Shown: piece after piece, positions 1 through 53,337 of the stretch | Layout of the letters: the number at the start of each line of letters is the position of its first letter | Numbering within the stretch: position 1 is the first letter of the stretch | Source of the DNA: Candidatus Stackebrandtia excrementipullorum | GTDB lineage: Bacteria > Actinomycetota > Actinomycetes > Mycobacteriales > Micromonosporaceae | Direction of reading: 5' to 3' | Assembly (NCBI GenBank): GCA_019113825.1 | Contig: DXGR01000108.1 | Span: 1-53,337 of the forward strand | Length of the DNA stretch: 53,337 bases | Notes under the pieces: generated by a model | The model's database searches: none | Seen by the model: only the letters and a program-made list of their open reading frames with translations | What the model was told of the DNA's origin: nothing | Made by a program: the position numbers and the translations under genes

Positions 1-372
1 TCAGATGATCGCCACAACCGTGTCGCTGTAGTCGATGTGGCCGGTCGAGCCGTTGGACAGAATGGCACGGAAGTAGATCGTCCGGCCTTCCTTCATGTTG
101 TAGTTGCAGTCACGCATGGAGCCGGCGCCACTGACGTTGTGGCACTCCTCTTCCCGTCCGTAATCGGTCCACCAGTGACCGATCACCCGGTAGCCGTCGG
201 CCTTGTCGTCGTACACCACCAGGTGGTCACCGGTGGATTCGAAACAGACCTGGCCCCAGCCCATGTCACCGGTACAGTCATGCCGCATCGGTTCGACTGC
301 GGCAGCCTGACCACTCAACGTGGCCCCCATGATCAGGCCCAACATAACCGCGATGAACTTGAATCGCTTCAC
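1..372 (-). CDS. small secreted cysteine-containing protein, unknown function
   Basis: The 123-residue product starts with a classic signal peptide (basic start VKRFKF, a hydrophobic core, then an Ala-rich cleavage region before VEPMRHDC). The mature part is about 100 residues with four cysteines (HDCT, QVCF, EECHN, RDCNY), which suggests two disulfides in an exported domain. I chose the GTG at 372 because GAGGAGAAG lies directly upstream and because the longer reading would put a non-signal extension before the hydrophobic core. The stop codon lies at the window edge (1-3), so the gene is complete. It lies downstream of the phosphonate operon in the same direction, 213 bases away, so it may be its own unit. 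I recognise no family. Confidence 0.7.
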   Translation of the reverse strand: MKRFKFIAVMLGLIMGATLSGQAAAVEPMRHDCTGDMGWGQVCFESTGDHLVVYDDKADGYRVIGHWWTDYGREEECHNVSGAGSMRDCNYNMKEGRTIYFRAILSNGSTGHIDYSDTVVAII

Positions 373-585
373 GTGCTTCTCCTCGTCGCAACGGCACTGG
401 AAAACGGTCCACGAGACAAACACGGTTTTGACACGGAACGAACATCGTTTAGCGTCCACTCACCACTGTTGCCCCCGGCGTCGCCCGTGAACCATCCGAA
501 GGCTAGCCAAGGGTCAACAGGGACGAAAGCGATTAAACGGAGGCGGTCGGCGTCGCGATATCGACTCGGAAGAACGCTTGTGGCG

Positions 586-1743
586 CTACAGATCCACGGA
601 CAGCAGGTCAGTGAGGGAATCCGCCGTGAAGACAACCGGATTGTTGCCCATTCGTTCCACGTTGACCCGTGCTGTGAGCTCCGCCATCTTTGCGCGGTCG
701 GTGATGCCGTGCTCGACAAGATCCAACGACAAACCGCAGGCCTCTGCAAGTTCGACGAAGCGTCGACGCGCCTGAGCCGGTGAGTCGGCGTCCAACGCGG
801 ACAGAACCGCGGCCACGGCGTCGGTATGCCGCTGCACCGAAGTCCCCGGCTGCAACATCTCTTCCGTCGCGGCGGCATGTGCCTCGATGAAGTACTGAAG
901 CGTCAAAGCGACGGCGTGGCCGTGCGGAAGGCCATAGGTTTTCGTGATTCCATACGACATCGCGTGTGCGGCGGTCGTCTTCGACACGTCGATCGCGCGG
1001 CCCGCAAGGTGGGCACCGGCCGCCATACGCGTCGCCGACTCGATCGACCCCGTCTGCACGAACTCCGGCAACGCGGGTACCAACTCCGCCAACGCCGCGA
1101 CGGCATGGCCACGACTGGCCTCGTCACCACCGACCGACCAGAGGCTCTCAAGCGCCTGAGCAAACGCGTCGATACCGGACGCGGCCTTCTGATAAGGCGT
1201 CGCCGACATCGTCAAGGCCGGATCAAGAATCATCGTGTCGGGCAGCATCGCCGGCCCCGCGATCGAAAACTTGTCTTCCTCGATGTACACGACCGCAAAG
1301 TGAGTGGCCTCCGAACCCGAGCCCGATGTCGTCGGTGCCAACACGAGCCCCATGGACCGGTCCGTCACCGGCCCCCCGGCACGGATCAGCTCGTGCAGCT
1401 TCGCCTCGTCGGTCACCCCCTGATAGGCGCACAACAATTTCGCCATGTCCATGGCGCTCCCGCCACCGACTCCCACCACGACGTCGGGCTGCACTTCCTC
1501 GACCAGGCGCAGCCCTTCGATCAGGTCCAGCGCGTCGGTGTTGGCCCGGAATTCGCTCCAACGCCTGACCGCCGCCGTCTTCACCAGTTCGGGCAGGCAC
1601 CCGGCCGCACCCGATGCCTCGAACGCATGCCGACCACACACCAGCAGGACACGTTTCGCATCAAGCTCGGCAACCACGGCGGGCAGTTTCGCGACCGCAT
1701 TCTCCCCGAAGCGGACATCACGGTCGGTGGGCAGTACGGACAT
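586..1743 (-). CDS. iron-type alcohol dehydrogenase, probable phosphonoacetaldehyde reductase
   Basis: The 385-residue protein belongs to the group III (iron-containing) alcohol dehydrogenases. In this setting it should reduce phosphonoacetaldehyde to 2-hydroxyethylphosphonate with NAD(P)H, as the PhpC-type enzymes do. Visible motifs are the cofactor loop GVGGGSAMDMAK (91-102), APTTSGSGSEAT (136-147) and the metal region D192, H260 and H274. The second classical metal ligand, a His four residues after the Asp, is Gln196 here (GIDAFAQALES). The start at 1743 has AAAGGAG six bases upstream; a longer start at 1761 lacks such a site. The gene is last in the operon pepM-ppd-dehydrogenase, 75 bases after ppd. 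The pathway role rests on context; the family is certain. An aminotransferase giving 2-aminoethylphosphonate is absent, which favours the alcohol product. Confidence 0.87.
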   Translation of the reverse strand: MSVLPTDRDVRFGENAVAKLPAVVAELDAKRVLLVCGRHAFEASGAAGCLPELVKTAAVRRWSEFRANTDALDLIEGLRLVEEVQPDVVVGVGGGSAMDMAKLLCAYQGVTDEAKLHELIRAGGPVTDRSMGLVLAPTTSGSGSEATHFAVVYIEEDKFSIAGPAMLPDTMILDPALTMSATPYQKAASGIDAFAQALESLWSVGGDEASRGHAVAALAELVPALPEFVQTGSIESATRMAAGAHLAGRAIDVSKTTAAHAMSYGITKTYGLPHGHAVALTLQYFIEAHAAATEEMLQPGTSVQRHTDAVAAVLSALDADSPAQARRRFVELAEACGLSLDLVEHGITDRAKMAELTARVNVERMGNNPVVFTADSLTDLLSVDL

Positions 1744-1818
1744 GAGGCTCCTTTGTGACATGCGACGGATGTCGTGGCAGGACGGACAAGCCGTCATGCC
1801 ACGACATCACGATGGTAT

Positions 1819-2943
1819 TCAGTCCAACGCCGCCATGAACGCCGCCTTGCTCTCGGCGGGCGTACGGGTCGGGCGGCCGATGTCGGCCCGGTTACCGGGT
1901 TTGACCTTCAGCTCCAGCAGTGCCGGGCCACCGTGCTCGCGCAGCGCGGCAACCTGCGCCGGCAGCGACTCCAGGTCATCGGTCGCCGCGGCGTAGCGGT
2001 ACCCCAGCGCCTTGGCTGCGGCCGGAACGTCGACCTTGTCGATCGAGGTCGGTTGTCCCCCCACACTGTCGTGGACACCGTTGTTGAACACGACGTGGAA
2101 ATAGTTGCCCGGCGCGTGGTCGGCGATCACCGCCAACGTGCCCAGGTGCATGAGGAATGCACCGTCGCCGTCGAAGCACCAGACCTCGCGGTCGTGGTCG
2201 GCTTTGGCCACACCCAACGCGATCGAACTGGCGTGGCCCATGCCTCCCACGGTCAAGAAGTCGCGGTCGCCGTTCAAATCGTTGTCGGCGCGGTACTCGA
2301 ACAGTTCACGGCTGAGCATGCCCGTCGTCGCGACGACGGCGGCGTCGTTACCGACGGCCTTCGTCAACGCGATCAAGGCGTCCTCGCGCGACGGCAGCGA
2401 CGATTCGACCTTCGGCAGTTTCGCCGCATCCGAAAACGTGCCCTTCTCGACCAGCAGGACGTAGGGGCTCGACTTCGCCACCGCCTCGGCCAGCGCCTCC
2501 TCAACGAGCTTCTCGGCCTCATCGGGATCGTGCGGCAGAACCGACCACGGCAGATCCATCGCCTCGACCAGTTCACGCTGGACGCGTCCCTGCTTGACGT
2601 GCTGTGGCTCGTCCTTTACGCCCGGCTGTCCACGCCAGCCCACCACGACGAGCATGGGAATGCCGTAGACGTCGGAGTCGGCCAGGCTCAGCAACGGGTT
2701 CACGATGTTGCCGTAACCGGAGTTCTGCAAGTACACGACCGCCGGTGTCTTCGTGCGCAGGTAGTGGCCGATGGCCAGACCGACCGCGCCACCCTCGTTG
2801 GCCGCGATGACGTGTTGCTCGCGAGGGAGGGTCGCCATGATGTGGCTCCCCAGCTGCTTCAGCAGACTGTCGGGGACACCGGTGTACAGGGTCACTCCCT
2901 GCGCGCTCAGGTGCTCGCAGAAACGCTTCGGATCGACACTCAC
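1819..2943 (-). CDS. ppd: phosphonopyruvate decarboxylase
   Basis: This 374-residue thiamine-diphosphate enzyme decarboxylates phosphonopyruvate to phosphonoacetaldehyde, the step that pulls the unfavourable PEP mutase equilibrium forward. It has the two-domain layout of short ThDP decarboxylases: an N-terminal PYR domain with the cofactor-activating Glu in [13 protein letters not shown] and a C-terminal PP domain with the Mg/ThDP motif running from [10 protein letters not shown] to FNNGVHDS. The length matches the family. It starts with GTG at 2943 and overlaps the pepM stop codon by four bases (GTGA), so the two are translationally coupled. The [10 protein letters not shown] segment and neighbouring genes separate it from sulfopyruvate decarboxylase. 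Confidence 0.93.
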
Positions 2944-4250
2944 GATTCGTTCTCCGGGATGATCGCCAGGGCCTCTTTGATGTTGGCGATCTGAGAGTCG
3001 ACCTCGGCGGAACGGCCGTTCTCCAAAATCGACGTCGCCACGCTCGCCATGGCCTTGTAGGAGGCGCGCATCAGCTGGTTGGCATAGATGACGATGTTCA
3101 CGCCGCGCTTGGCGAACTCCGCTTCGGTCACGGTGTTGTAGCTGGTGGGGACGACCACCAGGGGAACCCGCTTCTCGAACTTTGCGAACCGGTCGCAGAA
3201 TTCGAAGACCTCGTCGGGCTGCTTCTGACGCGAATGGATCATGATGCCGTCGGCGCCGCCCTCGATGTAGGCCTTCGCCCGGGTGACGGCGTCCTCCATG
3301 CCCTGCTCCAGGATCAGGCTTTCGATCCTGGCGATGATCATGAAGTCCTTGGTGATCTGTGCCTTCTTGCCGACCTGGATGCGGTGCACGAAGTCCTCGA
3401 TCGAGGACTGGGTTTGCGCGACCCCGGTGCCGAACAGGGAGTTGCGTTTCAGACCCTCCTTGTCCTCGATGATGACGGCCGAGGCGCCCAGACGTTCCAG
3501 GGATCGCACCGTGTACGAGAAGTGCTCCGGTTTGCCGCCGGTGTCGGCGTCGTAGATGAGCGGCTTGGTCGTGACCTCGAAGATGTCGTTGATGGTCTGC
3601 AGCCGCGAGTTCAGGTCGACCAGCTCGATGTCGGGCTTACCGCGTGCCGTCGAGTCCGTCAACGACGACGACCACATGCCGTCGAACTCGACTTTGCGGC
3701 CGTCGTGTTCAGCAGCGGTGTTCTCGATGATCAGGCCCGTCAAGCCGCTGTGGGACTCGAGGATCCGCACCAGGGGCTTGTTTTCGATGAGGCGACGCAG
3801 TCGCGACAGTCGGACGTCGGGGGTCGTGCCGACCTCCTTCACCGACTTGTTCAGCTGTGTCGAGGAGATGCCGGCGGTGTAGGGAACCTCGACGAGTTCG
3901 CCGTCCCACTCGGCCAGCGCATCGATGACCCGTTGCCGGGTCTGCGCCTGGACACCGGTTTTCCAGTCGTCACCGTGAACCACATACCGTGGCTTGAGCT
4001 CCCGAAGGTTCGCGACGTAGTCGAGAGTCTCCTGCGGCACCACGGCCGTGACGCCTTTGATGTTCTCCACGACCGCGCGACGCTGATCGAACGTCATGTG
4101 GGGAAGACGTTTATAGCTGGCGATCGCAGAGTCGGTCAGCAGACCGATCGTCACGTCACCGAGCTCGGCGGCACGCTGCAGAATGTTGATATGGCCGGGA
4201 TGGACGAGGTCGGCGCTCATCCCCACGTAGACGGTGGGCTTGCTCGACAA
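2940..4250 (-). CDS. pepM: cytidylyltransferase-PEP mutase fusion
   Basis: This 436-residue fusion protein has two enzymatic domains. Residues 1-135 are a TagD/glycerol-3-phosphate cytidylyltransferase-type domain with HPGH at 17-20 and the C-terminal signature TAGISSTQL (126-134, usually RTxGIST). Residues 145-430 are a PEP mutase with YDADTGG (233-239) and the diagnostic [10 protein letters not shown] (262-271), which separates mutases from isocitrate-lyase relatives. It converts PEP to phosphonopyruvate. By analogy with known CMP-phosphonate pathways, the N-terminal domain probably attaches CMP to a phosphonate, here plausibly 2-hydroxyethylphosphonate. The start is TTG at 4250 with AAGGAGAG upstream; the next ATG would remove the first beta strand. 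It is first in the three-gene phosphonate operon. The nucleotidyl substrate is inferred. Confidence 0.93.
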
Positions 4251-4819
4251 GATCTCTCCTTGGCTTGGAACGTTTGCTGACCCACCACCGTTGGCGGGAC
4301 TTCCAGATGTCTGCCGTACATCGGGTGTGAGGCGTCCGGCCGCAGGTCGGCCGACGAATACGATCGGCCGTGCATCACGGCAACTGATCACGAGTGCCGC
4401 GCGCCAGGAGCTCCACCGCCACAACGGCAGGGTTTATCACGCGGAATCCGACAATACCCCTATGCGTTCATCAACTGTTCGCGCGCGGCCTTCCAAGGTG
4501 GCACTCAACGGTCACTCAGCCACTTATCGCCGTCAATATGTGGGGGCCTCCGTTCCTCCTCCCCACTTCGGACTGTAATCGACTTCACACCTACCGTCCA
4601 CCCTCGCCGCCGAGGCCTGTGGACAACTCCCTACCCGGGGATAAAACAGCCGATATCGCCATCGAACGCCCGCGGTTCTTTCCACGCCGACGATTCACCC
4701 CAAGACCATCCGGTGGTGACCAACCACGCCAGGCGCATCGACACATTGACACACCGCGATGAGAGCCCCAGAATTAACTCCATCGCCCCCAACCGTTCAC
4801 ACTCGGTAAGGAACTGCCC
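4251..4819. other. intergenic region between pepM and a small secreted-protein gene
   Basis: No convincing gene lies in these roughly 570 bases. The sequence separates the leftward phosphonate operon from a rightward small gene, so it should hold two divergent promoters. It is visibly more A/T-rich than the flanks around 4440-4690. I could not place a -35/-10 pair with confidence. Confidence 0.5.
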
Positions 4820-5110
4820 GTGAAGAAAACACTCCTGCGCACCACTACGGCTGCGGCAGCCGCCGTCGGCCTACTCTTCCCCGCCCAAGCCGCACCCCCC
4901 TTCTCCGGTGAGGTCGTCTGCGGGATGACCGGCGTGTACGAGAACTACGACGATTTCGGTTTTTCCGGTCACCTGGGAGTAGCCCGACAGGGCGATCAGC
5001 TGACCGTCGCCGGAGGCTACGGCAACGCCTGGAACGTCCAGCTCGACTCCGGATCGTTGGCCGGCACCGTCGGCTGGATCTCAATCGACTGCGTCGGCGC
5101 GAACGTTTAA
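4820..5110 (+). CDS. small secreted protein, unknown function
   Basis: The 96-residue product has a textbook signal peptide (MKKTLLRTTT, Ala-rich core, cleavage near AQA-AP) and a mature part of about 70 residues. The mature part is rich in Gly, aromatic residues and short beta-like segments, with two cysteines (EVVCGM and SIDCVGANV at the very end) that could form one disulfide bridging both ends. It starts with GTG at 4820 after AAGGAA. It lies alone between two leftward operons and ends in front of a hairpin shared with the converging operon. I do not recognise a family. Its position beside the phosphonate operon may be incidental. Confidence 0.72.
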   Translation: MKKTLLRTTTAAAAAVGLLFPAQAAPPFSGEVVCGMTGVYENYDDFGFSGHLGVARQGDQLTVAGGYGNAWNVQLDSGSLAGTVGWISIDCVGANV

Positions 5111-5163
5111 AGAAAGAGCCGAGCACGACGGGAAGCCCGCCCAGCCGACCGTCGATCTCGACC

Positions 5164-5200
5164 GTCGCCGGTCGTGGGTCGCCCACTCATGACCGGCGAC
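5164..5200. terminator. bidirectional hairpin terminator
   Basis: Perfect 10-bp arms GTCGCCGGTC (5164-5173) and GACCGGCGAC (5191-5200) enclose a second small stem (GTGGG/CCCAC). It sits between the converging ends of the small secreted-protein gene and the TagF-like gene. There is no T-tract, which is common for actinobacterial terminators. Confidence 0.6.
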
Positions 5201-5219
5201 GTACCTGCGCAAAGGGCCT

Positions 5220-6872
5220 TTACCGGAAGCAGTCGCGGGCGGCGTCCAAAAACGCGTTCTCGTAATCGGCCGGATTGAACTCACCCATGTAGTACTGCTT
5301 CATCTTGTGTCGGGCGTGCGCCAGCGGGTCGGTGTTGACCAGTTGAATGAAAACCTGCTCGATGTTGTCGCCGGTACGGTCCACCGGGTAGGCGGCCTGC
5401 GCCAACGGGAACTCGGCGGCGAGCGCGTCGCCGGCGCCCGTCATATCGGTGATCGCGAACGGTTTCTCCGAGAACAACCAGTCCGAGGCCGCCCCGGACA
5501 CGTCGCACACCATGACGTCGGCGGCGTTGATGCAGTCGACCAAACTCATCTGATCCGAGGTCGTTCTGCCGTACTTGTGCAAACGACCCGTCTGCGCCGA
5601 GTCAGCCGCCAGCAACTGCTCGACGGCGTCGAGTTGACGGGCGGCGGCGGGGTTGCGTCGCGTATACGGATGCGGACGAACGATCACGGTCATGCCGCGG
5701 TCGATGGCGGCTCGACAGATGCGGTCGGCGATGGGCAGGGAACAGAAGTTGGCATCCGACGACAACCCCGTCCATGTGGGCGCATACAGCAGGACAGGCG
5801 GCCGGTCGACCGGCCGCGGCCGGATGGACACGTCGACTCGGGCGGCCTGCGGGTGCCCGACGATGCGGAACTTTTCGGTCGGGATATCGATGCCGTGCCG
5901 GTGATACCGGTCGATACCGGCCTGCCCGGCAACGAAAATCCGGTCGTACATGGCACTGATCGGGTTATAGCTGGCCGGTTTGTCACTGTCACCGTGCATG
6001 AGTTGCACGTGCGTGTACTCGGCGAACCGTACGCACTGCGTGTTCTGCATGCTGTTGTTGACGTAGAACACGGCTTTGATGCCGTCGACGAAGATCGTCT
6101 GAACGTCGGTGATGCCGGGCGCGACGATGCACGGCGCGCTGGTGGCCGCCGCCATCGTCGGCAAGAACGCCTTATCCCGGAGGATGACGACGTACGGGTC
6201 ACCGATCCGGTCGAAATACGGCAGCCACATCAACAACTGGTATTCGGAACCGGGGGGCGCGGCGAAGTGAACGGCGAATCGTGGGGCGTGGTCACCGACC
6301 GCGTCGACGACGCCGCGGTCCCCGGAATGCGGGTGACGACGACGCAGGTACCAGGCCACCACCGTGCTGCCCGCGCAGCACGCGGTCGCCAGGACACAGG
6401 CCACGGCAATGATCCACGGGGTGACACCGGTGACGGCGGTTCCCCAGAACCCGACGGTCAGCGCCGATATCAGGAGGTACGCGCTACGCGCATTGACCAG
6501 TTTTTCGGCCGGACCACGTTGTACCCCGAGGTTTGCCGTGGCAAGTCGACGCGTGGACAGTGCCACAAGAAGCCGTGGTTCGAACGCGATGAGGGCGAGT
6601 AGAAGGACACCTGCGACGGCTTCGGGGACACCGATACCGTCCGGCTGAGCGTCGGCCATGTTGATCAACAGCGCGGCGACGACGAGGACTCGGCCGAGCT
6701 GAAACTCGCCGAGCCCGTCGGCTCTCCATCGCCACCCGCCCCACGCCAGGGTGGCGGCGGTCAGGATGTAACCCAACCACGGGCCCGGCACCAGCAGGAA
6801 CGCGGCGATGGCTGCGACGGGAAGCCCGTACGGCAGTGCCGTCGAGGCGAGTTTGGTGATCAGTTGGCGCAT
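5220..6872 (-). CDS. TagF-like CDP-alditol (or CMP-phosphonate) polymerase, membrane-bound
   Basis: The 550-residue protein has several hydrophobic segments over residues 15-175 and a C-terminal CDP-glycerol glycerophosphotransferase-type domain. Family motifs are HGDSDKP from H293 (acceptor/catalytic His region), YAPTWTGL near 363, VIVRPHPYT, and DVSGAASDWLFSEKPF near the end. Such enzymes move an alditol-phosphate unit from a CDP carrier to a growing chain on the inner membrane face. The start is ATG at 6872, overlapping the upstream cytidylyltransferase gene by 13 bases. It is last in an operon with a CDP-alcohol phosphotransferase and a TarI-like enzyme, so it probably uses the product of one of those, or CMP-activated phosphonate from the neighbouring operon. 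A paralogue is at 34343-36340. Donor specificity cannot be read from sequence. Confidence 0.85.
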   Translation of the reverse strand: MRQLITKLASTALPYGLPVAAIAAFLLVPGPWLGYILTAATLAWGGWRWRADGLGEFQLGRVLVVAALLINMADAQPDGIGVPEAVAGVLLLALIAFEPRLLVALSTRRLATANLGVQRGPAEKLVNARSAYLLISALTVGFWGTAVTGVTPWIIAVACVLATACCAGSTVVAWYLRRRHPHSGDRGVVDAVGDHAPRFAVHFAAPPGSEYQLLMWLPYFDRIGDPYVVILRDKAFLPTMAAATSAPCIVAPGITDVQTIFVDGIKAVFYVNNSMQNTQCVRFAEYTHVQLMHGDSDKPASYNPISAMYDRIFVAGQAGIDRYHRHGIDIPTEKFRIVGHPQAARVDVSIRPRPVDRPPVLLYAPTWTGLSSDANFCSLPIADRICRAAIDRGMTVIVRPHPYTRRNPAAARQLDAVEQLLAADSAQTGRLHKYGRTTSDQMSLVDCINAADVMVCDVSGAASDWLFSEKPFAITDMTGAGDALAAEFPLAQAAYPVDRTGDNIEQVFIQLVNTDPLAHARHKMKQYYMGEFNPADYENAFLDAARDCFR

Positions 6873-7591
6873 GAGAGTGTCCTGTCCCGCAGCAGCGACT
6901 CGGCGAACCGCAGGTCCACCGGATGGGTGACCTTGAGATTGAACTCCCCGCCTTCGATCACCGCGACGGGGATCTCCGGAAGGTAACGCCTGACCACGCC
7001 ACCGTCGTCGGTGGGCGTGAACTCGGGGTCGGCGGCGGCGGCCTCGTGGGCACGGGCCAACACGTTCAGCCGGAAGCCCTGTGGGGTTTGGCAACGCCAC
7101 ATCCGTGACCGGTCGGGGATATCGATCACGGTTGGTGGTGAGGTGGTGGAGTCGACGTCCAGAACGGTGTCGGTGCTGGGTACGGCAACCGTCAGGGCCG
7201 ATACCCGGTCCAGGAGTTCGACGCATCGCGTGATCGTTTCGGGGTCGACGAGGGGCCGTACGGCGTCGTGCAGGAGGATCTTGCGGTCGTCGGGTTCGTC
7301 GACGAGATCGGCCAGGGCGTTGCGTACCGAACCGGCCCGGTCGGTGCCGCCGACACCCACGTGGTCGAGTTTGCGGTAGTCCTGTCTGCTGAGGATGTCC
7401 ACGGCGGTCGCGATGTGGTCGGCGGGAAGATACACCCGAATGCGGTCGATGTCTTTGCAGGCTTCGAACACGTCGACGGTGTGCGCGAGAAGCGCCTTGC
7501 CCGCCACCGTCAAGAACTGTTTCGGGGTTTCGGTTCCCATACGAGTGCCCGTCCCCCCTGCCAACAGCACGGCGACGGCCGGCGGTGTCAC
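6860..7591 (-). CDS. TarI/IspD-family cytidylyltransferase
   Basis: The 243-residue single-domain enzyme opens with LLAGGTGTRMG and PKQFLTVAGK, the CTP-binding loop of the IspD/TarI group, and carries LLHDAVRPLV, IPDRSRMWRCQTPQGF and TDDGGVVRRY. It transfers CMP to a sugar-alcohol phosphate (ribitol 5-phosphate in TarI) or to methylerythritol phosphate (IspD). The setting between a CDP-alcohol phosphotransferase and a TagF-like polymerase favours a teichoic-acid-type substrate over isoprenoid synthesis. It starts at GTG 7591, overlapping the previous stop by four bases (GTGA), and overlaps the next gene by 13. Its closest relative in the window is the N-terminal half of the protein at 32892-34346. 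Confidence 0.87.
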   Translation of the reverse strand: MTPPAVAVLLAGGTGTRMGTETPKQFLTVAGKALLAHTVDVFEACKDIDRIRVYLPADHIATAVDILSRQDYRKLDHVGVGGTDRAGSVRNALADLVDEPDDRKILLHDAVRPLVDPETITRCVELLDRVSALTVAVPSTDTVLDVDSTTSPPTVIDIPDRSRMWRCQTPQGFRLNVLARAHEAAAADPEFTPTDDGGVVRRYLPEIPVAVIEGGEFNLKVTHPVDLRFAESLLRDRTLSCAN

Positions 7592-8460
7592 GAGGTCCTC
7601 AGCTGACGGTCGACGTCCACCGCCGACAGATACAGCTTGTAGGTCACCGCGCCTTCGACCAGCAGCAACAACACGATGGAGGCGACGGTGACGCCCAGGA
7701 CGGCGGTGGACAGGGGCGCGACGATGAACACGGCCATCTGGAACTCCACACCGGAGAACAGGTGTGATCGGACACGGTGCCGCACGAGGAAGTCGCGCAT
7801 GCGTGTGAACCAGCCGAACCGTTGTTTGAAGGACTGTTGGACGTCGACGACGGTCGCCGAATCGTCCTTACGGGTCGAGTCGTCCTCCAAGACGAGCTGT
7901 GCCTCGTCTTCCAGCTGCATCCGGTCGACGGTGGTGCCCTGGGCCGCGGCGAGTTTGGTGCGCATGCCCTGACGGGTCTCTTTCAGGTACAGGGCGTTGA
8001 GGTAACGGAACATGTCGCAGAAAACGACGCCGGTGCCCAGGTAGAGAAAGACCGCGTTGCCGGTGGCGACGTACTGGCCGCCGAACAGGGCGAGGGTGCA
8101 CCCGAGGACCCGGACACGGTCGAGGATGTAATCGAGCCAACCACCGAACAGCGAACCACCGCCGCGCAGGCGGGCCAGTTTGCCGTCCATGCAGTCGAAG
8201 GTGAAGCTCAGGTGAAACAGGAGTGCCCCGATCGCCAACATGGTCCAACTGTTGTCGGAGTGGCCTGCGAGCCAGAACAGTACCGCCGAGGCGATACCCA
8301 GGATGAACGCTCCGACGGTGAGGACGTTGGGAGTGACCCATCGCCACGCTGAAACCAGCCACAGCAGGCGTCCGGCCAGCGGGTCCACGAGAAACACCGT
8401 CCACCAGGAGTCACGTTCCTTGTAGGTGGACAGGATCTGAGCCCGGGTTACGCGTTCCAC
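7588..8460 (-). CDS. CDP-alcohol phosphotransferase, integral membrane
   Basis: The 290-residue membrane protein carries the complete family signature D-G-x2-A-R-x8-G-x3-D-x3-D in the stretch beginning DGKLAR and ending WLDYILD. The four Asp bind the metal ions that position the CDP-alcohol. These enzymes displace CMP and join the phospho-group to an alcohol. A TM cluster surrounds the motif; a hydrophilic loop (LEDEAQLVLEDDSTRK) precedes two C-terminal TM helices. The GTG start at 8460 has AAGGAG upstream; extra upstream residues in the open frame look non-coding. It is first in the operon with the TarI-like and TagF-like genes. The substrate may be CDP-alditol or CMP-HEP. Ordinary phospholipid synthesis is less likely given the operon. 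Confidence 0.87.
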   Translation of the reverse strand: MERVTRAQILSTYKERDSWWTVFLVDPLAGRLLWLVSAWRWVTPNVLTVGAFILGIASAVLFWLAGHSDNSWTMLAIGALLFHLSFTFDCMDGKLARLRGGGSLFGGWLDYILDRVRVLGCTLALFGGQYVATGNAVFLYLGTGVVFCDMFRYLNALYLKETRQGMRTKLAAAQGTTVDRMQLEDEAQLVLEDDSTRKDDSATVVDVQQSFKQRFGWFTRMRDFLVRHRVRSHLFSGVEFQMAVFIVAPLSTAVLGVTVASIVLLLLVEGAVTYKLYLSAVDVDRQLRTS

Positions 8461-8694
8461 TGGTCTCCTTGAGGTCAGCAGGGGACGGCCGACATTATCA
8501 ATCAGCCGATATGGGGCACACCGCACTACCGTCACCGGAACGTAATCTGCTGGTCGCCGCCGCGACACCCAGTTCACCGTGTCACATGCGTGGCGAAGGT
8601 GGCATTATGAACTCACACCATCTGGCTTTCGACAACGCTCAATGCGTAAAGTCGAGCCGAGTTCCCGGCCGATACGAAGCGACTTGAGAAGGCG

Positions 8695-9453
8695 ATGCAC
8701 CAAGAACCCATCATCGAGGCTCAAAACCTCGGCGTCCGTTTCACCGTCGGCCGCAGGCGTAAGGCCCGCCTCCGCGAGATGTTCATTCACCGCGGTAAAC
8801 GTACCGTGCAGCAGGCCGATGACTTCTGGCCGTTGCGTAACCTGAGTTTTCAGATCCAGCCCGGCGAAGCCGTCGGAGTCATCGGCTCCAACGGAACCGG
8901 AAAGTCGACCCTCCTGCGGTTGATCGCGGGCGTTTTGTTGCCCGACGAGGGCCGTGTGATCCGGCAGGGCAAGGTGGCGCCGTTGATCGCCCTGTCCGCG
9001 GGGTTCTCCGGTGACCTGACCGGCAGGGAGAACGTGCACCTGGTGGCGTCGCTGCACGGCATGAGTCGTCAGACGATGAAGGCGAAGTTCGACGAGATCG
9101 TTGCGTTCGCCGAGGTGGAGGACCACATCGACACCCCGGTCCGTCACTACTCCTCCGGGATGAAGGTACGTCTGGGCTTTTCGGTGATCTCGCAGCTGGA
9201 GCACCCGATTCTGCTGGTCGACGAGGCCTTGGCCGTAGGTGACAAACGTTTCAAAAAGAAGTGTTACAAGGTGATCAGGTCGCTGCTGGACGAAGGCCGC
9301 ACGTTGGTCCTGGTCTCTCACAGCGAACGCGACCTCACCCGGTTCTGCACTCGCGGCCTGTACCTCAACCGCGGGGAACTGCAGGTTGACGGCACCGTGG
9401 AGGAGGCTCTGGCCGCTTACCAGCACGTCGAGGATCAGAAGGTGCCGGTCTGA
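8695..9453 (+). CDS. polysaccharide/teichoic-acid ABC exporter ATPase (TagH/Wzt type)
   Basis: The 252-residue ATPase has Walker A GSNGTGKST, the exporter-type signature HYSSGM in place of LSGGQ, Walker B ILLVDEAL and the switch SHSE. The YSSGM signature is typical of Wzt/TagH proteins that export O-antigens, capsules and teichoic acids. It lacks the C-terminal carbohydrate-binding extension of long Wzt proteins, so recognition probably lies elsewhere. No permease is adjacent; the only matching ABC-2 permease in the window is at 40983-41849. The gene starts with ATG at 8695 behind GAGAAGG, is divergent from the CDP-alcohol phosphotransferase operon, and its stop overlaps the next start (TGATG). 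Confidence 0.92.
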   Translation: MHQEPIIEAQNLGVRFTVGRRRKARLREMFIHRGKRTVQQADDFWPLRNLSFQIQPGEAVGVIGSNGTGKSTLLRLIAGVLLPDEGRVIRQGKVAPLIALSAGFSGDLTGRENVHLVASLHGMSRQTMKAKFDEIVAFAEVEDHIDTPVRHYSSGMKVRLGFSVISQLEHPILLVDEALAVGDKRFKKKCYKVIRSLLDEGRTLVLVSHSERDLTRFCTRGLYLNRGELQVDGTVEEALAAYQHVEDQKVPV

Positions 9454-11543
9454 TGCGGGCGGTGCTGTTGGCGACCACTCCCGGCGCCGAAGCACTCCTT
9501 CCCTCGCAGCATTCCGACACGACCGTCTTCGGGCGGCTGCGTCGACAGTTGGCCGATTTCGGGGTCACCGACGTGACCGTGATCGGTCGTCCGGAGTTCA
9601 TGCCCGGGCTGCCGTTGGAAGGTGTGCGGGTAACGACGTCCACGAGCGTGGACGGCGACCTGCAGTTGTTGTCGCAGGCCTGCGAAGGGGACGGCCCGGT
9701 TCTTCTGTTGACCGCCGACGCGTTGCTCGCGGACACGGCGATGTCGACGGTGTTGTCGGACCCGACGGAACGGTCGGGTGCACTCGTCGGCGGGATCGAG
9801 AACGCGGGCCCGTTGGAGCCCAAGGTGTTTCGTGATCGCGGCCTGGTGCTGTCGGTGGCGACGGGTTTTCATCACGTCGGTAAACCCAATGGGGCCGCCT
9901 GCGGCGTCTTGAAGATCAGTACGCCGTACCTCCCGGAGTTGCGGGCCGCGGTAAAGCAGCTGATAGCCGATGACCTGACGGAGTTGACCCGGTCGACCGA
10001 CGCGTGGACGCTGACGTTGCTGGCGTTGACGCGCTCGGGTGTGAAACTCACCGCCTACGGTGCGCCGGGCGCGCCGTACGGCCGTGTGGGCGACGAGACT
10101 CAGGCCGCGTCGCTGTGGCGGGAGATCGAAAACTGTGACGAGACCGCCGTTCGGTTGAACCTGTGTGTCAAGGCCGACGACGACTTGTTCGCGACCTACT
10201 GCATCAGCTCGTACTCGCGAAAGCTCGTCCTTCTGTGTCACCGTTTGCGGTTGACTCCGGTGGGTGTCACCTGGATATCGATCGCGTTGGCGGTGGTGGC
10301 GGCGGGACTGTTCGCCACCGGTGTGCACGGCGCGATGATCGGGGCCGCCGTGGCGATGTACGCGAGTTTCGTGTTCGACTGCGTCGACGGACAGTTGGCC
10401 CGCTACACGCACGGTTTCAGTGCCTTCGGTGGCTGGTTGGACATGATCGCCGACCGGGGCAAGGAGTACCTCCTGTACGGAGGTCTCGCGTGGGGCGCGG
10501 CGGCATCGGGGATCGGTTGGGCGTGGCCGTTGGCGATCGCCGCGATCGGCGTCCAGGTGGTGCGGCACATGACCGACACCTGGTACGGGACGATGCAGGA
10601 TGCGGCGAGCCTGCGTAAAGCCACGCGTTCCCTCTTGTACGCCGATGACGGGTTCGCCGGGTCGAGCGCGAAGAAGGCGCCGTCGTCGGCGGCGGTCCGG
10701 CTGGGTAGGAAACTCGGCAACCTGTCCGCGCAATTCGCGGCTGCACGTCGTTCTCCGGCCTACTGGTTCAAACGGACCATCGTGTTCCCGGTTGGGGAAC
10801 GCTGGTTGGTGATGGCGTTGGGAGCATCGTTCTTCGACGGCGGGGTCGCGTTGGCGGCGCTGCTGGTGGGGCAGCTCATCGCTTTGGGTTACACGCTTGC
10901 GGGCCGGACTTTGCGGTCGTGGGCCGCGAAGGTCGACGTCCTGGCGCGACCGGACAAGGCGACGCATCGTGACGACGGCCCGTTGAGCGGATTGTTGCCG
11001 CCGTGGGCGTTGCCGCCCCTGCCGGTGTTGGCGGTCGGTGTCATCGCGGTGGGTGCGGCTCTGGTGTCGGCGGCGTTGGACCTCGCCGGCGACCGGTTGA
11101 TCGTCCTGAGTGCTGCAGTGCTGTTCCTGACCGCACTGGCCACGGCGGGTCACCGGCACGGCGGTCCGTTTGACTGGCTGGTGCCGGGCGCGTTGCGGGC
11201 AGGCGAGTACGGGTTGGCGATCGCGTGCGGGCTGGCCGCCGGGATACCGATGCCGTTGCTGTACGGACTGTTGTTCGCCTTGTCGTTGTACCACTACGAC
11301 CTTGCGGCTCGGGTGGACAAGGCGGCGTCGCCGTTGGATTCACGCGAGTACGGGCTCGGTTGGGAGGGCCGCAGCATCGTGTTGGCGGCGGCGTTGATCC
11401 CGGGCCTGGGCGTGTGGGTGTTCGGCGTGTTCACCGCACACATGTTGCTGGTGTTTCTCGGTGGTGCCCTGTTGGGTCGCCGGGCGGCGCGTCGCCCGGC
11501 AGCCGATGACACACCGCTGCCGTCGGTGCTTGGTTCCCGGTAG
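9453..11543 (+). CDS. nucleotidyltransferase-like / CDP-alcohol phosphotransferase fusion with extra membrane domain
   Basis: The 696-residue protein has three parts. Residues 1-230 resemble a sugar-nucleotidyltransferase fold, but the usual NTP loop (AAGxGxR) reads ATTPGAEAL, so catalysis is doubtful. Residues 245-470 are a CDP-alcohol phosphotransferase with the full signature (DGQLAR ... WLDMIAD). Residues 500-690 add about six TM helices with RAGEYG and YHYDLAARVDK, resembling an actinobacterial domain of unknown function (I think DUF5941). The layout recalls archaeal inositol-phosphate cytidylyltransferase/phosphotransferase fusions. It starts at ATG 9453, overlapping the ABC ATPase stop by one base, so the transferase and exporter are made together. 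It may attach a phospho- or phosphono-alcohol to the exported polymer or its lipid carrier. Confidence 0.85.
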   Translation: MRAVLLATTPGAEALLPSQHSDTTVFGRLRRQLADFGVTDVTVIGRPEFMPGLPLEGVRVTTSTSVDGDLQLLSQACEGDGPVLLLTADALLADTAMSTVLSDPTERSGALVGGIENAGPLEPKVFRDRGLVLSVATGFHHVGKPNGAACGVLKISTPYLPELRAAVKQLIADDLTELTRSTDAWTLTLLALTRSGVKLTAYGAPGAPYGRVGDETQAASLWREIENCDETAVRLNLCVKADDDLFATYCISSYSRKLVLLCHRLRLTPVGVTWISIALAVVAAGLFATGVHGAMIGAAVAMYASFVFDCVDGQLARYTHGFSAFGGWLDMIADRGKEYLLYGGLAWGAAASGIGWAWPLAIAAIGVQVVRHMTDTWYGTMQDAASLRKATRSLLYADDGFAGSSAKKAPSSAAVRLGRKLGNLSAQFAAARRSPAYWFKRTIVFPVGERWLVMALGASFFDGGVALAALLVGQLIALGYTLAGRTLRSWAAKVDVLARPDKATHRDDGPLSGLLPPWALPPLPVLAVGVIAVGAALVSAALDLAGDRLIVLSAAVLFLTALATAGHRHGGPFDWLVPGALRAGEYGLAIACGLAAGIPMPLLYGLLFALSLYHYDLAARVDKAASPLDSREYGLGWEGRSIVLAAALIPGLGVWVFGVFTAHMLLVFLGGALLGRRAARRPAADDTPLPSVLGSR

Positions 11544-11562
11544 GAATCGAACCGTTCACGTG

Positions 11563-11599
11563 ACGGGCGGCCCCTCCCGATTCGAGAGGGGCCGCCCGT
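11563..11599 (+). terminator. strong intrinsic terminator
   Basis: A 14-bp perfect stem (11563-11576 with 11586-11599, core GGGCGGCCCC) with a 9-base loop is followed by TTTG. It lies 20 bases after the stop of the fusion gene and just before the end of the converging nuclease gene, so it may serve both. Confidence 0.8.
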
Positions 11600-11618
11600 T
11601 TGTTGTGGGACCGACGGG

Positions 11619-14435
11619 TCAGAGCTTGCCGCACTGTCCCTTGGTCGGGCCGATCCAGATGTTGGCCTGCCCGTTGTCCACGGGGGCCGGGTCGTTACCG
11701 GAGCAGTCGGTCGTCCCGATGACGGTGTTGCCGGCGAAGACGACACCGCCGACGTTGTCGGTCAGATTCACCGGTCCGGTGACGATCGATCCGGTGACTG
11801 CGACCTGGCCGAATCCGCCGGTGATGTTCACACCGCCGACGAGGACGCCGGTGGTCACGGTGACCAGGCTCGCGTCTGTGGCTTCGACCTTCCCGAGCAC
11901 GGTGCTGTCGGTGATGATCAGGCGTGCACCGTCGGCGACGGTGACCGAACCGACCTGAATCGCGCCGTCGAGGCATACGACCCCGTCGGTGATCGACAGT
12001 GCACCGATGTGCAGTCCGCTGACGGTGTCGGTGCAGGCCGGTGCGTCGAAGCCCAGACGCACGACCTGCGGGTCGTGGTCGGAGGCCTGGTGTGAGAACT
12101 CGGCGTTCAGGTGCACGACCTCGTATTCGGCGGCCGGTGCCAGCGACGGGGTGACGAGGATGTGGTCGAGGACCTGCGAGACGCCGTTGAACACGTACGT
12201 GTAGCGCTCCGTCTCGGGCAGCGTGTTGATCAGGTCGAGCAGGACCGGATCGTCGCCGCCGGTGAGTGCCTCCAACGCCGGGCTGAACTGATAGTCGTTG
12301 ATGTCGCCGGCGATGACGACACCCGCCTGCGGGTCGACGGCGAGCACGTCGTCGACGAACCGGTTGACGACTTCGGCCTGAGCGATGCGTTGTTCCTCGG
12401 TGACGCGGTTCGGCGGCTGGTAGCGTCCGTCGGCGTTCTGGTCGCCGCCCTTGGAGTTGAAGTGGTTGACCACCACGAACACCTTGTCACCGTTGAACAC
12501 GAATTCACCGGCCAGCGGTTTGCGGCTTTCGAACCAGGCGTCGTTTCCGGGGTCGATACGACCCGGGGAGATGCTCAGCTCGGGTGCACCGTCGTCGCCG
12601 GTTTCGACGGTGACACCGGTCGTGGCGTCGCCGCCGGGGCGGTCGACGAATTCGACACGCTGCGGGTCGAAGAGGAACGCGACACGGATGTTGCCGCCCG
12701 GCGCGCCACCGTCCATCTTGTCTTCAGGGTTGATCTGGCGCCATTCGTAGGCGGGACCGCCCGCGGCCTCGATTTCGGCGACGAGCCGGTCGAGGGTCTG
12801 TGTCGCGTCGACGAAGCCGTCGTCGTCGCGGCCGTTGTCGTCCTGGATCTCCTCGAGCGTGACGATGTCGGGGGAGGCGAGCCCGTCCACGACACCGGCG
12901 GCCAGCTCGGCGAACTTCTCGTCGGAGTCGCCGACCGTCAGATTCTCGACGTTGTAGGTGGCCACGGCCAACTGGTCCTCGGTGTGAGGTGTGGCGGTCT
13001 GCCGTTCCAACTCGTTGTCGACGTGGTCACCGAACTCGGTGGCGGCGATCGAGTAACCGCCGTAAAGGATGTAGTCGACCGGCCCGACAGTGTCCCCGGC
13101 GATGACGTCGCCGACATTGGCCGGCGGCACCTCGCCGCTGACGGGGCTGACGGTGACGCGGCCGGTCGGGGTGTTCTGGTAACCGGTGTTGACGGCACCG
13201 CCCCGCTCGGAGGCGTACTCGTCCGGTTTCACGGTCAAATAGATCTCGCCGTACTGGTTGCCGGGGCCGATGACGCGTGCATCGGTCACGGCGACGTTCA
13301 TTCCTTCACGTGCCTCCCAAAACTCCATCGCCGAGCGGGTGGGGTCGAGACGGCCGAGGTCTTCGACGTTGCCGGTGGGCGCGTCGGGTGCGTAGACGTC
13401 GGGGATGTCGTCGCCGGTGATGTGCTCGACGGGGATCGGGTTGCCGCTGGAACACACGGCCACGGTCGGGTTGGTGATCTCGGTGAGCGACAGGTTCGCC
13501 GTTTCGGGGAACGTTTCGCCTGACGACAGCTGGTAGTAGTCGCTGATCTCACCGGAGACGGTGACGGCGTCACCCTGCTGCACGGTGGGGTTGCTCCCCA
13601 GGTAGACGTAAACGCCTTCGCTGGTGGACGGATCGTCGTCGGGCTCGGGGTCCTGCATCCAGAAGCCCTGCGGTCCGGTGGCTGTCACGATGCCGGGCAC
13701 GTCCGTGACGTTTTCATCGTCCAGAGGAGACAACCAGGCGTCGCCCTGGATGTCGCGGATGCGGGTGTCGCCGGGCTCGGCCGGGCATTCGGGGGCGGGT
13801 GCGCCGGCACTGTTGTCGGCGCCGGGGGTCGGTTCGTCGACGACGAAGTCGGCGGAGTTGTCGTCACTGTCACCGGCTTCGGTGCGTTGCGCGGAGAAGA
13901 CGTTGGACGCTCCGGCGATCGGCGAGCCCTCGGCGATCTCGGCGGTGCCGTAACCCACCAGGTCCACGATGGCCGGGTCGGCGGCGCAGTCTGTCCCGCA
14001 GGTGAGGGCTTCGGTGGATTCGACGAGGGCGACGGTACCGTCGTTGCCGCTCATCGGGATGTCGCCGGTGACGTCGGCGTCGGGGAGTTCCTCGGTGCCG
14101 CCGTTGCCGCGTGCCTGTGCGATCAGGTACAGCTGGCCCGGCTCGATCGAGCCTTCCAACGGCGTGACACGCCATGAGCCCGACGATGCCGACCGCGGAT
14201 GATATTGGACCGACCAGCCGGTCAGATCGATCGATTCGTCGCTACGGTTGACCAGTTCTATGAAGTCGTTGGTGTACGTGGCGCCGGAGTTGCCTCCTCC
14301 TCCGTACACCTCGTTGAGGACGACTCCGGTGGACGGTTCTGCAACCGCCGGAGTCGCCGCGGACAGGGCGAAGGCACCGAGGGCGACCGCAGACAGCGCG
14401 GCGCCCCCTGTAACCAGACGGGATCTACCCGGCAT
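11619..14435 (-). CDS. large secreted nuclease (ExeM/NucH type) with lamin-tail domain
   Basis: The 938-residue exported protein has a signal peptide (MPGRSRLVTGG, then an Ala-rich core ending AVA-EPS). A lamin-tail domain follows at about 35-150 (VVLNEVYGGGGNSGATYTND), then an OB-like segment near 230-330, and an endonuclease/exonuclease/phosphatase domain at about 480-800. The active-site series is intact: YNVENL, LEEIQDDNG, GDIND, DHILVTPSL and SDHDP. The last 130 residues form beta-rich repeats with terminal cysteines. Family members are secreted or wall-bound DNases that degrade extracellular DNA. The ATG at 14435 was preferred over TTG at 14447, and a good promoter lies upstream. Neighbours give no clear link. 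Phosphate scavenging or biofilm turnover are possible roles. Confidence 0.88.
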   Translation of the reverse strand: MPGRSRLVTGGAALSAVALGAFALSAATPAVAEPSTGVVLNEVYGGGGNSGATYTNDFIELVNRSDESIDLTGWSVQYHPRSASSGSWRVTPLEGSIEPGQLYLIAQARGNGGTEELPDADVTGDIPMSGNDGTVALVESTEALTCGTDCAADPAIVDLVGYGTAEIAEGSPIAGASNVFSAQRTEAGDSDDNSADFVVDEPTPGADNSAGAPAPECPAEPGDTRIRDIQGDAWLSPLDDENVTDVPGIVTATGPQGFWMQDPEPDDDPSTSEGVYVYLGSNPTVQQGDAVTVSGEISDYYQLSSGETFPETANLSLTEITNPTVAVCSSGNPIPVEHITGDDIPDVYAPDAPTGNVEDLGRLDPTRSAMEFWEAREGMNVAVTDARVIGPGNQYGEIYLTVKPDEYASERGGAVNTGYQNTPTGRVTVSPVSGEVPPANVGDVIAGDTVGPVDYILYGGYSIAATEFGDHVDNELERQTATPHTEDQLAVATYNVENLTVGDSDEKFAELAAGVVDGLASPDIVTLEEIQDDNGRDDDGFVDATQTLDRLVAEIEAAGGPAYEWRQINPEDKMDGGAPGGNIRVAFLFDPQRVEFVDRPGGDATTGVTVETGDDGAPELSISPGRIDPGNDAWFESRKPLAGEFVFNGDKVFVVVNHFNSKGGDQNADGRYQPPNRVTEEQRIAQAEVVNRFVDDVLAVDPQAGVVIAGDINDYQFSPALEALTGGDDPVLLDLINTLPETERYTYVFNGVSQVLDHILVTPSLAPAAEYEVVHLNAEFSHQASDHDPQVVRLGFDAPACTDTVSGLHIGALSITDGVVCLDGAIQVGSVTVADGARLIITDSTVLGKVEATDASLVTVTTGVLVGGVNITGGFGQVAVTGSIVTGPVNLTDNVGGVVFAGNTVIGTTDCSGNDPAPVDNGQANIWIGPTKGQCGKL

Positions 14436-14465
14436 GAAAACTCTCAAGGGATGAAGGTGGGTCGC

Positions 14466-14493
14466 AGGTTACGCGACGCACTTGGGCTGACAA
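14466..14493 (-). promoter_or_regulatory. probable promoter of the secreted nuclease gene
   Basis: Read on the minus strand, TTGTCA (14488-14493) and TAACCT (14466-14471) are separated by 16 bases, close to the actinobacterial housekeeping consensus. It lies about 30 bases before the ATG at 14435. Confidence 0.55.
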
Positions 14494-14722
14494 GGGTGCC
14501 TTCACGTTCTACCAGCAGGTAATGAACCGATCAACGCCGTACCGGCAACAATGCGGCAAACTTCGATCGACCATGGAGGCCGTCTCGTCCGCGCGGGTCG
14601 GACGATCGGGCTTCTGGTCGGTCCCCCGCAACGTTTCCGCAGATCCGCAGGCGCCGTTACGGACTCGTCTTGCCGAGGATTTCGTGTACTGCCGCGCCAC
14701 AGGCCCCGGTCGGGGGCGTCGG

Positions 14723-15043
14723 TCAGTCGACCGGGCTACCGTCGGCGATGTGGTTCAACGCGGCGAGGTGCCCTTCGAGGGCGTTTCGGCCCTGGTCGGT
14801 GAGCGCGACCCAGGTGAGTCGACGCGCGTCGGTGCGACGAGGCGAGCTTTCCTTGCGTACGACGACGTATTCGGCTTCGGTGAGGATTTTTAGGTTTTTG
14901 GAGAGGTTCGCGTCGTTGAGTTCGAGGATGTCTCGCACGACGGAGAACTCGAGTTCGGAGACGTGACGCAGGATGCCGCAGATACGCAGTCGCACGGGTG
15001 AGTGGACGACATCGTTGAATGCGGGTGTCGGTGTGGCTTTCAC
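14723..15043 (-). CDS. winged-helix transcriptional regulator
   Basis: The 106-residue protein is a single winged-helix domain of the small MarR/ArsR-like type (HTH_34): PVRLRICGILRHV, then the recognition region DILELNDANLSKNLKILTEAEYV, then the wing with RKESSPRRTDARRLTWVAL. No metal-binding cysteines or effector domain are seen, so the signal may come from the partner membrane protein. It starts at GTG 15043 with GGAGGAG upstream and overlaps the partner stop by four bases (GTGA). The two are one operon whose promoter carries repeated GACTTRCC half-sites, the likely target of this regulator. Autoregulation is an inference. Confidence 0.8.
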   Translation of the reverse strand: MKATPTPAFNDVVHSPVRLRICGILRHVSELEFSVVRDILELNDANLSKNLKILTEAEYVVVRKESSPRRTDARRLTWVALTDQGRNALEGHLAALNHIADGSPVD

Positions 15044-15537
15044 CGTTCTCCTCCAGCCCCACCGGCGATTTCGGCGCGGAAGACGTCGTCGTAGCGTCGG
15101 CCGAGCACGATCGTCGTGCCGCAAACGATGACGGCGGGGATCGCTGCCCACCACACGGCGATGCCGGTGAACTTGATGACGACGCCGGTCACCATGCCGG
15201 CGATGACGACGGCGACCTGCACGAGTAGGAGACGTTTGCCGCGCGGTCCGGCCGGTCGGGTGACGGAGACCCCGTAACGGCGGTTATAGGTGGTGATGAG
15301 GAGGACGATCGCCACGATGCCGAGGGCGTAAACGGTGACGGAGGCGATGTTCGGGAGTGCGGGAGCGAAGGCGAACAGTCCGGTAACCAGTCCGAGGACG
15401 GGGTGGTACCAGGGTGGGGTGACGACGCGTTGAGAAAGTGCGGTTTCGTCGGCGGTTAGCAGGTTGAGCAGCTCACGCACCTCGGCCGCGGTGGGCAGGT
15501 CGGTGGTCGCGGCATCGGGCTGTGAGTCGTTTTCCAT
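15040..15537 (-). CDS. four-helix membrane protein paired with winged-helix regulator
   Basis: The 165-residue protein has a hydrophilic N-terminus of about 45 residues followed by four TM helices (LGLVTGLFAFAPA, VYALGIVAIVLLI, LLLVQVAVVIAGMV, AAIPAVIVCGTTIV) and a short charged tail. Small membrane proteins of this kind commonly precede HTH_34 regulators in actinobacteria; the biochemical role is unknown. I chose the ATG at 15537: a TTGCCA-17-TAGACT promoter places the transcription start exactly on this ATG, giving a leaderless mRNA, and neither this ATG nor the one at 15555 has a ribosome site. It is translationally coupled to the regulator downstream. Confidence 0.72.
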   Translation of the reverse strand: MENDSQPDAATTDLPTAAEVRELLNLLTADETALSQRVVTPPWYHPVLGLVTGLFAFAPALPNIASVTVYALGIVAIVLLITTYNRRYGVSVTRPAGPRGKRLLLVQVAVVIAGMVTGVVIKFTGIAVWWAAIPAVIVCGTTIVLGRRYDDVFRAEIAGGAGGER

Positions 15538-15577
15538 GTCGGCAAGTCTATTCATGACTTACCGACATGGCAAGTCA
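15534..15577 (-). promoter_or_regulatory. leaderless promoter with overlapping inverted-repeat operator
   Basis: On the minus strand, -35 TTGCCA (15568-15573) and -10 TAGACT (15545-15550) are 17 bases apart, and exactly seven bases follow before the ATG at 15537. A 15-bp inverted repeat with one mismatch (15534-15548 and 15556-15570, 7-base spacer) covers the promoter. Within it GACTTGCC occurs twice in direct orientation, with an inverted GGTAAGTC between. This is a typical repressor layout. Confidence 0.75.
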
Positions 15578-15578
15578 T

Positions 15579-16181
15579 TTAGGTCTCGGTCTTGGAACAG
15601 TCGATCTTCGAACGCGTGAACATCGGGATGAACACATGCGCGAGCGGCCCTATCGCCAAGGCGTACAACAACGTGCCGATCCAGACGGTCCCGCCCAGAA
15701 GCCACCCGATGACAAGCACCGTCAACTCGATACTCAGGCGCACAACCCGAATGGAGCGGCCCTTCCTCGCCAGGCCGGTCATGAGTCCGTCACGAGGACC
15801 CGGCCCGAAACCCGCCCCGATGTAGAGCCCGGTGCCGATACCGTTGAGCACGACACCGCCGACCATGAAGGCGATGCGCCACCCGAGGTGCTCCGGCGCC
15901 GACATCAGTGCCAACGTCGCCTCCAACGCCAATCCCACGGCCAACAGGTTGGCCACCGTCCCCGCGCCCGGACGCTGACGGATCGGTATCCACAGCACCA
16001 TGACGAGCGCGCTGACGAGGATGACGACGTACCCCATCGGAATGCCCGTGACCTGAGAGACGCCTTCGTGCAAGACGTCCCACGACGGCAGGCCGAGGTC
16101 GGCGAGCACCATGAGCCCGACGCTGAAGCCGAACAGCCACAGTCCGATCGCCAACTGAAGCACTCGGCGGGTCATTGACAT
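15579..16181 (-). CDS. YczE/YitT-type membrane protein
   Basis: The 200-residue protein has five or six TM helices and the YczE-family loop GAGFGPGPRDGLMTGL, preceded by the N-terminal motif ADLGLPSWDVLHEGVS. Members are widespread, of unknown function, and sometimes act with secreted-metabolite regulation. The start at 16181 was chosen because a TTGACA-16-TAGCGT promoter puts transcription start on this ATG (leaderless). The gene ends just upstream of the next promoter, so it is probably monocistronic. Confidence 0.85.
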   Translation of the reverse strand: MSMTRRVLQLAIGLWLFGFSVGLMVLADLGLPSWDVLHEGVSQVTGIPMGYVVILVSALVMVLWIPIRQRPGAGTVANLLAVGLALEATLALMSAPEHLGWRIAFMVGGVVLNGIGTGLYIGAGFGPGPRDGLMTGLARKGRSIRVVRLSIELTVLVIGWLLGGTVWIGTLLYALAIGPLAHVFIPMFTRSKIDCSKTET

Positions 16182-16188
16182 GCCGGTG

Positions 16189-16216
16189 ACGCTAATCGTG
16201 CTCAAGCCGATGTCAA
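16189..16216 (-). promoter_or_regulatory. leaderless promoter of the YczE-type gene
   Basis: On the minus strand a perfect TTGACA (16211-16216), a 16-base spacer and TAGCGT (16189-16194) are followed by seven bases and then the ATG at 16181. No ribosome-binding site is present, consistent with leaderless translation. Confidence 0.7.
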
Positions 16217-16238
16217 CGAAAAGTTGTGCGCGTCTCAA

Positions 16239-16772
16239 AAATCCACCGGTGAACGTCGTGTGTTACGAGCGGCCGGGTTCCGGTGAATGAATCGCAAAGC
16301 GGAGAAGCCTCCACATACCGATGGCGCATACACGGGACCGTCCACAGCGCTGCAAAACGCCACTCGACCCTCGGTTCGAGGCGAGTCCGTTTCCACCGGC
16401 GTCCCGAACCGTCTCGCTCGGTGCCACCCCGTGGCCGACTCGGGGATCAAGCACCCGACGCACGTGACCTTCCACACATCATCGTCGTGATCACGACGTG
16501 TCCGCGCGGTGAGCCCCGAAGGGCGACGGTGACGACGATCGGCACGGACGGACGACACGGCACGGATTTGACGAGATGTGACTTGACGCGCTCGAGCGGA
16601 AAGTCGCTGGGCCCTAACGACGTCGAGGCCACGGTGGACCATCGGGAAAGTCGGCCATGCCGACGTTCACAGGCCGAACGCCACGGGGCGAGTACCCATG
16701 GTGGTCGTCGATTGCCGAGCGTTTGAACGGACGAAACGGGACCCAATGAACGTTACATGCATATAGGGGCAT
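16239..16772. other. intergenic stretch with a 16-bp palindrome
   Basis: No convincing gene is present in these roughly 530 bases; open frames on both strands have arbitrary composition. A perfect 16-bp palindrome, CGTCGTGATCACGACG, lies at 16483-16498 and could be an operator. Just before the peptidase gene, near 16755-16775, the hexamer GCATAT occurs twice and may be promoter-related. Confidence 0.4.
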
Positions 16773-16877
16773 ATGGATACAACAGTATTGCCCGAACAGG
16801 AGGCTGCGGCTAACCTCATGTCGATTCAGTCCGCGCCGGCCACGCGGACGTATGCCCACGAGAGAGGCCTTTCAACC

Positions 16878-17843
16878 ATGACCCAAGAACCCGATACACC
16901 TGTAAACAGGTCGCTGTCCCGGCGGAGCCTCTTCGTCGCCGCCGCCGCGGTCGGCGTCGGTGCCGCCGTCGGCACGGTCGGCACCGCATCGGCATCCGGC
17001 GCGTGGAGCAACCCGACCTACGGCACCATCACCTCCGGCTTCAAACCACCAAGCCGTCCGACACACTCCGGCACCGATGTGGCCAACAGTCAGGGAACCG
17101 CGATCTGGACCGCCAAGGGCGGCAAGGTCGTCGGCGTCCGGACCAACTCCTACCCCGGCGACACCCGACCCGGCCTCCTGCCCGGTCGCACCGGTAACGC
17201 CGTGCTCGTCGACCACGGCGGCGGCTACCGGACCTACTACGGTCACATCCTCAGCGCCGGTGTCACCAACGGTCAGACCGTCACGTCCGGCCAGTACATC
17301 GCCGCGATGGGCACCACCGGGAACTCGACCGGACCGCACCTTCACTTCGAGGTGCTCCGGAACGGTACGCCGATCAACCCCTACACGCACATGGCCAACC
17401 AGGGAGTCACGCTCGGCAGCTCCCGTCCCATCAGCGGGACCGGTGGCGGCTGGACAACGTTTAAGAAGGGCAACACCGGTGCCCGGGTGCGCGTGATCCA
17501 GTATCTGTTGAAGGCTCACGGCAACTCCTCGCTCGTGGTCGACGGCGACTTCGGCACCGTCACCCATAACGCGGTGCGCAGCTTCCAAACCTCCAAGGGC
17601 CTCGTCGCCGACGGCGTCGTGGGACCGATCAGCTGGGCGCGTCTGGTGCTGGACGTGAAGAGTGGGGCCAGCGGCAACAAAGCCCTCGCCGCTCAAACCG
17701 CTCTGAACCACCACGGGGCGGGCCTGCTCGTCGACGGCGACTTCGGTTCCGTGAGTGTCAAGGCCGCCAAGGCCTTCCAGAAGAAGAAGTACCTGGTGCA
17801 GGACGGCCACATCGGCGTCCTCACCTGGCAGGCGTTCATTTAG
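16878..17843 (+). CDS. secreted M23 peptidase with two peptidoglycan-binding repeats
   Basis: The 321-residue product has a twin-arginine-like signal (RSLSRRSLFVAAAA, cleavage near SAS-GAW). A LytM/M23 metallopeptidase domain follows at about residues 45-180, with the zinc motifs HSGTD and GPHLHFEV intact. Two repeats of the peptidoglycan-binding helical type (each VDGDFG ... AVRSFQ or AAKAFQ ... WARL or WQAF) occupy 195-320. It should cleave peptide cross-bridges in the cell wall. I used the ATG at 16878 with a GAGAGAGG site instead of the in-frame ATG at 16773, because the Tat motif then sits at the N-terminus. It stands alone and is followed by a strong hairpin terminator. Confidence 0.9.
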   Translation: MTQEPDTPVNRSLSRRSLFVAAAAVGVGAAVGTVGTASASGAWSNPTYGTITSGFKPPSRPTHSGTDVANSQGTAIWTAKGGKVVGVRTNSYPGDTRPGLLPGRTGNAVLVDHGGGYRTYYGHILSAGVTNGQTVTSGQYIAAMGTTGNSTGPHLHFEVLRNGTPINPYTHMANQGVTLGSSRPISGTGGGWTTFKKGNTGARVRVIQYLLKAHGNSSLVVDGDFGTVTHNAVRSFQTSKGLVADGVVGPISWARLVLDVKSGASGNKALAAQTALNHHGAGLLVDGDFGSVSVKAAKAFQKKKYLVQDGHIGVLTWQAFI

Positions 17844-17905
17844 GACAGCGGCCCGACCGGGCGCCTCGGAGCACAGCCGACTTTACGCCTGCTTGTGCCT
17901 CATCC

Positions 17906-17937
17906 CCGTGCCGTCGGTGTAACCACCGGCGGCACGG
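17906..17937 (+). terminator. hairpin terminator after the M23 peptidase gene
   Basis: Arms of 14 bases (17906-17919 and 17924-17937, core CCGTGCCG/CGGCACGG, one T-G wobble) close a 4-base loop and are followed by TCGTTT. It lies between converging genes and may stop both transcripts. Confidence 0.75.
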
Positions 17938-17961
17938 TCGTTTGCGCCCGACCACATCGAC

Positions 17962-18618
17962 CTACCAGGCTTCGCGGTGATGGCGCAGACCGTCCAGAAC
18001 AAGGTCCAATCCGATACCGAATTCGTCGGCATGGGAGTAACCGGGTTGCAGTGCGTGTTCGGTGATCATCTCGGCCAGGTGCGGGAACTCCGGGGGAAGA
18101 TCCCGCATGATCACATCAGCCACATCCTCGACTTCCTCGGGTGCCTGGAACGGCAAGGCAAGTTCTTGCAACACGAACCCGTAGACATAGCCGTCGACGA
18201 CGGAGAAGGCGTGGGCTGCGCCGGCGACGGTGAAACCCCCGGCGCGTAGACATCCGAGAACGGCGTCGTGGTGACGCAGGGTCTCGTAACCGGGGTTCGC
18301 CCGGGAATCCATGAGCCCGATGGCCCAGCGGTGACGCATCAGGGCTTCACGCATCGATATGCAGCGGCGCCGCATCGCGGTTTGCCAGTCGACGTCGGCT
18401 GCGGGCAGGTCGATCTCGGCGAAGACGAGGTCGACCATGCCGTCCAGTAGAGCGTCCTTATTGCGGAAATGGTGGTAGAGGGCCATCGCCTTGACCCCGA
18501 TGCGGTCGGCCAACTGCCGGGTGCTGGGGACATCACCGACCTCGTCGGCCAACTCGACCGCGGTGCGCAGCACGACCACCTTGGTGAGCGGCTCACGTCG
18601 GGGGGCGTCTGTGGTCAC
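17962..18618 (-). CDS. TetR-family repressor
   Basis: The 218-residue regulator has the N-terminal helix-turn-helix with PSTRQLADRIGVKAMALYHH and a C-terminal ligand domain of the TetR_C_1 type (DGYVYGFVLQELALP). It starts with GTG at 18618 behind GAGGAG. It is divergent from a NAD(P)-binding protein gene 87 bases away. The space between holds two identical-type palindromes (TTTACrsyGTAAA), so it very likely represses both itself and the neighbour and responds to a small molecule metabolised or sensed by that neighbour. The ligand is unknown. Confidence 0.9.
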   Translation of the reverse strand: MTTDAPRREPLTKVVVLRTAVELADEVGDVPSTRQLADRIGVKAMALYHHFRNKDALLDGMVDLVFAEIDLPAADVDWQTAMRRRCISMREALMRHRWAIGLMDSRANPGYETLRHHDAVLGCLRAGGFTVAGAAHAFSVVDGYVYGFVLQELALPFQAPEEVEDVADVIMRDLPPEFPHLAEMITEHALQPGYSHADEFGIGLDLVLDGLRHHREAW

Positions 18619-18658
18619 CGAGATCTCCTCGTGGTTGCACCGGCTTGCACCGAGCAAC

Positions 18659-18690
18659 TTTACACCGTAAAGTCAGCTTTACAGCGTAAA
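18659..18690. promoter_or_regulatory. tandem TetR operator
   Basis: Two 13-bp palindromes, TTTACACCGTAAA (18659-18671) and TTTACAGCGTAAA (18678-18690), are centred 19 bp apart in the divergent region. Two dimers could bind nearly the same DNA face. They lie 15 bases before the ATG of the rightward gene. Confidence 0.85.
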
Positions 18691-18705
18691 GGTGAGGAGG
18701 GTTCG

Positions 18706-19542
18706 ATGAAAGACGAGAAACCGGGTACCGGCAAACGTGTATGCATCGTCGGCGCCTCGGGCAAACTCGGGCGCTACATGGTTCAGCACGCCCTGGACCG
18801 CGGATACGAGGTCACCGGCGTGTGCCGAGAAAAGAGCATCGACAAACTCGCCGAGTTCGGTTCGTCGATCACCGTGCACGGCGGCGCCACCAACGACCGA
18901 GCGGTCATCGAACGGGCCGTCGAAGGCTGCGACGCGGTCCTGACCGTGCTGGTGCCGTGGGGCGTCAACGACTACTCCTCCGGCACGGCCCAGGCCGTAC
19001 TGGACTACGCGCCAACGGCTCGGCTGGTGTTCTCCTGCGGTTGGCACATCACCCGCGACGGCAAAGACGTGTACGGCTGGAAGATCAAAGCCGCGGTGGC
19101 GGTCGGAAGGCTCGCGAAACTCGCCCGTCTCGCCGACATCGGTGACCAGGTGGAGGCGTGCCGAAGGATCTTCGACAGCCGGACGCGCTGGACCGTCGTA
19201 CGCGGAAGCGACCTGGAGGAAGGCGACGCCGAAGGGCTTCCGGTGTGGAGCAGGCACGTCGGAGACCCGATCCTGGCGAGTAACCGTACTCGCCGCATCG
19301 ACTACGCGAGGTTCATGGTCGAGGCGATCGAGAACGACGAGCTGATCCACGAAGCACCGGCCATTGTGGGCAGACTGACTCCATCGGCGCTGGCTCACGC
19401 GAAGGCTGCGGGTTCGTTACCGGGTTTGCGTTTCGGGGTCGGCACCCTCCACGCCTTCGCCGAGGTCTCGGTGGCGCACCACCGCCGGCCGCCCACGGCC
19501 CGCGACGAAATCGCACGGGCCTGGAACCCCGGGCGGGCATAG
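18706..19542 (+). CDS. NmrA/SDR-like NAD(P)-binding oxidoreductase
   Basis: The 278-residue protein begins with a Rossmann loop, VCIVGASGKLGRYMV (residues 12-26), and has the layout of atypical short-chain dehydrogenases/NmrA-like proteins (CDAVLTVLVPWG, SCGWHITRDG, WTVVRGSDLEEGD). No classical YxxxK dyad is evident, so it may bind cofactor for sensing or reduce an unidentified substrate. The ATG at 18706 has GTGAGGAGG upstream. It is controlled by the divergent TetR repressor through the tandem operator. A short inverted repeat follows the stop. Confidence 0.8.
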   Translation: MKDEKPGTGKRVCIVGASGKLGRYMVQHALDRGYEVTGVCREKSIDKLAEFGSSITVHGGATNDRAVIERAVEGCDAVLTVLVPWGVNDYSSGTAQAVLDYAPTARLVFSCGWHITRDGKDVYGWKIKAAVAVGRLAKLARLADIGDQVEACRRIFDSRTRWTVVRGSDLEEGDAEGLPVWSRHVGDPILASNRTRRIDYARFMVEAIENDELIHEAPAIVGRLTPSALAHAKAAGSLPGLRFGVGTLHAFAEVSVAHHRRPPTARDEIARAWNPGRA

Positions 19543-19547
19543 CCTGC

Positions 19548-19570
19548 GTGACGATCACCACAATCGTCAC
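19548..19570 (+). terminator. short hairpin after the NmrA-like gene
   Basis: Perfect 8-bp arms GTGACGAT and ATCGTCAC with a 7-base loop start six bases after the stop codon. It is modest in strength but well placed. Confidence 0.45.
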
Positions 19571-19839
19571 CGTCGTCACGGCATGTGAAGCACCATCGCC
19601 GTGTCCGTCGGCGTTTGTCAAACGTGCGAAGCAGCCGAAGGTGTACCCAGTTTGGTCGCCGACGAGGTTCGAGTGCGAGCGAGTGGTGCGGCGGTGAACA
19701 GGCGCACAAGTCTTCGAAGACGTCGCACAACGCGTCGAACCGTCCACACGTGCGCGGCCCGGGCAACGTATCGAGCCCGATGGCGACGACCCGGTAACGT
19801 CGCTGCCCACTCCAATCACGAGGGGACCCGGCACTTCTC

Positions 19840-20388
19840 ATGAACGTTTTCGTCCTGGGCACCGGCCGGTGCGGCACCGTCACCTTCACGCGGGCGTGCC
19901 AGTACATCACGAACTACTCGACCGGCCATGAAACCCGATCCGCCGAAATCGGCGACGCCAGGTTCGACTACCCCGACGACCATATCGAGGCCGACAACCG
20001 CCTCAGCTGGTTTCTTGGCCGACTCGGCAGTCGCTACGACGACCGGGACGTTCTGTACGTTCACCTTCTACGCGACCGGGAGGCAACAGCGGCAAGCTTT
20101 CTCAAGCGGTGGGATGGGCCGCAAAAAGCGGGAATCATGTCGGCGTACCGGCATGGGGTCATCCCTCGGGGGTCGGAATGGCCCGAAAGCCGTCGACTCG
20201 ATGTCTGTCGCGACTACGTCGACACCGTCACGGCGAACGTGACCGAGTTTCTCGGTAGCCGACCGCACATGACGTTGCACTTGGAGGACATCGAGCCCGG
20301 CTTCAGCGCCTTTATGGACAGAATCGGCGCCGACGGTGACCTCGATGCCGCTCGGCAGGAGTGGGAGATCAAACACAACGGTTCGTAA
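19840..20388 (+). CDS. sulfotransferase-like protein
   Basis: The 182-residue protein has the sulfotransferase 5'-phosphosulfate loop at its N-terminus (LGTGRCGTVTFT, residues 6-17) and the second PAPS-binding region VHLLRDREATAASFL. It ends in EWEIKHNGS, an ending I associate with small bacterial sulfotransferases. Codon third positions are consistently G/C-rich, so this strand is truly coding. It probably transfers sulfate from PAPS to a carbohydrate. The last 320 bases lie antisense to the C-terminal end of the methyltransferase frame on the other strand. PAPS synthesis genes are not in the window. Confidence 0.82.
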   Translation: MNVFVLGTGRCGTVTFTRACQYITNYSTGHETRSAEIGDARFDYPDDHIEADNRLSWFLGRLGSRYDDRDVLYVHLLRDREATAASFLKRWDGPQKAGIMSAYRHGVIPRGSEWPESRRLDVCRDYVDTVTANVTEFLGSRPHMTLHLEDIEPGFSAFMDRIGADGDLDAARQEWEIKHNGS

Positions 20389-21492
20389 CCGTCGCGCCTC
20401 CGCCTCCGGGCTGCGGAGCTCGAGTGTGCCCTTGTCGTGTTTGAGGTAACGCGGCTTCCACTCGAGAAGTTCCTTCTGCCAGCGTTTCCCGATCGCACGC
20501 TCTTCGGGTCGGTCGTGGTCGTCCAGCACCACAACGGCATCCGACTTCAATCGGTCGAGGAGTGCCGGGACCGCCGGGAACCTGGCACTCTCCCCCACCG
20601 TGGCAGGTGGGCCGTCGACGACCAAGAGGTCGAACCGGCTTTCGGGGACCCGGTCAAGGTCGTACCACGGCCAGGTCTGCTCGTTCAGCTTCACGTCGGT
20701 CAACGGTGCGTGGCGAACCTCTGCCCACTCCGAAACACCGTGGTCGACCAGCAGCTCACGCGTCCGGTCTGCAAAACGCTCAAGATGTTCCAGCGCAACG
20801 ACCTTGCCCGTTCCAAGTTCCCGCATCGCGTACGCCATGACCAACGTGGTTACTCCGCTACCGCATTCGATGACGGAAGTGCGACGTTCATCGTGAACCA
20901 GATTGAACAGATACCGCAACAGGTCCGGTGAGGCCGCCCATCCCGCCAATCCCGGAAACGCCTGCGGCGGTTTCAATCCGTAGTACAGACCCGACAACGC
21001 GTCCAGCTGCGCGTATTGTTTCCGCCCACCGACCACAATGGCCGAGGCCGTCTCCTCCGCCTGCTCCCGCATCGCCTCGTCGAGGTCGCCGGGCGTGACC
21101 TGGCGTTCCTTCAAACTCTTCAACTGCGCCCCGACCCCCTTGCGCCACGCCTGGGCCTCCCGGTGTTCCTCCACTCGCTGTCGGCGTTGACTGCGGATGC
21201 TCTTGGCGACCTCGCCCAGCTGTCGGACGACCTCCTCGTGCCGGGCGACGGAAGCCGCCTCCAGCTCGACCAGCCGCCGGTTTGCCCGCTGCAGTTGCTC
21301 CCGGTTACTGCGCAGCAGAAGCCGATGACCGCGGCCGACCATCATCAGAACCCCGAACATCATGAGCTGGCACAACGCAATCGCGGCGACGAGCCCCACC
21401 GCCCCGAACACGACATGGGCCGTGACGGTCACAACCACCATCGCGGCGAGAGCGGGGACGATCACCTTCAGCCGAAGGAGTCGCTCGAACAT
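20068..21492 (-). CDS. membrane-anchored class I methyltransferase with possible read-through C-terminus
   Basis: From the ATG at 21492 (GAAGGG upstream) the frame encodes 474 residues. Two N-terminal TM helices (about 8-55) are followed by a coiled-coil region (60-150) and a SAM-methyltransferase domain at about 180-370, with ECGSGVTTLVMAYA, VVALEH and LLVVDGPPATVG. The last 110 or so residues (after PEAEARRL) look like translated antisense of the sulfotransferase gene, and an alternative frame meets TGA near 20385. The real protein may end around there after a lost stop or small frameshift. It could methylate surface sugars or a phosphonate ester at the membrane. The 2-TM plus coiled-coil module resembles the separate protein at 27872-28234. 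Confidence 0.7.
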   Translation of the reverse strand: MFERLLRLKVIVPALAAMVVVTVTAHVVFGAVGLVAAIALCQLMMFGVLMMVGRGHRLLLRSNREQLQRANRRLVELEAASVARHEEVVRQLGEVAKSIRSQRRQRVEEHREAQAWRKGVGAQLKSLKERQVTPGDLDEAMREQAEETASAIVVGGRKQYAQLDALSGLYYGLKPPQAFPGLAGWAASPDLLRYLFNLVHDERRTSVIECGSGVTTLVMAYAMRELGTGKVVALEHLERFADRTRELLVDHGVSEWAEVRHAPLTDVKLNEQTWPWYDLDRVPESRFDLLVVDGPPATVGESARFPAVPALLDRLKSDAVVVLDDHDRPEERAIGKRWQKELLEWKPRYLKHDKGTLELRSPEAEARRLRTVVFDLPLLPSGIEVTVGADSVHKGAEAGLDVLQVQRHVRSATEKLGHVRRDGVDVVATDIESTAFGPFRPPRDDPMPVRRHDSRFLRPIPPLEKACRCCLPVA

Positions 21493-21670
21493 GGGCAGCC
21501 CTTCTATAAAGTCGCCTGGAGGGCTCAACCGTGCCGGGGTGGAGCGCGTGGAAACCGGTAACACCACTTTCGTGTACCAGTTGAACGGGTAGGAGCTCAA
21601 CCTAGCGCAACAACCCCTCGCTTCCAACCGCTACGCGGTGGCACTTGAGCGCCACCGTCGGGAGTCAAGA

Positions 21671-23575
21671 GTGTCCAGACCAGACATCAGCGTGATCGTG
21701 GCCGCCTACAACGCGATGCCGTATATCCGCAGGTGTATCGACTCCGTTGTGGCGCAGTCGATGCCGTCCGACGGGTACGAGGTGATCGTCGTCGACGACG
21801 GTTCGACCGACGGCACCGCGGAGTATCTCGACGACCGGGCCGACGACGTCCGAGTCCTGCACCAGGAGAACTCGGGCGGCCCGGCTGCCCCTCGCAACCG
21901 CGGCTTGGAGATCGCCCACGGCGAATACGTGTTCTTCCTCGACGCCGACGACTACCTGGGGGAAGAGACGTTGGAACGGATGCTGGCGATGGCCCGCGCG
22001 AACGATTCCGACATCGTTCTGGGCAAGATGATAGGTGTCGGCGGGCGTGTCGTGCCCAAGTCGATGTTTCAACGCGACCAGCCGCGCACCACCGTGTTCG
22101 ATTCCCGGGTCTATTGGGCGTTGAATCCGTTGAAGTTGTTTCGCCGCGCGTTGATCGATCGTCTGCATCTGCGGTTCGACGAAAACCTGCCGGTCGGACA
22201 AGACCAACCGTTCGTCGCCGAGGCGTACCTGAACGCCACGGTGATTTCGGTGTTGGCCTCCTACGACTGCTACTACGCGCGGTTGCGTGACGACGGCGGC
22301 AACAACACGCAACGCGCGGGGGGCGCAACACGGCGGCTACCGATGCTGCGGACCATGTTTTCGCTGATCCCGGAGGCGGTGCCGCCCGGTCGGAGACGGG
22401 ACCTTTTGCTGCGGCGCCATTTTCAAAGCGAACAACGCGAGTTTTTGGAACACCTCGACCGTGAGACCGACCTCGATCGACGTGGGGCCGCGTTCGACGA
22501 GTTCGCCGGCTTCGTGCGGACGTGGTGTGCCCCATCGGTGTACGAACGGTTGCCGGCGGCGGACCGGTTGCGGCTGGAGCTGATCCGGCGCGGTAACGCC
22601 GAGGCGGCCATTGCGATGATGCGGTTCCAGTTGGAGGACCGGCCTTGGGACGTCGTCACCCGTGACGGACGTGCCTACGCGACCTACCCCGGTTTCGGTG
22701 GCGATGTCGACGACGCCTTCTTCGACGTCACCGACCGGTTGACGGTGCGGCACGAGATCGACGACGCCCGATGGACGAGCCACGTGTTCGCGTTCTCGGG
22801 CACTGTCGACATCGACCGACTCGACGACCCCGACGGCGTGATACAAGCCGTTCTGGTTGAACGCGGCAGCGCTGTCGAACACGCCCTGACCACCGAGACC
22901 ACCGCCGGGCGACGGTTTCGCGTCGACGTCGACCCGCGCGGACTTGACGGCCTTATCGGTGTCGGTCAGTGGGACGTGTTTCTCGACGTGACGTGTCGCG
23001 GCGTGACACGGCGCGCCCGTGTCGGCAGCAGCCGCGGCCCTACGGTCACGTTGAGTGACGCCGTCAGGCTCGTACAGGCACGTGGCGGCGGCCCGATCCG
23101 TCACCTCGAGGCGTACTTCACGAAGCCGTACGGGAACCTGAGTTTCGACGTCGGCATGCGTCGAGGCCGCACTCCGATCGCGGTCCACCTAACACCGTCG
23201 TCGCAGCGCGGCGCGGTCCGGCTGACCGGCGAGGTCCCCGGCGTCGGTTTCGCCCGTGACGCGGTACGGGTGGTGGCCCGTCGCGGCGACCGGGAGGTGA
23301 TCCTGCCCACTGCGTGTTCGCCGACCGGGCGGTTCGAAACGTCGGTGGCGGTACCGCCGGGCCGGTGGCGTCTGGAGGTGTCTCTGCCGGAGTGTGCGTC
23401 GGCGCCGGAGATCACGGCGGCGGTACCGGTGTGGCGGGCCACGTCATGGCGCGATATACCGCCGCGCCGAGTGGGCTTGTCGGCACGGGCGTCGACGCCG
23501 ATGATGGAGGTTTCCGTGATCACCCCGGGTAGGATCGTGCGGCTGCTTCGGCGGCGGCTCGACCCCGGCCGTTGA
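21671..23575 (+). CDS. family 2 glycosyltransferase with large C-terminal extension
   Basis: The 634-residue protein has a GT-A fold at residues 1-230 (ISVIVAAYNAMPYIRR, VIVVDDGSTDGT, FFLDADDYLG with the metal DxD) and a helical region at 230-330. The C-terminal half is beta-rich and resembles the tails of glycosyltransferases acting on wall polymers. It has no TM helix, so it is probably cytosolic and membrane-associated. It starts with GTG at 21671 behind GGGAG and is first in a rightward set (dehydrogenase, second glycosyltransferase, small membrane protein, acyltransferase). The role is likely glycosylation of the teichoic-acid-like chain or assembly of its repeat. The sugar is unknown. 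Confidence 0.87.
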   Translation: MSRPDISVIVAAYNAMPYIRRCIDSVVAQSMPSDGYEVIVVDDGSTDGTAEYLDDRADDVRVLHQENSGGPAAPRNRGLEIAHGEYVFFLDADDYLGEETLERMLAMARANDSDIVLGKMIGVGGRVVPKSMFQRDQPRTTVFDSRVYWALNPLKLFRRALIDRLHLRFDENLPVGQDQPFVAEAYLNATVISVLASYDCYYARLRDDGGNNTQRAGGATRRLPMLRTMFSLIPEAVPPGRRRDLLLRRHFQSEQREFLEHLDRETDLDRRGAAFDEFAGFVRTWCAPSVYERLPAADRLRLELIRRGNAEAAIAMMRFQLEDRPWDVVTRDGRAYATYPGFGGDVDDAFFDVTDRLTVRHEIDDARWTSHVFAFSGTVDIDRLDDPDGVIQAVLVERGSAVEHALTTETTAGRRFRVDVDPRGLDGLIGVGQWDVFLDVTCRGVTRRARVGSSRGPTVTLSDAVRLVQARGGGPIRHLEAYFTKPYGNLSFDVGMRRGRTPIAVHLTPSSQRGAVRLTGEVPGVGFARDAVRVVARRGDREVILPTACSPTGRFETSVAVPPGRWRLEVSLPECASAPEITAAVPVWRATSWRDIPPRRVGLSARASTPMMEVSVITPGRIVRLLRRRLDPGR

Positions 23576-23637
23576 CCGAAGACCGCGTCGCAGGCCGTGA
23601 AGCGAGCCGGAACCACCGACACCCCCTAGGACAGGAC

Positions 23638-24921
23638 ATGAGCAGCACCCCGATAGACGTCGTCGTGGTCGGTATGGGCTACGTCGGTCTCCCCTTGGCC
23701 GCCGAAGCCAGCCGTAGCGGTTTGACCGTGGCCGGTTTCGACGTCGGCCGATCCGTCGTCGACGGATTGAACTCCGGCCGATCCCACATCGACGACATCA
23801 CCGACACCGAGGTGTCGCGGATGCTGGCCGACGGTTTCACCGCGACCACCGACCCTGCGGTGCACAGTCGTGCGAACACGATCGTGATCTGTGTCCCTAC
23901 ACCGCTGTCCCCCGACGGCGGGCCCGACCTGACCGCGGTCGAGTCGGCAGCCCGCACGGTCGCGCAGCATGTGCGTCCGCAGACGCTGGTGGTGCTGGAG
24001 TCGACGACGTATCCGGGCACCACCGAGGAACTGGTTCGTCCGATCCTGGAAACGAGCGGTTTGACCGCCGGGGTCGACTTCGGGTTGGCGTTTTCCCCCG
24101 AACGTGTCGACCCGGGCAACCCCGTGTTCGGTATCGCGAACACACCGAAGGTCGTGGGCGGTGTGACACCGGGGTGCGGTGACGCGGCGGCCGCGTTTTA
24201 CGGCAAGTTCGTCGACACGGTCGTACGTACCCGTGGCACGCGTGAAGCCGAGATGGCGAAACTGTTGGAGAACACGTATCGGCATGTGAACATCGCGTTG
24301 GTGAACGAGATGGCCGTGTTCTGTCACGAGCTGGACATCGACCTGTGGGACGTGATCTCGGCGGCGTCAACGAAACCGTTTGGTTTTCAGCCGTTCACGC
24401 CCGGGCCGGGTGTAGGCGGGCATTGCATCCCCATCGACCCGAACTACCTGTCACACCGCGTCAAGGGTGCCCTGGGATACCCCTTCCGGTTCGTAGAGCT
24501 GGCCGAGGAGATCAACAAACGGATGCCCGACTATGTGGTGCACCGGGCGGTTGAGCTGTTGAACACGCAGGGCCTTGCGTTGTCGCGGTCGCGCATTCTG
24601 TTGTTGGGGGTAACCTATAAAGCCGACATCGCCGATCAGCGGGAGACTCCGGCGGAGCCGATTGCGTCGAAACTGTTGACCGGCGGGGCCTCGGTGATCT
24701 ATCACGACCCGTATGTTCCGCACTGGAAGGTCTCGGGACGGGACGTCGAACGGGTCGCCGAATGGCGCGACACCGATGCGGACCTGGTGATCCTGTTGAC
24801 CGGGCATGCCGAGTACCGGGTGCCGGAGTTGTCCGCGACGGCACGCATGCTTCTGGACACACGCGGCACGTCTCGAACGGTCGACGACTCGGGACGGTCG
24901 GCGAACGTTCACCTGCTGTAG
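23638..24921 (+). CDS. UDP-N-acetylhexosamine/UDP-glucose 6-dehydrogenase family
   Basis: The 427-residue NAD-dependent enzyme makes a nucleotide-linked uronic acid by two-step oxidation of C6. It shows the Rossmann motif VGMGYVGLPLAAE, VCVPTP-type loop ICVPTPL, the lysine region EMAKLLENTYR and the catalytic cysteine C263 in GPGVGGHCIPIDP. The latter form (GHCIPxDP) is typical of WecC/WbpA-type enzymes on UDP-ManNAc or UDP-GlcNAc, not UDP-glucose. It sits between two glycosyltransferases in one operon, so the uronic acid is probably a building block of the same polymer. A second, different dehydrogenase is at 39409-40821. Confidence 0.9.
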   Translation: MSSTPIDVVVVGMGYVGLPLAAEASRSGLTVAGFDVGRSVVDGLNSGRSHIDDITDTEVSRMLADGFTATTDPAVHSRANTIVICVPTPLSPDGGPDLTAVESAARTVAQHVRPQTLVVLESTTYPGTTEELVRPILETSGLTAGVDFGLAFSPERVDPGNPVFGIANTPKVVGGVTPGCGDAAAAFYGKFVDTVVRTRGTREAEMAKLLENTYRHVNIALVNEMAVFCHELDIDLWDVISAASTKPFGFQPFTPGPGVGGHCIPIDPNYLSHRVKGALGYPFRFVELAEEINKRMPDYVVHRAVELLNTQGLALSRSRILLLGVTYKADIADQRETPAEPIASKLLTGGASVIYHDPYVPHWKVSGRDVERVAEWRDTDADLVILLTGHAEYRVPELSATARMLLDTRGTSRTVDDSGRSANVHLL

Positions 24922-25393
24922 CGGCACGTATCGCGCCGGTCGACCACGTCAAAGTGCCCTCCCGTCGGCATGTTCTCGCCGGTCGCCCGGCGAATCCGGT
25001 CACGGGTGGGCGCCCACGGCGGGGCCACGTGTTCCTCCGAGGGACGGTGATCGACCGGCCAGGAAGCGGGTGGCGGCACTACGTACTATGCGTGGAAGGT
25101 TGTCTTTGAACTTCGTTCATCGTGAGCGGCCGTTCGGGCGGATGTGTCCTAAGGCGAAGAATGTCGGGCATCCCGGTGCCGAACGCAGGGCCTTCGAGGC
25201 GCCGTCTGAACACCGCGCCTCACAACCGCGAGTCGAGGGACCGCTTCGGAGTCGAACGCTTGACATCTGAAGGGCTGTTCGCGAACTCGATTCGTGGCGC
25301 GCGGCGGTTCGAGTGGATGCCTCGTCAAACGGAGAAGGTCGTATACACAGCGGTTCGCAGACAGCCTATGAGGTACCAGCATGGAAAGGCGCT
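24922..25393. other. intergenic stretch before the bifunctional glycosyltransferase
   Basis: About 470 bases without a convincing gene. The open frames crossing it have Arg-rich, random-looking translations. It interrupts an otherwise tight rightward gene set, so it probably contains a promoter. A TTGACA at 25260-25265 is the best -35 candidate, but I see no matching -10. Confidence 0.4.
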
Positions 25394-27844
25394 ATGAGTC
25401 AGGGTCGCGCGGCTACGCTTCCTGAGCATCCCGCACAACTGTTGGACGACTACCTGTCGATTCGAGCCAGGCGGGCTCCGGGGGCGTTGTCGGCCGCTGC
25501 ACTGCGTACTCGCTCGTTGAGTGCGCGGGCGCTACTCGTCCGTGCGGCGGCGCCGTCGGTCAACTCGATGGAGGCCCTGATGGCGGCCGCGTCCGGTGGT
25601 CCCGTCCCCGATGACGCGGACCCGGTGGCGGTGGCGGAGTTGGCTCGGTTGTTGGCGCTCCAGGACCGACTCCCCGACGATCGTGCCGACGCCGTGGCGC
25701 TGTACGAGCTCGCGGCGAGCATCGAGGGGCCGGACCGTCTGCCCGGTCGCGATCAGGAGATCCACACGCAACTGGTGTTGCAGGCGGGTGGGCCGGTGGA
25801 GCCGCTGCTGGAGCGGTACACGAAACTGTCGGCCAAGGCACGTACGTCACTGGAGCTGGACCGGACGAACCCGTTCACGGCGACGGGTGATCCCGAGGAA
25901 TGGCTGGCGACGTTTCAACAGGTGTTTCCCCAACCGGCTCCGTTCGTCGCCGAGGGTGACGCGGTCCCCTTCGACCGGTTGACGACTCCGCCGGCCGACC
26001 CGGTCACGTCCGGACCCGTCATCACGGTCGTGGTGACGTCGTACCGGCCCGATCACACGCTGGTCACGGCCGTGGAATCGATCTGTCGTCAATCGTGGCG
26101 GAACCTCGAGGTGCTGATCGTCGACGACGGTTCCGGCGCCGAGTACACGCCCGTGTTGGACCGAGCCGCCGCCGTCGACGACCGGGTCCGACTGATCGTG
26201 TTGGAGGAGAACGGCGGCACCTACCGCGCTCGCAACACGGCGTTCGAGGTCGCCGCCGGCGAGTTCGTCACCATTCAGGACTCCGACGACTGGTCGCACC
26301 CGCGGCGACTCGAGGAGCAGGTGGCGCCGCTGTTGAGCGACGACACGCTCATGGCGACCACATCAGACGGATTGAAGGTCACCGAAGACCTGTCGGCGGT
26401 GCGGGTCGGCCGGATCGCCATGGAGATCTGTACGGCCTCGCTGATGTTCCGGCGGCGCGTCGTGATGGACCGCATCGGTTACCTGGACGAGATCCGTAAA
26501 GCCGCCGACACCGAATACTGCCGCCGGATACAGGCCGCATTCGGGCAGCACGCGGTCAGGCATTTGAAGAACCGGGTGCACACGGTCATTCGACTGTCGA
26601 CGGAGTCGTTGTCGCGGGCGGAATTTCGGGCAGGCTGGATGCATCCGGCTCGGGCCGCGTATCGGTCCGCCTACGGGCTGTGGCACGACGAGATTCGTGC
26701 CGGCGCCGACCCGTTCCTGCCTCGCCACCAGAGGTCCCGCCGCTTCTTCGCTCCCGCGCACTTTCAAGGCGGTGGAGACAGACGTTCGTACGACGTGGTG
26801 TTCGCCGCCGACTGGCGCGCCTACGGCGGTCCCCAAAAGTCCATGATCGAGGAAATCACGGCTCTGACCGATCGTGGGCTTCGTGTGGCCGTCACGCACT
26901 TCGAGGCGTTCCGGTTCATGACGATCCACCGCAAACCACTGTGTACACCGATTCAGCGGCTCATCAACGCAGGCGTCGTCGATCACGTTCTGCCGACCGA
27001 CGACGTCGACATCGACCTGCTGATCCTGCGCTACCCACCGATCCTGCAGTTCGCCGACGGCCAAACACATCGGCTGCGCCCCAAACGATTGATCATCCTC
27101 GGAAATCAGGCACCATCCGAAAACGACGGCACCGACCTGCGGTATGTGCCGCGCACCTGCCATGACGCGGCGACGGCCTGGTTCGGTGTCGAGCCACTAT
27201 GGTGTCCGCAAGGACCGTCGATTCGGACCGCTTTGGCGCCACCGACCCTGGAAACCTCACAGGTCACGACATTCAACATGCCCGGCATCATCGACGCGTC
27301 CGGTTGGTCGGTACCCCGCACCGGTTTCCGCAGCGATCTACCCGTCATCGGGCGACACTCCCGGGACCACTGGACCAAGTGGCCCGCCGACCGTAACGAT
27401 CTTCTGGCCGCCTACCCGGAGTCGTCCGATGTGGACGTGCGGATCATGGGCGGCGCGGAGACGGCACGGAAACTCCTGGGGAGCAGTAAGATCCCGCTGA
27501 ACTGGGTCGCCTACGACTACGATGAGGTCGGCGTTCCCGGTTTCCTGTATCAACTGGACTTTTACGTGTACTTCCCCCACCCGCACCAGATCGAGGCGTT
27601 CGGCCGCACGATTTTGGAGGCACTCGCAGCCGGGTGCGTGACCGTGCTGCCGCACCACTTCGCCGACACCTTCGGGGAGGGGGCCGTCTACTGCACGCCC
27701 GACGAGGTGCCCCGGTTGATCGACAAGTACTACGCCGACCCGGCGGCGTTCCTGGCCCAGAGCCGGACCGCCGTCGAACACGTACGTCGGTTCCACAGCC
27801 ACCAGTCCTATCACGACCTGGTTGTCGACGTCCTGAACCGATGA
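25394..27844 (+). CDS. two-domain glycosyltransferase (GT2 plus GT4-like)
   Basis: The 816-residue protein has a helical N-terminal region (1-190), a GT-A family 2 domain at about 205-420 (ITVVVTSYRPDHTLV, VLIVDDGSGAEY, TIQDSDDWSHPRR) and a GT-B, family 4-like domain at about 490-810, ending in EAFGRTILEALAAG (the E-x7-E motif). Each domain probably adds a different sugar, so a single chain could build a disaccharide. The start is ATG at 25394; in-frame sequence upstream does not look coding. It is followed after 27 bases by a small membrane protein gene and then an acyltransferase. It has no TM segments. Confidence 0.87.
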   Translation: MSQGRAATLPEHPAQLLDDYLSIRARRAPGALSAAALRTRSLSARALLVRAAAPSVNSMEALMAAASGGPVPDDADPVAVAELARLLALQDRLPDDRADAVALYELAASIEGPDRLPGRDQEIHTQLVLQAGGPVEPLLERYTKLSAKARTSLELDRTNPFTATGDPEEWLATFQQVFPQPAPFVAEGDAVPFDRLTTPPADPVTSGPVITVVVTSYRPDHTLVTAVESICRQSWRNLEVLIVDDGSGAEYTPVLDRAAAVDDRVRLIVLEENGGTYRARNTAFEVAAGEFVTIQDSDDWSHPRRLEEQVAPLLSDDTLMATTSDGLKVTEDLSAVRVGRIAMEICTASLMFRRRVVMDRIGYLDEIRKAADTEYCRRIQAAFGQHAVRHLKNRVHTVIRLSTESLSRAEFRAGWMHPARAAYRSAYGLWHDEIRAGADPFLPRHQRSRRFFAPAHFQGGGDRRSYDVVFAADWRAYGGPQKSMIEEITALTDRGLRVAVTHFEAFRFMTIHRKPLCTPIQRLINAGVVDHVLPTDDVDIDLLILRYPPILQFADGQTHRLRPKRLIILGNQAPSENDGTDLRYVPRTCHDAATAWFGVEPLWCPQGPSIRTALAPPTLETSQVTTFNMPGIIDASGWSVPRTGFRSDLPVIGRHSRDHWTKWPADRNDLLAAYPESSDVDVRIMGGAETARKLLGSSKIPLNWVAYDYDEVGVPGFLYQLDFYVYFPHPHQIEAFGRTILEALAAGCVTVLPHHFADTFGEGAVYCTPDEVPRLIDKYYADPAAFLAQSRTAVEHVRRFHSHQSYHDLVVDVLNR

Positions 27845-27871
27845 ATCCGGCAAAAGGAGCAAACACGCACC

Positions 27872-28234
27872 ATGCGGTTGTTGAAAATTGTGAAACGAAT
27901 GACCAGGCCACAGTTGGCCGCCGTGTCCTGCGCGGTGGTGTTGACCGGGGCCGCGGGCGTGTTCACCATCGTGAACGCACCCGAATGGAGCATGGTGTCG
28001 TTGGCACTGTTGAACGTGCTTCTGCTGCTGATGGTAGTTCAACTGTCCCGACGGGTAACAAGACTCAACCGGGCCGCAGGTACAGGAATCGAGGCCCGAC
28101 TCGACCGAGTCGACGCCCGCATGGAGGCCTCCCACCGGCGGCTGTTGGGCACGATCGAGTCCGAACGACACGAAGCCGCCGTCCGGCACCAGGAGTTGCT
28201 GGCGGCGCTGAAGACCTCGAGTGAGGCGAGTTGA
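27872..28234 (+). CDS. small two-TM coiled-coil protein
   Basis: The 120-residue protein has two TM helices (about 13-35 and 40-58) and an amphipathic, charge-rich coiled coil (65-118, with RLDRVDARMEASHRR). It has no catalytic motif. The layout matches the first 150 residues of the methyltransferase at 20068-21492 (basic start, two helices, coiled coil), suggesting a shared membrane-docking module. It lies between the two-domain glycosyltransferase and the acyltransferase, three bases before the latter, so it may tether enzymes of the polymer machinery. AAAAGGAGC precedes the start. The function is otherwise unknown. Confidence 0.75.
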   Translation: MRLLKIVKRMTRPQLAAVSCAVVLTGAAGVFTIVNAPEWSMVSLALLNVLLLLMVVQLSRRVTRLNRAAGTGIEARLDRVDARMEASHRRLLGTIESERHEAAVRHQELLAALKTSSEAS

Positions 28235-28237
28235 CCG

Positions 28238-30319
28238 TTGAACAGTGGATCGACGATCCGAAAAAGCACGTCGGAAAAAAGCAGCTCCAAGCATCGAATA
28301 GCGTTTAGAACCGACATCGAGGGGCTGCGAGCGATCGCGGTCCTGCTGGTCGTCCTGGGGCACGCGGGTGTTCCGTTCTTCACCGGCGGTTACGTCGGTG
28401 TCGACGTGTTCTTCGTGATCTCGGGTTTCCTCATCACGTCGCTGCTGCTGACCGAACTTCGGAACACCGGGACGTTGTCGGTCCGGCGGTTCTATGCGCG
28501 ACGCATGGTGCGGCTCCTCCCGGCGGCCGCCGCGGTCATGGTGGCCACACTGGTCGCGGCGTGGCTGTGGCTTCCGGCTACCCGGTACGGTGCGATCCTG
28601 ATGGACGCGGTATCCAGCGCGTTCTACTTCGTCAACTATCGCCTGGCGGTCCAGGGCACGGACTACCTCGCCGCCGACGAGGCGCCGTCACCGTTGCAGC
28701 ATTTCTGGTCGTTGTCGGTCGAGGAACAGTTTTATCTGGTGTGGCCGCTGCTGCTGTTGGCGGCGGCGTTGGCGTGGCGAGGCGGACGGCGCCTGAACCC
28801 GACCATGATCCTGGTCGTCCTGGTCGGTGTCACCGTCGTGTCGTTGGCCGCGAGCATGGCACAAACGGAGTCCTCGGCGCCGTGGGCGTATTTCGGGATC
28901 CACACGCGGGCATGGGAACTGGCGATCGGTGCGATCGTGGCGTTGGCGATTCACCAGGCGGTGCTCATGCCTCGGCGATTCGCCGACACCGCAGCCTGGG
29001 TCGGGCTTACGGCCATTGTGGTATCCGGTGTCGCGTTCACCGCACAGACCGCGTTTCCCGGCTGGGTCGCGCTGCTCCCGGTGCTGGGCACCGCATCGGT
29101 GATCTACGCCGGTGCGTCGCGAGCCGGAAGCGCGGCCCGGCTGCTGAGTCTTCCTCCGATGACGGGGATCGGCGCGGTCTCATACGGTTGGTACCTGTGG
29201 CATTGGCCGATTCTCCTTATCGGACCGGCCGCGTTGGGCGTCGATCCGAACCCGGGTCTCAACGTCATGCTGTCCATCGCGTCGCTTGCCGTGGCGATCC
29301 TGTCGTACCACTTTCTCGAGAACCCGATTCGACGTAAACGCTGGCTTGCTCACCGGTCGCGACGCGGCCTGGGCCTGGGCGCGGCGTTGTCGGCGGGGGT
29401 CGCGGTCGTCGTCTCGCTGGGTTTTCTCGTCGCGCCCTCCACCACCGGCGAAGGCGACGCCGCGGAAGTCGCCGCCGAAGACGTCAACCGGGACGGCATG
29501 GAGGAGCTGCTCGAGGAAGGCACTCGCATACGGGACGTGCCCGTCAACCTCACGCCGTCGCTGGACGACATCAACCAGGACATTCCGCCGGTGTACGGCG
29601 ACGAATGCCACGCCGACTTCGACGTCGTGGAGCTCAATACCGACTGCGTCTACGGCGACCCCGAGGGCGACCGCATGATGATCCTGTTCGGAGACTCCCA
29701 TGCGGCACATTGGTTTCCGGCGTTGGACACGCTGGCGAAGGAACACCGGTGGCAGCTGGTGAACATGACCAAGAGTGCGTGCGCGGTGCCGATGGTCACC
29801 ACGTACACGTCGGTTTTGGGACGCAACTACGACGAATGCATCGAGTGGCGCAACGCCGCCGTGGACCGCATTCAGAAGTTGGAAGCCGACATGGTCGTCA
29901 TGCCGACCAGTGACGGCGGTGAACCCGCCGACACCGACACCCCCGACGAGGACTGGGTGGACGGTTTCCTGGAGACCGTCGAGATGGTGCAGTCCCCCGA
30001 CACCGAGCTTGTGCACATCGCCGACACCCCGTGGTTCGACGAGAAGGTCCCCGACTGTCTGGCAATGCACCTGTCCGACGCCACCGAATGCGTCCAGTCG
30101 CCGTCGAAGGCCCTGGTGAAGCCGGAGCGACGCGCGACCACCAACCGCGCGTTGCAGGCCGAAGGCGTCACCGTCATCGACCCGATGCCGTGGTTCTGCA
30201 CCGACGACGGGTGTCCTGTCATCGTCGAGAACCTGCTGATGTTCCGCGACCGTCACCACATCAGCTCAACGTATGCCGAAACGCTGGCTCCACTGTTGGG
30301 AGAGGAGCTGGGGTTTTAA
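28238..30319 (+). CDS. OatA-type acyltransferase (acyltransferase-3 plus SGNH domain)
   Basis: The 693-residue protein has a ten-or-so-TM acyltransferase-3 domain (25-385, with DIEGLRAIAVLLVVLGHAG and VFFVISGFLIT) and an extracellular SGNH esterase/transferase domain (about 430-690). The latter has ILFGDSHAAHW for the Ser nucleophile and RDRHHIS for the Asp/His pair. Such proteins carry acetyl groups across the membrane and place them on peptidoglycan or polysaccharide. It starts with TTG at 28238, three bases after the upstream stop. Being last in the glycosyltransferase operon, it probably O-acetylates the polymer made here. A perfect palindrome follows the stop. Confidence 0.9.
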   Translation: MNSGSTIRKSTSEKSSSKHRIAFRTDIEGLRAIAVLLVVLGHAGVPFFTGGYVGVDVFFVISGFLITSLLLTELRNTGTLSVRRFYARRMVRLLPAAAAVMVATLVAAWLWLPATRYGAILMDAVSSAFYFVNYRLAVQGTDYLAADEAPSPLQHFWSLSVEEQFYLVWPLLLLAAALAWRGGRRLNPTMILVVLVGVTVVSLAASMAQTESSAPWAYFGIHTRAWELAIGAIVALAIHQAVLMPRRFADTAAWVGLTAIVVSGVAFTAQTAFPGWVALLPVLGTASVIYAGASRAGSAARLLSLPPMTGIGAVSYGWYLWHWPILLIGPAALGVDPNPGLNVMLSIASLAVAILSYHFLENPIRRKRWLAHRSRRGLGLGAALSAGVAVVVSLGFLVAPSTTGEGDAAEVAAEDVNRDGMEELLEEGTRIRDVPVNLTPSLDDINQDIPPVYGDECHADFDVVELNTDCVYGDPEGDRMMILFGDSHAAHWFPALDTLAKEHRWQLVNMTKSACAVPMVTTYTSVLGRNYDECIEWRNAAVDRIQKLEADMVVMPTSDGGEPADTDTPDEDWVDGFLETVEMVQSPDTELVHIADTPWFDEKVPDCLAMHLSDATECVQSPSKALVKPERRATTNRALQAEGVTVIDPMPWFCTDDGCPVIVENLLMFRDRHHISSTYAETLAPLLGEELGF

Positions 30320-30354
30320 CCGTTCCGTTGTTTCGGTGCCGGTAGGCGCCTTGG

Positions 30355-30388
30355 GGTGTAGCGGTCCTGCATGCAGGACCGCTACACC
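30355..30388. terminator. 34-bp perfect palindrome, bidirectional terminator
   Basis: The 17-base half starting GGTGTAGCGG is followed by its exact complement ending CCGCTACACC, with CATG at the centre as the minimal loop. It lies between the converging acyltransferase and glycosyltransferase genes, without a T-tract. Confidence 0.75.
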
Positions 30389-30412
30389 GAGCCGCTTACG
30401 GCGAACGGCTTG

Positions 30413-32425
30413 TTACCGGGGTCCGGAGTCGGCGACGACACGGACCGCCAGCTGGTTATCATTCATATAGTACGGTTCGATGTAGACATTCCCGACCCGG
30501 GCGGCCCGATATCTGACCAGGCGTCGCTTGTCGATCACGTCGTCGAAGAAGGCGCCCAGTCTCACCCGCAGCCCCGGTGCCATCGGGCTCTCCAGCACCA
30601 GGTGCCACACCTCGTGGTCGTTACGGCGTGCCGCCGCGAGTTTGGCCGCATCGATCCGAAGCCTCAACCGTTCCCCGTCGGATGTCACGGGGACGGGCAC
30701 GGCGTCGGCGCCCGACCGGGTCAACTGCCCACCCAGGTGTTCCGGCACCGGTACCGAACCGAAAACGTCGCAGCCCACCTCGATCACCGGGCCGTCGACG
30801 TCGACGCTCACCACCTCGGCGTACAGCTTCCGCTTCCATACTCGGATCGCCGGGCGCCCCTCGTCCGTGTAAGGCACGGCGGCCAGCTCGGGTTGCAGCC
30901 CCCGCCGTCCCGGAGACAAGGCCCTGGTGTCGACGCATTCGACGCTCGGCGCAGCGCCGTCGATCTCCAGGAGCCACACCCCTGCGCCCATACCGTTCAG
31001 CTGTTCGGCGTCAACGGTGATCGTGCGCCCCTCCCACGGGAGCATCACCGCCGTGTCCTGTCGAGCGCTGCGCAGTCGCGCAGACCGAAACTCTCGATCG
31101 GCTTCGAACACCACGTGATCGAACCCCGACGATCGGCACCGAACCGCCAACGGCGTCTCCTTCGACGGCACCACGTCGGTCCGGGCGAACCGCCGATACG
31201 AAGACTTGGTGAGCCTGTCGCGTGCCCGAAGCGGTGGGGCGGTGCGGCCTCGATTCCGGTCCACGAGCTCCTGAAACAACCGTTCGTGCTGGGACACGGC
31301 GGTGTGCGGCCGGTACAGCCGTGCCTTGGCCATCGCAGCGGTCGACATGGCCTGCCGCTGCTGCGGGTCGTCGATGAGCTTGAGCAGGCCACCGGCGATG
31401 GCCGCGGAATCGCCGGGTGTGACAAGGAGACCATTGACACCGTGATCGACAAGTTCCAGTGGGCCCATCCGGCACGCCGTCGAGACCACGGGTAGGCCGG
31501 CGCTCATCGCCTCGACGATCGTCAGACCGAACGACTCGTACTCCGACGTCACCGCCGCGATCGAGCCCTTCACCCATTCGCCGTCCATCGGCGAGAATGC
31601 ACCCATCATGGTCACCGAGTTGTTGAGCCCCAAGGAGCCGATCAGCGCCCGCAACTCGTTCGTCTGCGTGCCGACGCCGTATATCCGCAGCCGCCAGTCC
31701 GGTCGGCTGCGGACCACCTCACCGAAGGCACGAATCAACAGGTCGTACCGTTTCACCTTCTCGATGCGCCCCGCCGCGATGATCGTCCGCGCCGAGCCGT
31801 CGGCCGGTTCTACCCGACACGACGGGACCATGTTCGGGATGAACCTGATGCGGTCGGCCAAGTGGGGCATCTGTTCGCGGTAAACCTCGGCGTCACCGGC
31901 GCTGACGGTCACGAACGCGTCCAGCCGTCGATACGCATTCGACAATCGCCGACGCAGGGCCGGTGAATGGTAGTCGTGGAACATGTGCTCCTGTCCGACC
32001 AGAACCGCGCGACCGTAGGCGAACTGTGACAGGTAAACGTTCAGGCCGGGCCGTGTGCCGACGTAGACGTCGGTGTCGTGGTGACGCAGAAACCGGGCGA
32101 CACGACGGTCGGCCAACGCACTGTACCTGTGGTAGATCGTCTCTGCCTGAGGGAACGCCACCGCCGGTGTCTCCAGCAACCGTCGATCCCGACGACTCAC
32201 CGCGCCGCCGTCACCTTGCGCTCGATCGCCGGGGGCTCGACGGTCGATCAACGACATGACGCGCACACGCGGGTCGAACTCCAGCCGCGGAGCGGTCTGG
32301 GAACGCATCACCGAAACGATCTCCACCTCGTGACCGAGATCGGCCAACGAGGACGCGGTGTTGAGGGTGGTGCGGATGGTGCCGCCCAGCCCGTACATCG
32401 CGTGGACAAGGAACGTGATCTTCAT
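30413..32425 (-). CDS. family 4 glycosyltransferase with C-terminal domain, TagE-like
   Basis: The 670-residue protein starts with MKITFLVHAMYGLGGTIR, the N-terminal glycine loop of GT4 enzymes. Its C-terminal Rossmann half has AAGRIEKVKRYDLLI and the E-x7-E motif SEYESFGLTIVEAMSAG (about 290-310). Residues 400-670 form an extra beta-rich domain. The combination recalls poly(glycerol-phosphate) glucosyltransferases (TagE) that decorate teichoic acid chains; this is a similarity of layout only. It is transcribed alone, converging on the acyltransferase and divergent from the CDP-ribitol genes. Confidence 0.85.
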   Translation of the reverse strand: MKITFLVHAMYGLGGTIRTTLNTASSLADLGHEVEIVSVMRSQTAPRLEFDPRVRVMSLIDRRAPGDRAQGDGGAVSRRDRRLLETPAVAFPQAETIYHRYSALADRRVARFLRHHDTDVYVGTRPGLNVYLSQFAYGRAVLVGQEHMFHDYHSPALRRRLSNAYRRLDAFVTVSAGDAEVYREQMPHLADRIRFIPNMVPSCRVEPADGSARTIIAAGRIEKVKRYDLLIRAFGEVVRSRPDWRLRIYGVGTQTNELRALIGSLGLNNSVTMMGAFSPMDGEWVKGSIAAVTSEYESFGLTIVEAMSAGLPVVSTACRMGPLELVDHGVNGLLVTPGDSAAIAGGLLKLIDDPQQRQAMSTAAMAKARLYRPHTAVSQHERLFQELVDRNRGRTAPPLRARDRLTKSSYRRFARTDVVPSKETPLAVRCRSSGFDHVVFEADREFRSARLRSARQDTAVMLPWEGRTITVDAEQLNGMGAGVWLLEIDGAAPSVECVDTRALSPGRRGLQPELAAVPYTDEGRPAIRVWKRKLYAEVVSVDVDGPVIEVGCDVFGSVPVPEHLGGQLTRSGADAVPVPVTSDGERLRLRIDAAKLAAARRNDHEVWHLVLESPMAPGLRVRLGAFFDDVIDKRRLVRYRAARVGNVYIEPYYMNDNQLAVRVVADSGPR

Positions 32426-32847
32426 GTCGTCGCCGCACCGTCACAGTAAGGGGGCCAAATCGGGTTGTGTCGCCTATCGCCTGTGATCCGTCCGACAGGA
32501 CGTACCGGCGGGGGGTGGGGTGGTCATCCACATGACGCGTCACACGGCGACGTCATCACCGTATCGCGCGGCCTCTCGACGTGGTGGGGCCGCGCCTTCG
32601 ACATGTCGCCATAGTCCCGCATGCGGCCCGGGAAAACCATGCGCGATGTCACGGTCGCCTTCGCCGGATCGGCACCGTTGAGCTGATTCTGCAACCTGAT
32701 GCGGTCCGTTATCGTGTATGTCAATGCCCCAAGGGTTGTACTCGCAGCCGTATCAGGCGAGTACGTCACGGAAAACCCGACGGCATCGGATTTGCCGCGC
32801 ACCTTTACCTCGAGGTCGCGCAATCGACATCAGGTGAGAACAGGAGC
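32426..32847. other. divergent intergenic region of the CDP-ribitol operon
   Basis: About 420 bases between the leftward glycosyltransferase and the rightward leader peptide/CDP-ribitol genes. A 99-codon open frame on the minus strand (32524-32823) has poor codon bias and no ribosome site, so I do not call it. The stretch should contain both promoters. A TACTGT near 32446 could be the leftward -10. Confidence 0.4.
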
Positions 32848-32895
32848 ATGGGATCCCTCACTACCACCCCCGCGGTAGTGCCCGAATTTCGATGA
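32848..32895 (+). CDS. putative 15-residue leader peptide coupled to the CDP-ribitol gene
   Basis: An ATG at 32848 with AGGAG six bases upstream opens a 15-codon frame (MGSLTTTPAVVPEFR). Its stop TGA overlaps the start ATG of the next gene (ATGA at 32892-32895). The downstream gene has no ribosome site of its own, so its translation may depend on reading this leader. It is not rich in any single amino acid, which argues against classical attenuation and for simple coupling. Alternatively the large gene could be initiated in another way and this frame is accidental. Confidence 0.5.
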   Translation: MGSLTTTPAVVPEFR

Positions 32896-34346
32896 CGAGA
32901 CTTGAGCGCGCCCAACGCCCCACTGTGGCCGTGATCCTCGCCGGTGGAACCGGCCAACGATTCGGCGCCTCGCTTCCCAAGCAACTGTTGAAGGTCTCGG
33001 GCAAGGCGATCCTGGAGCACACACTCGACGTGTTCGAACGCAGCGACGCCATCGGCGAAATCATCGTCATGATGAACGCCGAGTTCGTCCCCGACGCCGA
33101 GAAGATCGTGGCCGACTGCGGCTACGCCAAGGTCACGAGCATTCTTCCCGGCGGAGATACGCGCGCCGACACGACGCGCGCGGCCATCGCCGAACTCGAC
33201 GGACGGGACTGCAACATTCTGTTGCACGACGCCGTACGGCCCCTCGTCGACGACCGCATCCTCTCCGACTGTGTCGAGGCATTGACCCGGTACGACGCGA
33301 TCGACGTCGCCATCGACTCCGCCGACACCATCATCGCCGTCGACACGAACAACGGTGACGAGACGATCTCCGACATTCCCGACCGGTCGCGGCTGCGTCG
33401 AGGCCAGACACCGCAGGGGTTCGCGTTGCCCGTCCTCAAACGCGCCTACGAACTGGCCGCCGCCGATCCGGACTTCGCCACGACGGACGACTGCGGTGTG
33501 GTTCGGCGTTACCTACCGGACGTGCCGATCCACGTCGTGGTCGGCAGCGAACACAACATGAAGATCACTCACCCCATCGACATTTATCTGGCCGACCGGC
33601 TGTTCCAGCTGGCCTCCCAAACCTCCCCGGAAGAGGCGAGCCCCGCGGCGCTGCGTCAGGCTCTCGACGGCCGCACCGTCGTGGTATTCGGTGGCAGTTA
33701 CGGCATCGGGGCCGCAATGGCAGAGCTCGTGAAGCAGCACGGCGCCACCGTGGTGTGTCACTCCCGGTCCACCACGAACATTCACGTCGAGAACCCCGAA
33801 CACGTCGCGTCCGCCCTTGAAGACGCCTTCACCGAACACGGGCGGATCGATTACGTCGTCAACACCGCCGGCGTACTTCACAAGACTCGTCTGGACGACT
33901 GTGACCACGCGACGATCGACGAGTCGGTACGCGTGAACTTCCTCGCGCCCATCACGATCGCGCACGCGTCTCTTCCGTACCTGCGACGTACCGGTGGCGG
34001 GCTGCTTCTGTTCACTTCGAGTTCCTATACGCGCGGCCGAGCCGGGTACAGCCTGTACTCGTCGGCGAAGGCGGGTGTGGTCAACCTGGTTCAGGCGTTG
34101 GCCGACGAGTGGGCGGCCGACGGCGTGCGCGTCAACTGTGTCAACCCGGAACGGACGGCCACCCCCATGCGCACCAAGGCGTTCGGTAACGAACCGCCGC
34201 AGACGTTGTTGAGCGCCGAAGAGGTCGCGCACAACGCGGTCGACGTACTCGTGTCCCATCTGACCGGTCACGTCGTCGACGTCCGTCGGCCGTTGAGCAA
34301 CGCGACGGTGCAGTCGTCCCGTAGCGAGCCGGGGGCGGGCGTATGA
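32892..34346 (+). CDS. bifunctional cytidylyltransferase / short-chain reductase, CDP-ribitol synthase (Bcs1-like)
   Basis: The 484-residue fusion has an IspD/TarI cytidylyltransferase at 1-240 (ILAGGTGQRFG, LPKQLLKVSGK, LLHDAVRPLV, TPQGFALPVL) and a short-chain dehydrogenase at 255-480. The latter has the NADPH loop VVVFGGSYGIGAAM and the catalytic Ser (LFTSSSYT) and YSLYSSAK dyad. The same fusion in Haemophilus type a/b capsule loci (Bcs1/Acs1) reduces ribulose 5-phosphate to ribitol 5-phosphate and makes CDP-ribitol. That product is the donor for poly(ribitol phosphate). Its stop overlaps the start of the TagF-like gene by four bases (ATGA), matching donor and polymerase. Confidence 0.92.
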   Translation: MTRLERAQRPTVAVILAGGTGQRFGASLPKQLLKVSGKAILEHTLDVFERSDAIGEIIVMMNAEFVPDAEKIVADCGYAKVTSILPGGDTRADTTRAAIAELDGRDCNILLHDAVRPLVDDRILSDCVEALTRYDAIDVAIDSADTIIAVDTNNGDETISDIPDRSRLRRGQTPQGFALPVLKRAYELAAADPDFATTDDCGVVRRYLPDVPIHVVVGSEHNMKITHPIDIYLADRLFQLASQTSPEEASPAALRQALDGRTVVVFGGSYGIGAAMAELVKQHGATVVCHSRSTTNIHVENPEHVASALEDAFTEHGRIDYVVNTAGVLHKTRLDDCDHATIDESVRVNFLAPITIAHASLPYLRRTGGGLLLFTSSSYTRGRAGYSLYSSAKAGVVNLVQALADEWAADGVRVNCVNPERTATPMRTKAFGNEPPQTLLSAEEVAHNAVDVLVSHLTGHVVDVRRPLSNATVQSSRSEPGAGV

Positions 34347-36340
34347 GCAAGGTGCTGGCCGACATCAGGCACGCTCCCCGCTCAGGGCACGTCGCCACCG
34401 TCGCATTGTTGGCCGGTTTGGCGACGTTGCCCGCATTGGCGATCAGCGCCCCCTGGTGGGTTTTCGCCGCGGTCCTGGCGACCACGTATGTCACGGAGAC
34501 GTGGACGAACCGCACGATCCCGGCGTTCATCGACATACTGCGGCGTGTTCAACTCGGTACGTCGATCCTGACGCTCATACGACAGGTCTCGACGATGCTG
34601 CTGGTGGCCGTGTCCCCGCACATGGGGGCTTCGGCACTGTGGTTTCTTGCCGTCGGGTTCGTGGTTGCGCATGCGCTGCGCGCCGTCGTCACCGGGTCCA
34701 TGACGTACGTGACCGCGCGACGAAAACTGCCGGTCGCCACCCGTAACGTCAATTTGTCGCTGCTGCGGATACCCGATTCGCTACACAGGCGCTGGGTGCC
34801 CTCGCAACGTCGCGTCCTGTTCGAAATGGACATACCGATCACGGCGGGTGTTCTCGTCGCGATCGTGTGGCGGTTCGACGCGGCCGTGGCCGTCGGTGTC
34901 GCCGCCGCCGTGGCCATCATGGCGGTCAGGGCGACGGTGTTGCTGGTCAGCGCCTACTCCAACCGGCACCTGAAACGTAAACGCTGGGTTCTCGACCGGG
35001 TCCGTGACGAAGTCGCGGCCACGGCTCCGGAGGTGGCGTTGTACTTCACCGGCTCCGATACGAGCATCTACCAGATCAACATGTGGCTGCGGACGCTGGA
35101 ACAGCTGGACCGCAGCGCCGTCATCATCATGCGGGAGCGGGGACTTCTACGGCAGTTGGGTTCAACCAGCATCCCGACGGTATGCATTCCCGACAACATC
35201 GACCTGATGAATTTCGAACTGCCCACCATCAGGACCGCCCTGTACCCGGGCAACGCGGGCAAGAACATTCACATGCTGCGCATACCCGGCGTCACACACG
35301 TCTTCATCGGTCACGGCGACAGCGACAAACCGGCGAGTTTCAACCCGTTTTCGAAGGTCTACAACCAGATCTGGACCGCCGGTAAAGCGGGACGCGACCG
35401 GTACGAGGTCGCCGACATCGGCGTCGACGACGCCGACATCCGTGAAGTGGGCCGCCCACAACTGCATGGAGTGCAGCTCGCGGCGGAACGGCTGCTTGCA
35501 CCCCATCTGACCGTGTTGTACGCACCGACGTGGGAGGGGTGGACGGCGAATCTTCAGCACACGTCACTGGTGAAGATCGGCCCGAAGCTCATCGAGTTCC
35601 TGTTGCGTGAGGTTCCGGGTGTACGGGTGCTGTACCGGCCGCACCCGTTGACCGGTACCCGCGACAAGGCGACGCTGGCCGCGCATCAGCGGATCACTCG
35701 CATCCTGAACGACGCGAACGCGCGTGCCGGCCATCCTGCGGCCACCTGGGTGCCGGAGAATCTGCGTCCCCTGGAGGACGAGATCGCGATGTTGGGTGCC
35801 TCGCCCAACGGCGTCGACGAGGCCCAGCGATCCCGTGACGGTGGTTTCACCCGGCCGGACCTGGGTGACGAGATCGAACGGCTGCGGCAGCAGTGGCAGG
35901 AAGGCTACTGGTCGGCGGGCGACCCGAGTCGGCATCACGTGGTGTCGAAGATGCCGCTGCCGACGTTGTACGAGATGTTCAACCAGTCCGATGTCCTCGT
36001 GACCGACATCTCCAGCGTCGTCTCCGACTTCATCGCCAGTGAGAAGCCGTACATCGTTTGTAACCCCGCCGGTGAACCCGGCGAAACGTTCCAGCGCACC
36101 AACCCGTCCACCAAGGGTGGCTACCTGTTGGGAGCCGACCTGACCGGCCTACGCGACATACTCGACCACGTCGAGAAACTGCGCGCCGACTCCGGCTACG
36201 AGGATCCGCTTCTGGCCACCCGCCGACACCTGCGTGAATATCTGCTCGGGCCGTCCGACCCGCCGTCGTTGGCGCGGTTCGTCACCGCCGTCGACGAAGC
36301 GGTCCGCGCCGCCCGAGGAGCCGAACGCGCCACCGAATGA
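34343..36340 (+). CDS. TagF/TarL-like ribitol-phosphate polymerase, membrane-bound
   Basis: The 665-residue protein has about six hydrophobic segments in residues 15-205 and a C-terminal CDP-glycerol/CDP-ribitol phosphotransferase domain: GHGDSDKPASFNP from H324, LYAPTWEGW near 392, VLYRPHPLTG, and DISSVVSDFIASEKPY near the end. Because its gene is fused by a 4-base overlap to the CDP-ribitol synthase, CDP-ribitol is the likely donor and the product a poly(ribitol phosphate) or a ribitol-phosphate-linked repeat. It shares the motif HGDSDKPAS and the TM-rich N-terminus with the paralogue at 5220-6872, so the locus has two polymerases of one subfamily with presumably different donors. Confidence 0.9.
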   Translation: MSKVLADIRHAPRSGHVATVALLAGLATLPALAISAPWWVFAAVLATTYVTETWTNRTIPAFIDILRRVQLGTSILTLIRQVSTMLLVAVSPHMGASALWFLAVGFVVAHALRAVVTGSMTYVTARRKLPVATRNVNLSLLRIPDSLHRRWVPSQRRVLFEMDIPITAGVLVAIVWRFDAAVAVGVAAAVAIMAVRATVLLVSAYSNRHLKRKRWVLDRVRDEVAATAPEVALYFTGSDTSIYQINMWLRTLEQLDRSAVIIMRERGLLRQLGSTSIPTVCIPDNIDLMNFELPTIRTALYPGNAGKNIHMLRIPGVTHVFIGHGDSDKPASFNPFSKVYNQIWTAGKAGRDRYEVADIGVDDADIREVGRPQLHGVQLAAERLLAPHLTVLYAPTWEGWTANLQHTSLVKIGPKLIEFLLREVPGVRVLYRPHPLTGTRDKATLAAHQRITRILNDANARAGHPAATWVPENLRPLEDEIAMLGASPNGVDEAQRSRDGGFTRPDLGDEIERLRQQWQEGYWSAGDPSRHHVVSKMPLPTLYEMFNQSDVLVTDISSVVSDFIASEKPYIVCNPAGEPGETFQRTNPSTKGGYLLGADLTGLRDILDHVEKLRADSGYEDPLLATRRHLREYLLGPSDPPSLARFVTAVDEAVRAARGAERATE

Positions 36341-36426
36341 TCACCGGGCCTCGGGTTATCCTTACTCGACACGGATCCCGGCCCACAACCACGCCCCAAG
36401 CCCCCGCTGCAATGAAGGAAGAAGCA

Positions 36427-37023
36427 ATGAGACGAGCCAAGGCCCTCGCCGGCGGCGCTGCGATCGCCCTCATGCTCACGTTGACCGCGTGCGGCGAGGA
36501 GGGCTCCGGCGACGAACCTCAGACCGAGGAGAGCACTTCGCCGGCGGCCACCGCGCCCGCGCAACTGTCCTACGACACGCCCGACGGATTCACTTCGGTG
36601 TCCAACGCCCAGGTGGAGTACCCGTTGGCGGAACAGTACGAGGCGACGGCACTCCAGCTGGACGACGCCAGCTCCAACGAGATGATCTTCGTCGTCTCGT
36701 ATCTGCTGGACCCCGACATCCCCACCGAAACCCGCAACCACCGGGAAGCGATCCTGGCCGACTACGACAAGGTGCTCGGCAACCTCGACGAGGGTGCCGT
36801 CAACACCGCCCTGGTCGGCGGTGACGAGGGGCTCTTCCGCCGGGCTCTGTACGCCAACAGCAGCGGTAAACGCGTCTACCAGGACAACACGTACCTGTTC
36901 CACGGCAATCAGGTCATTCAAATCACGTGTCAGTGGGACGAGAAGGACAGCACACCGGAGATCCGAACCGCCATGTACGAGGGTTGCCAAGGAGTTCAGG
37001 AAAACCTCGAGATCACGAACTGA
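36427..37023 (+). CDS. lipoprotein, unknown function
   Basis: The 198-residue product has a lipoprotein signal ending LTLTAC with C22 as lipidation site, then an acidic, Ser/Thr-rich linker (EEGSGDEPQTEES) and a globular domain of about 140 residues. The domain starts YDTPDGFTSVSN and has two later cysteines (QITCQWDE and YEGCQGVQ) that could pair. I recognise no family. The start at 36427 is in frame with a longer ATG at 36412, which would put the charged KEEA before the signal. It follows the polymerase gene by about 85 bases and precedes the PIG-L deacetylase by 29, so it may be a surface partner of either. Confidence 0.8.
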   Translation: MRRAKALAGGAAIALMLTLTACGEEGSGDEPQTEESTSPAATAPAQLSYDTPDGFTSVSNAQVEYPLAEQYEATALQLDDASSNEMIFVVSYLLDPDIPTETRNHREAILADYDKVLGNLDEGAVNTALVGGDEGLFRRALYANSSGKRVYQDNTYLFHGNQVIQITCQWDEKDSTPEIRTAMYEGCQGVQENLEITN

Positions 37024-37052
37024 ACCGTCCCCACAACTGAAATTCACCCCGA

Positions 37053-39197
37053 ATGACGTATTTGAGTCGGCCAGATGAGGTTTCCGGCGGCACGGGCGGG
37101 ATAGCGCGTCGGCCGCTGCTGTTGAGTGCTGCGGGGGTCGCCGCGGCGGCCGCGCTGTCGGGCTGCATGGACCGCGCGGAATCGGCCCGGTCCGAGGACG
37201 CGGCGGGTCGGCGGGCCACTCACATGCAGATCATCGCTCATCCCGACGACGACTTTTACTTCTTCAACCTGGATCTGGCTCGAGCTTTGGAGGACGGGCA
37301 CCGCATTGTGACGGTGTGCCTGTTGGCGGGTGAAGCCGACGGGAAGAACCTGGCTCGCAAGGAACCCGAGTGGGAGTCCACGCCCACCGATTACGCCGGC
37401 TACGCGGCCGCTCGTTTCACCGGCGCCCGCCGCACCTACGCGGAGATGGCCACCGGGGACACGACGGCCGAGTGGAAACGTGAGGCCGTCGAGATCTCGA
37501 ACCTCATGCGAGCGGAGAAGGCAACGCTCGTCGACAACCCCGACGTCATTCTCCTGTACTTGAGCCTCTTCGAAAACGGTAAGCACTCCGGCTCCGGTGA
37601 AAATCGACGCATCAGCGACCTGTGGAACGGGAAGGTGACGGATCTGCCGACGCTTCCGTTGACCAACGGCACCGTCGCCGAGACCGTCGCCCTCACTCGC
37701 GAGGACCTCATCGGCACCATCGTGCACCTGCTCGACGAGTACCGGCCCGATGTGGTCCGGATCATGGACGCCGACCCCGACCCTCAGCTGCACGACGCCG
37801 ATAATCCGCAGTTCGCCGAGCAGGACGGTTACTCCGACCACATCGACCACACCGGTACCGCGTGGTTCGCGGCCGGCGCGTTGGCGCGGTGGCTACCTGA
37901 CGCCGGCGATGCGAAGGTCATCGCCTACCGCGGCTACTACAACCAACGCTGGCCGAGAAATCTGAGCCCGCAGGCGCGTCAGGAGAAGGGTCGATATCTG
38001 GACACATACGCGTGGGCGGACAAGGCCGACTGCGGTGACCCGGTGGGCTGCGGTGATGGGAAACTTCCCGCCGACGGTGTCGGGAAACGCTACGGGGGCA
38101 GCACGATCCAACGTCATCAGGGCGCGGACCCGTCCCTGGTGTTGAATCACGAGGGCGATATCCAGGCCGCGACGGTCGTCAACGGGCATCTGCGAATCGT
38201 CACGGGTGATCCCACGACGACCGGTTCGTGGCGGGCGCGTGATTTCGCGCGTGACCTGCCGTTGTTGCCGCACACCAGCGCCGTCGTCGACAACGACGGC
38301 CGCCTCACCGTCGCGGCGGTCGAGTACGTCATCGGCGGTTCGCCGTCGGAGCACGTCCGCAACGTCGTCGTCGCGCAATGGGCTCGCGGTGACCATGACG
38401 ACGTCTCGTGGCACGAGCTTGGGAACCCTGCCGAAGCCGGTACGAAGGATGTTCGTGACCTGGGTACCCCTCAGCTGATCGTCGCGTCCGACGGCAACCG
38501 CATGCTGTTCAGCCGTAACCACGACAAGGGGTTGTCGGCGCGCATGGAACGAGACGACGGCGGGTGGACCGACTGGATCGACCTCGGCGGGGAGAACACG
38601 CAGGACGGTCTCACCGCGATCGTCGACCACGCCGACGAGTCGGTGAAACTGTTCGCGGCGGCCTCCGACGGAATCCGCATGTGGCGGGTCGTCGACGATC
38701 AGACCCACTCCACTCACCTGCTGTCCATGGATCCACCGGCGGGGCCGGTGACCGCGGTATCGGACCGTAACGGTCGCATCGTGGTCATCGCGCGGCAGGC
38801 GGGAACATCGGCGATCGTGCTCTATCAACGTCCCGGCCCAAAGGCCGAGTGGGTTCGTTCACCCGTCGTGTTGGGCGGCAACGGTGGTATCGACCAGGTG
38901 CCCGCGATCATCCCGCGGGCGTGGGAAACGAACATCGGACTGTTGCATCGCGGTGACGACGCCCGCATGCACTTCACGTTCATGAACTATGCGGGCCTGG
39001 AAACCAATACGGCGTCGACACAACCGGCCTGGCAGGGCTCGGGGCCACGGTTCCAACGGCAACCGTCGATGATCTTGGACCGCAGGGGCCGAATTTTCGC
39101 CATGGCCACCGGCATGGACGGTTTGCTGTACGGGACGCATCAACACAGCCCGGGAACCGGCGACCTCACCCCGTGGCGGCGACTGTTCGTGCGCTGA
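37053..39197 (+). CDS. exported PIG-L (LmbE) deacetylase with C-terminal repeat domain
   Basis: The 714-residue product has an Arg-Arg signal (ARRPLLLSAAG) with a lipobox-like LSGC at C38. A PIG-L deacetylase domain follows (about 55-330) with the zinc motif AHPDDDFYFF (H63, D65, D66) and the second motif SDHIDHTGTA. The C-terminal 370 residues have repeated short beta segments with W and DG turns (LRIVTGDP, RMLFSRNHDKG, RMWRVVDD), consistent with a propeller or tectonin-like repeat that may bind sugar. Family members remove N-acetyl groups from GlcNAc-containing substrates. In this locus it may trim amino sugars of the wall polymer after export. No ribosome site is visible before the ATG. 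Confidence 0.87.
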   Translation: MTYLSRPDEVSGGTGGIARRPLLLSAAGVAAAAALSGCMDRAESARSEDAAGRRATHMQIIAHPDDDFYFFNLDLARALEDGHRIVTVCLLAGEADGKNLARKEPEWESTPTDYAGYAAARFTGARRTYAEMATGDTTAEWKREAVEISNLMRAEKATLVDNPDVILLYLSLFENGKHSGSGENRRISDLWNGKVTDLPTLPLTNGTVAETVALTREDLIGTIVHLLDEYRPDVVRIMDADPDPQLHDADNPQFAEQDGYSDHIDHTGTAWFAAGALARWLPDAGDAKVIAYRGYYNQRWPRNLSPQARQEKGRYLDTYAWADKADCGDPVGCGDGKLPADGVGKRYGGSTIQRHQGADPSLVLNHEGDIQAATVVNGHLRIVTGDPTTTGSWRARDFARDLPLLPHTSAVVDNDGRLTVAAVEYVIGGSPSEHVRNVVVAQWARGDHDDVSWHELGNPAEAGTKDVRDLGTPQLIVASDGNRMLFSRNHDKGLSARMERDDGGWTDWIDLGGENTQDGLTAIVDHADESVKLFAAASDGIRMWRVVDDQTHSTHLLSMDPPAGPVTAVSDRNGRIVVIARQAGTSAIVLYQRPGPKAEWVRSPVVLGGNGGIDQVPAIIPRAWETNIGLLHRGDDARMHFTFMNYAGLETNTASTQPAWQGSGPRFQRQPSMILDRRGRIFAMATGMDGLLYGTHQHSPGTGDLTPWRRLFVR

Positions 39198-39408
39198 GAA
39201 GTCGTTTATTGGAGGGGCTGCCGCGGTGGCGGTATCGCACGGTGCGTGACGCCGTCGCGTGCCGTCCGAGCGATGGACGAGCGGCTTGTGGTGGCCCTCC
39301 CACCCTACGGGTCGACCGCTGTCACCTCCCGGGCGCACGACGTCCGAAGGGTTCTTCGACCGTTGTGCGACCGGTGAGGCAACGTGGCGCCGACAAGCGT
39401 CCTTCGGG

Positions 39409-40821
39409 TCAGCTGCGTCCCATGCCCCGGTACTCCCAGCCGGCGTTACGCCACAGCTGCGGGTCCAGAGCGTTCATACCGTCGAGAATGCGGCGGTGGC
39501 TGACGATGTCGCCCAACGCCGCCGGGTCCAGGTGACGGAACTCTTCCCACGGAGTCAAGACGCAGACCAGGTCGGCGCCCTCAACGGCCTCCGACAGCGG
39601 CTTCGCGTAGTTGAGTTCCGGTTGCGCGGTCCGTGCGTTGTCGATGCCCTTCGGGTCGTACACGGTGACGGTGGCGCCGGCGTTGCGGAGCCTACGCGCG
39701 ATGTCCAGCGCCGGCGAGTCCCGAATGTCGTCGGTGTCGGGTTTGAACGTCGCACCCAGCACGGTCACGTGTAGACCCTCCATGCGAGCCCCCGCCGGTC
39801 CGACGTCACGCCCGCACAATTCCGCTGCGATCGTCACCGCGCGGGTCCGGCGACGAGTGTTGACCTCGTCGATCTCGGCGAGGAACCGCAGCGACTCGCC
39901 CACGCCCAACTCCTGGGCGCGCGACGCCAGCGCACGCAGGTCCTTGGGAAGACAGCCGCCGCCGAAGCCGATACCGGCCCGCAGGAACTTCTGCCCGATG
40001 CGTTCGTCGTGGCCCATGGCGCGAGCCAGCGCGGTGACGTCACCACCGGCGACCTCACACAGGTCGGCCATCGCGTTGATGTAGGAAATCTTGGTCGACA
40101 GGAAAGCATTGGAGGCGACCTTGACCAGTTCGGCGGTCGCGAAGTCGGTGACGACCAACGGGACGTCGCGGTCCTCCTGCGCCGCCAACTCGAACACGCC
40201 TTTGTGTGCCGCCTGGAGAAGCTGCTGCGCCCATTCGCTCTGGGCGGCCAGGACGACTCGGTTGGGGCGCATCACGTCCTGAACGGCGTTCGACTCCTGG
40301 AGGAACTCCGGGCTCCACGCGACCTCGACGTCGACGCCGTCGGAGGTGTGTTGGTCGATGAGTTGCTGAACCCACGAGGACGTGCCGACCGGCACGGTCG
40401 ACTTCCCGACGATGATGCACTGACGGGACAGCCGCGGCGCCAGACTTGTCACGCACGATTCGAGGTAGGACAGGTCCGCCGAGTTCGAGTCGGGGCGCGA
40501 CGGTGTCCCCACGCACAGGAAGTGGACATCCCCGAATTCGGCGACCTCGTCGATGTCAGTGGTGAACCGGAGTCTCCCGTTGGCGAGGTTCTTGGTGAGT
40601 AGCTCGTCGAGCCCACGCTCGTAGAACGGCAACTGCCCGTCGTTGAACTTCGAGATACGGCCTTCGTCGATGTCGTAACCGAGCACCTCGTAACCGAGCT
40701 CCGCGTAACAGGCGGCATACGTTCCGCCCAACGGCCCCACGCCCAAAAACGTGAGCCGGGGCCGGGTGACACCCGACGTGATGATCGATTCCGCGTCATT
40801 GGGGAGATTGGTGCTGCGCAT
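39409..40821 (-). CDS. ugd: UDP-glucose 6-dehydrogenase family enzyme
   Basis: The 470-residue NAD-dependent dehydrogenase has the full three-domain pattern: N-terminal Rossmann fold, VGTPSRPD loop, STVPVGTS, KVASNAF lysine motif, catalytic C290 in GFGGGCLPKDL and C-terminal GATFKPDTDDIRDSP. It would oxidise UDP-glucose (or a close relative) to the uronic acid. The cofactor loop is GVGPLGG (27-33) in place of the usual GxGYVGL, which keeps the GxGxxG spacing. The start is ATG at 40821. It follows the ABC permease gene by 161 bases in the same direction, so it may be in the same operon. The open frame continues upstream only by chance. Confidence 0.88.
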   Translation of the reverse strand: MRSTNLPNDAESIITSGVTRPRLTFLGVGPLGGTYAACYAELGYEVLGYDIDEGRISKFNDGQLPFYERGLDELLTKNLANGRLRFTTDIDEVAEFGDVHFLCVGTPSRPDSNSADLSYLESCVTSLAPRLSRQCIIVGKSTVPVGTSSWVQQLIDQHTSDGVDVEVAWSPEFLQESNAVQDVMRPNRVVLAAQSEWAQQLLQAAHKGVFELAAQEDRDVPLVVTDFATAELVKVASNAFLSTKISYINAMADLCEVAGGDVTALARAMGHDERIGQKFLRAGIGFGGGCLPKDLRALASRAQELGVGESLRFLAEIDEVNTRRRTRAVTIAAELCGRDVGPAGARMEGLHVTVLGATFKPDTDDIRDSPALDIARRLRNAGATVTVYDPKGIDNARTAQPELNYAKPLSEAVEGADLVCVLTPWEEFRHLDPAALGDIVSHRRILDGMNALDPQLWRNAGWEYRGMGRS

Positions 40822-40982
40822 GCTCGCCTGCCGTTCTCTCACGATTGTTAACTCTAGTCGTCGGTGGCTCGGTGGCACCGAACTCTTCCGACTTGGGGGT
40901 GGGGGTGAAGTTGTCTCTACACGGGTTGACGCGCCGAGCAGGCCACGACGTTGGAGCATGGCCGGCGGTACGACCGAAACGG

Positions 40983-41849
40983 TTACAGCTCTTTGAGCAC
41001 GGCCGGTTCCATCTTGTAGAACAGCCAGCGGCCGAAGAACAGGATGAAGACACTGAATCCGACCGAGACGCCCACCTGTAGCCAGCTGGCGGTGATCTCG
41101 GGGATCCAGGCGGAGCGGTGCAGCTGCATGATCCCGACAAACGGGTTGAACTGGTACAGCGTCTGCGCCCATCCGGCGATCGGGCTGTCGGCGCCGACGA
41201 CCTTCTCCAACGGGTAGATGATCGGGCTGCCGTAGAAGAGGCACCGCATCACCAGCCGCATAAACCGTTGTACGTCCCGGTAAAGCACGTTCACCGAAGC
41301 GAGGATGAACGACAAACCTGTCAGAATCATGAACTGCAGGACAATGGCGAACAACATGTTCACGGTGTGCAGCCCGAAGTGTCCGTTGAACAGGACGACG
41401 AACAACAGCAGGATCGGGACGCCCGCCAAAAACTCGGCGAACCGCGCGAACACCCGGGCGACCGGGAACACCTCGCGAGGAACCCGCATCGTGGTGATGA
41501 GCGTCGACTGCGACGTCAACGAGGTGCTGGACTCGGTCATGGCGGAGCTGATCCACATCCAGGCGAAGATGCCGGACACGATGTACAGCGGGTACTCGAC
41601 GTTGCCGGGCAGGCCGCCCCGGTCGTAGAGAATGCCGAAGATGAACCAATAGATCGCCGCCAGGCCCAACGGCTCGATCAACGACCACAGGTACCCCATG
41701 ACGGTGGCCTGGTATTTGACTGCGAGGTCACGGCGCACCAAAACCGTCAACGGCTGGCGGTGCCGCCACAGTGCGGCCAGACCCGTCGTTTTGGGAAAGA
41801 TCCGTTTGGGCGGGGCGGTGGGTGGTGTGGTGGGGCTAGTCGAGGTCAT
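40983..41849 (-). CDS. ABC-2 polysaccharide/teichoic-acid export permease (TagG/Wzm type)
   Basis: The 288-residue membrane protein has a cytosolic Pro-rich start and an amphipathic LVRRDLAVKYQATVMGYLWSL, the hallmark of TagG/Wzm permeases. Six TM helices follow (IYWFIFGILYDRG, PLYIVSGIFAWMW and others). It forms the channel for exporting lipid-linked polymers. Its ATPase is not adjacent, and the best partner in the window is the one at 8695-9453. It starts at ATG 41849 and overlaps the G1P dehydrogenase stop by 14 bases. The operon thus links polymer export with glycerol-phosphate precursor supply. Confidence 0.92.
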   Translation of the reverse strand: MTSTSPTTPPTAPPKRIFPKTTGLAALWRHRQPLTVLVRRDLAVKYQATVMGYLWSLIEPLGLAAIYWFIFGILYDRGGLPGNVEYPLYIVSGIFAWMWISSAMTESSTSLTSQSTLITTMRVPREVFPVARVFARFAEFLAGVPILLLFVVLFNGHFGLHTVNMLFAIVLQFMILTGLSFILASVNVLYRDVQRFMRLVMRCLFYGSPIIYPLEKVVGADSPIAGWAQTLYQFNPFVGIMQLHRSAWIPEITASWLQVGVSVGFSVFILFFGRWLFYKMEPAVLKEL

Positions 41850-42891
41850 CTACGAAATCCGTAATCCTTGCGCGCAAAGCGGAAACGTCTAGATTCAGGT
41901 GCTCCAGAATGGTGTACCTGCCGGGCCTGGTGCGCGGCGCATAGGCGACCGCAGCGGCGAACTGCTCCACAGTAAGCCCTATATCGGAAGGCGTGCGCGG
42001 CAGGGCATGCCGCTTCATCACCGCGGCCATCTCCGTAAACAACGCGTTATCGCCGCGCAAACGGGTGGCGAACAGTCCACCGATACCGACTTGTTCTCCA
42101 TGCGTGGCCACCCCGGGGTGAAGCTCCTCGACCGCGTGCGCGATCTCGTGGCAGGCGCCGCTGCAGGGAAGCGATGTTCCGGCGATCGCCATGGCGGTCC
42201 CGCCCAGGACGAGCGCGTTGGCGAGGGTCTCCAAAAAGTCGTTGTCGGCGATCGTGCCGGGGTGACGCAGGACCGCTTCGGCGCCGCTGCGCGATATCGC
42301 GACCGCCAACCCGTCGATGGCCTCGCCGGTGGCGGCATGGCTGAGCTGCCAATCGGCTGTCGCGCACAGGTTCGATATGGCGTCGCCGACACCGGAACGC
42401 AATTGCCGGGCGGGGGCGCGCCGCACGAAGTCCAGGTCGACGATGACGGCGATCGGTATGTGAGCGCCGTAGGAGATGGAGTGCCCGTCACGTTCCAACG
42501 ACGCCACGGGCGAGGCTATGCCGTCGTTGGCGAGACTGGTCGCCACGGCGACCATGGGAAGTCCCTGCTGAAACGACGCGTACTTGACCGTGTCGATGAG
42601 GCGGCCGCCGCCGATGCCGACGACGGCGTCGAAATTCCGGGTCTTGAGTTTGTCGGCCAAGGCGAGGGCGTCGGCGTGACTTCCCGCGGTGGCGGTGATG
42701 ATCTCGGCTCGGCTCAGACTCTTGCGAGCCTCTTCCGCCGCTTCACGTCCGATGCCGGGGCCGACGACGACCGCGACCTCCCCGCCGGCGGAGATGCGCT
42801 GATCGGCGAGAAGGTCTCCCAGATGTGACATCGCACCCGCGTGAACCTCGACGATCAACGGGCTGGGAACGGTCCGGGCTAGCAGCGGCAT
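41836..42891 (-). CDS. sn-glycerol-1-phosphate dehydrogenase (AraM/EgsA type)
   Basis: The 351-residue enzyme belongs to the dehydroquinate-synthase-like superfamily. It has the NAD(P) loop GIGGGRLIDTVKYAS (92-106), the G1PDH signature SLANDGIASPVASL (119-132) and metal-ligand motifs GVGDAISN (D170), SGACHEIAHAVE and ATHGEQVG. It reduces dihydroxyacetone phosphate to sn-glycerol 1-phosphate, the mirror image of the usual bacterial glycerol 3-phosphate. It starts at ATG 42891 behind GGGAGG and overlaps both neighbours (nucleotidyltransferase upstream by 13 bases, permease downstream by 14). The coupling suggests glycerol 1-phosphate is activated and exported in a polymer. A related alditol-phosphate dehydrogenase activity is possible. 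Confidence 0.87.
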   Translation of the reverse strand: MPLLARTVPSPLIVEVHAGAMSHLGDLLADQRISAGGEVAVVVGPGIGREAAEEARKSLSRAEIITATAGSHADALALADKLKTRNFDAVVGIGGGRLIDTVKYASFQQGLPMVAVATSLANDGIASPVASLERDGHSISYGAHIPIAVIVDLDFVRRAPARQLRSGVGDAISNLCATADWQLSHAATGEAIDGLAVAISRSGAEAVLRHPGTIADNDFLETLANALVLGGTAMAIAGTSLPCSGACHEIAHAVEELHPGVATHGEQVGIGGLFATRLRGDNALFTEMAAVMKRHALPRTPSDIGLTVEQFAAAVAYAPRTRPGRYTILEHLNLDVSALRARITDFVDDLD

Positions 42892-43604
42892 GCAACCTCC
42901 CGGGCGACCGCGAGGTCGGCATGGTCGTCGACCTCGACCCATTCGACGTCGCCGATGGGGACGGCGTGCATACGCCCGGACGGCGCCAACCGCTGGAACG
43001 CGTCTTCGTAGTACAGGTTCGGGTCGTCCCGCCAGGTGGCCTCCAGGGCCGCGGTCAGGTCGTCGGCGATCGAGGCGTCCAGTCGAGCGACCCCGATGTA
43101 TTCACCGTAGGCCGACGCGACCGGCATCTGCTTGGTGACGAGGCCGACCACGCCGTCGTCGTCGCACTGAAGCTTCATGGCTTCGTCGGTGAGGGTCTTC
43201 ACCGAGTCCGTGGCCAACAGGATGCCCTCCTGTGACGCAGACAGCAGCAGTTTCTCGACCGAGTCGGGGTGAACGGTGTCACCGTTGACCAGGAGGGCGC
43301 CGTCGGCGTACACGTAGCGGGCATGCCACAGTGAGTAGGCGTTGTTCCAGTCGACCCGGTCGTTGTGAATAAGGTGAACCGGAAGGTTGTATCGCTTCGA
43401 CATGGCGTCGACACGGGCTTCGATCGCCTCGGCGGCGTACCCGACGACCACGGACGCGTCGGTGACACCGGCGGCGGCGAGGTTACGCAGCGCGATGTCG
43501 AGGATCGTGGTGTCACCGTCGACCGGCAACAGCGTCTTGGGCAGGTTGTCGGTGTCCGGCCGCAGCCGTTGTCCTTGGCCTGCGGCCAATACCACACCAC
43601 GCAC
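42879..43604 (-). CDS. LicC-like nucleotidyltransferase (CDP-alcohol/sugar synthase)
   Basis: The 241-residue single-domain enzyme starts with VVLAAGQGQRLRPDTDNLPKTLL, the intact NTP loop. It carries DWNNAYSLWHARY and ALLVNGDTVH, close to phosphocholine cytidylyltransferase (LicC) and inositol-1-phosphate cytidylyltransferase proteins. It should activate a phospho-alcohol with CTP; since the next gene makes glycerol 1-phosphate, that is the most economical substrate. It starts at GTG 43604 with AAAGGAG upstream and heads the operon containing the dehydrogenase and ABC permease. A sugar-1-phosphate nucleotidyltransferase role cannot be excluded. Confidence 0.85.
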   Translation of the reverse strand: MRGVVLAAGQGQRLRPDTDNLPKTLLPVDGDTTILDIALRNLAAAGVTDASVVVGYAAEAIEARVDAMSKRYNLPVHLIHNDRVDWNNAYSLWHARYVYADGALLVNGDTVHPDSVEKLLLSASQEGILLATDSVKTLTDEAMKLQCDDDGVVGLVTKQMPVASAYGEYIGVARLDASIADDLTAALEATWRDDPNLYYEDAFQRLAPSGRMHAVPIGDVEWVEVDDHADLAVAREVACRC

Positions 43605-43849
43605 GTCACAAACTCCTTTGGCAGGCTGCGGATTGCGCCGAGAAGCCGACGCAGCGGTTAATCCTACCGTGCGGAACAGTGGCTCCCGTCATGCTCGGTT
43701 GAGCTGCCGTTTCGGCTGTGTTCACCCGATTGTCGAGGGGGAATGTTCGTTGGATCCGCTGCCCCGGACACCGAATTCCTCGTCATGCCGCGGGTTTCGT
43801 ACAACGACGTGCCGTGGGAGCGGGTTCGGCCGAACCGGTGCCGCAGAGA

Positions 43850-43892
43850 GCAAAGGGCCTTCCCGTCGAGGTTCGAGGGGAAGGCCCTTTGC
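43850..43892 (-). terminator. hairpin terminator of the polysaccharide lyase gene
   Basis: A perfect 15-bp stem (43850-43864 with 43878-43892, core AAAGGGCCTTCC) encloses a 13-base loop, six bases beyond the stop of the leftward lyase gene. About 240 bases without a gene separate it from the nucleotidyltransferase start at 43604. Confidence 0.75.
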
Positions 43893-43897
43893 CAGTG

Positions 43898-46309
43898 TTA
43901 CTCGGCGACCAGATGCGCCGTATGCGTACGTCCATCGTGCTCACTGGTATCGGCGGTCAACCGTATGGCACCGCCCACGTCGACGGTCATGTGAGAGGAG
44001 GCTTCGACGAGTCGATACCCCGACAAGCCGACCTCCACGATCACGCGGTTGCTGACCCGGCGCGGCTCCGACACTCCGATATAGAGGTTGTCTCCGTCGC
44101 GGTGCATCATGACCGCCGGCGCGTTGTCCGTGGCCTCGGAGGCGATGACCACGCCGTCCCCGGTCTCCACGGTACGACCCGCCTTGAAGAAGTTGACGGC
44201 CATCAACCCGATGTCTCGTGCTTCGACCGCCTGCAGATTCGCGTTGTTGGCCATGATGGCGAACTTCCGCCCCGTAGCCAGTTCGCGTGTACGCTCCACC
44301 GTCGCGTTGGGCAGGATCATGTAGCCGTAGTTGGCGTTCACCGGACCCACGCCGTGGCTGTAGAAGAACCCCGCGAACCGTCGAGTGTGAAGCTCCTCGG
44401 TGTACCGGTGCCGGTTGATGTCCTTCCAGCGGCCGCTGCGCTCGACCCGGAACGCGGTGACCTTGCGGTTACCAAGGAAGAGGTAGCCGCCGACGTTTTC
44501 GATATGCCCCCAGTTCGGGTTCGTGAACTCCTGCTCCCATCCGAGGTCCAACGGCTGCTCGACGTCGTCGATGATCATCTTGTTCACGCCGTTTTCGTGG
44601 AGATGCCGGTTTTCGATCACCGACCGCACCCCCATCGTGTCGTTCGAGCTGATGCCCGCCCCGAGCGCGACGATGCCCTCGTCGAGGCAGAACCACGACT
44701 TGCGCGCCTCGATGAGTTCACGTGGGCCTCGCAGGTCCTGCCCGACGACGCCGTACCCGCCCAGAGTCGCGCCGCCGACCCACGTACACGAACCGCGATT
44801 GTCCTTGCGCTCGTTCAATTCACGGCGCGACAACGTGATTCCCGGGTAAAGCCGGTGGTCGACCGTCGGCCAGAAGTTGTCGTTGAACTGGACGTTGTCG
44901 TTGTCCAGGTACAGGTACGTCATCCCGGCACCGGTGTGCCAGCCCCGGAGGTTCTCGGTCGTGTCGAACTCGTAAAAGTCGATGCGTTTACTGGCCATGG
45001 CGATGGAGAACGCCCACCCGGGTCGGCGGTGAACTGCGCGTGCCATCCCGGAGAACTGCCAGTGGCCCACCGGTTCGGGAGTCGGTTCGATACTCGTGTC
45101 GGTCAACAGTGCGTTGAACAGGGTGACGCGTTCGATGTAGTGGGTTTTCAACGGATCCGTAGAGGTGTCCCTGGTCAGCCACCCCTTGCACATCGCCTTC
45201 CAGCGACGAGCCGTCTCGTCGTCGACGGTTTCGGCCATGCGCAGGATGCCCTCGATGATCACGTGCGCGCGACCATTGTGGGCATGACGTGAAATGGCCC
45301 TTCCCAGGACGCTGGACATGATCTCGCCGTTGAAGATGAACGGCTGGTAGGCCTTCTCGACCATGTCGTGGATCATCGTGTGGTTGGGGTCGTCCACCTC
45401 CCAGGGCGACCCGGCGACCAGATGGAACAGGTACGACAGGCGGATGATGAGCACCTCGCCGTAACTTCCGTTGTAGGCGATCGTCCGGTGCATGATGTAG
45501 GAACCGTCACGATAGAAACCGTCTCCGTCGTTGGAGTACACGAAGACCCGTGACAGCGCCTCCATCGCCTGTTCCATACGCTGTTCCCGCTGGGCGAGGG
45601 CACCGGCCATGACACAGATCAGGCTCGAGTCGACCAGGTTCGATCCCGTAAACGGCTTGGGATCGGGCCAACTCTTGTCCCCGGGTACGGGGATGAAATG
45701 CTCGACGGCCGCCATGTAGGCGGCGAGGTCGTCGGGGTCGATGTGGTCGTACAACAGGACACAGGAGTCCACCAACGCGTGCGGGGCACCGATCTGCCAC
45801 TGGTACCAGGAGTCGTACTGACCCTTACCGGCGTGGTACTGGAGTCGGTGCACGTCTTTCAGCCCCAGAAGCGTGTCCTCCAGGAGCGAGGCGTCGCCGT
45901 TCAACCGGGTACCGGGCGTGGCATACGCGATCGCCATCTGACGCAACCGGTTGTACGTGTCTCGCACGTAGGTGGATTGGGAGCCGAACGGGTAGTCCTC
46001 GAACACGCGGTCACGACCGGACGCGCGCACCAGCTTGGCCACGGCGACCTCCGCCGCCGAGTCGATGGTGGCCAGGACGTCCTCGTACAGCGGGTCACTC
46101 GGGTCGAAACCGCCGCCGGTGAGCGCCTCGAAGCGTCGCTCCCGCAGAGCGGTGTAGTCGGCCGGGGTCGCGGCGCGGTTCTGGGCAAAAACGGTGCCGG
46201 CCGGGATGGCGGTCGCGGCACCGGCCACCGCAGCGCCTGCGACGAACAACGAACGGCGGCTGAGACGGACTCTCGATGAGTCCGATGGGGATGATGAAAC
46301 AGCGGACAC
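43898..46309 (-). CDS. secreted polysaccharide lyase family 8
   Basis: The 803-residue protein has a Tat-type signal (LSRRSLFVAGAAVAG, cleavage near FAQ-NRA), an alpha/alpha toroid (about 45-400) and a long beta-sandwich C-terminal half, the PL8 layout of hyaluronate, chondroitin and xanthan lyases. Active-site residues H274 and Y283 lie in DGSYIMHRTIAYNGSYG, with the conserved Arg in RAISRHAHNGR. The catalytic Asn position of PL8 (NWW...IG) appears to be Ser167 (SWYQWQIG). Such enzymes cleave next to uronic acids by beta-elimination. The start is GTG 46309 with GAAAGG. Lying beside a locus with two uronic-acid-forming dehydrogenases, it may remodel the cell's own polymer or degrade host or environmental glycans. 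Confidence 0.9.
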   Translation of the reverse strand: MSAVSSSPSDSSRVRLSRRSLFVAGAAVAGAATAIPAGTVFAQNRAATPADYTALRERRFEALTGGGFDPSDPLYEDVLATIDSAAEVAVAKLVRASGRDRVFEDYPFGSQSTYVRDTYNRLRQMAIAYATPGTRLNGDASLLEDTLLGLKDVHRLQYHAGKGQYDSWYQWQIGAPHALVDSCVLLYDHIDPDDLAAYMAAVEHFIPVPGDKSWPDPKPFTGSNLVDSSLICVMAGALAQREQRMEQAMEALSRVFVYSNDGDGFYRDGSYIMHRTIAYNGSYGEVLIIRLSYLFHLVAGSPWEVDDPNHTMIHDMVEKAYQPFIFNGEIMSSVLGRAISRHAHNGRAHVIIEGILRMAETVDDETARRWKAMCKGWLTRDTSTDPLKTHYIERVTLFNALLTDTSIEPTPEPVGHWQFSGMARAVHRRPGWAFSIAMASKRIDFYEFDTTENLRGWHTGAGMTYLYLDNDNVQFNDNFWPTVDHRLYPGITLSRRELNERKDNRGSCTWVGGATLGGYGVVGQDLRGPRELIEARKSWFCLDEGIVALGAGISSNDTMGVRSVIENRHLHENGVNKMIIDDVEQPLDLGWEQEFTNPNWGHIENVGGYLFLGNRKVTAFRVERSGRWKDINRHRYTEELHTRRFAGFFYSHGVGPVNANYGYMILPNATVERTRELATGRKFAIMANNANLQAVEARDIGLMAVNFFKAGRTVETGDGVVIASEATDNAPAVMMHRDGDNLYIGVSEPRRVSNRVIVEVGLSGYRLVEASSHMTVDVGGAIRLTADTSEHDGRTHTAHLVAE

Positions 46310-46505
46310 GATCAGCCTTTCGCTGGATGAACTGGGCGTTAACGAAAATGTTTTGTAACCCGAGATGTCATAATTCGCCCATATCATTCAGATTCGTGAA
46401 ACGGTCTCCCGGATCCACGACCGAGATAAGCCCAACACACTTGCCAGCTGGTTTGCTTGGTAATCAACAGATCCCCCGCGCGGTATCGAGCCACGGTACG
46501 ACGAT

Positions 46506-46539
46506 GCGCCGGGCACGGCATCATTTCCGTACCCGGCGC
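46506..46539 (-). terminator. hairpin terminator of the 46563 lipoprotein gene
   Basis: Arms 46506-46518 and 46527-46539 (core GCGCCGGG/CCCGGCGC, one mismatch) close an 8-base loop, 24 bases past the stop of the leftward gene. Confidence 0.6.
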
Positions 46540-46562
46540 AGGTCCACACCTTGGGAAGATCC

Positions 46563-47621
46563 CTATCCGTCGAGAAGGGCCTCCGTGGCGTTCACGGCCT
46601 CCTCAAGCCTGTCGTGCCAGGCGAAGATGTCTTCCCGGTTCTCCACCGCGATCGTCTCCATGGCGTTGTCCCACTCGGACTGCATCGTCTCGCGCAGTCC
46701 CGTCTCGTCGGCGCATTCGGCGAAGTCGACGGCGAGTTCGACCTCCTTCTCGTACGCTTCGTCGAACTCCCACGGAGCGCCCGCCGGTGGCTCGTACATC
46801 CGATCTTCGCCGGTGTCGGTGTCCGCCATGTCCTCGTAGAACGAGTTGACGTACTCCCACACGTTGATGCTGCCGTCGGTGAACTCGAAACGAGGGTGGC
46901 CCCGATCCTCGACACACGTCGCCCACTCTCCTTGAGCGGTCGCCAGTGTCTCGGTGTTGTAGAGCGCGATCTGCGCCTCCCAGTCCTCCAGTGCGGCGGG
47001 CCAGACGAGGCCCTCCTCGTCGACGCCGGCCGTCTGCGTCACCGCTTCGACGACCTGACCGGCGCAGCCGGCCTCCACCGGAACATCGTCGCTCTCGGAA
47101 CCGGACTCCGGGTTGTACATGAAGTCGTAGAACTCGTCGCCGTACCGCGCGCGTTCATAGCCTTCGCGGTACTCGTCGTCCATCTCGTAGAACGGGTCGG
47201 TCTGGGCGGTCGACTCGTCGTCGGCCTGCTCCTTCTCGTATCCGTCCCAGTCGAAGTCCGGGTCGTTGTAGCGACCGACGTCGAGGCCTCGCTCTTTTGC
47301 CTCGTCGACGCTGGGCAGCTCCCACAGACCGGGCGCGTCGGAACCGAGGAAGGCTTTGGACTGTTCGTCGAGGTTCTGGGCATATTCGGTCGTCAAATCC
47401 AATGGATGGACATCGAAACCGGCTTCCGTCATGCAATCGACGGTCAGTCGGTTCTTGGCATCGTGAAACCGGTTTTCGAGCGCCACCGCGTCACCCACGG
47501 CGTCGCGGATCCGATCGGTGTCGGCGGGGGTGTCCTCTGCACCACCGCACGCCGTGGCGAGCAGGCCGATCACGGCCACACCGACGACGACTGCCGGTAT
47601 TCGTCGTATGAAGGGGTTCAT
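46563..47621 (-). CDS. lipoprotein, unknown function
   Basis: The 352-residue product has a lipoprotein signal (LLATAC, C25). It is strongly acidic and rich in Glu, Asp, Trp and Tyr. Later cysteines occur in DCMTEAGF, AGCAGQ, WATCVEDRGH and FAECADETG. The CMTEAGF and CVEDRG segments, each a cysteine followed by a few residues and a glycine, recall a widespread but uncharacterised actinobacterial lipoprotein group. The start ATG 47621 has GGAG upstream. It is downstream of the ribosomal-protein operon but separated from rplL by a terminator, so it has its own expression. I infer only a surface location. Confidence 0.82.
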   Translation of the reverse strand: MNPFIRRIPAVVVGVAVIGLLATACGGAEDTPADTDRIRDAVGDAVALENRFHDAKNRLTVDCMTEAGFDVHPLDLTTEYAQNLDEQSKAFLGSDAPGLWELPSVDEAKERGLDVGRYNDPDFDWDGYEKEQADDESTAQTDPFYEMDDEYREGYERARYGDEFYDFMYNPESGSESDDVPVEAGCAGQVVEAVTQTAGVDEEGLVWPAALEDWEAQIALYNTETLATAQGEWATCVEDRGHPRFEFTDGSINVWEYVNSFYEDMADTDTGEDRMYEPPAGAPWEFDEAYEKEVELAVDFAECADETGLRETMQSEWDNAMETIAVENREDIFAWHDRLEEAVNATEALLDG

Positions 47622-47763
47622 GTCTCCATCACGCCACGGCCCCCCTGCGAGGTTGCCAACCCGACCCGATTCATGTGACCCGTGTCATATCTGCAAGCGT
47701 GCGATCACGTAGAGCGCACAGTGACAGCGATCACACCACGAATCAACTCGCCGTCTGGGCATG

Positions 47764-47796
47764 AAAAAACGCGTCCGCACGAATGCAGACGCGTTT
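47764..47796 (-). terminator. intrinsic terminator of the rplJ-rplL operon
   Basis: On the minus strand a 9-bp stem AAACGCGTC/GACGCGTTT (47767-47796) with a 12-base loop runs into a T-tract given by the A-run at 47764-47769. It lies just after rplL. Confidence 0.8.
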
Positions 47797-47806
47797 CAAG
47801 CAGAAA

Positions 47807-48193
47807 CTACTTGAGCGAGACGGAGGCGCCGGCGCCTTCCAGCTGCTCCTTCGCCTTCTCAGCGGCTTCCTTGTTGACCTTCTCCACGACGGCCTTCGGA
47901 GCCGACTCCACCAGTTCCTTGGCTTCCTTCAGGCCGAGGCTGGTCAGAGCGCGAACCTCCTTGATGACCTGGATCTTCTTGTCACCGGCGGCTTCCAGGA
48001 CGACGTCGAACTCGTCCTGCTCGACCTCGGCGGCACCGGCGTCACCGGCAACGCCACCGGGGGCGGCGACGGCGACCGGAGCGGCGGCGGTGACGTCGAA
48101 GGTCTCCTCGAACTCCTTGAGGAACTCGGAGAGCTCGAGCAGGGTCATTTCCTTGAAAACGTCGAGCAGTTCTGCATTGCTGAGCTTAGCCAT
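47807..48193 (-). CDS. rplL: ribosomal protein L7/L12
   Basis: The 128-residue protein has the N-terminal dimerisation helix ([21 protein letters not shown]), an Ala/Pro/Gly-rich hinge (about 38-55) and the C-terminal factor-binding domain with [24 protein letters not shown] and [21 protein letters not shown]. It forms the stalk dimers that recruit translation GTPases. The start is ATG 48193 behind AAAGGA. It follows rplJ by 54 bases in the usual order and is the last gene before the terminator. Confidence 0.98.
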
Positions 48194-48247
48194 GATGTTT
48201 CCTTTCAAAGTTTAGGTCTACAGTGCCCATACGGGACACGGGACGGG

Positions 48248-48784
48248 CTACTCGCCCGCGGCTTCCTTCTTGTCGCGCAAAGCAGCGGTCGCGCGTGCCG
48301 CCTTCGAGGCCGGAGCCGCGAACAGAGCGGCGGCCTTCGACATGCTGCCCTTCATGGCGCCCGCAAGCTTGCCGAGCAGGACCTCACGCGAGTCCAGGTC
48401 GGCGATCTTGGCGAACTCCTCGGCGGTGATGGTGCGTCCGTCCATCACTCCGCCCTTGATGACCAGCGCTTCGTTGTTCTTCGCGAAGTCACGCAGGGCC
48501 TTGGCCGCGTCCACCACTTCACCGGTGACGAACGTCAGCGCGGTGGGACCGGAGAAGAAGTCGTTGAGCTCGGTCAGACCGGCATCGTGGGCCGCACGCT
48601 TGGCAAGCTTGTTTTTCGACACGCGGTACGACGCGCTCTCGCCCAGAGCACGGCGCAGCTCCGCCAGCTGGGGAACAGACAGCCCCCGGTACTCGGTGAG
48701 CACGGTCGCGCTGGAGTCGCGGAACTTCTGAGTCAGTTCTTCGACCGCGGCGACCTTGTCGGCGGGAAACACTCTTTCAGCCAT
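48248..48784 (-). CDS. rplJ: ribosomal protein L10
   Basis: The 178-residue protein begins [21 protein letters not shown] and contains the L10 core [18 protein letters not shown] and GPTALTF, with the basic/Ala-rich C-terminal stalk helix that holds the L7/L12 dimers. It starts at ATG 48784 behind AAGGAGGG. A long leader precedes it that shows the features of the L10 autoregulatory leader, so free L10-L12 complex should repress the pair. The upstream neighbour is a mycosin protease gene instead of rplA. Confidence 0.98.
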
Positions 48785-48789
48785 GTCCC

Positions 48790-49046
48790 TCCTTCCTTGA
48801 GGCATCGTGGAAAACCGATGTGGAAGGTGGGAAACGCGCCCGCGGAACAACACACGTCGGAGCGCAGGAAGATTGACCGCACCAAAGCGGTCGTTCGTCC
48901 AAGCATCCCTACGTGGGCCGTGTCGAGCGCCGACACCTTCAGCCGATGAAGCCACCACTCACCCCGTGGCATAAGGCCACGCGATCGAGAACGGGATTCA
49001 CCAACGACCAACGGTCTTCGGGTTATTGGGAACTCAAGCGAGCGTA
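48790..49046 (-). promoter_or_regulatory. probable L10 leader RNA with upstream promoter
   Basis: About 300 untranslated bases precede rplJ. On the minus strand CCGAAGACCGTTGGTCGTTGG (its complement lies at 49001-49021) and a downstream CTTCCTGCGCTCC match, from memory, conserved pieces of actinobacterial L10 leaders. TACGCT at 49041-49046 is a candidate -10. A covariance-model search would settle it. Confidence 0.6.
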
Positions 49047-49088
49047 CCAGGTGAACCGATACCGAGATCACCGTGGTCGACGCCGTTG

Positions 49089-50222
49089 TCAGGCGCTTTC
49101 CTCCACCGGAACCAGCTGACGGCCTCGAGCTCGCCGAACCAACCAGTAGAACGCGCCCATCCCCGCTACGGCAGCCACGATGGCCGGCACCGCCAGCCAC
49201 CATCCGCCCAGTTCGGAAAGGTCTGCGACAGCCGTCTCGACATCGTCTTCCAACAGGTCCAAGGGGTAACGCGCGCCCGGCTGCACCGACGTGGTCAACG
49301 CCGCGTGCGCATTGACGGTGCCGAACCCGTAAGAGGGGTCTCGTCCCTTCTCACCCGCGTCGGTAGCCGAGTCCACCAATCGCGACACCACTTCGGCCGC
49401 GGACGCGTCGGGGAAGGCCGAGCGAATCAATGCCGCCGAACCCGACACAAGAGCGGTGGCCGCCGAGGTGCCCGAGGCAAGCCGCACGTCGTCGCTACCG
49501 TCCAAATGCGGTAGATCCTGAGCCGGTGCGCACAGCACCACCTCGTCGCCGGTGGCCGAACCCGACCATATGGATCCGTCCCTGGCCATTCCGGAGACCG
49601 CGACGACCCCCGGAATCGACGCCGGTTCACCCACCGCTGCCTCCGCAACCGACCGGTTGCCGACCGCCGCGACGATCACCACGTCGTTGGCCAGTGCATA
49701 CTCGACCAACTCACTCTTCCAGGCGTCGTCCTCGGTCGGCCGCCCCGCCAACGACAGGTTCACCACCGCCGCACCGTGATCGATGGCCCACCGCACACCC
49801 TCGTACACCAATCGATGGTCCAAAGTGCCGTTGGGGTCACGCTCGATCTTCACCGGCATGATCGTCGCCTTCGGAGCGACACCGATCGCCGGATTGTCAC
49901 TCGTCTCCGCACCGGCGATCAAACCCGCCATCGCGGTGCCGTGGCCGTCTTCATCGAAACTGCTGCCCGGTTTGGGACCGTCCTCGGTGATCAGCGCTCC
50001 CGGCAGAACACGCCCCACGAGTTCAGGTCGCCCCGGGTCGACACCCGTGTCGATCACCGCGACGGTCACATCGGAGCCCTCCGACAGGTCATGAGCCTGC
50101 GTGACCTTCATCGCCTCGAGATACCAGTCGTCGGCGTCCATCGAGGGGTCGGCATTCGCCAGCGGCACAACGAAAAGCACCGGCACCAGAGCCAGCAACA
50201 CCGCAACGGCGATACGCCGCAT
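49089..50222 (-). CDS. mycosin-type subtilisin-like serine protease, membrane-anchored
   Basis: The 377-residue protein has a signal peptide (MRRIAVAVLLALVPVLFVV), an S8 protease domain with the triad D58 (VIDTGVD), H93 (EDGHGTAMAG) and S253 (ASGTSAATALVSG) plus oxyanion Asn189, and a C-terminal TM helix (LAVPAIVAAVAGMGAFYWLV) with a short basic tail. This is the MycP layout of the type VII secretion protease, which is anchored outside the membrane. No other type VII gene is in the window. It is inserted between rplA and rplJ in the same direction, with terminator hairpin and GGAGG ribosome site upstream. It probably has its own promoter. Confidence 0.9.
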   Translation of the reverse strand: MRRIAVAVLLALVPVLFVVPLANADPSMDADDWYLEAMKVTQAHDLSEGSDVTVAVIDTGVDPGRPELVGRVLPGALITEDGPKPGSSFDEDGHGTAMAGLIAGAETSDNPAIGVAPKATIMPVKIERDPNGTLDHRLVYEGVRWAIDHGAAVVNLSLAGRPTEDDAWKSELVEYALANDVVIVAAVGNRSVAEAAVGEPASIPGVVAVSGMARDGSIWSGSATGDEVVLCAPAQDLPHLDGSDDVRLASGTSAATALVSGSAALIRSAFPDASAAEVVSRLVDSATDAGEKGRDPSYGFGTVNAHAALTTSVQPGARYPLDLLEDDVETAVADLSELGGWWLAVPAIVAAVAGMGAFYWLVRRARGRQLVPVEESA

Positions 50223-50269
50223 CCGATGCCTCCACGATTAGCACGGCCAGAAGCCGTTGGTTTCAAACG

Positions 50270-50307
50270 AAAAAAGCGCCATGCCTTCATACCAGAAGAC
50301 ACGGCGC
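50270..50307 (-). terminator. intrinsic terminator after rplA
   Basis: On the minus strand a 13-bp stem (50295-50307 with 50276-50288, two G-U pairs) with a 6-base loop is followed directly by six U (the A-run at 50270-50275). It splits the ribosomal gene set after rplA. Confidence 0.88.
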
Positions 50308-50321
50308 CATGGTTCCCCGAG

Positions 50322-51032
50322 TCAGGCCGCAGCCTCGACGTTGTCACGGATCAGGGACGGATCCACCGGGATACCCGGGCCCATCGTGGTCGACAGGGTG
50401 ACCTTCTTCACGTACTTGCCCTTCGAGGAGCTCGGCTTCAACCGCTGCACCTCTTCGGCGACGGCGGCGTAATTGTCCGCAAGCTGCTCGGCGGTGAAGT
50501 TCGCTTTGCCGATGATCGTGTGAAGGTTCGCGTGCTTGTCGATACGGAAGGCGATCTTTCCGCCCTTGATGTCGTTGACGGCCTTCGTCACGTCCATCGT
50601 GACCGTTCCGGTCTTCGGGTTCGGCATGAGACCGCGCGGGCCCAGAATCCGCGCAATCCGGCCGACCTTGGCCATCTGGTCGGGAGTGGCGATGGCGGCG
50701 TCGAAATCGAGCCAGCCTTCCTGAATACGCTTGATCAGCTCTTCCGAACCGACCTCGTCGGCACCGGCGGCGATGGCGGCCTCGGCCTTCTCCCCCGCGG
50801 CGAACACGATCACCCGGGCGGTCTTGCCGGTGCCGTGCGGCAGGTTGACGGTGCCGCGCACCATCTGGTCGGCCTTACGCGGGTCCACGCCAAGGCGCAT
50901 GGACACCTCGACGGTCGCGTCGAACTTGACGGTGTTGGTCTGCTTGGCCAGGTTGGTGGCCTCAAGCGGGCTGTAAAGCCGTTCCCGGTCGACCAGATCG
51001 GACGACTTGCGATAGTTCTTGCTGCGCTTCAT
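50322..51032 (-). CDS. rplA: ribosomal protein L1
   Basis: The 236-residue protein opens [20 protein letters not shown] and shows the L1 signature around [14 protein letters not shown] and [21 protein letters not shown], with [13 protein letters not shown] at the C-terminus. It binds 23S rRNA at the exit-tRNA stalk and commonly represses its own operon. The start is ATG 51032 with AAGGA. It follows rplK after a 262-base spacer with a long hairpin and is followed by a strong terminator. Confidence 0.98.
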
Positions 51033-51129
51033 TTCGCATCCTTGCTGATATGTACGGATGTCGTGGTGAGGGCTGTAAGCGGGCCCTTCCACCTGTGCTC
51101 GGCGTCGTCCGCTTCGCCGAGGGAGCTAC

Positions 51130-51157
51130 CGAATCCACGTGTCTCACGATGGATTCG
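51130..51157 (-). promoter_or_regulatory. hairpin in the rplK-rplA spacer, possible L1-type control element
   Basis: A 12-bp stem with one bulged base (CGAATCCA and CGTG pairing with CACG and TGGATTCG, loop TCT) lies in the middle of the unusually long 262-base spacer (51033-51294). No gene fits there. It could be an L1-binding or attenuation element; the assignment is tentative. Confidence 0.4.
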
Positions 51158-51294
51158 CGGGTTCCTCGACGAGTCGTTCAACGATTGCGCGTCAACCGTG
51201 CCCGGCGTCATGGCCACGTCGTCGACGTTCCATCATCGGACCGGTCACGCGGTACTGCTGCGCGAGGGTTCCGTTCCCCGCACCCCCGGCGGGG

Positions 51295-51726
51295 TTATGC
51301 GCTGACCGTGATGCCCATCGAACGTGCGGTGCCGGCGACGATCTTGCTGGCGGCGTCGATGTCGTTGGCGTTGAGGTCGGGGAGCTTACGCTCGGCGATC
51401 TCGCGGACCTGCTCCGGTGTCACGGACCCGACCTTGTCGGTGTGCGGAACTCCCGAGCCCTTCTCCTTGCCGATCGCCTTCAGCAGCAGCTTCGCCACCG
51501 GCGGGGTCTTCAAGACGAAGGTGAAGGAACGGTCTTCGTACACGCTGATCTCAGCGGGGACGACCTCTCCACGTTGGCCTTCGGTCGCGGCGTTGTACGC
51601 TTTGCAGAACTCCATGATGTTCACGCCGTGCTGACCAAGGGCGGGACCCACCGGCGGAGCCGGGGTCGCCTGTCCTGCGGACAGCTCCAGCTTGAAGGTC
51701 ACCTGAAGTTTTTTCTTAGGAGCCAT
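51295..51726 (-). CDS. rplK: ribosomal protein L11
   Basis: The 143-residue protein starts [20 protein letters not shown] and has the Pro-rich [24 protein letters not shown], then the C-terminal rRNA-binding domain [36 protein letters not shown]. It shapes the GTPase-associated centre and is the thiostrepton target site with 23S rRNA. The length and start at 51726 are standard. It follows nusG after 98 bases. Confidence 0.98.
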
Positions 51727-51824
51727 GTCTTTCTTCCTGGGCTGTGGTGGTGGCGGCGACTGGCCGCCTCATCAAACCGCGGGCACGCTGCCGCGGACAA
51801 CTTGTCGAGTTTAGCGGTTGACCA

Positions 51825-52511
51825 TTAGATGGTCGTGACCTGGTTGAAGTTCAACTCCACCGGGGTTTCACGACCGAAGATCGACACCAGCACCTTGAGC
51901 TTCTGCTGATCGGCGTTGATCTCCGAAATGGTCGCAGGCAGGGACGCGAACGCACCATCGGTAACCGTGACCGAATCCCCCACCGCGAAATCGAGCTTGA
52001 TCTCGGGCTTGGTCGGAGAGGCGTCGCCGTCACCGCTCGCGGTGTCGGCCGTCTCCTCCGTCGCGACCGTCGGAGCCAGCCACTTCAAGACCTCTTCAAG
52101 GCCCAGCGGCGACGGCCGGTCGGTACGGTCGGTCGTGCCGACGAAACCGGTGACACCGGGAGTGTTACGCACAACCGAGTAGGACTCCGGAGTCAGTTCC
52201 ATTCGCACCAGTACATAACTGGGGAAGACCTTGGCCTGTACGCGTGAACGCTTGCCGTTTTTGACCTCAACCTGCATTTGGGTCGGCACCTCGATCTGGA
52301 AGATGTACTCCTCCATGTCGAAGCTGGCGATCCTGCCTTCCAGGTTCGTCTTGACCCGGTTCTCAAAACCAGCGTACGAGTGCACGACGTACCACTCGCC
52401 AGGGGCGAACCGCAGCGCCTGCCGCAGCTCTTCCACCGGGTCAACCTTCTCTTCTTCGACGGCCTCCGGCTCGTCGGCAGGCTGCGGTGCGGTCTCGTCG
52501 ATCTCGGACAC
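51825..52511 (-). CDS. nusG: transcription termination/antitermination factor NusG
   Basis: The 228-residue protein has an acidic N-terminal extension (1-38, common in actinobacteria), the NGN domain ([17 protein letters not shown] to [11 protein letters not shown]) and the C-terminal KOW domain ([21 protein letters not shown] to [11 protein letters not shown]). It binds RNA polymerase and couples it with Rho or the ribosome. It starts at GTG 52511 without a strong ribosome site. The 174-base gap after secE is longer than usual and holds no gene. Confidence 0.97.
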
Positions 52512-52685
52512 GCTTAAGGCTCACAATCTCTTCGGGTTGGCCGAAACACGGGCAGGCAGGCCCCATGTCGCATCTTCGTGCGATCGGAGTTTACCGCCTG
52601 ACCCGCCCCCGCCGATTCAGGCGTGCATGTACGCGACCGGCGGCCAAACAGTGATCCTACCCTGCCGAATAAAGACGCTTGAGCG

Positions 52686-53147
52686 CTACTCGACGCCGAA
52701 GATCATCTGACTGACTTCGGAGAAACCCATGTCCAACAGGGTGATGACCGTAATCATGAAGGCCACGAAGATCAAAACGACGGTCGTGTAAGTCAACAGT
52801 TCCTTGCGGGTGGGGTAGACCACCTTGCGCAGCTGCTCGACGACTTCCCTCAGGAAACCGAACACCGCGCCAATGGGACCGCGCCGCTTGGGCTTGGTCG
52901 AGCCCTTCTTACCGGCGGTCTTCACGGCCTTCTCCGACTTCTCGGCCTTGGAGGCCTTGTCGGACTTCTCAGCCTTGTCGGACTTTCCACCGGACGCCTT
53001 CGAGGACTTCTTGTCCGCCTTATCGGCGTCCTTGCCCTTGGCGTCCTTCTTGTGGTCGTCCTTCTTACCGGACGCCTCATTGTCCTTTTTGGAGGAGTTG
53101 CCGGGTCGCTTCTTGGCGTCCTCGTTGCGGCTTTCTTCGTCGGCCAC
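52686..53147 (-). CDS. secE: preprotein translocase subunit SecE with long charged N-terminus
   Basis: The 153-residue protein has a normal SecE core at about 90-153: GAVFGFLREVVEQLRKVVYPTRKELL (amphipathic cytosolic helix) and one TM helix (TTVVLIFVAFMITVITLL). The first 88 residues are a low-complexity Lys/Asp/Ser/Ala tract (SKKDNE, DADKADKKSS, KSDKAEKSD) longer than in most relatives. SecE clamps SecY in the translocon. The start is GTG 53147 behind GAGGA. The order secE-nusG-rplK-rplA is conserved. The tRNA-Trp gene often found upstream is not inside the window. Confidence 0.95.
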   Translation of the reverse strand: MADEESRNEDAKKRPGNSSKKDNEASGKKDDHKKDAKGKDADKADKKSSKASGGKSDKAEKSDKASKAEKSEKAVKTAGKKGSTKPKRRGPIGAVFGFLREVVEQLRKVVYPTRKELLTYTTVVLIFVAFMITVITLLDMGFSEVSQMIFGVE

Positions 53148-53337
53148 GGCGGCGTTCCTCCAAGCGGGGCGGTGTGCGTTGCGTACGTGCCACGTTCTTT
53201 CGGGTCACGTAGCAGCCGGCACAGCATACCTGGAACATGACCGGACGAGCCAGTCAGGTTCAGCGGGCAATACGTTCCAGCTTGCCAAGATATCCAACGT
53301 CGCCGATGCCGAGCCCGCGGGGCACTCACGACCCGTC
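53148..53337 (-). other. upstream region of secE
   Basis: I see no gene in these 190 bases and no tRNA fold. On the minus strand TATGCT (53223-53228) is a possible -10 for the secE operon, but no convincing -35 is at the right distance. Confidence 0.3.

Follow-up and report, generated by a model that had tools for sequence, protein, structure and literature searches.

Gene content of the locus

The window, the whole stretch of 53,337 nucleotides that was analysed (contig DXGR01000108.1 of Candidatus Stackebrandtia excrementipullorum), carries a pepM-ppd-adh phosphonate core together with surface-glycan genes, as found in Glycomyces sp. NRRL B-16210 (Table 1). Analysis of 40 window proteins against Pfam confirmed all genes named in a preliminary description of this DNA, including the phosphonate core, the pair of TagF-like proteins, the two CDP-alcohol phosphotransferases, the IspD-SDR fusion (its CDP-ribitol synthase), the exporter and glycosyltransferases. 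That description had missed the stand-alone IspD and PepM's fused cytidylyltransferase domain. As the window is one entire contig, the phosphonate and polymer gene set may extend beyond base 1.

Table 1. Features of the locus (HEP, 2-hydroxyethylphosphonate)
Feature	Position	Strand	Evidence
Fe-ADH (FomC/PhpC-like phosphonoacetaldehyde reductase; HEP expected as product)	586-1797	-	PF00465 E=1.2e-33
Ppd, phosphonopyruvate decarboxylase, Fom2-like	1819-2943	-	TIGR03297 equivalog 435 bits, cut-off 312.5
PepM, Fom1-like fusion: N-terminal cytidylyltransferase, C-terminal PEP mutase	2940-4250	-	PF01467, PF13714
Small ORF, 96 codons, signal-peptide-like start, between tagF1 and pepM, opposite strand	4820-5110	+	By eye
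TagF1, TagF-like, 550 aa, proposed HEP transferase	5220-6872	-	PF04464 31.4 bits, cut-off 22.1
Stand-alone IspD-type cytidylyltransferase	6860-7591	-	PF01128 E=1.9e-50
CDP-alcohol phosphotransferase 1 (cdpOH1)	7588-8577	-	PF01066 E=2.5e-13
ABC exporter ATPase	8695-9453	+	PF00005 E=3.9e-20
CDP-alcohol phosphotransferase 2 with DUF5941	9453-11543	+	PF01066 E=4.4e-9, PF19365 E=1.1e-10
TarS-like glycosyltransferase	21638-23575	+	PF00535 E=1e-35, TarS linker PF22181 E=8e-14
GT2 glycosyltransferase	25313-27844	+	PF00535 E=4.4e-25
OafA-type acyltransferase with SGNH domain	28238-30319	+	PF01757, PF19040
GT4 glycosyltransferase	30413-32425	-	PF00534 E=4.6e-34
IspD-SDR fusion, CDP-ribitol synthase-like	32892-34346	+	PF01128 E=5.6e-46, PF00106 E=5.4e-33
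TagF2, second TagF-like protein, overlaps IspD-SDR gene	34343-36340	+	PF04464 E=2.2e-9
PIG-L family protein	37053-39197	+	PF02585 E=8e-11; 36% identical homologue in G046 locus
UDP-sugar dehydrogenase, start approximate	39409-40770	-	PF03721/PF00984/PF03720, residues 311-743 of listed ORF
ABC-2 permease of exporter	40983-41849	-	PF01061 E=2.6e-11
Glycerol-1-phosphate-dehydrogenase-like protein	41836-42942	-	PF13685 E=2.6e-39; NF002022 233 bits, below cut-off 413
Nucleotidyltransferase, MobA/RmlA-like	42879-43604	-	PF12804 E=1.4e-10, PF00483

The ABC exporter is split, its ATPase and permease genes lying far apart, and the listed ORF of the UDP-sugar dehydrogenase extends to 41688, overlapping the permease. 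The genes at 11619-19542 (LTD-endonuclease, M23, TetR and NmrA) appear to have no evident role in the pathway, and the small ORF is not expected to belong to it. tagF1 and tagF2 are the only genes of the assembly with a PF04464 match above the cut-off; contig C143 holds one further match, which falls below it.

PepM scored 408.9 bits with TIGR02320 (cut-off 319.55) and carries the motif EDKXXXXXNS that PMC6697681 gives for PEP mutases. Its residues 3-139 match the structure 5x3d_A (E=2e-67), and it is 71% identical over 434 aa to its counterpart in a fosfomycin locus of S. wedmorensis (L072). Ppd and Fe-ADH are 62.5% and 50% identical to their S. wedmorensis homologues; among NCBIfam models Fe-ADH scores best with TIGR03405, which describes a phosphonate-linked Fe-ADH (173 bits, under the cut-off of 423.7). 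The most likely start of pepM is TTG 4250, preceded by AAGGAGAG, because orthologue conservation begins there (11 orthologues, cut at that point). Homology to 5x3d and to the L072 protein predicts activity on HEP, and PepM is very probably a Fom1-type synthase of CMP-2-hydroxyethylphosphonate (CMP-HEP), which for a fusion of this type is the expected pathway product. Formation of CMP-HEP by the Fom1 CyTase domain is presented as experimental in PMC6697681.

TagF1 and the neighbouring cytidylyltransferase genes

TagF1 consists of N-terminal membrane-type helices and a C-terminal PF04464 domain, whose match spans profile positions 193-290 of 367, about a quarter, and it contains the motifs HGDSDK, RPHP and DVSG. 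Its start was placed at 6872 as the most likely position because matches to three relatives (G004, G066 and G083) begin there. The AlphaFold model has a mean pLDDT of 74.3, falling below 50 around the HGDSDK motif. Foldseek comparison of this model returned TagF chains in the top 12 rows (E 2e-7 to 6e-6, TMq 0.35-0.40, rmsd 9.5-10.8), then other GT-B proteins; the top match was TagF 3l7l (E=2e-7), and TarL was matched too. TagF1 has in common with TagF and TarL (PDB 3l7l, 8va1) a PF04464 match above the cut-off, and its best structural matches are to these proteins, but that structural match is loose (11-13% identity, rmsd about 10 Å) and TagF1 has the extra N-terminal helices. Moreover, the Glycomyces tagF1 adjoins pepM instead of a dedicated alditol cytidylyltransferase.

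Of 200 genomes from the family, 81 have tagF1 homologues, and 70 of these 81 lack the fusion. Six of the homologue rows examined lie directly behind a strong IspD-SDR match, so the ancestral donor of tagF1 was probably CDP-ribitol. In a tree of 45 rows, with labelled groups of 10, 6 and 5 and 24 of the 45 rows unlabelled and uncounted, the pepM-link label requires only one change against the other two labelled groups. The pepM-linked tagF1 proteins form no separate clade, and unlinked paralogues nest among them. A single clade was rejected since 14 unlabelled rows fall inside the same branch (87/73), and a single origin is not claimed. The TagF2 clade stands apart from tagF1 (100/100), an IspD-SDR neighbour being detected for four of its five members. 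D-x-S-G, at the position of the classical motif D-Y-S-S, is present in many pepM-linked PF04464 proteins, and the large Glycomyces TagF has DYSS. As D-x-S-G also occurs in IspD-linked relatives without pepM, it was discarded as a mark of CMP-HEP users; motif comparison with these relatives yielded no residue marking the pepM-linked enzymes.

The stand-alone IspD, whose gene is overlapped by tagF1 in Stackebrandtia, scored 182.6 bits with TIGR00453 (cut-off 181.3) and 144.6 bits with the ribitol-5-phosphate model NF001183, under its cut-off of 166; it could be either the MEP-pathway housekeeping protein or a cytidylyltransferase for alditol phosphates like TarI. The assembly yielded no second strong match to a stand-alone IspD, and carD-ispF lies on contig C114, so this IspD may serve the housekeeping role. 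The IspD-SDR fusion reached 147.1 bits with NF001183, again under 166, and TagF2 is likely a CDP-ribitol user. All four relatives of the same genus that were examined have the order cdpOH1-ispD-tagF1, with the ABC ATPase at the same place.

The enzymes of the wall teichoic acid linkage unit are TagO, TagA and TagB. No match to TagO- or TagA-type families was obtained among the window proteins scanned, so the scan lends no support to a wall teichoic acid proper. TagB itself belongs to PF04464 and is not distinguishable from the TagF-like genes in the window.

Linkage of TagF-like genes to the phosphonate core

The preliminary description had noted phosphonate genes and TagF-like polymerases in one locus and proposed a synteny search, and the pairing does recur. 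Of 11 related genomes that carry the fusion, 8 have tagF1 on pepM's strand as the first gene detected upstream of it, a linkage found across three genus groups; in distant phyla, other PF04464 genes lie beside the same core. This count leaves out seven further genomes in which only the mutase part gave a match (35-41% identity). G023 and G054 have no tagF directly upstream of pepM, and the G074 contig ends too early to judge.

In Glycomyces sp. NRRL B-16210 (G098; L055 in the survey below) the run comprises tagF1-pepM-ppd-adh only, with a PepM 87% identical to that of the window, and few window sugar genes were matched in its stretch. The window thus has the same core as this phosphonoglycan locus, but additionally holds IspD, CDP-alcohol phosphotransferases, IspD-SDR and tagF2 nearby. 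Searches with the two window IspD proteins (E 1e-12) detected no IspD-type gene within 6 kb of the pepM-linked tagF in G098, G123, G147 and G014. In G046, two tandem tagF1 genes adjoin pepM. On the far side of the core, Glycomyces carries TPR-LicD proteins and a GT2-TagF fusion of 1147 aa; LicD-like matches lie there also in the G004 and G066 stretches, and the GT2-TagF fusion is present in G066 and G054 (39-40% identical). This fusion was rejected as an off-contig continuation of the Stackebrandtia locus, since searches of this assembly did not find it, and the G004 stretch gave partial glycosyltransferase matches only.

A wider survey covered the best 80 of 386 Fom1-type fusion loci, which are mutually related and have flanks of unequal length; genome sizes were rounded to 0.1 Mb. 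Among these 80 loci, PF04464 lies near the core in 35, LicD in 22, and either of them in 51. The 1.27 of 307 Mb near the core contained 42 of the 91 PF04464 matches (0.38 expected) and 25 of the 56 LicD matches (0.23 expected); when L053-L057 were removed, 34 of 79 PF04464 matches were near the core. Split matches were counted singly, and matches with a frame length off by more than two codons were dropped as belonging to other contigs, at the cost of at least one true LicD at the L055 end.

The next gene after adh, defined as a match on pepM's strand 2.0-3.1 kb past pepM, was assessable in the 64 of these 80 loci with at least 4 kb of flank there. PF04464 occupies this place in 23 of them, from several phyla, and LicD in 6 more, while none of four PF04464/LicD positions is filled in 27; L070, one of the latter, has more distant PF04464 and LicD matches. 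CDP-alcohol phosphotransferases were rejected as a general partner: the genomes of the 27 unfilled loci hold 98 PF01066 matches, 31 inside the analysed ranges, of which only four fitted the frame, in three loci (L091, with one on each side, L070, and L121, 5.7 kb off). Genomes that show this pairing of core and PF04464 include those of marine and sediment bacteria as well as archaeal assemblies.

These association counts cover Fom1-type fusion loci, as distinct from AEP-type pepM or other surface-glycan loci. In B. thetaiotaomicron, tables in PMC10434189 place BT1716 (CDP-glycerol glycerophosphotransferase family) a few genes from the AEP-type PEP mutase BT1720, and the expression tables assign BT1720-21 to PEP mutase and the phosphocholine cytidylyltransferase family; the accessible portion of that paper makes no comment linking BT1716 with BT1720-21. 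Part of the TagF association may therefore be general to phosphonate or surface-glycan loci.

A candidate step for phosphonate transfer

Strong homology to characterised enzymes indicates that the operon very probably leads to CMP-HEP. PepM would convert PEP into phosphonopyruvate, Ppd would decarboxylate it, Fe-ADH would form HEP by reducing phosphonoacetaldehyde, and the N-terminal cytidylyltransferase of the fusion would convert HEP into CMP-HEP. Gene order, fold and family chemistry point to TagF1 for the last step, in which a surface polymer would receive the HEP group of CMP-HEP on one of its hydroxyls, by analogy with TagF and the glycerol phosphate of CDP-glycerol. The nearby glycosyltransferases would assemble the glycan and the ABC transporter would export it, and the PF04464 and LicD proteins beside the same core in other phyla may do the same job. 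We estimate at about 0.58 the probability that the operon makes and uses CMP-HEP with TagF1 as candidate HEP transferase onto a surface polymer. Weighing against this reading are the 70 fusion-free genomes with tagF1 homologues, the unlinked paralogues nested among the pepM-linked proteins, the small ORF separating tagF1 from pepM in the window, the arrangement in G023 and G054, the 27 loci with unfilled positions, the lack of a marking residue and the loose structural match.

The identity of the donor is central to this reading. With no IspD-type neighbour detected in G098, G123, G147 and G014, the adjacent donor there would be CMP-HEP, and TagF1 is better read as an HEP transferase. However, in Stackebrandtia, where tagF1 overlaps the IspD gene, the donor may instead be a CDP-alditol. 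TagF1 could then be an ordinary alditol-phosphate transferase fed by IspD, with HEP attached by a different enzyme encoded in the locus, such as one of the CDP-alcohol phosphotransferases, or by LicD-like proteins encoded past the end of the contig, to give a teichoic-acid-like polymer decorated with HEP, which comes close to the preliminary description. We consider this unlikely, yet a serious contender: the conserved cdpOH1-ispD-tagF1 order, the tagF1 homologues behind IspD-SDR genes, the TPR-LicD and GT2-TagF proteins of Glycomyces and the LicD-like matches in G004 and G066 favour it, whereas the four IspD-free linkages and a housekeeping role of IspD would not. For the phosphonate teichoic acid originally suggested, the phosphonate-TagF pairing stood; the alditol-phosphate polymer was not supported, a TagF-type gene alone being no proof of it and tagF1 occurring in four genomes with no IspD neighbour detected.

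As TagF is a polymerase and HEP chemically retains a free hydroxyl like glycerol, TagF1 might also polymerise CMP-HEP, or build chains in which HEP alternates with the phosphate of glycerol or ribitol, placing the phosphonate in the main chain; the tandem tagF1 pair of G046 would fit. Against a main-chain position, which seems quite improbable, Yu et al. in 2014 reportedly found HEP esterified to a glycan rich in galactose. They are also said to have described two HEP esters, one with glyceryl (2,3-dihydroxypropyl) and one with a hexose. The broader proposal that PF04464 proteins are widespread CMP-HEP phosphonyl transferases, recruited to the Fom1-Ppd-ADH core on more than one occasion, with HEP replacing or alternating with alditol phosphate in the polymer main chain of Stackebrandtia and Glycomyces, seems improbable. 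That the phosphonate genes serve a small molecule, with the surface-polymer genes nearby by chance, is highly improbable. L072, a fosfomycin locus by its FomB kinase model (561 bits, cut-off 400), does share the fused cytidylyltransferase-PEP mutase, ppd and adh in the same order as Fom1, Fom2 and FomC. It also encodes B12-radical-SAM, FomD-like (84.6 bits, under the cut-off of 320) and HTH-cupin proteins, and neither PF04464 nor LicD lies within its analysed flanks. In contrast, radical SAM, DUF402 and HTH-cupin families gave no match among the 40 window proteins scanned, nor did fosfomycin-type Fom3 radical SAM, FomD or Fom4 epoxidase, a TagF-like gene standing in their place; the tagF1-pepM linkage across three genus groups and the phosphonoglycans reported from the genus likewise argue against a small molecule.

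S. nassauensis is given as a phosphonoglycan producer in PMC12723261 and Glycomyces sp. NRRL B-16210 as carrying a phosphonoglycan locus in PMC7858074; the locus of Yu et al. 2014 from these organisms is cited in PMC7858074 and PMC8931226. "Not described", as first stated, was thus an overstatement as regards phosphonate-bearing polymers of this group: the genus already has reported phosphonoglycans of HEP type, and what is new is the candidate transferase step. PntC/LicD-type tailoring, as presented in PMC6697681, likewise proceeds through a CMP ester of the phosphonate, which a surface glycan or lipid would presumably then capture, but PntC belongs to PF12804 and acts on AEP, whereas the window enzyme belongs to PF01467, with HEP. 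PMC6697681 contains no occurrence of glycerophosphotransferase or CDP-glycerol. Our search found no literature joining phosphonate biosynthesis with CDP-glycerol; most subscription papers were outside its scope, and absence from print is not claimed. Matches for phosphonate, teichoic acid and pepM together concerned other subjects, judging by their titles.

The transfer of activated phosphonates onto surface glycans was called unknown in 2019 (PMC6697681). The TagF-like neighbour of pepM provides a named, expressible candidate for this step, and the strain concerned can be cultured and is known to make phosphonoglycans. HEP esters have been reported in marine dissolved organic matter (PMC9381506), and the pairing, given its occurrence in marine and sediment bacteria as well as archaeal assemblies, may be relevant to these esters.

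Cytidylyltransferase domain of the PEP mutase and its predicted product

Profile matches located every part listed in the preliminary description, which had combined a phosphonate pathway with teichoic-acid-type machinery; that description had missed a cytidylyltransferase domain (PF01467) fused N-terminally to the PEP mutase. This domain matched PDB entry 5x3d with E=2e-67; the entry is named phosphoenolpyruvate phosphomutase, and we take it to be the CyTase domain of Fom1. Identity to the Streptomyces wedmorensis locus (L072) reaches 71% for the whole fusion protein, 62.5% for Ppd and 50% for ADH. L072 was recognized as a fosfomycin locus by a FomB kinase model, and B12-radical-SAM, FomD-like and HTH-cupin proteins adjoin. 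The extra domain of Fom1 makes CMP-2-hydroxyethylphosphonate (CMP-HEP), as described in part of PMC6697681. The fusion, the 5x3d match, the identities to L072 and the chemistry of the Fom1 domain argue together that CMP-HEP is very probably the product of the window's phosphonate genes. The window proteins scanned gave no match of the Fom3, FomD or epoxidase type, so a fosfomycin branch is not expected.

The window, 53,337 bp, is an entire contig from a Stackebrandtia genome of 4.17 Mb in 149 contigs with 64.5% GC; the genome falls in the genus group of G066, and the contig ends at base 1, 585 bases beyond adh. The most likely pepM start is a TTG preceded by AAGGAGAG, at the point where conservation sets in. 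With its most likely start, tagF1 overlaps the 3′ end of a stand-alone IspD gene that the preliminary description did not list. Several further genes were noted, among them an LTD-domain protein found at the same place in the relatives G004 and G066, and a subtilase gene lying between the genes for ribosomal proteins L10 and L1, normally a compact ribosomal gene group.

Coordinates of features in the window, elsewhere in its genome and in loci with a Fom1-type fusion
Feature	Position	Strand	Remark
pepM start	4250		TTG, most likely
Small ORF	4820-5110	opposite	secreted-looking; between tagF1 and pepM
tagF1	5220-6872	-	PF04464; start most likely at 6872
Stand-alone ispD	6860-7591
cdpOH1	7588-8577		CDP-alcohol phosphotransferase
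LTD-domain protein	11619-14447		with endonuclease/exonuclease/phosphatase domain
tagF2	34343-36340	+	PF04464
Polysaccharide lyase family 8	43898-46387		adjoins locus
Subtilase (S8)	49089-50222
carD, ispF	L190:836-1959		own genome, contig C114
TPR-LicD proteins, GT2-TagF fusion	L055:13674-21130		Glycomyces sp. NRRL B-16210
TPR-LicD proteins, GT2-TagF fusion	L056:13648-21154		Glycomyces
CDP-alcohol phosphotransferase	L091:13557-14357		Desulfuromusa
CDP-alcohol phosphotransferase	L070:14660-15520		Nonomuraea

TagF1 and gene order among relatives

The PF04464 match of TagF1 passes the gathering score and spans only profile positions 193-290 of 367; a PDB sequence search with a longer, 668-aa reading found no chain. 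An AlphaFold model built from six sequences had a mean pLDDT of 74.3, with values below 50 at residues 273-286 and 291-315, where the HGDSDK motif lies. In Foldseek, TagF chains filled the first 12 rows at an rmsd of about 10 Å, TarL with CDP-ribitol was also matched, and other GT-B enzymes followed closely. The model suggests a TagF fold with less certainty than attaches to gene order, core and fusion, all of which are directly observed.

The full fusion (at least 74% identity) occurs in 12 of the 200 family genomes, the window's own and 11 others. In eight of these 11 relatives (G004, G046, G066, G098, G123, G014, G147 and G083), the first gene detected upstream of pepM is a same-strand homologue of tagF1, small intervening genes being possible as in the window; the gap between the two genes is shorter than the window's in all eight. 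Two others, G023 and G054, have no tagF1 next upstream and carry a TagF paralogue elsewhere in the stretch examined, and the contig of G074 is too short to show the neighbor. The order cdpOH1-ispD-tagF1 ahead of pepM is kept in the four same-genus relatives examined. In G098, G123, G147 and G014, the 6 kb to either side of the pepM-linked tagF contained no detected IspD-type gene. The single 6,841,557-bp contig of G046 has a tandem pair of tagF1 genes and, at most 26 kb from pepM, homologues of the GT4, PIG-L, UDP-sugar dehydrogenase, G1P-dehydrogenase-like and nucleotidyltransferase proteins; this clustering supports the reading that both ends of the window's gene set would belong to one locus. 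L055 and L056 carry, on the far side of the core, genes for TPR-LicD proteins and for a GT2-TagF fusion of 1147 aa, whose PF04464 domain is almost complete in L055 (E=1e-103), so that a second TagF-type set and a LicD-type set flank the operon there.

Homologues of tagF1 are present in 81 of the 200 genomes, 70 of them without the fusion. Among 20 further stretches examined, a strong IspD-SDR match lies directly upstream of the tagF1-like gene in six (G003, G008, G032, G045, G103 and G180), and a tree of 45 proteins does not reveal a single origin of the pepM link. The simplest reading is that the usual donor of the family would be CDP-ribitol, some members being paired with a CMP-HEP synthase instead.

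PF04464 and LicD genes around the fusion core

A scan at one genome per species yielded 386 fusion loci, of which the best 80 were analyzed; their common core is pepM-ppd-adh. Both families were searched through all 80 genomes and mapped to the stretches around the loci, where PF04464 occurs in 35 of the 80, LicD in 22, and one or the other in 51. The 1.27 Mb of locus stretches hold 42 of the 91 PF04464 matches in 307 Mb (0.38 expected) and 25 of the 56 LicD matches (0.23 expected); with L053-L057 omitted, 34 of 79 PF04464 matches lie near the core. In 64 loci the downstream side covered 4 kb or more; the position of the next same-strand gene after adh is taken by PF04464 in 23 of them and by LicD in six, and the corresponding counts directly upstream of pepM are 7/59 and 2/59. 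None of these four positions is occupied in 27/64 loci. The 23 loci span, among others, Bacteroidales, Ignavibacteria, Gammaproteobacteria, Rhodobacteraceae, Desulfobacterales, Kiritimatiellae, Sulfurimonas and a euryarchaeal MAG. Together with the two window proteins, 31 neighbor proteins form a single linked group at E 1e-3 and 13 groups at 1e-30, TagF1 and its kin splitting off at 1e-10.

Neither family was found within the flanks examined of L072 or of L069 (S. viridochromogenes), and tables within PMC10434189 show that in B. thetaiotaomicron an AEP-type PEP mutase has a TagF-family gene a few genes away. Surface-glycan loci in general may attract such genes, and the loci counted are related to each other; the pairing with the fusion core is a strong association, not proof. 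In L091 and L070, a CDP-alcohol phosphotransferase follows the core, a third CDP-dependent family near this slot. The fusion with ppd and adh was also seen in three putatively archaeal MAGs, two Methanomassiliicoccaceae and one Euryarchaeota (L106, L116 and L124), PF04464 genes flanking L124 on both sides.

Proposed transfer and its donor

TagF, LicD and the CDP-alcohol phosphotransferases each take the phospho-alcohol part from a CDP-alcohol. CMP-HEP, which has a C-P bond, is a donor of this type; we therefore propose TagF1 as a HEP transferase, which would move HEP from CMP-HEP onto a hydroxyl of a polymer, itself probably exported by the split ABC transporter. TagF2 and the overlapping IspD-SDR gene may serve a separate ribitol-phosphate polymer or a side chain.

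The joint product had been called not described, a statement that needs tempering: the phosphonoglycan class is already known, because phosphonoglycans of S. nassauensis (in part of PMC12723261) and the Glycomyces sp. NRRL B-16210 locus (in parts of PMC7858074 and the reference list of PMC8931226) are in print. A literature search joining phosphonate terms with CDP-glycerol, most subscription papers lying outside its reach, found nothing; with glycerophosphotransferase, under the same coverage, it returned PMC10434189, whose expression tables list both genes with the link unremarked.

The stand-alone IspD narrowly passes the MEP model TIGR00453 (182.6, cut-off 181.3) and scores 144.6 against the ribitol model, below 166. 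On contig C114 of the same genome, ispF stands behind carD and the two are not separated by an ispD. Other IspD matches in the assembly were set aside, that on C8 as GlmU and that on C111 as under the cut-off. Since the assembly search found no further strong stand-alone IspD besides the window's, this protein may be the housekeeping enzyme; if so, CMP-HEP would be the sole dedicated donor beside tagF1.
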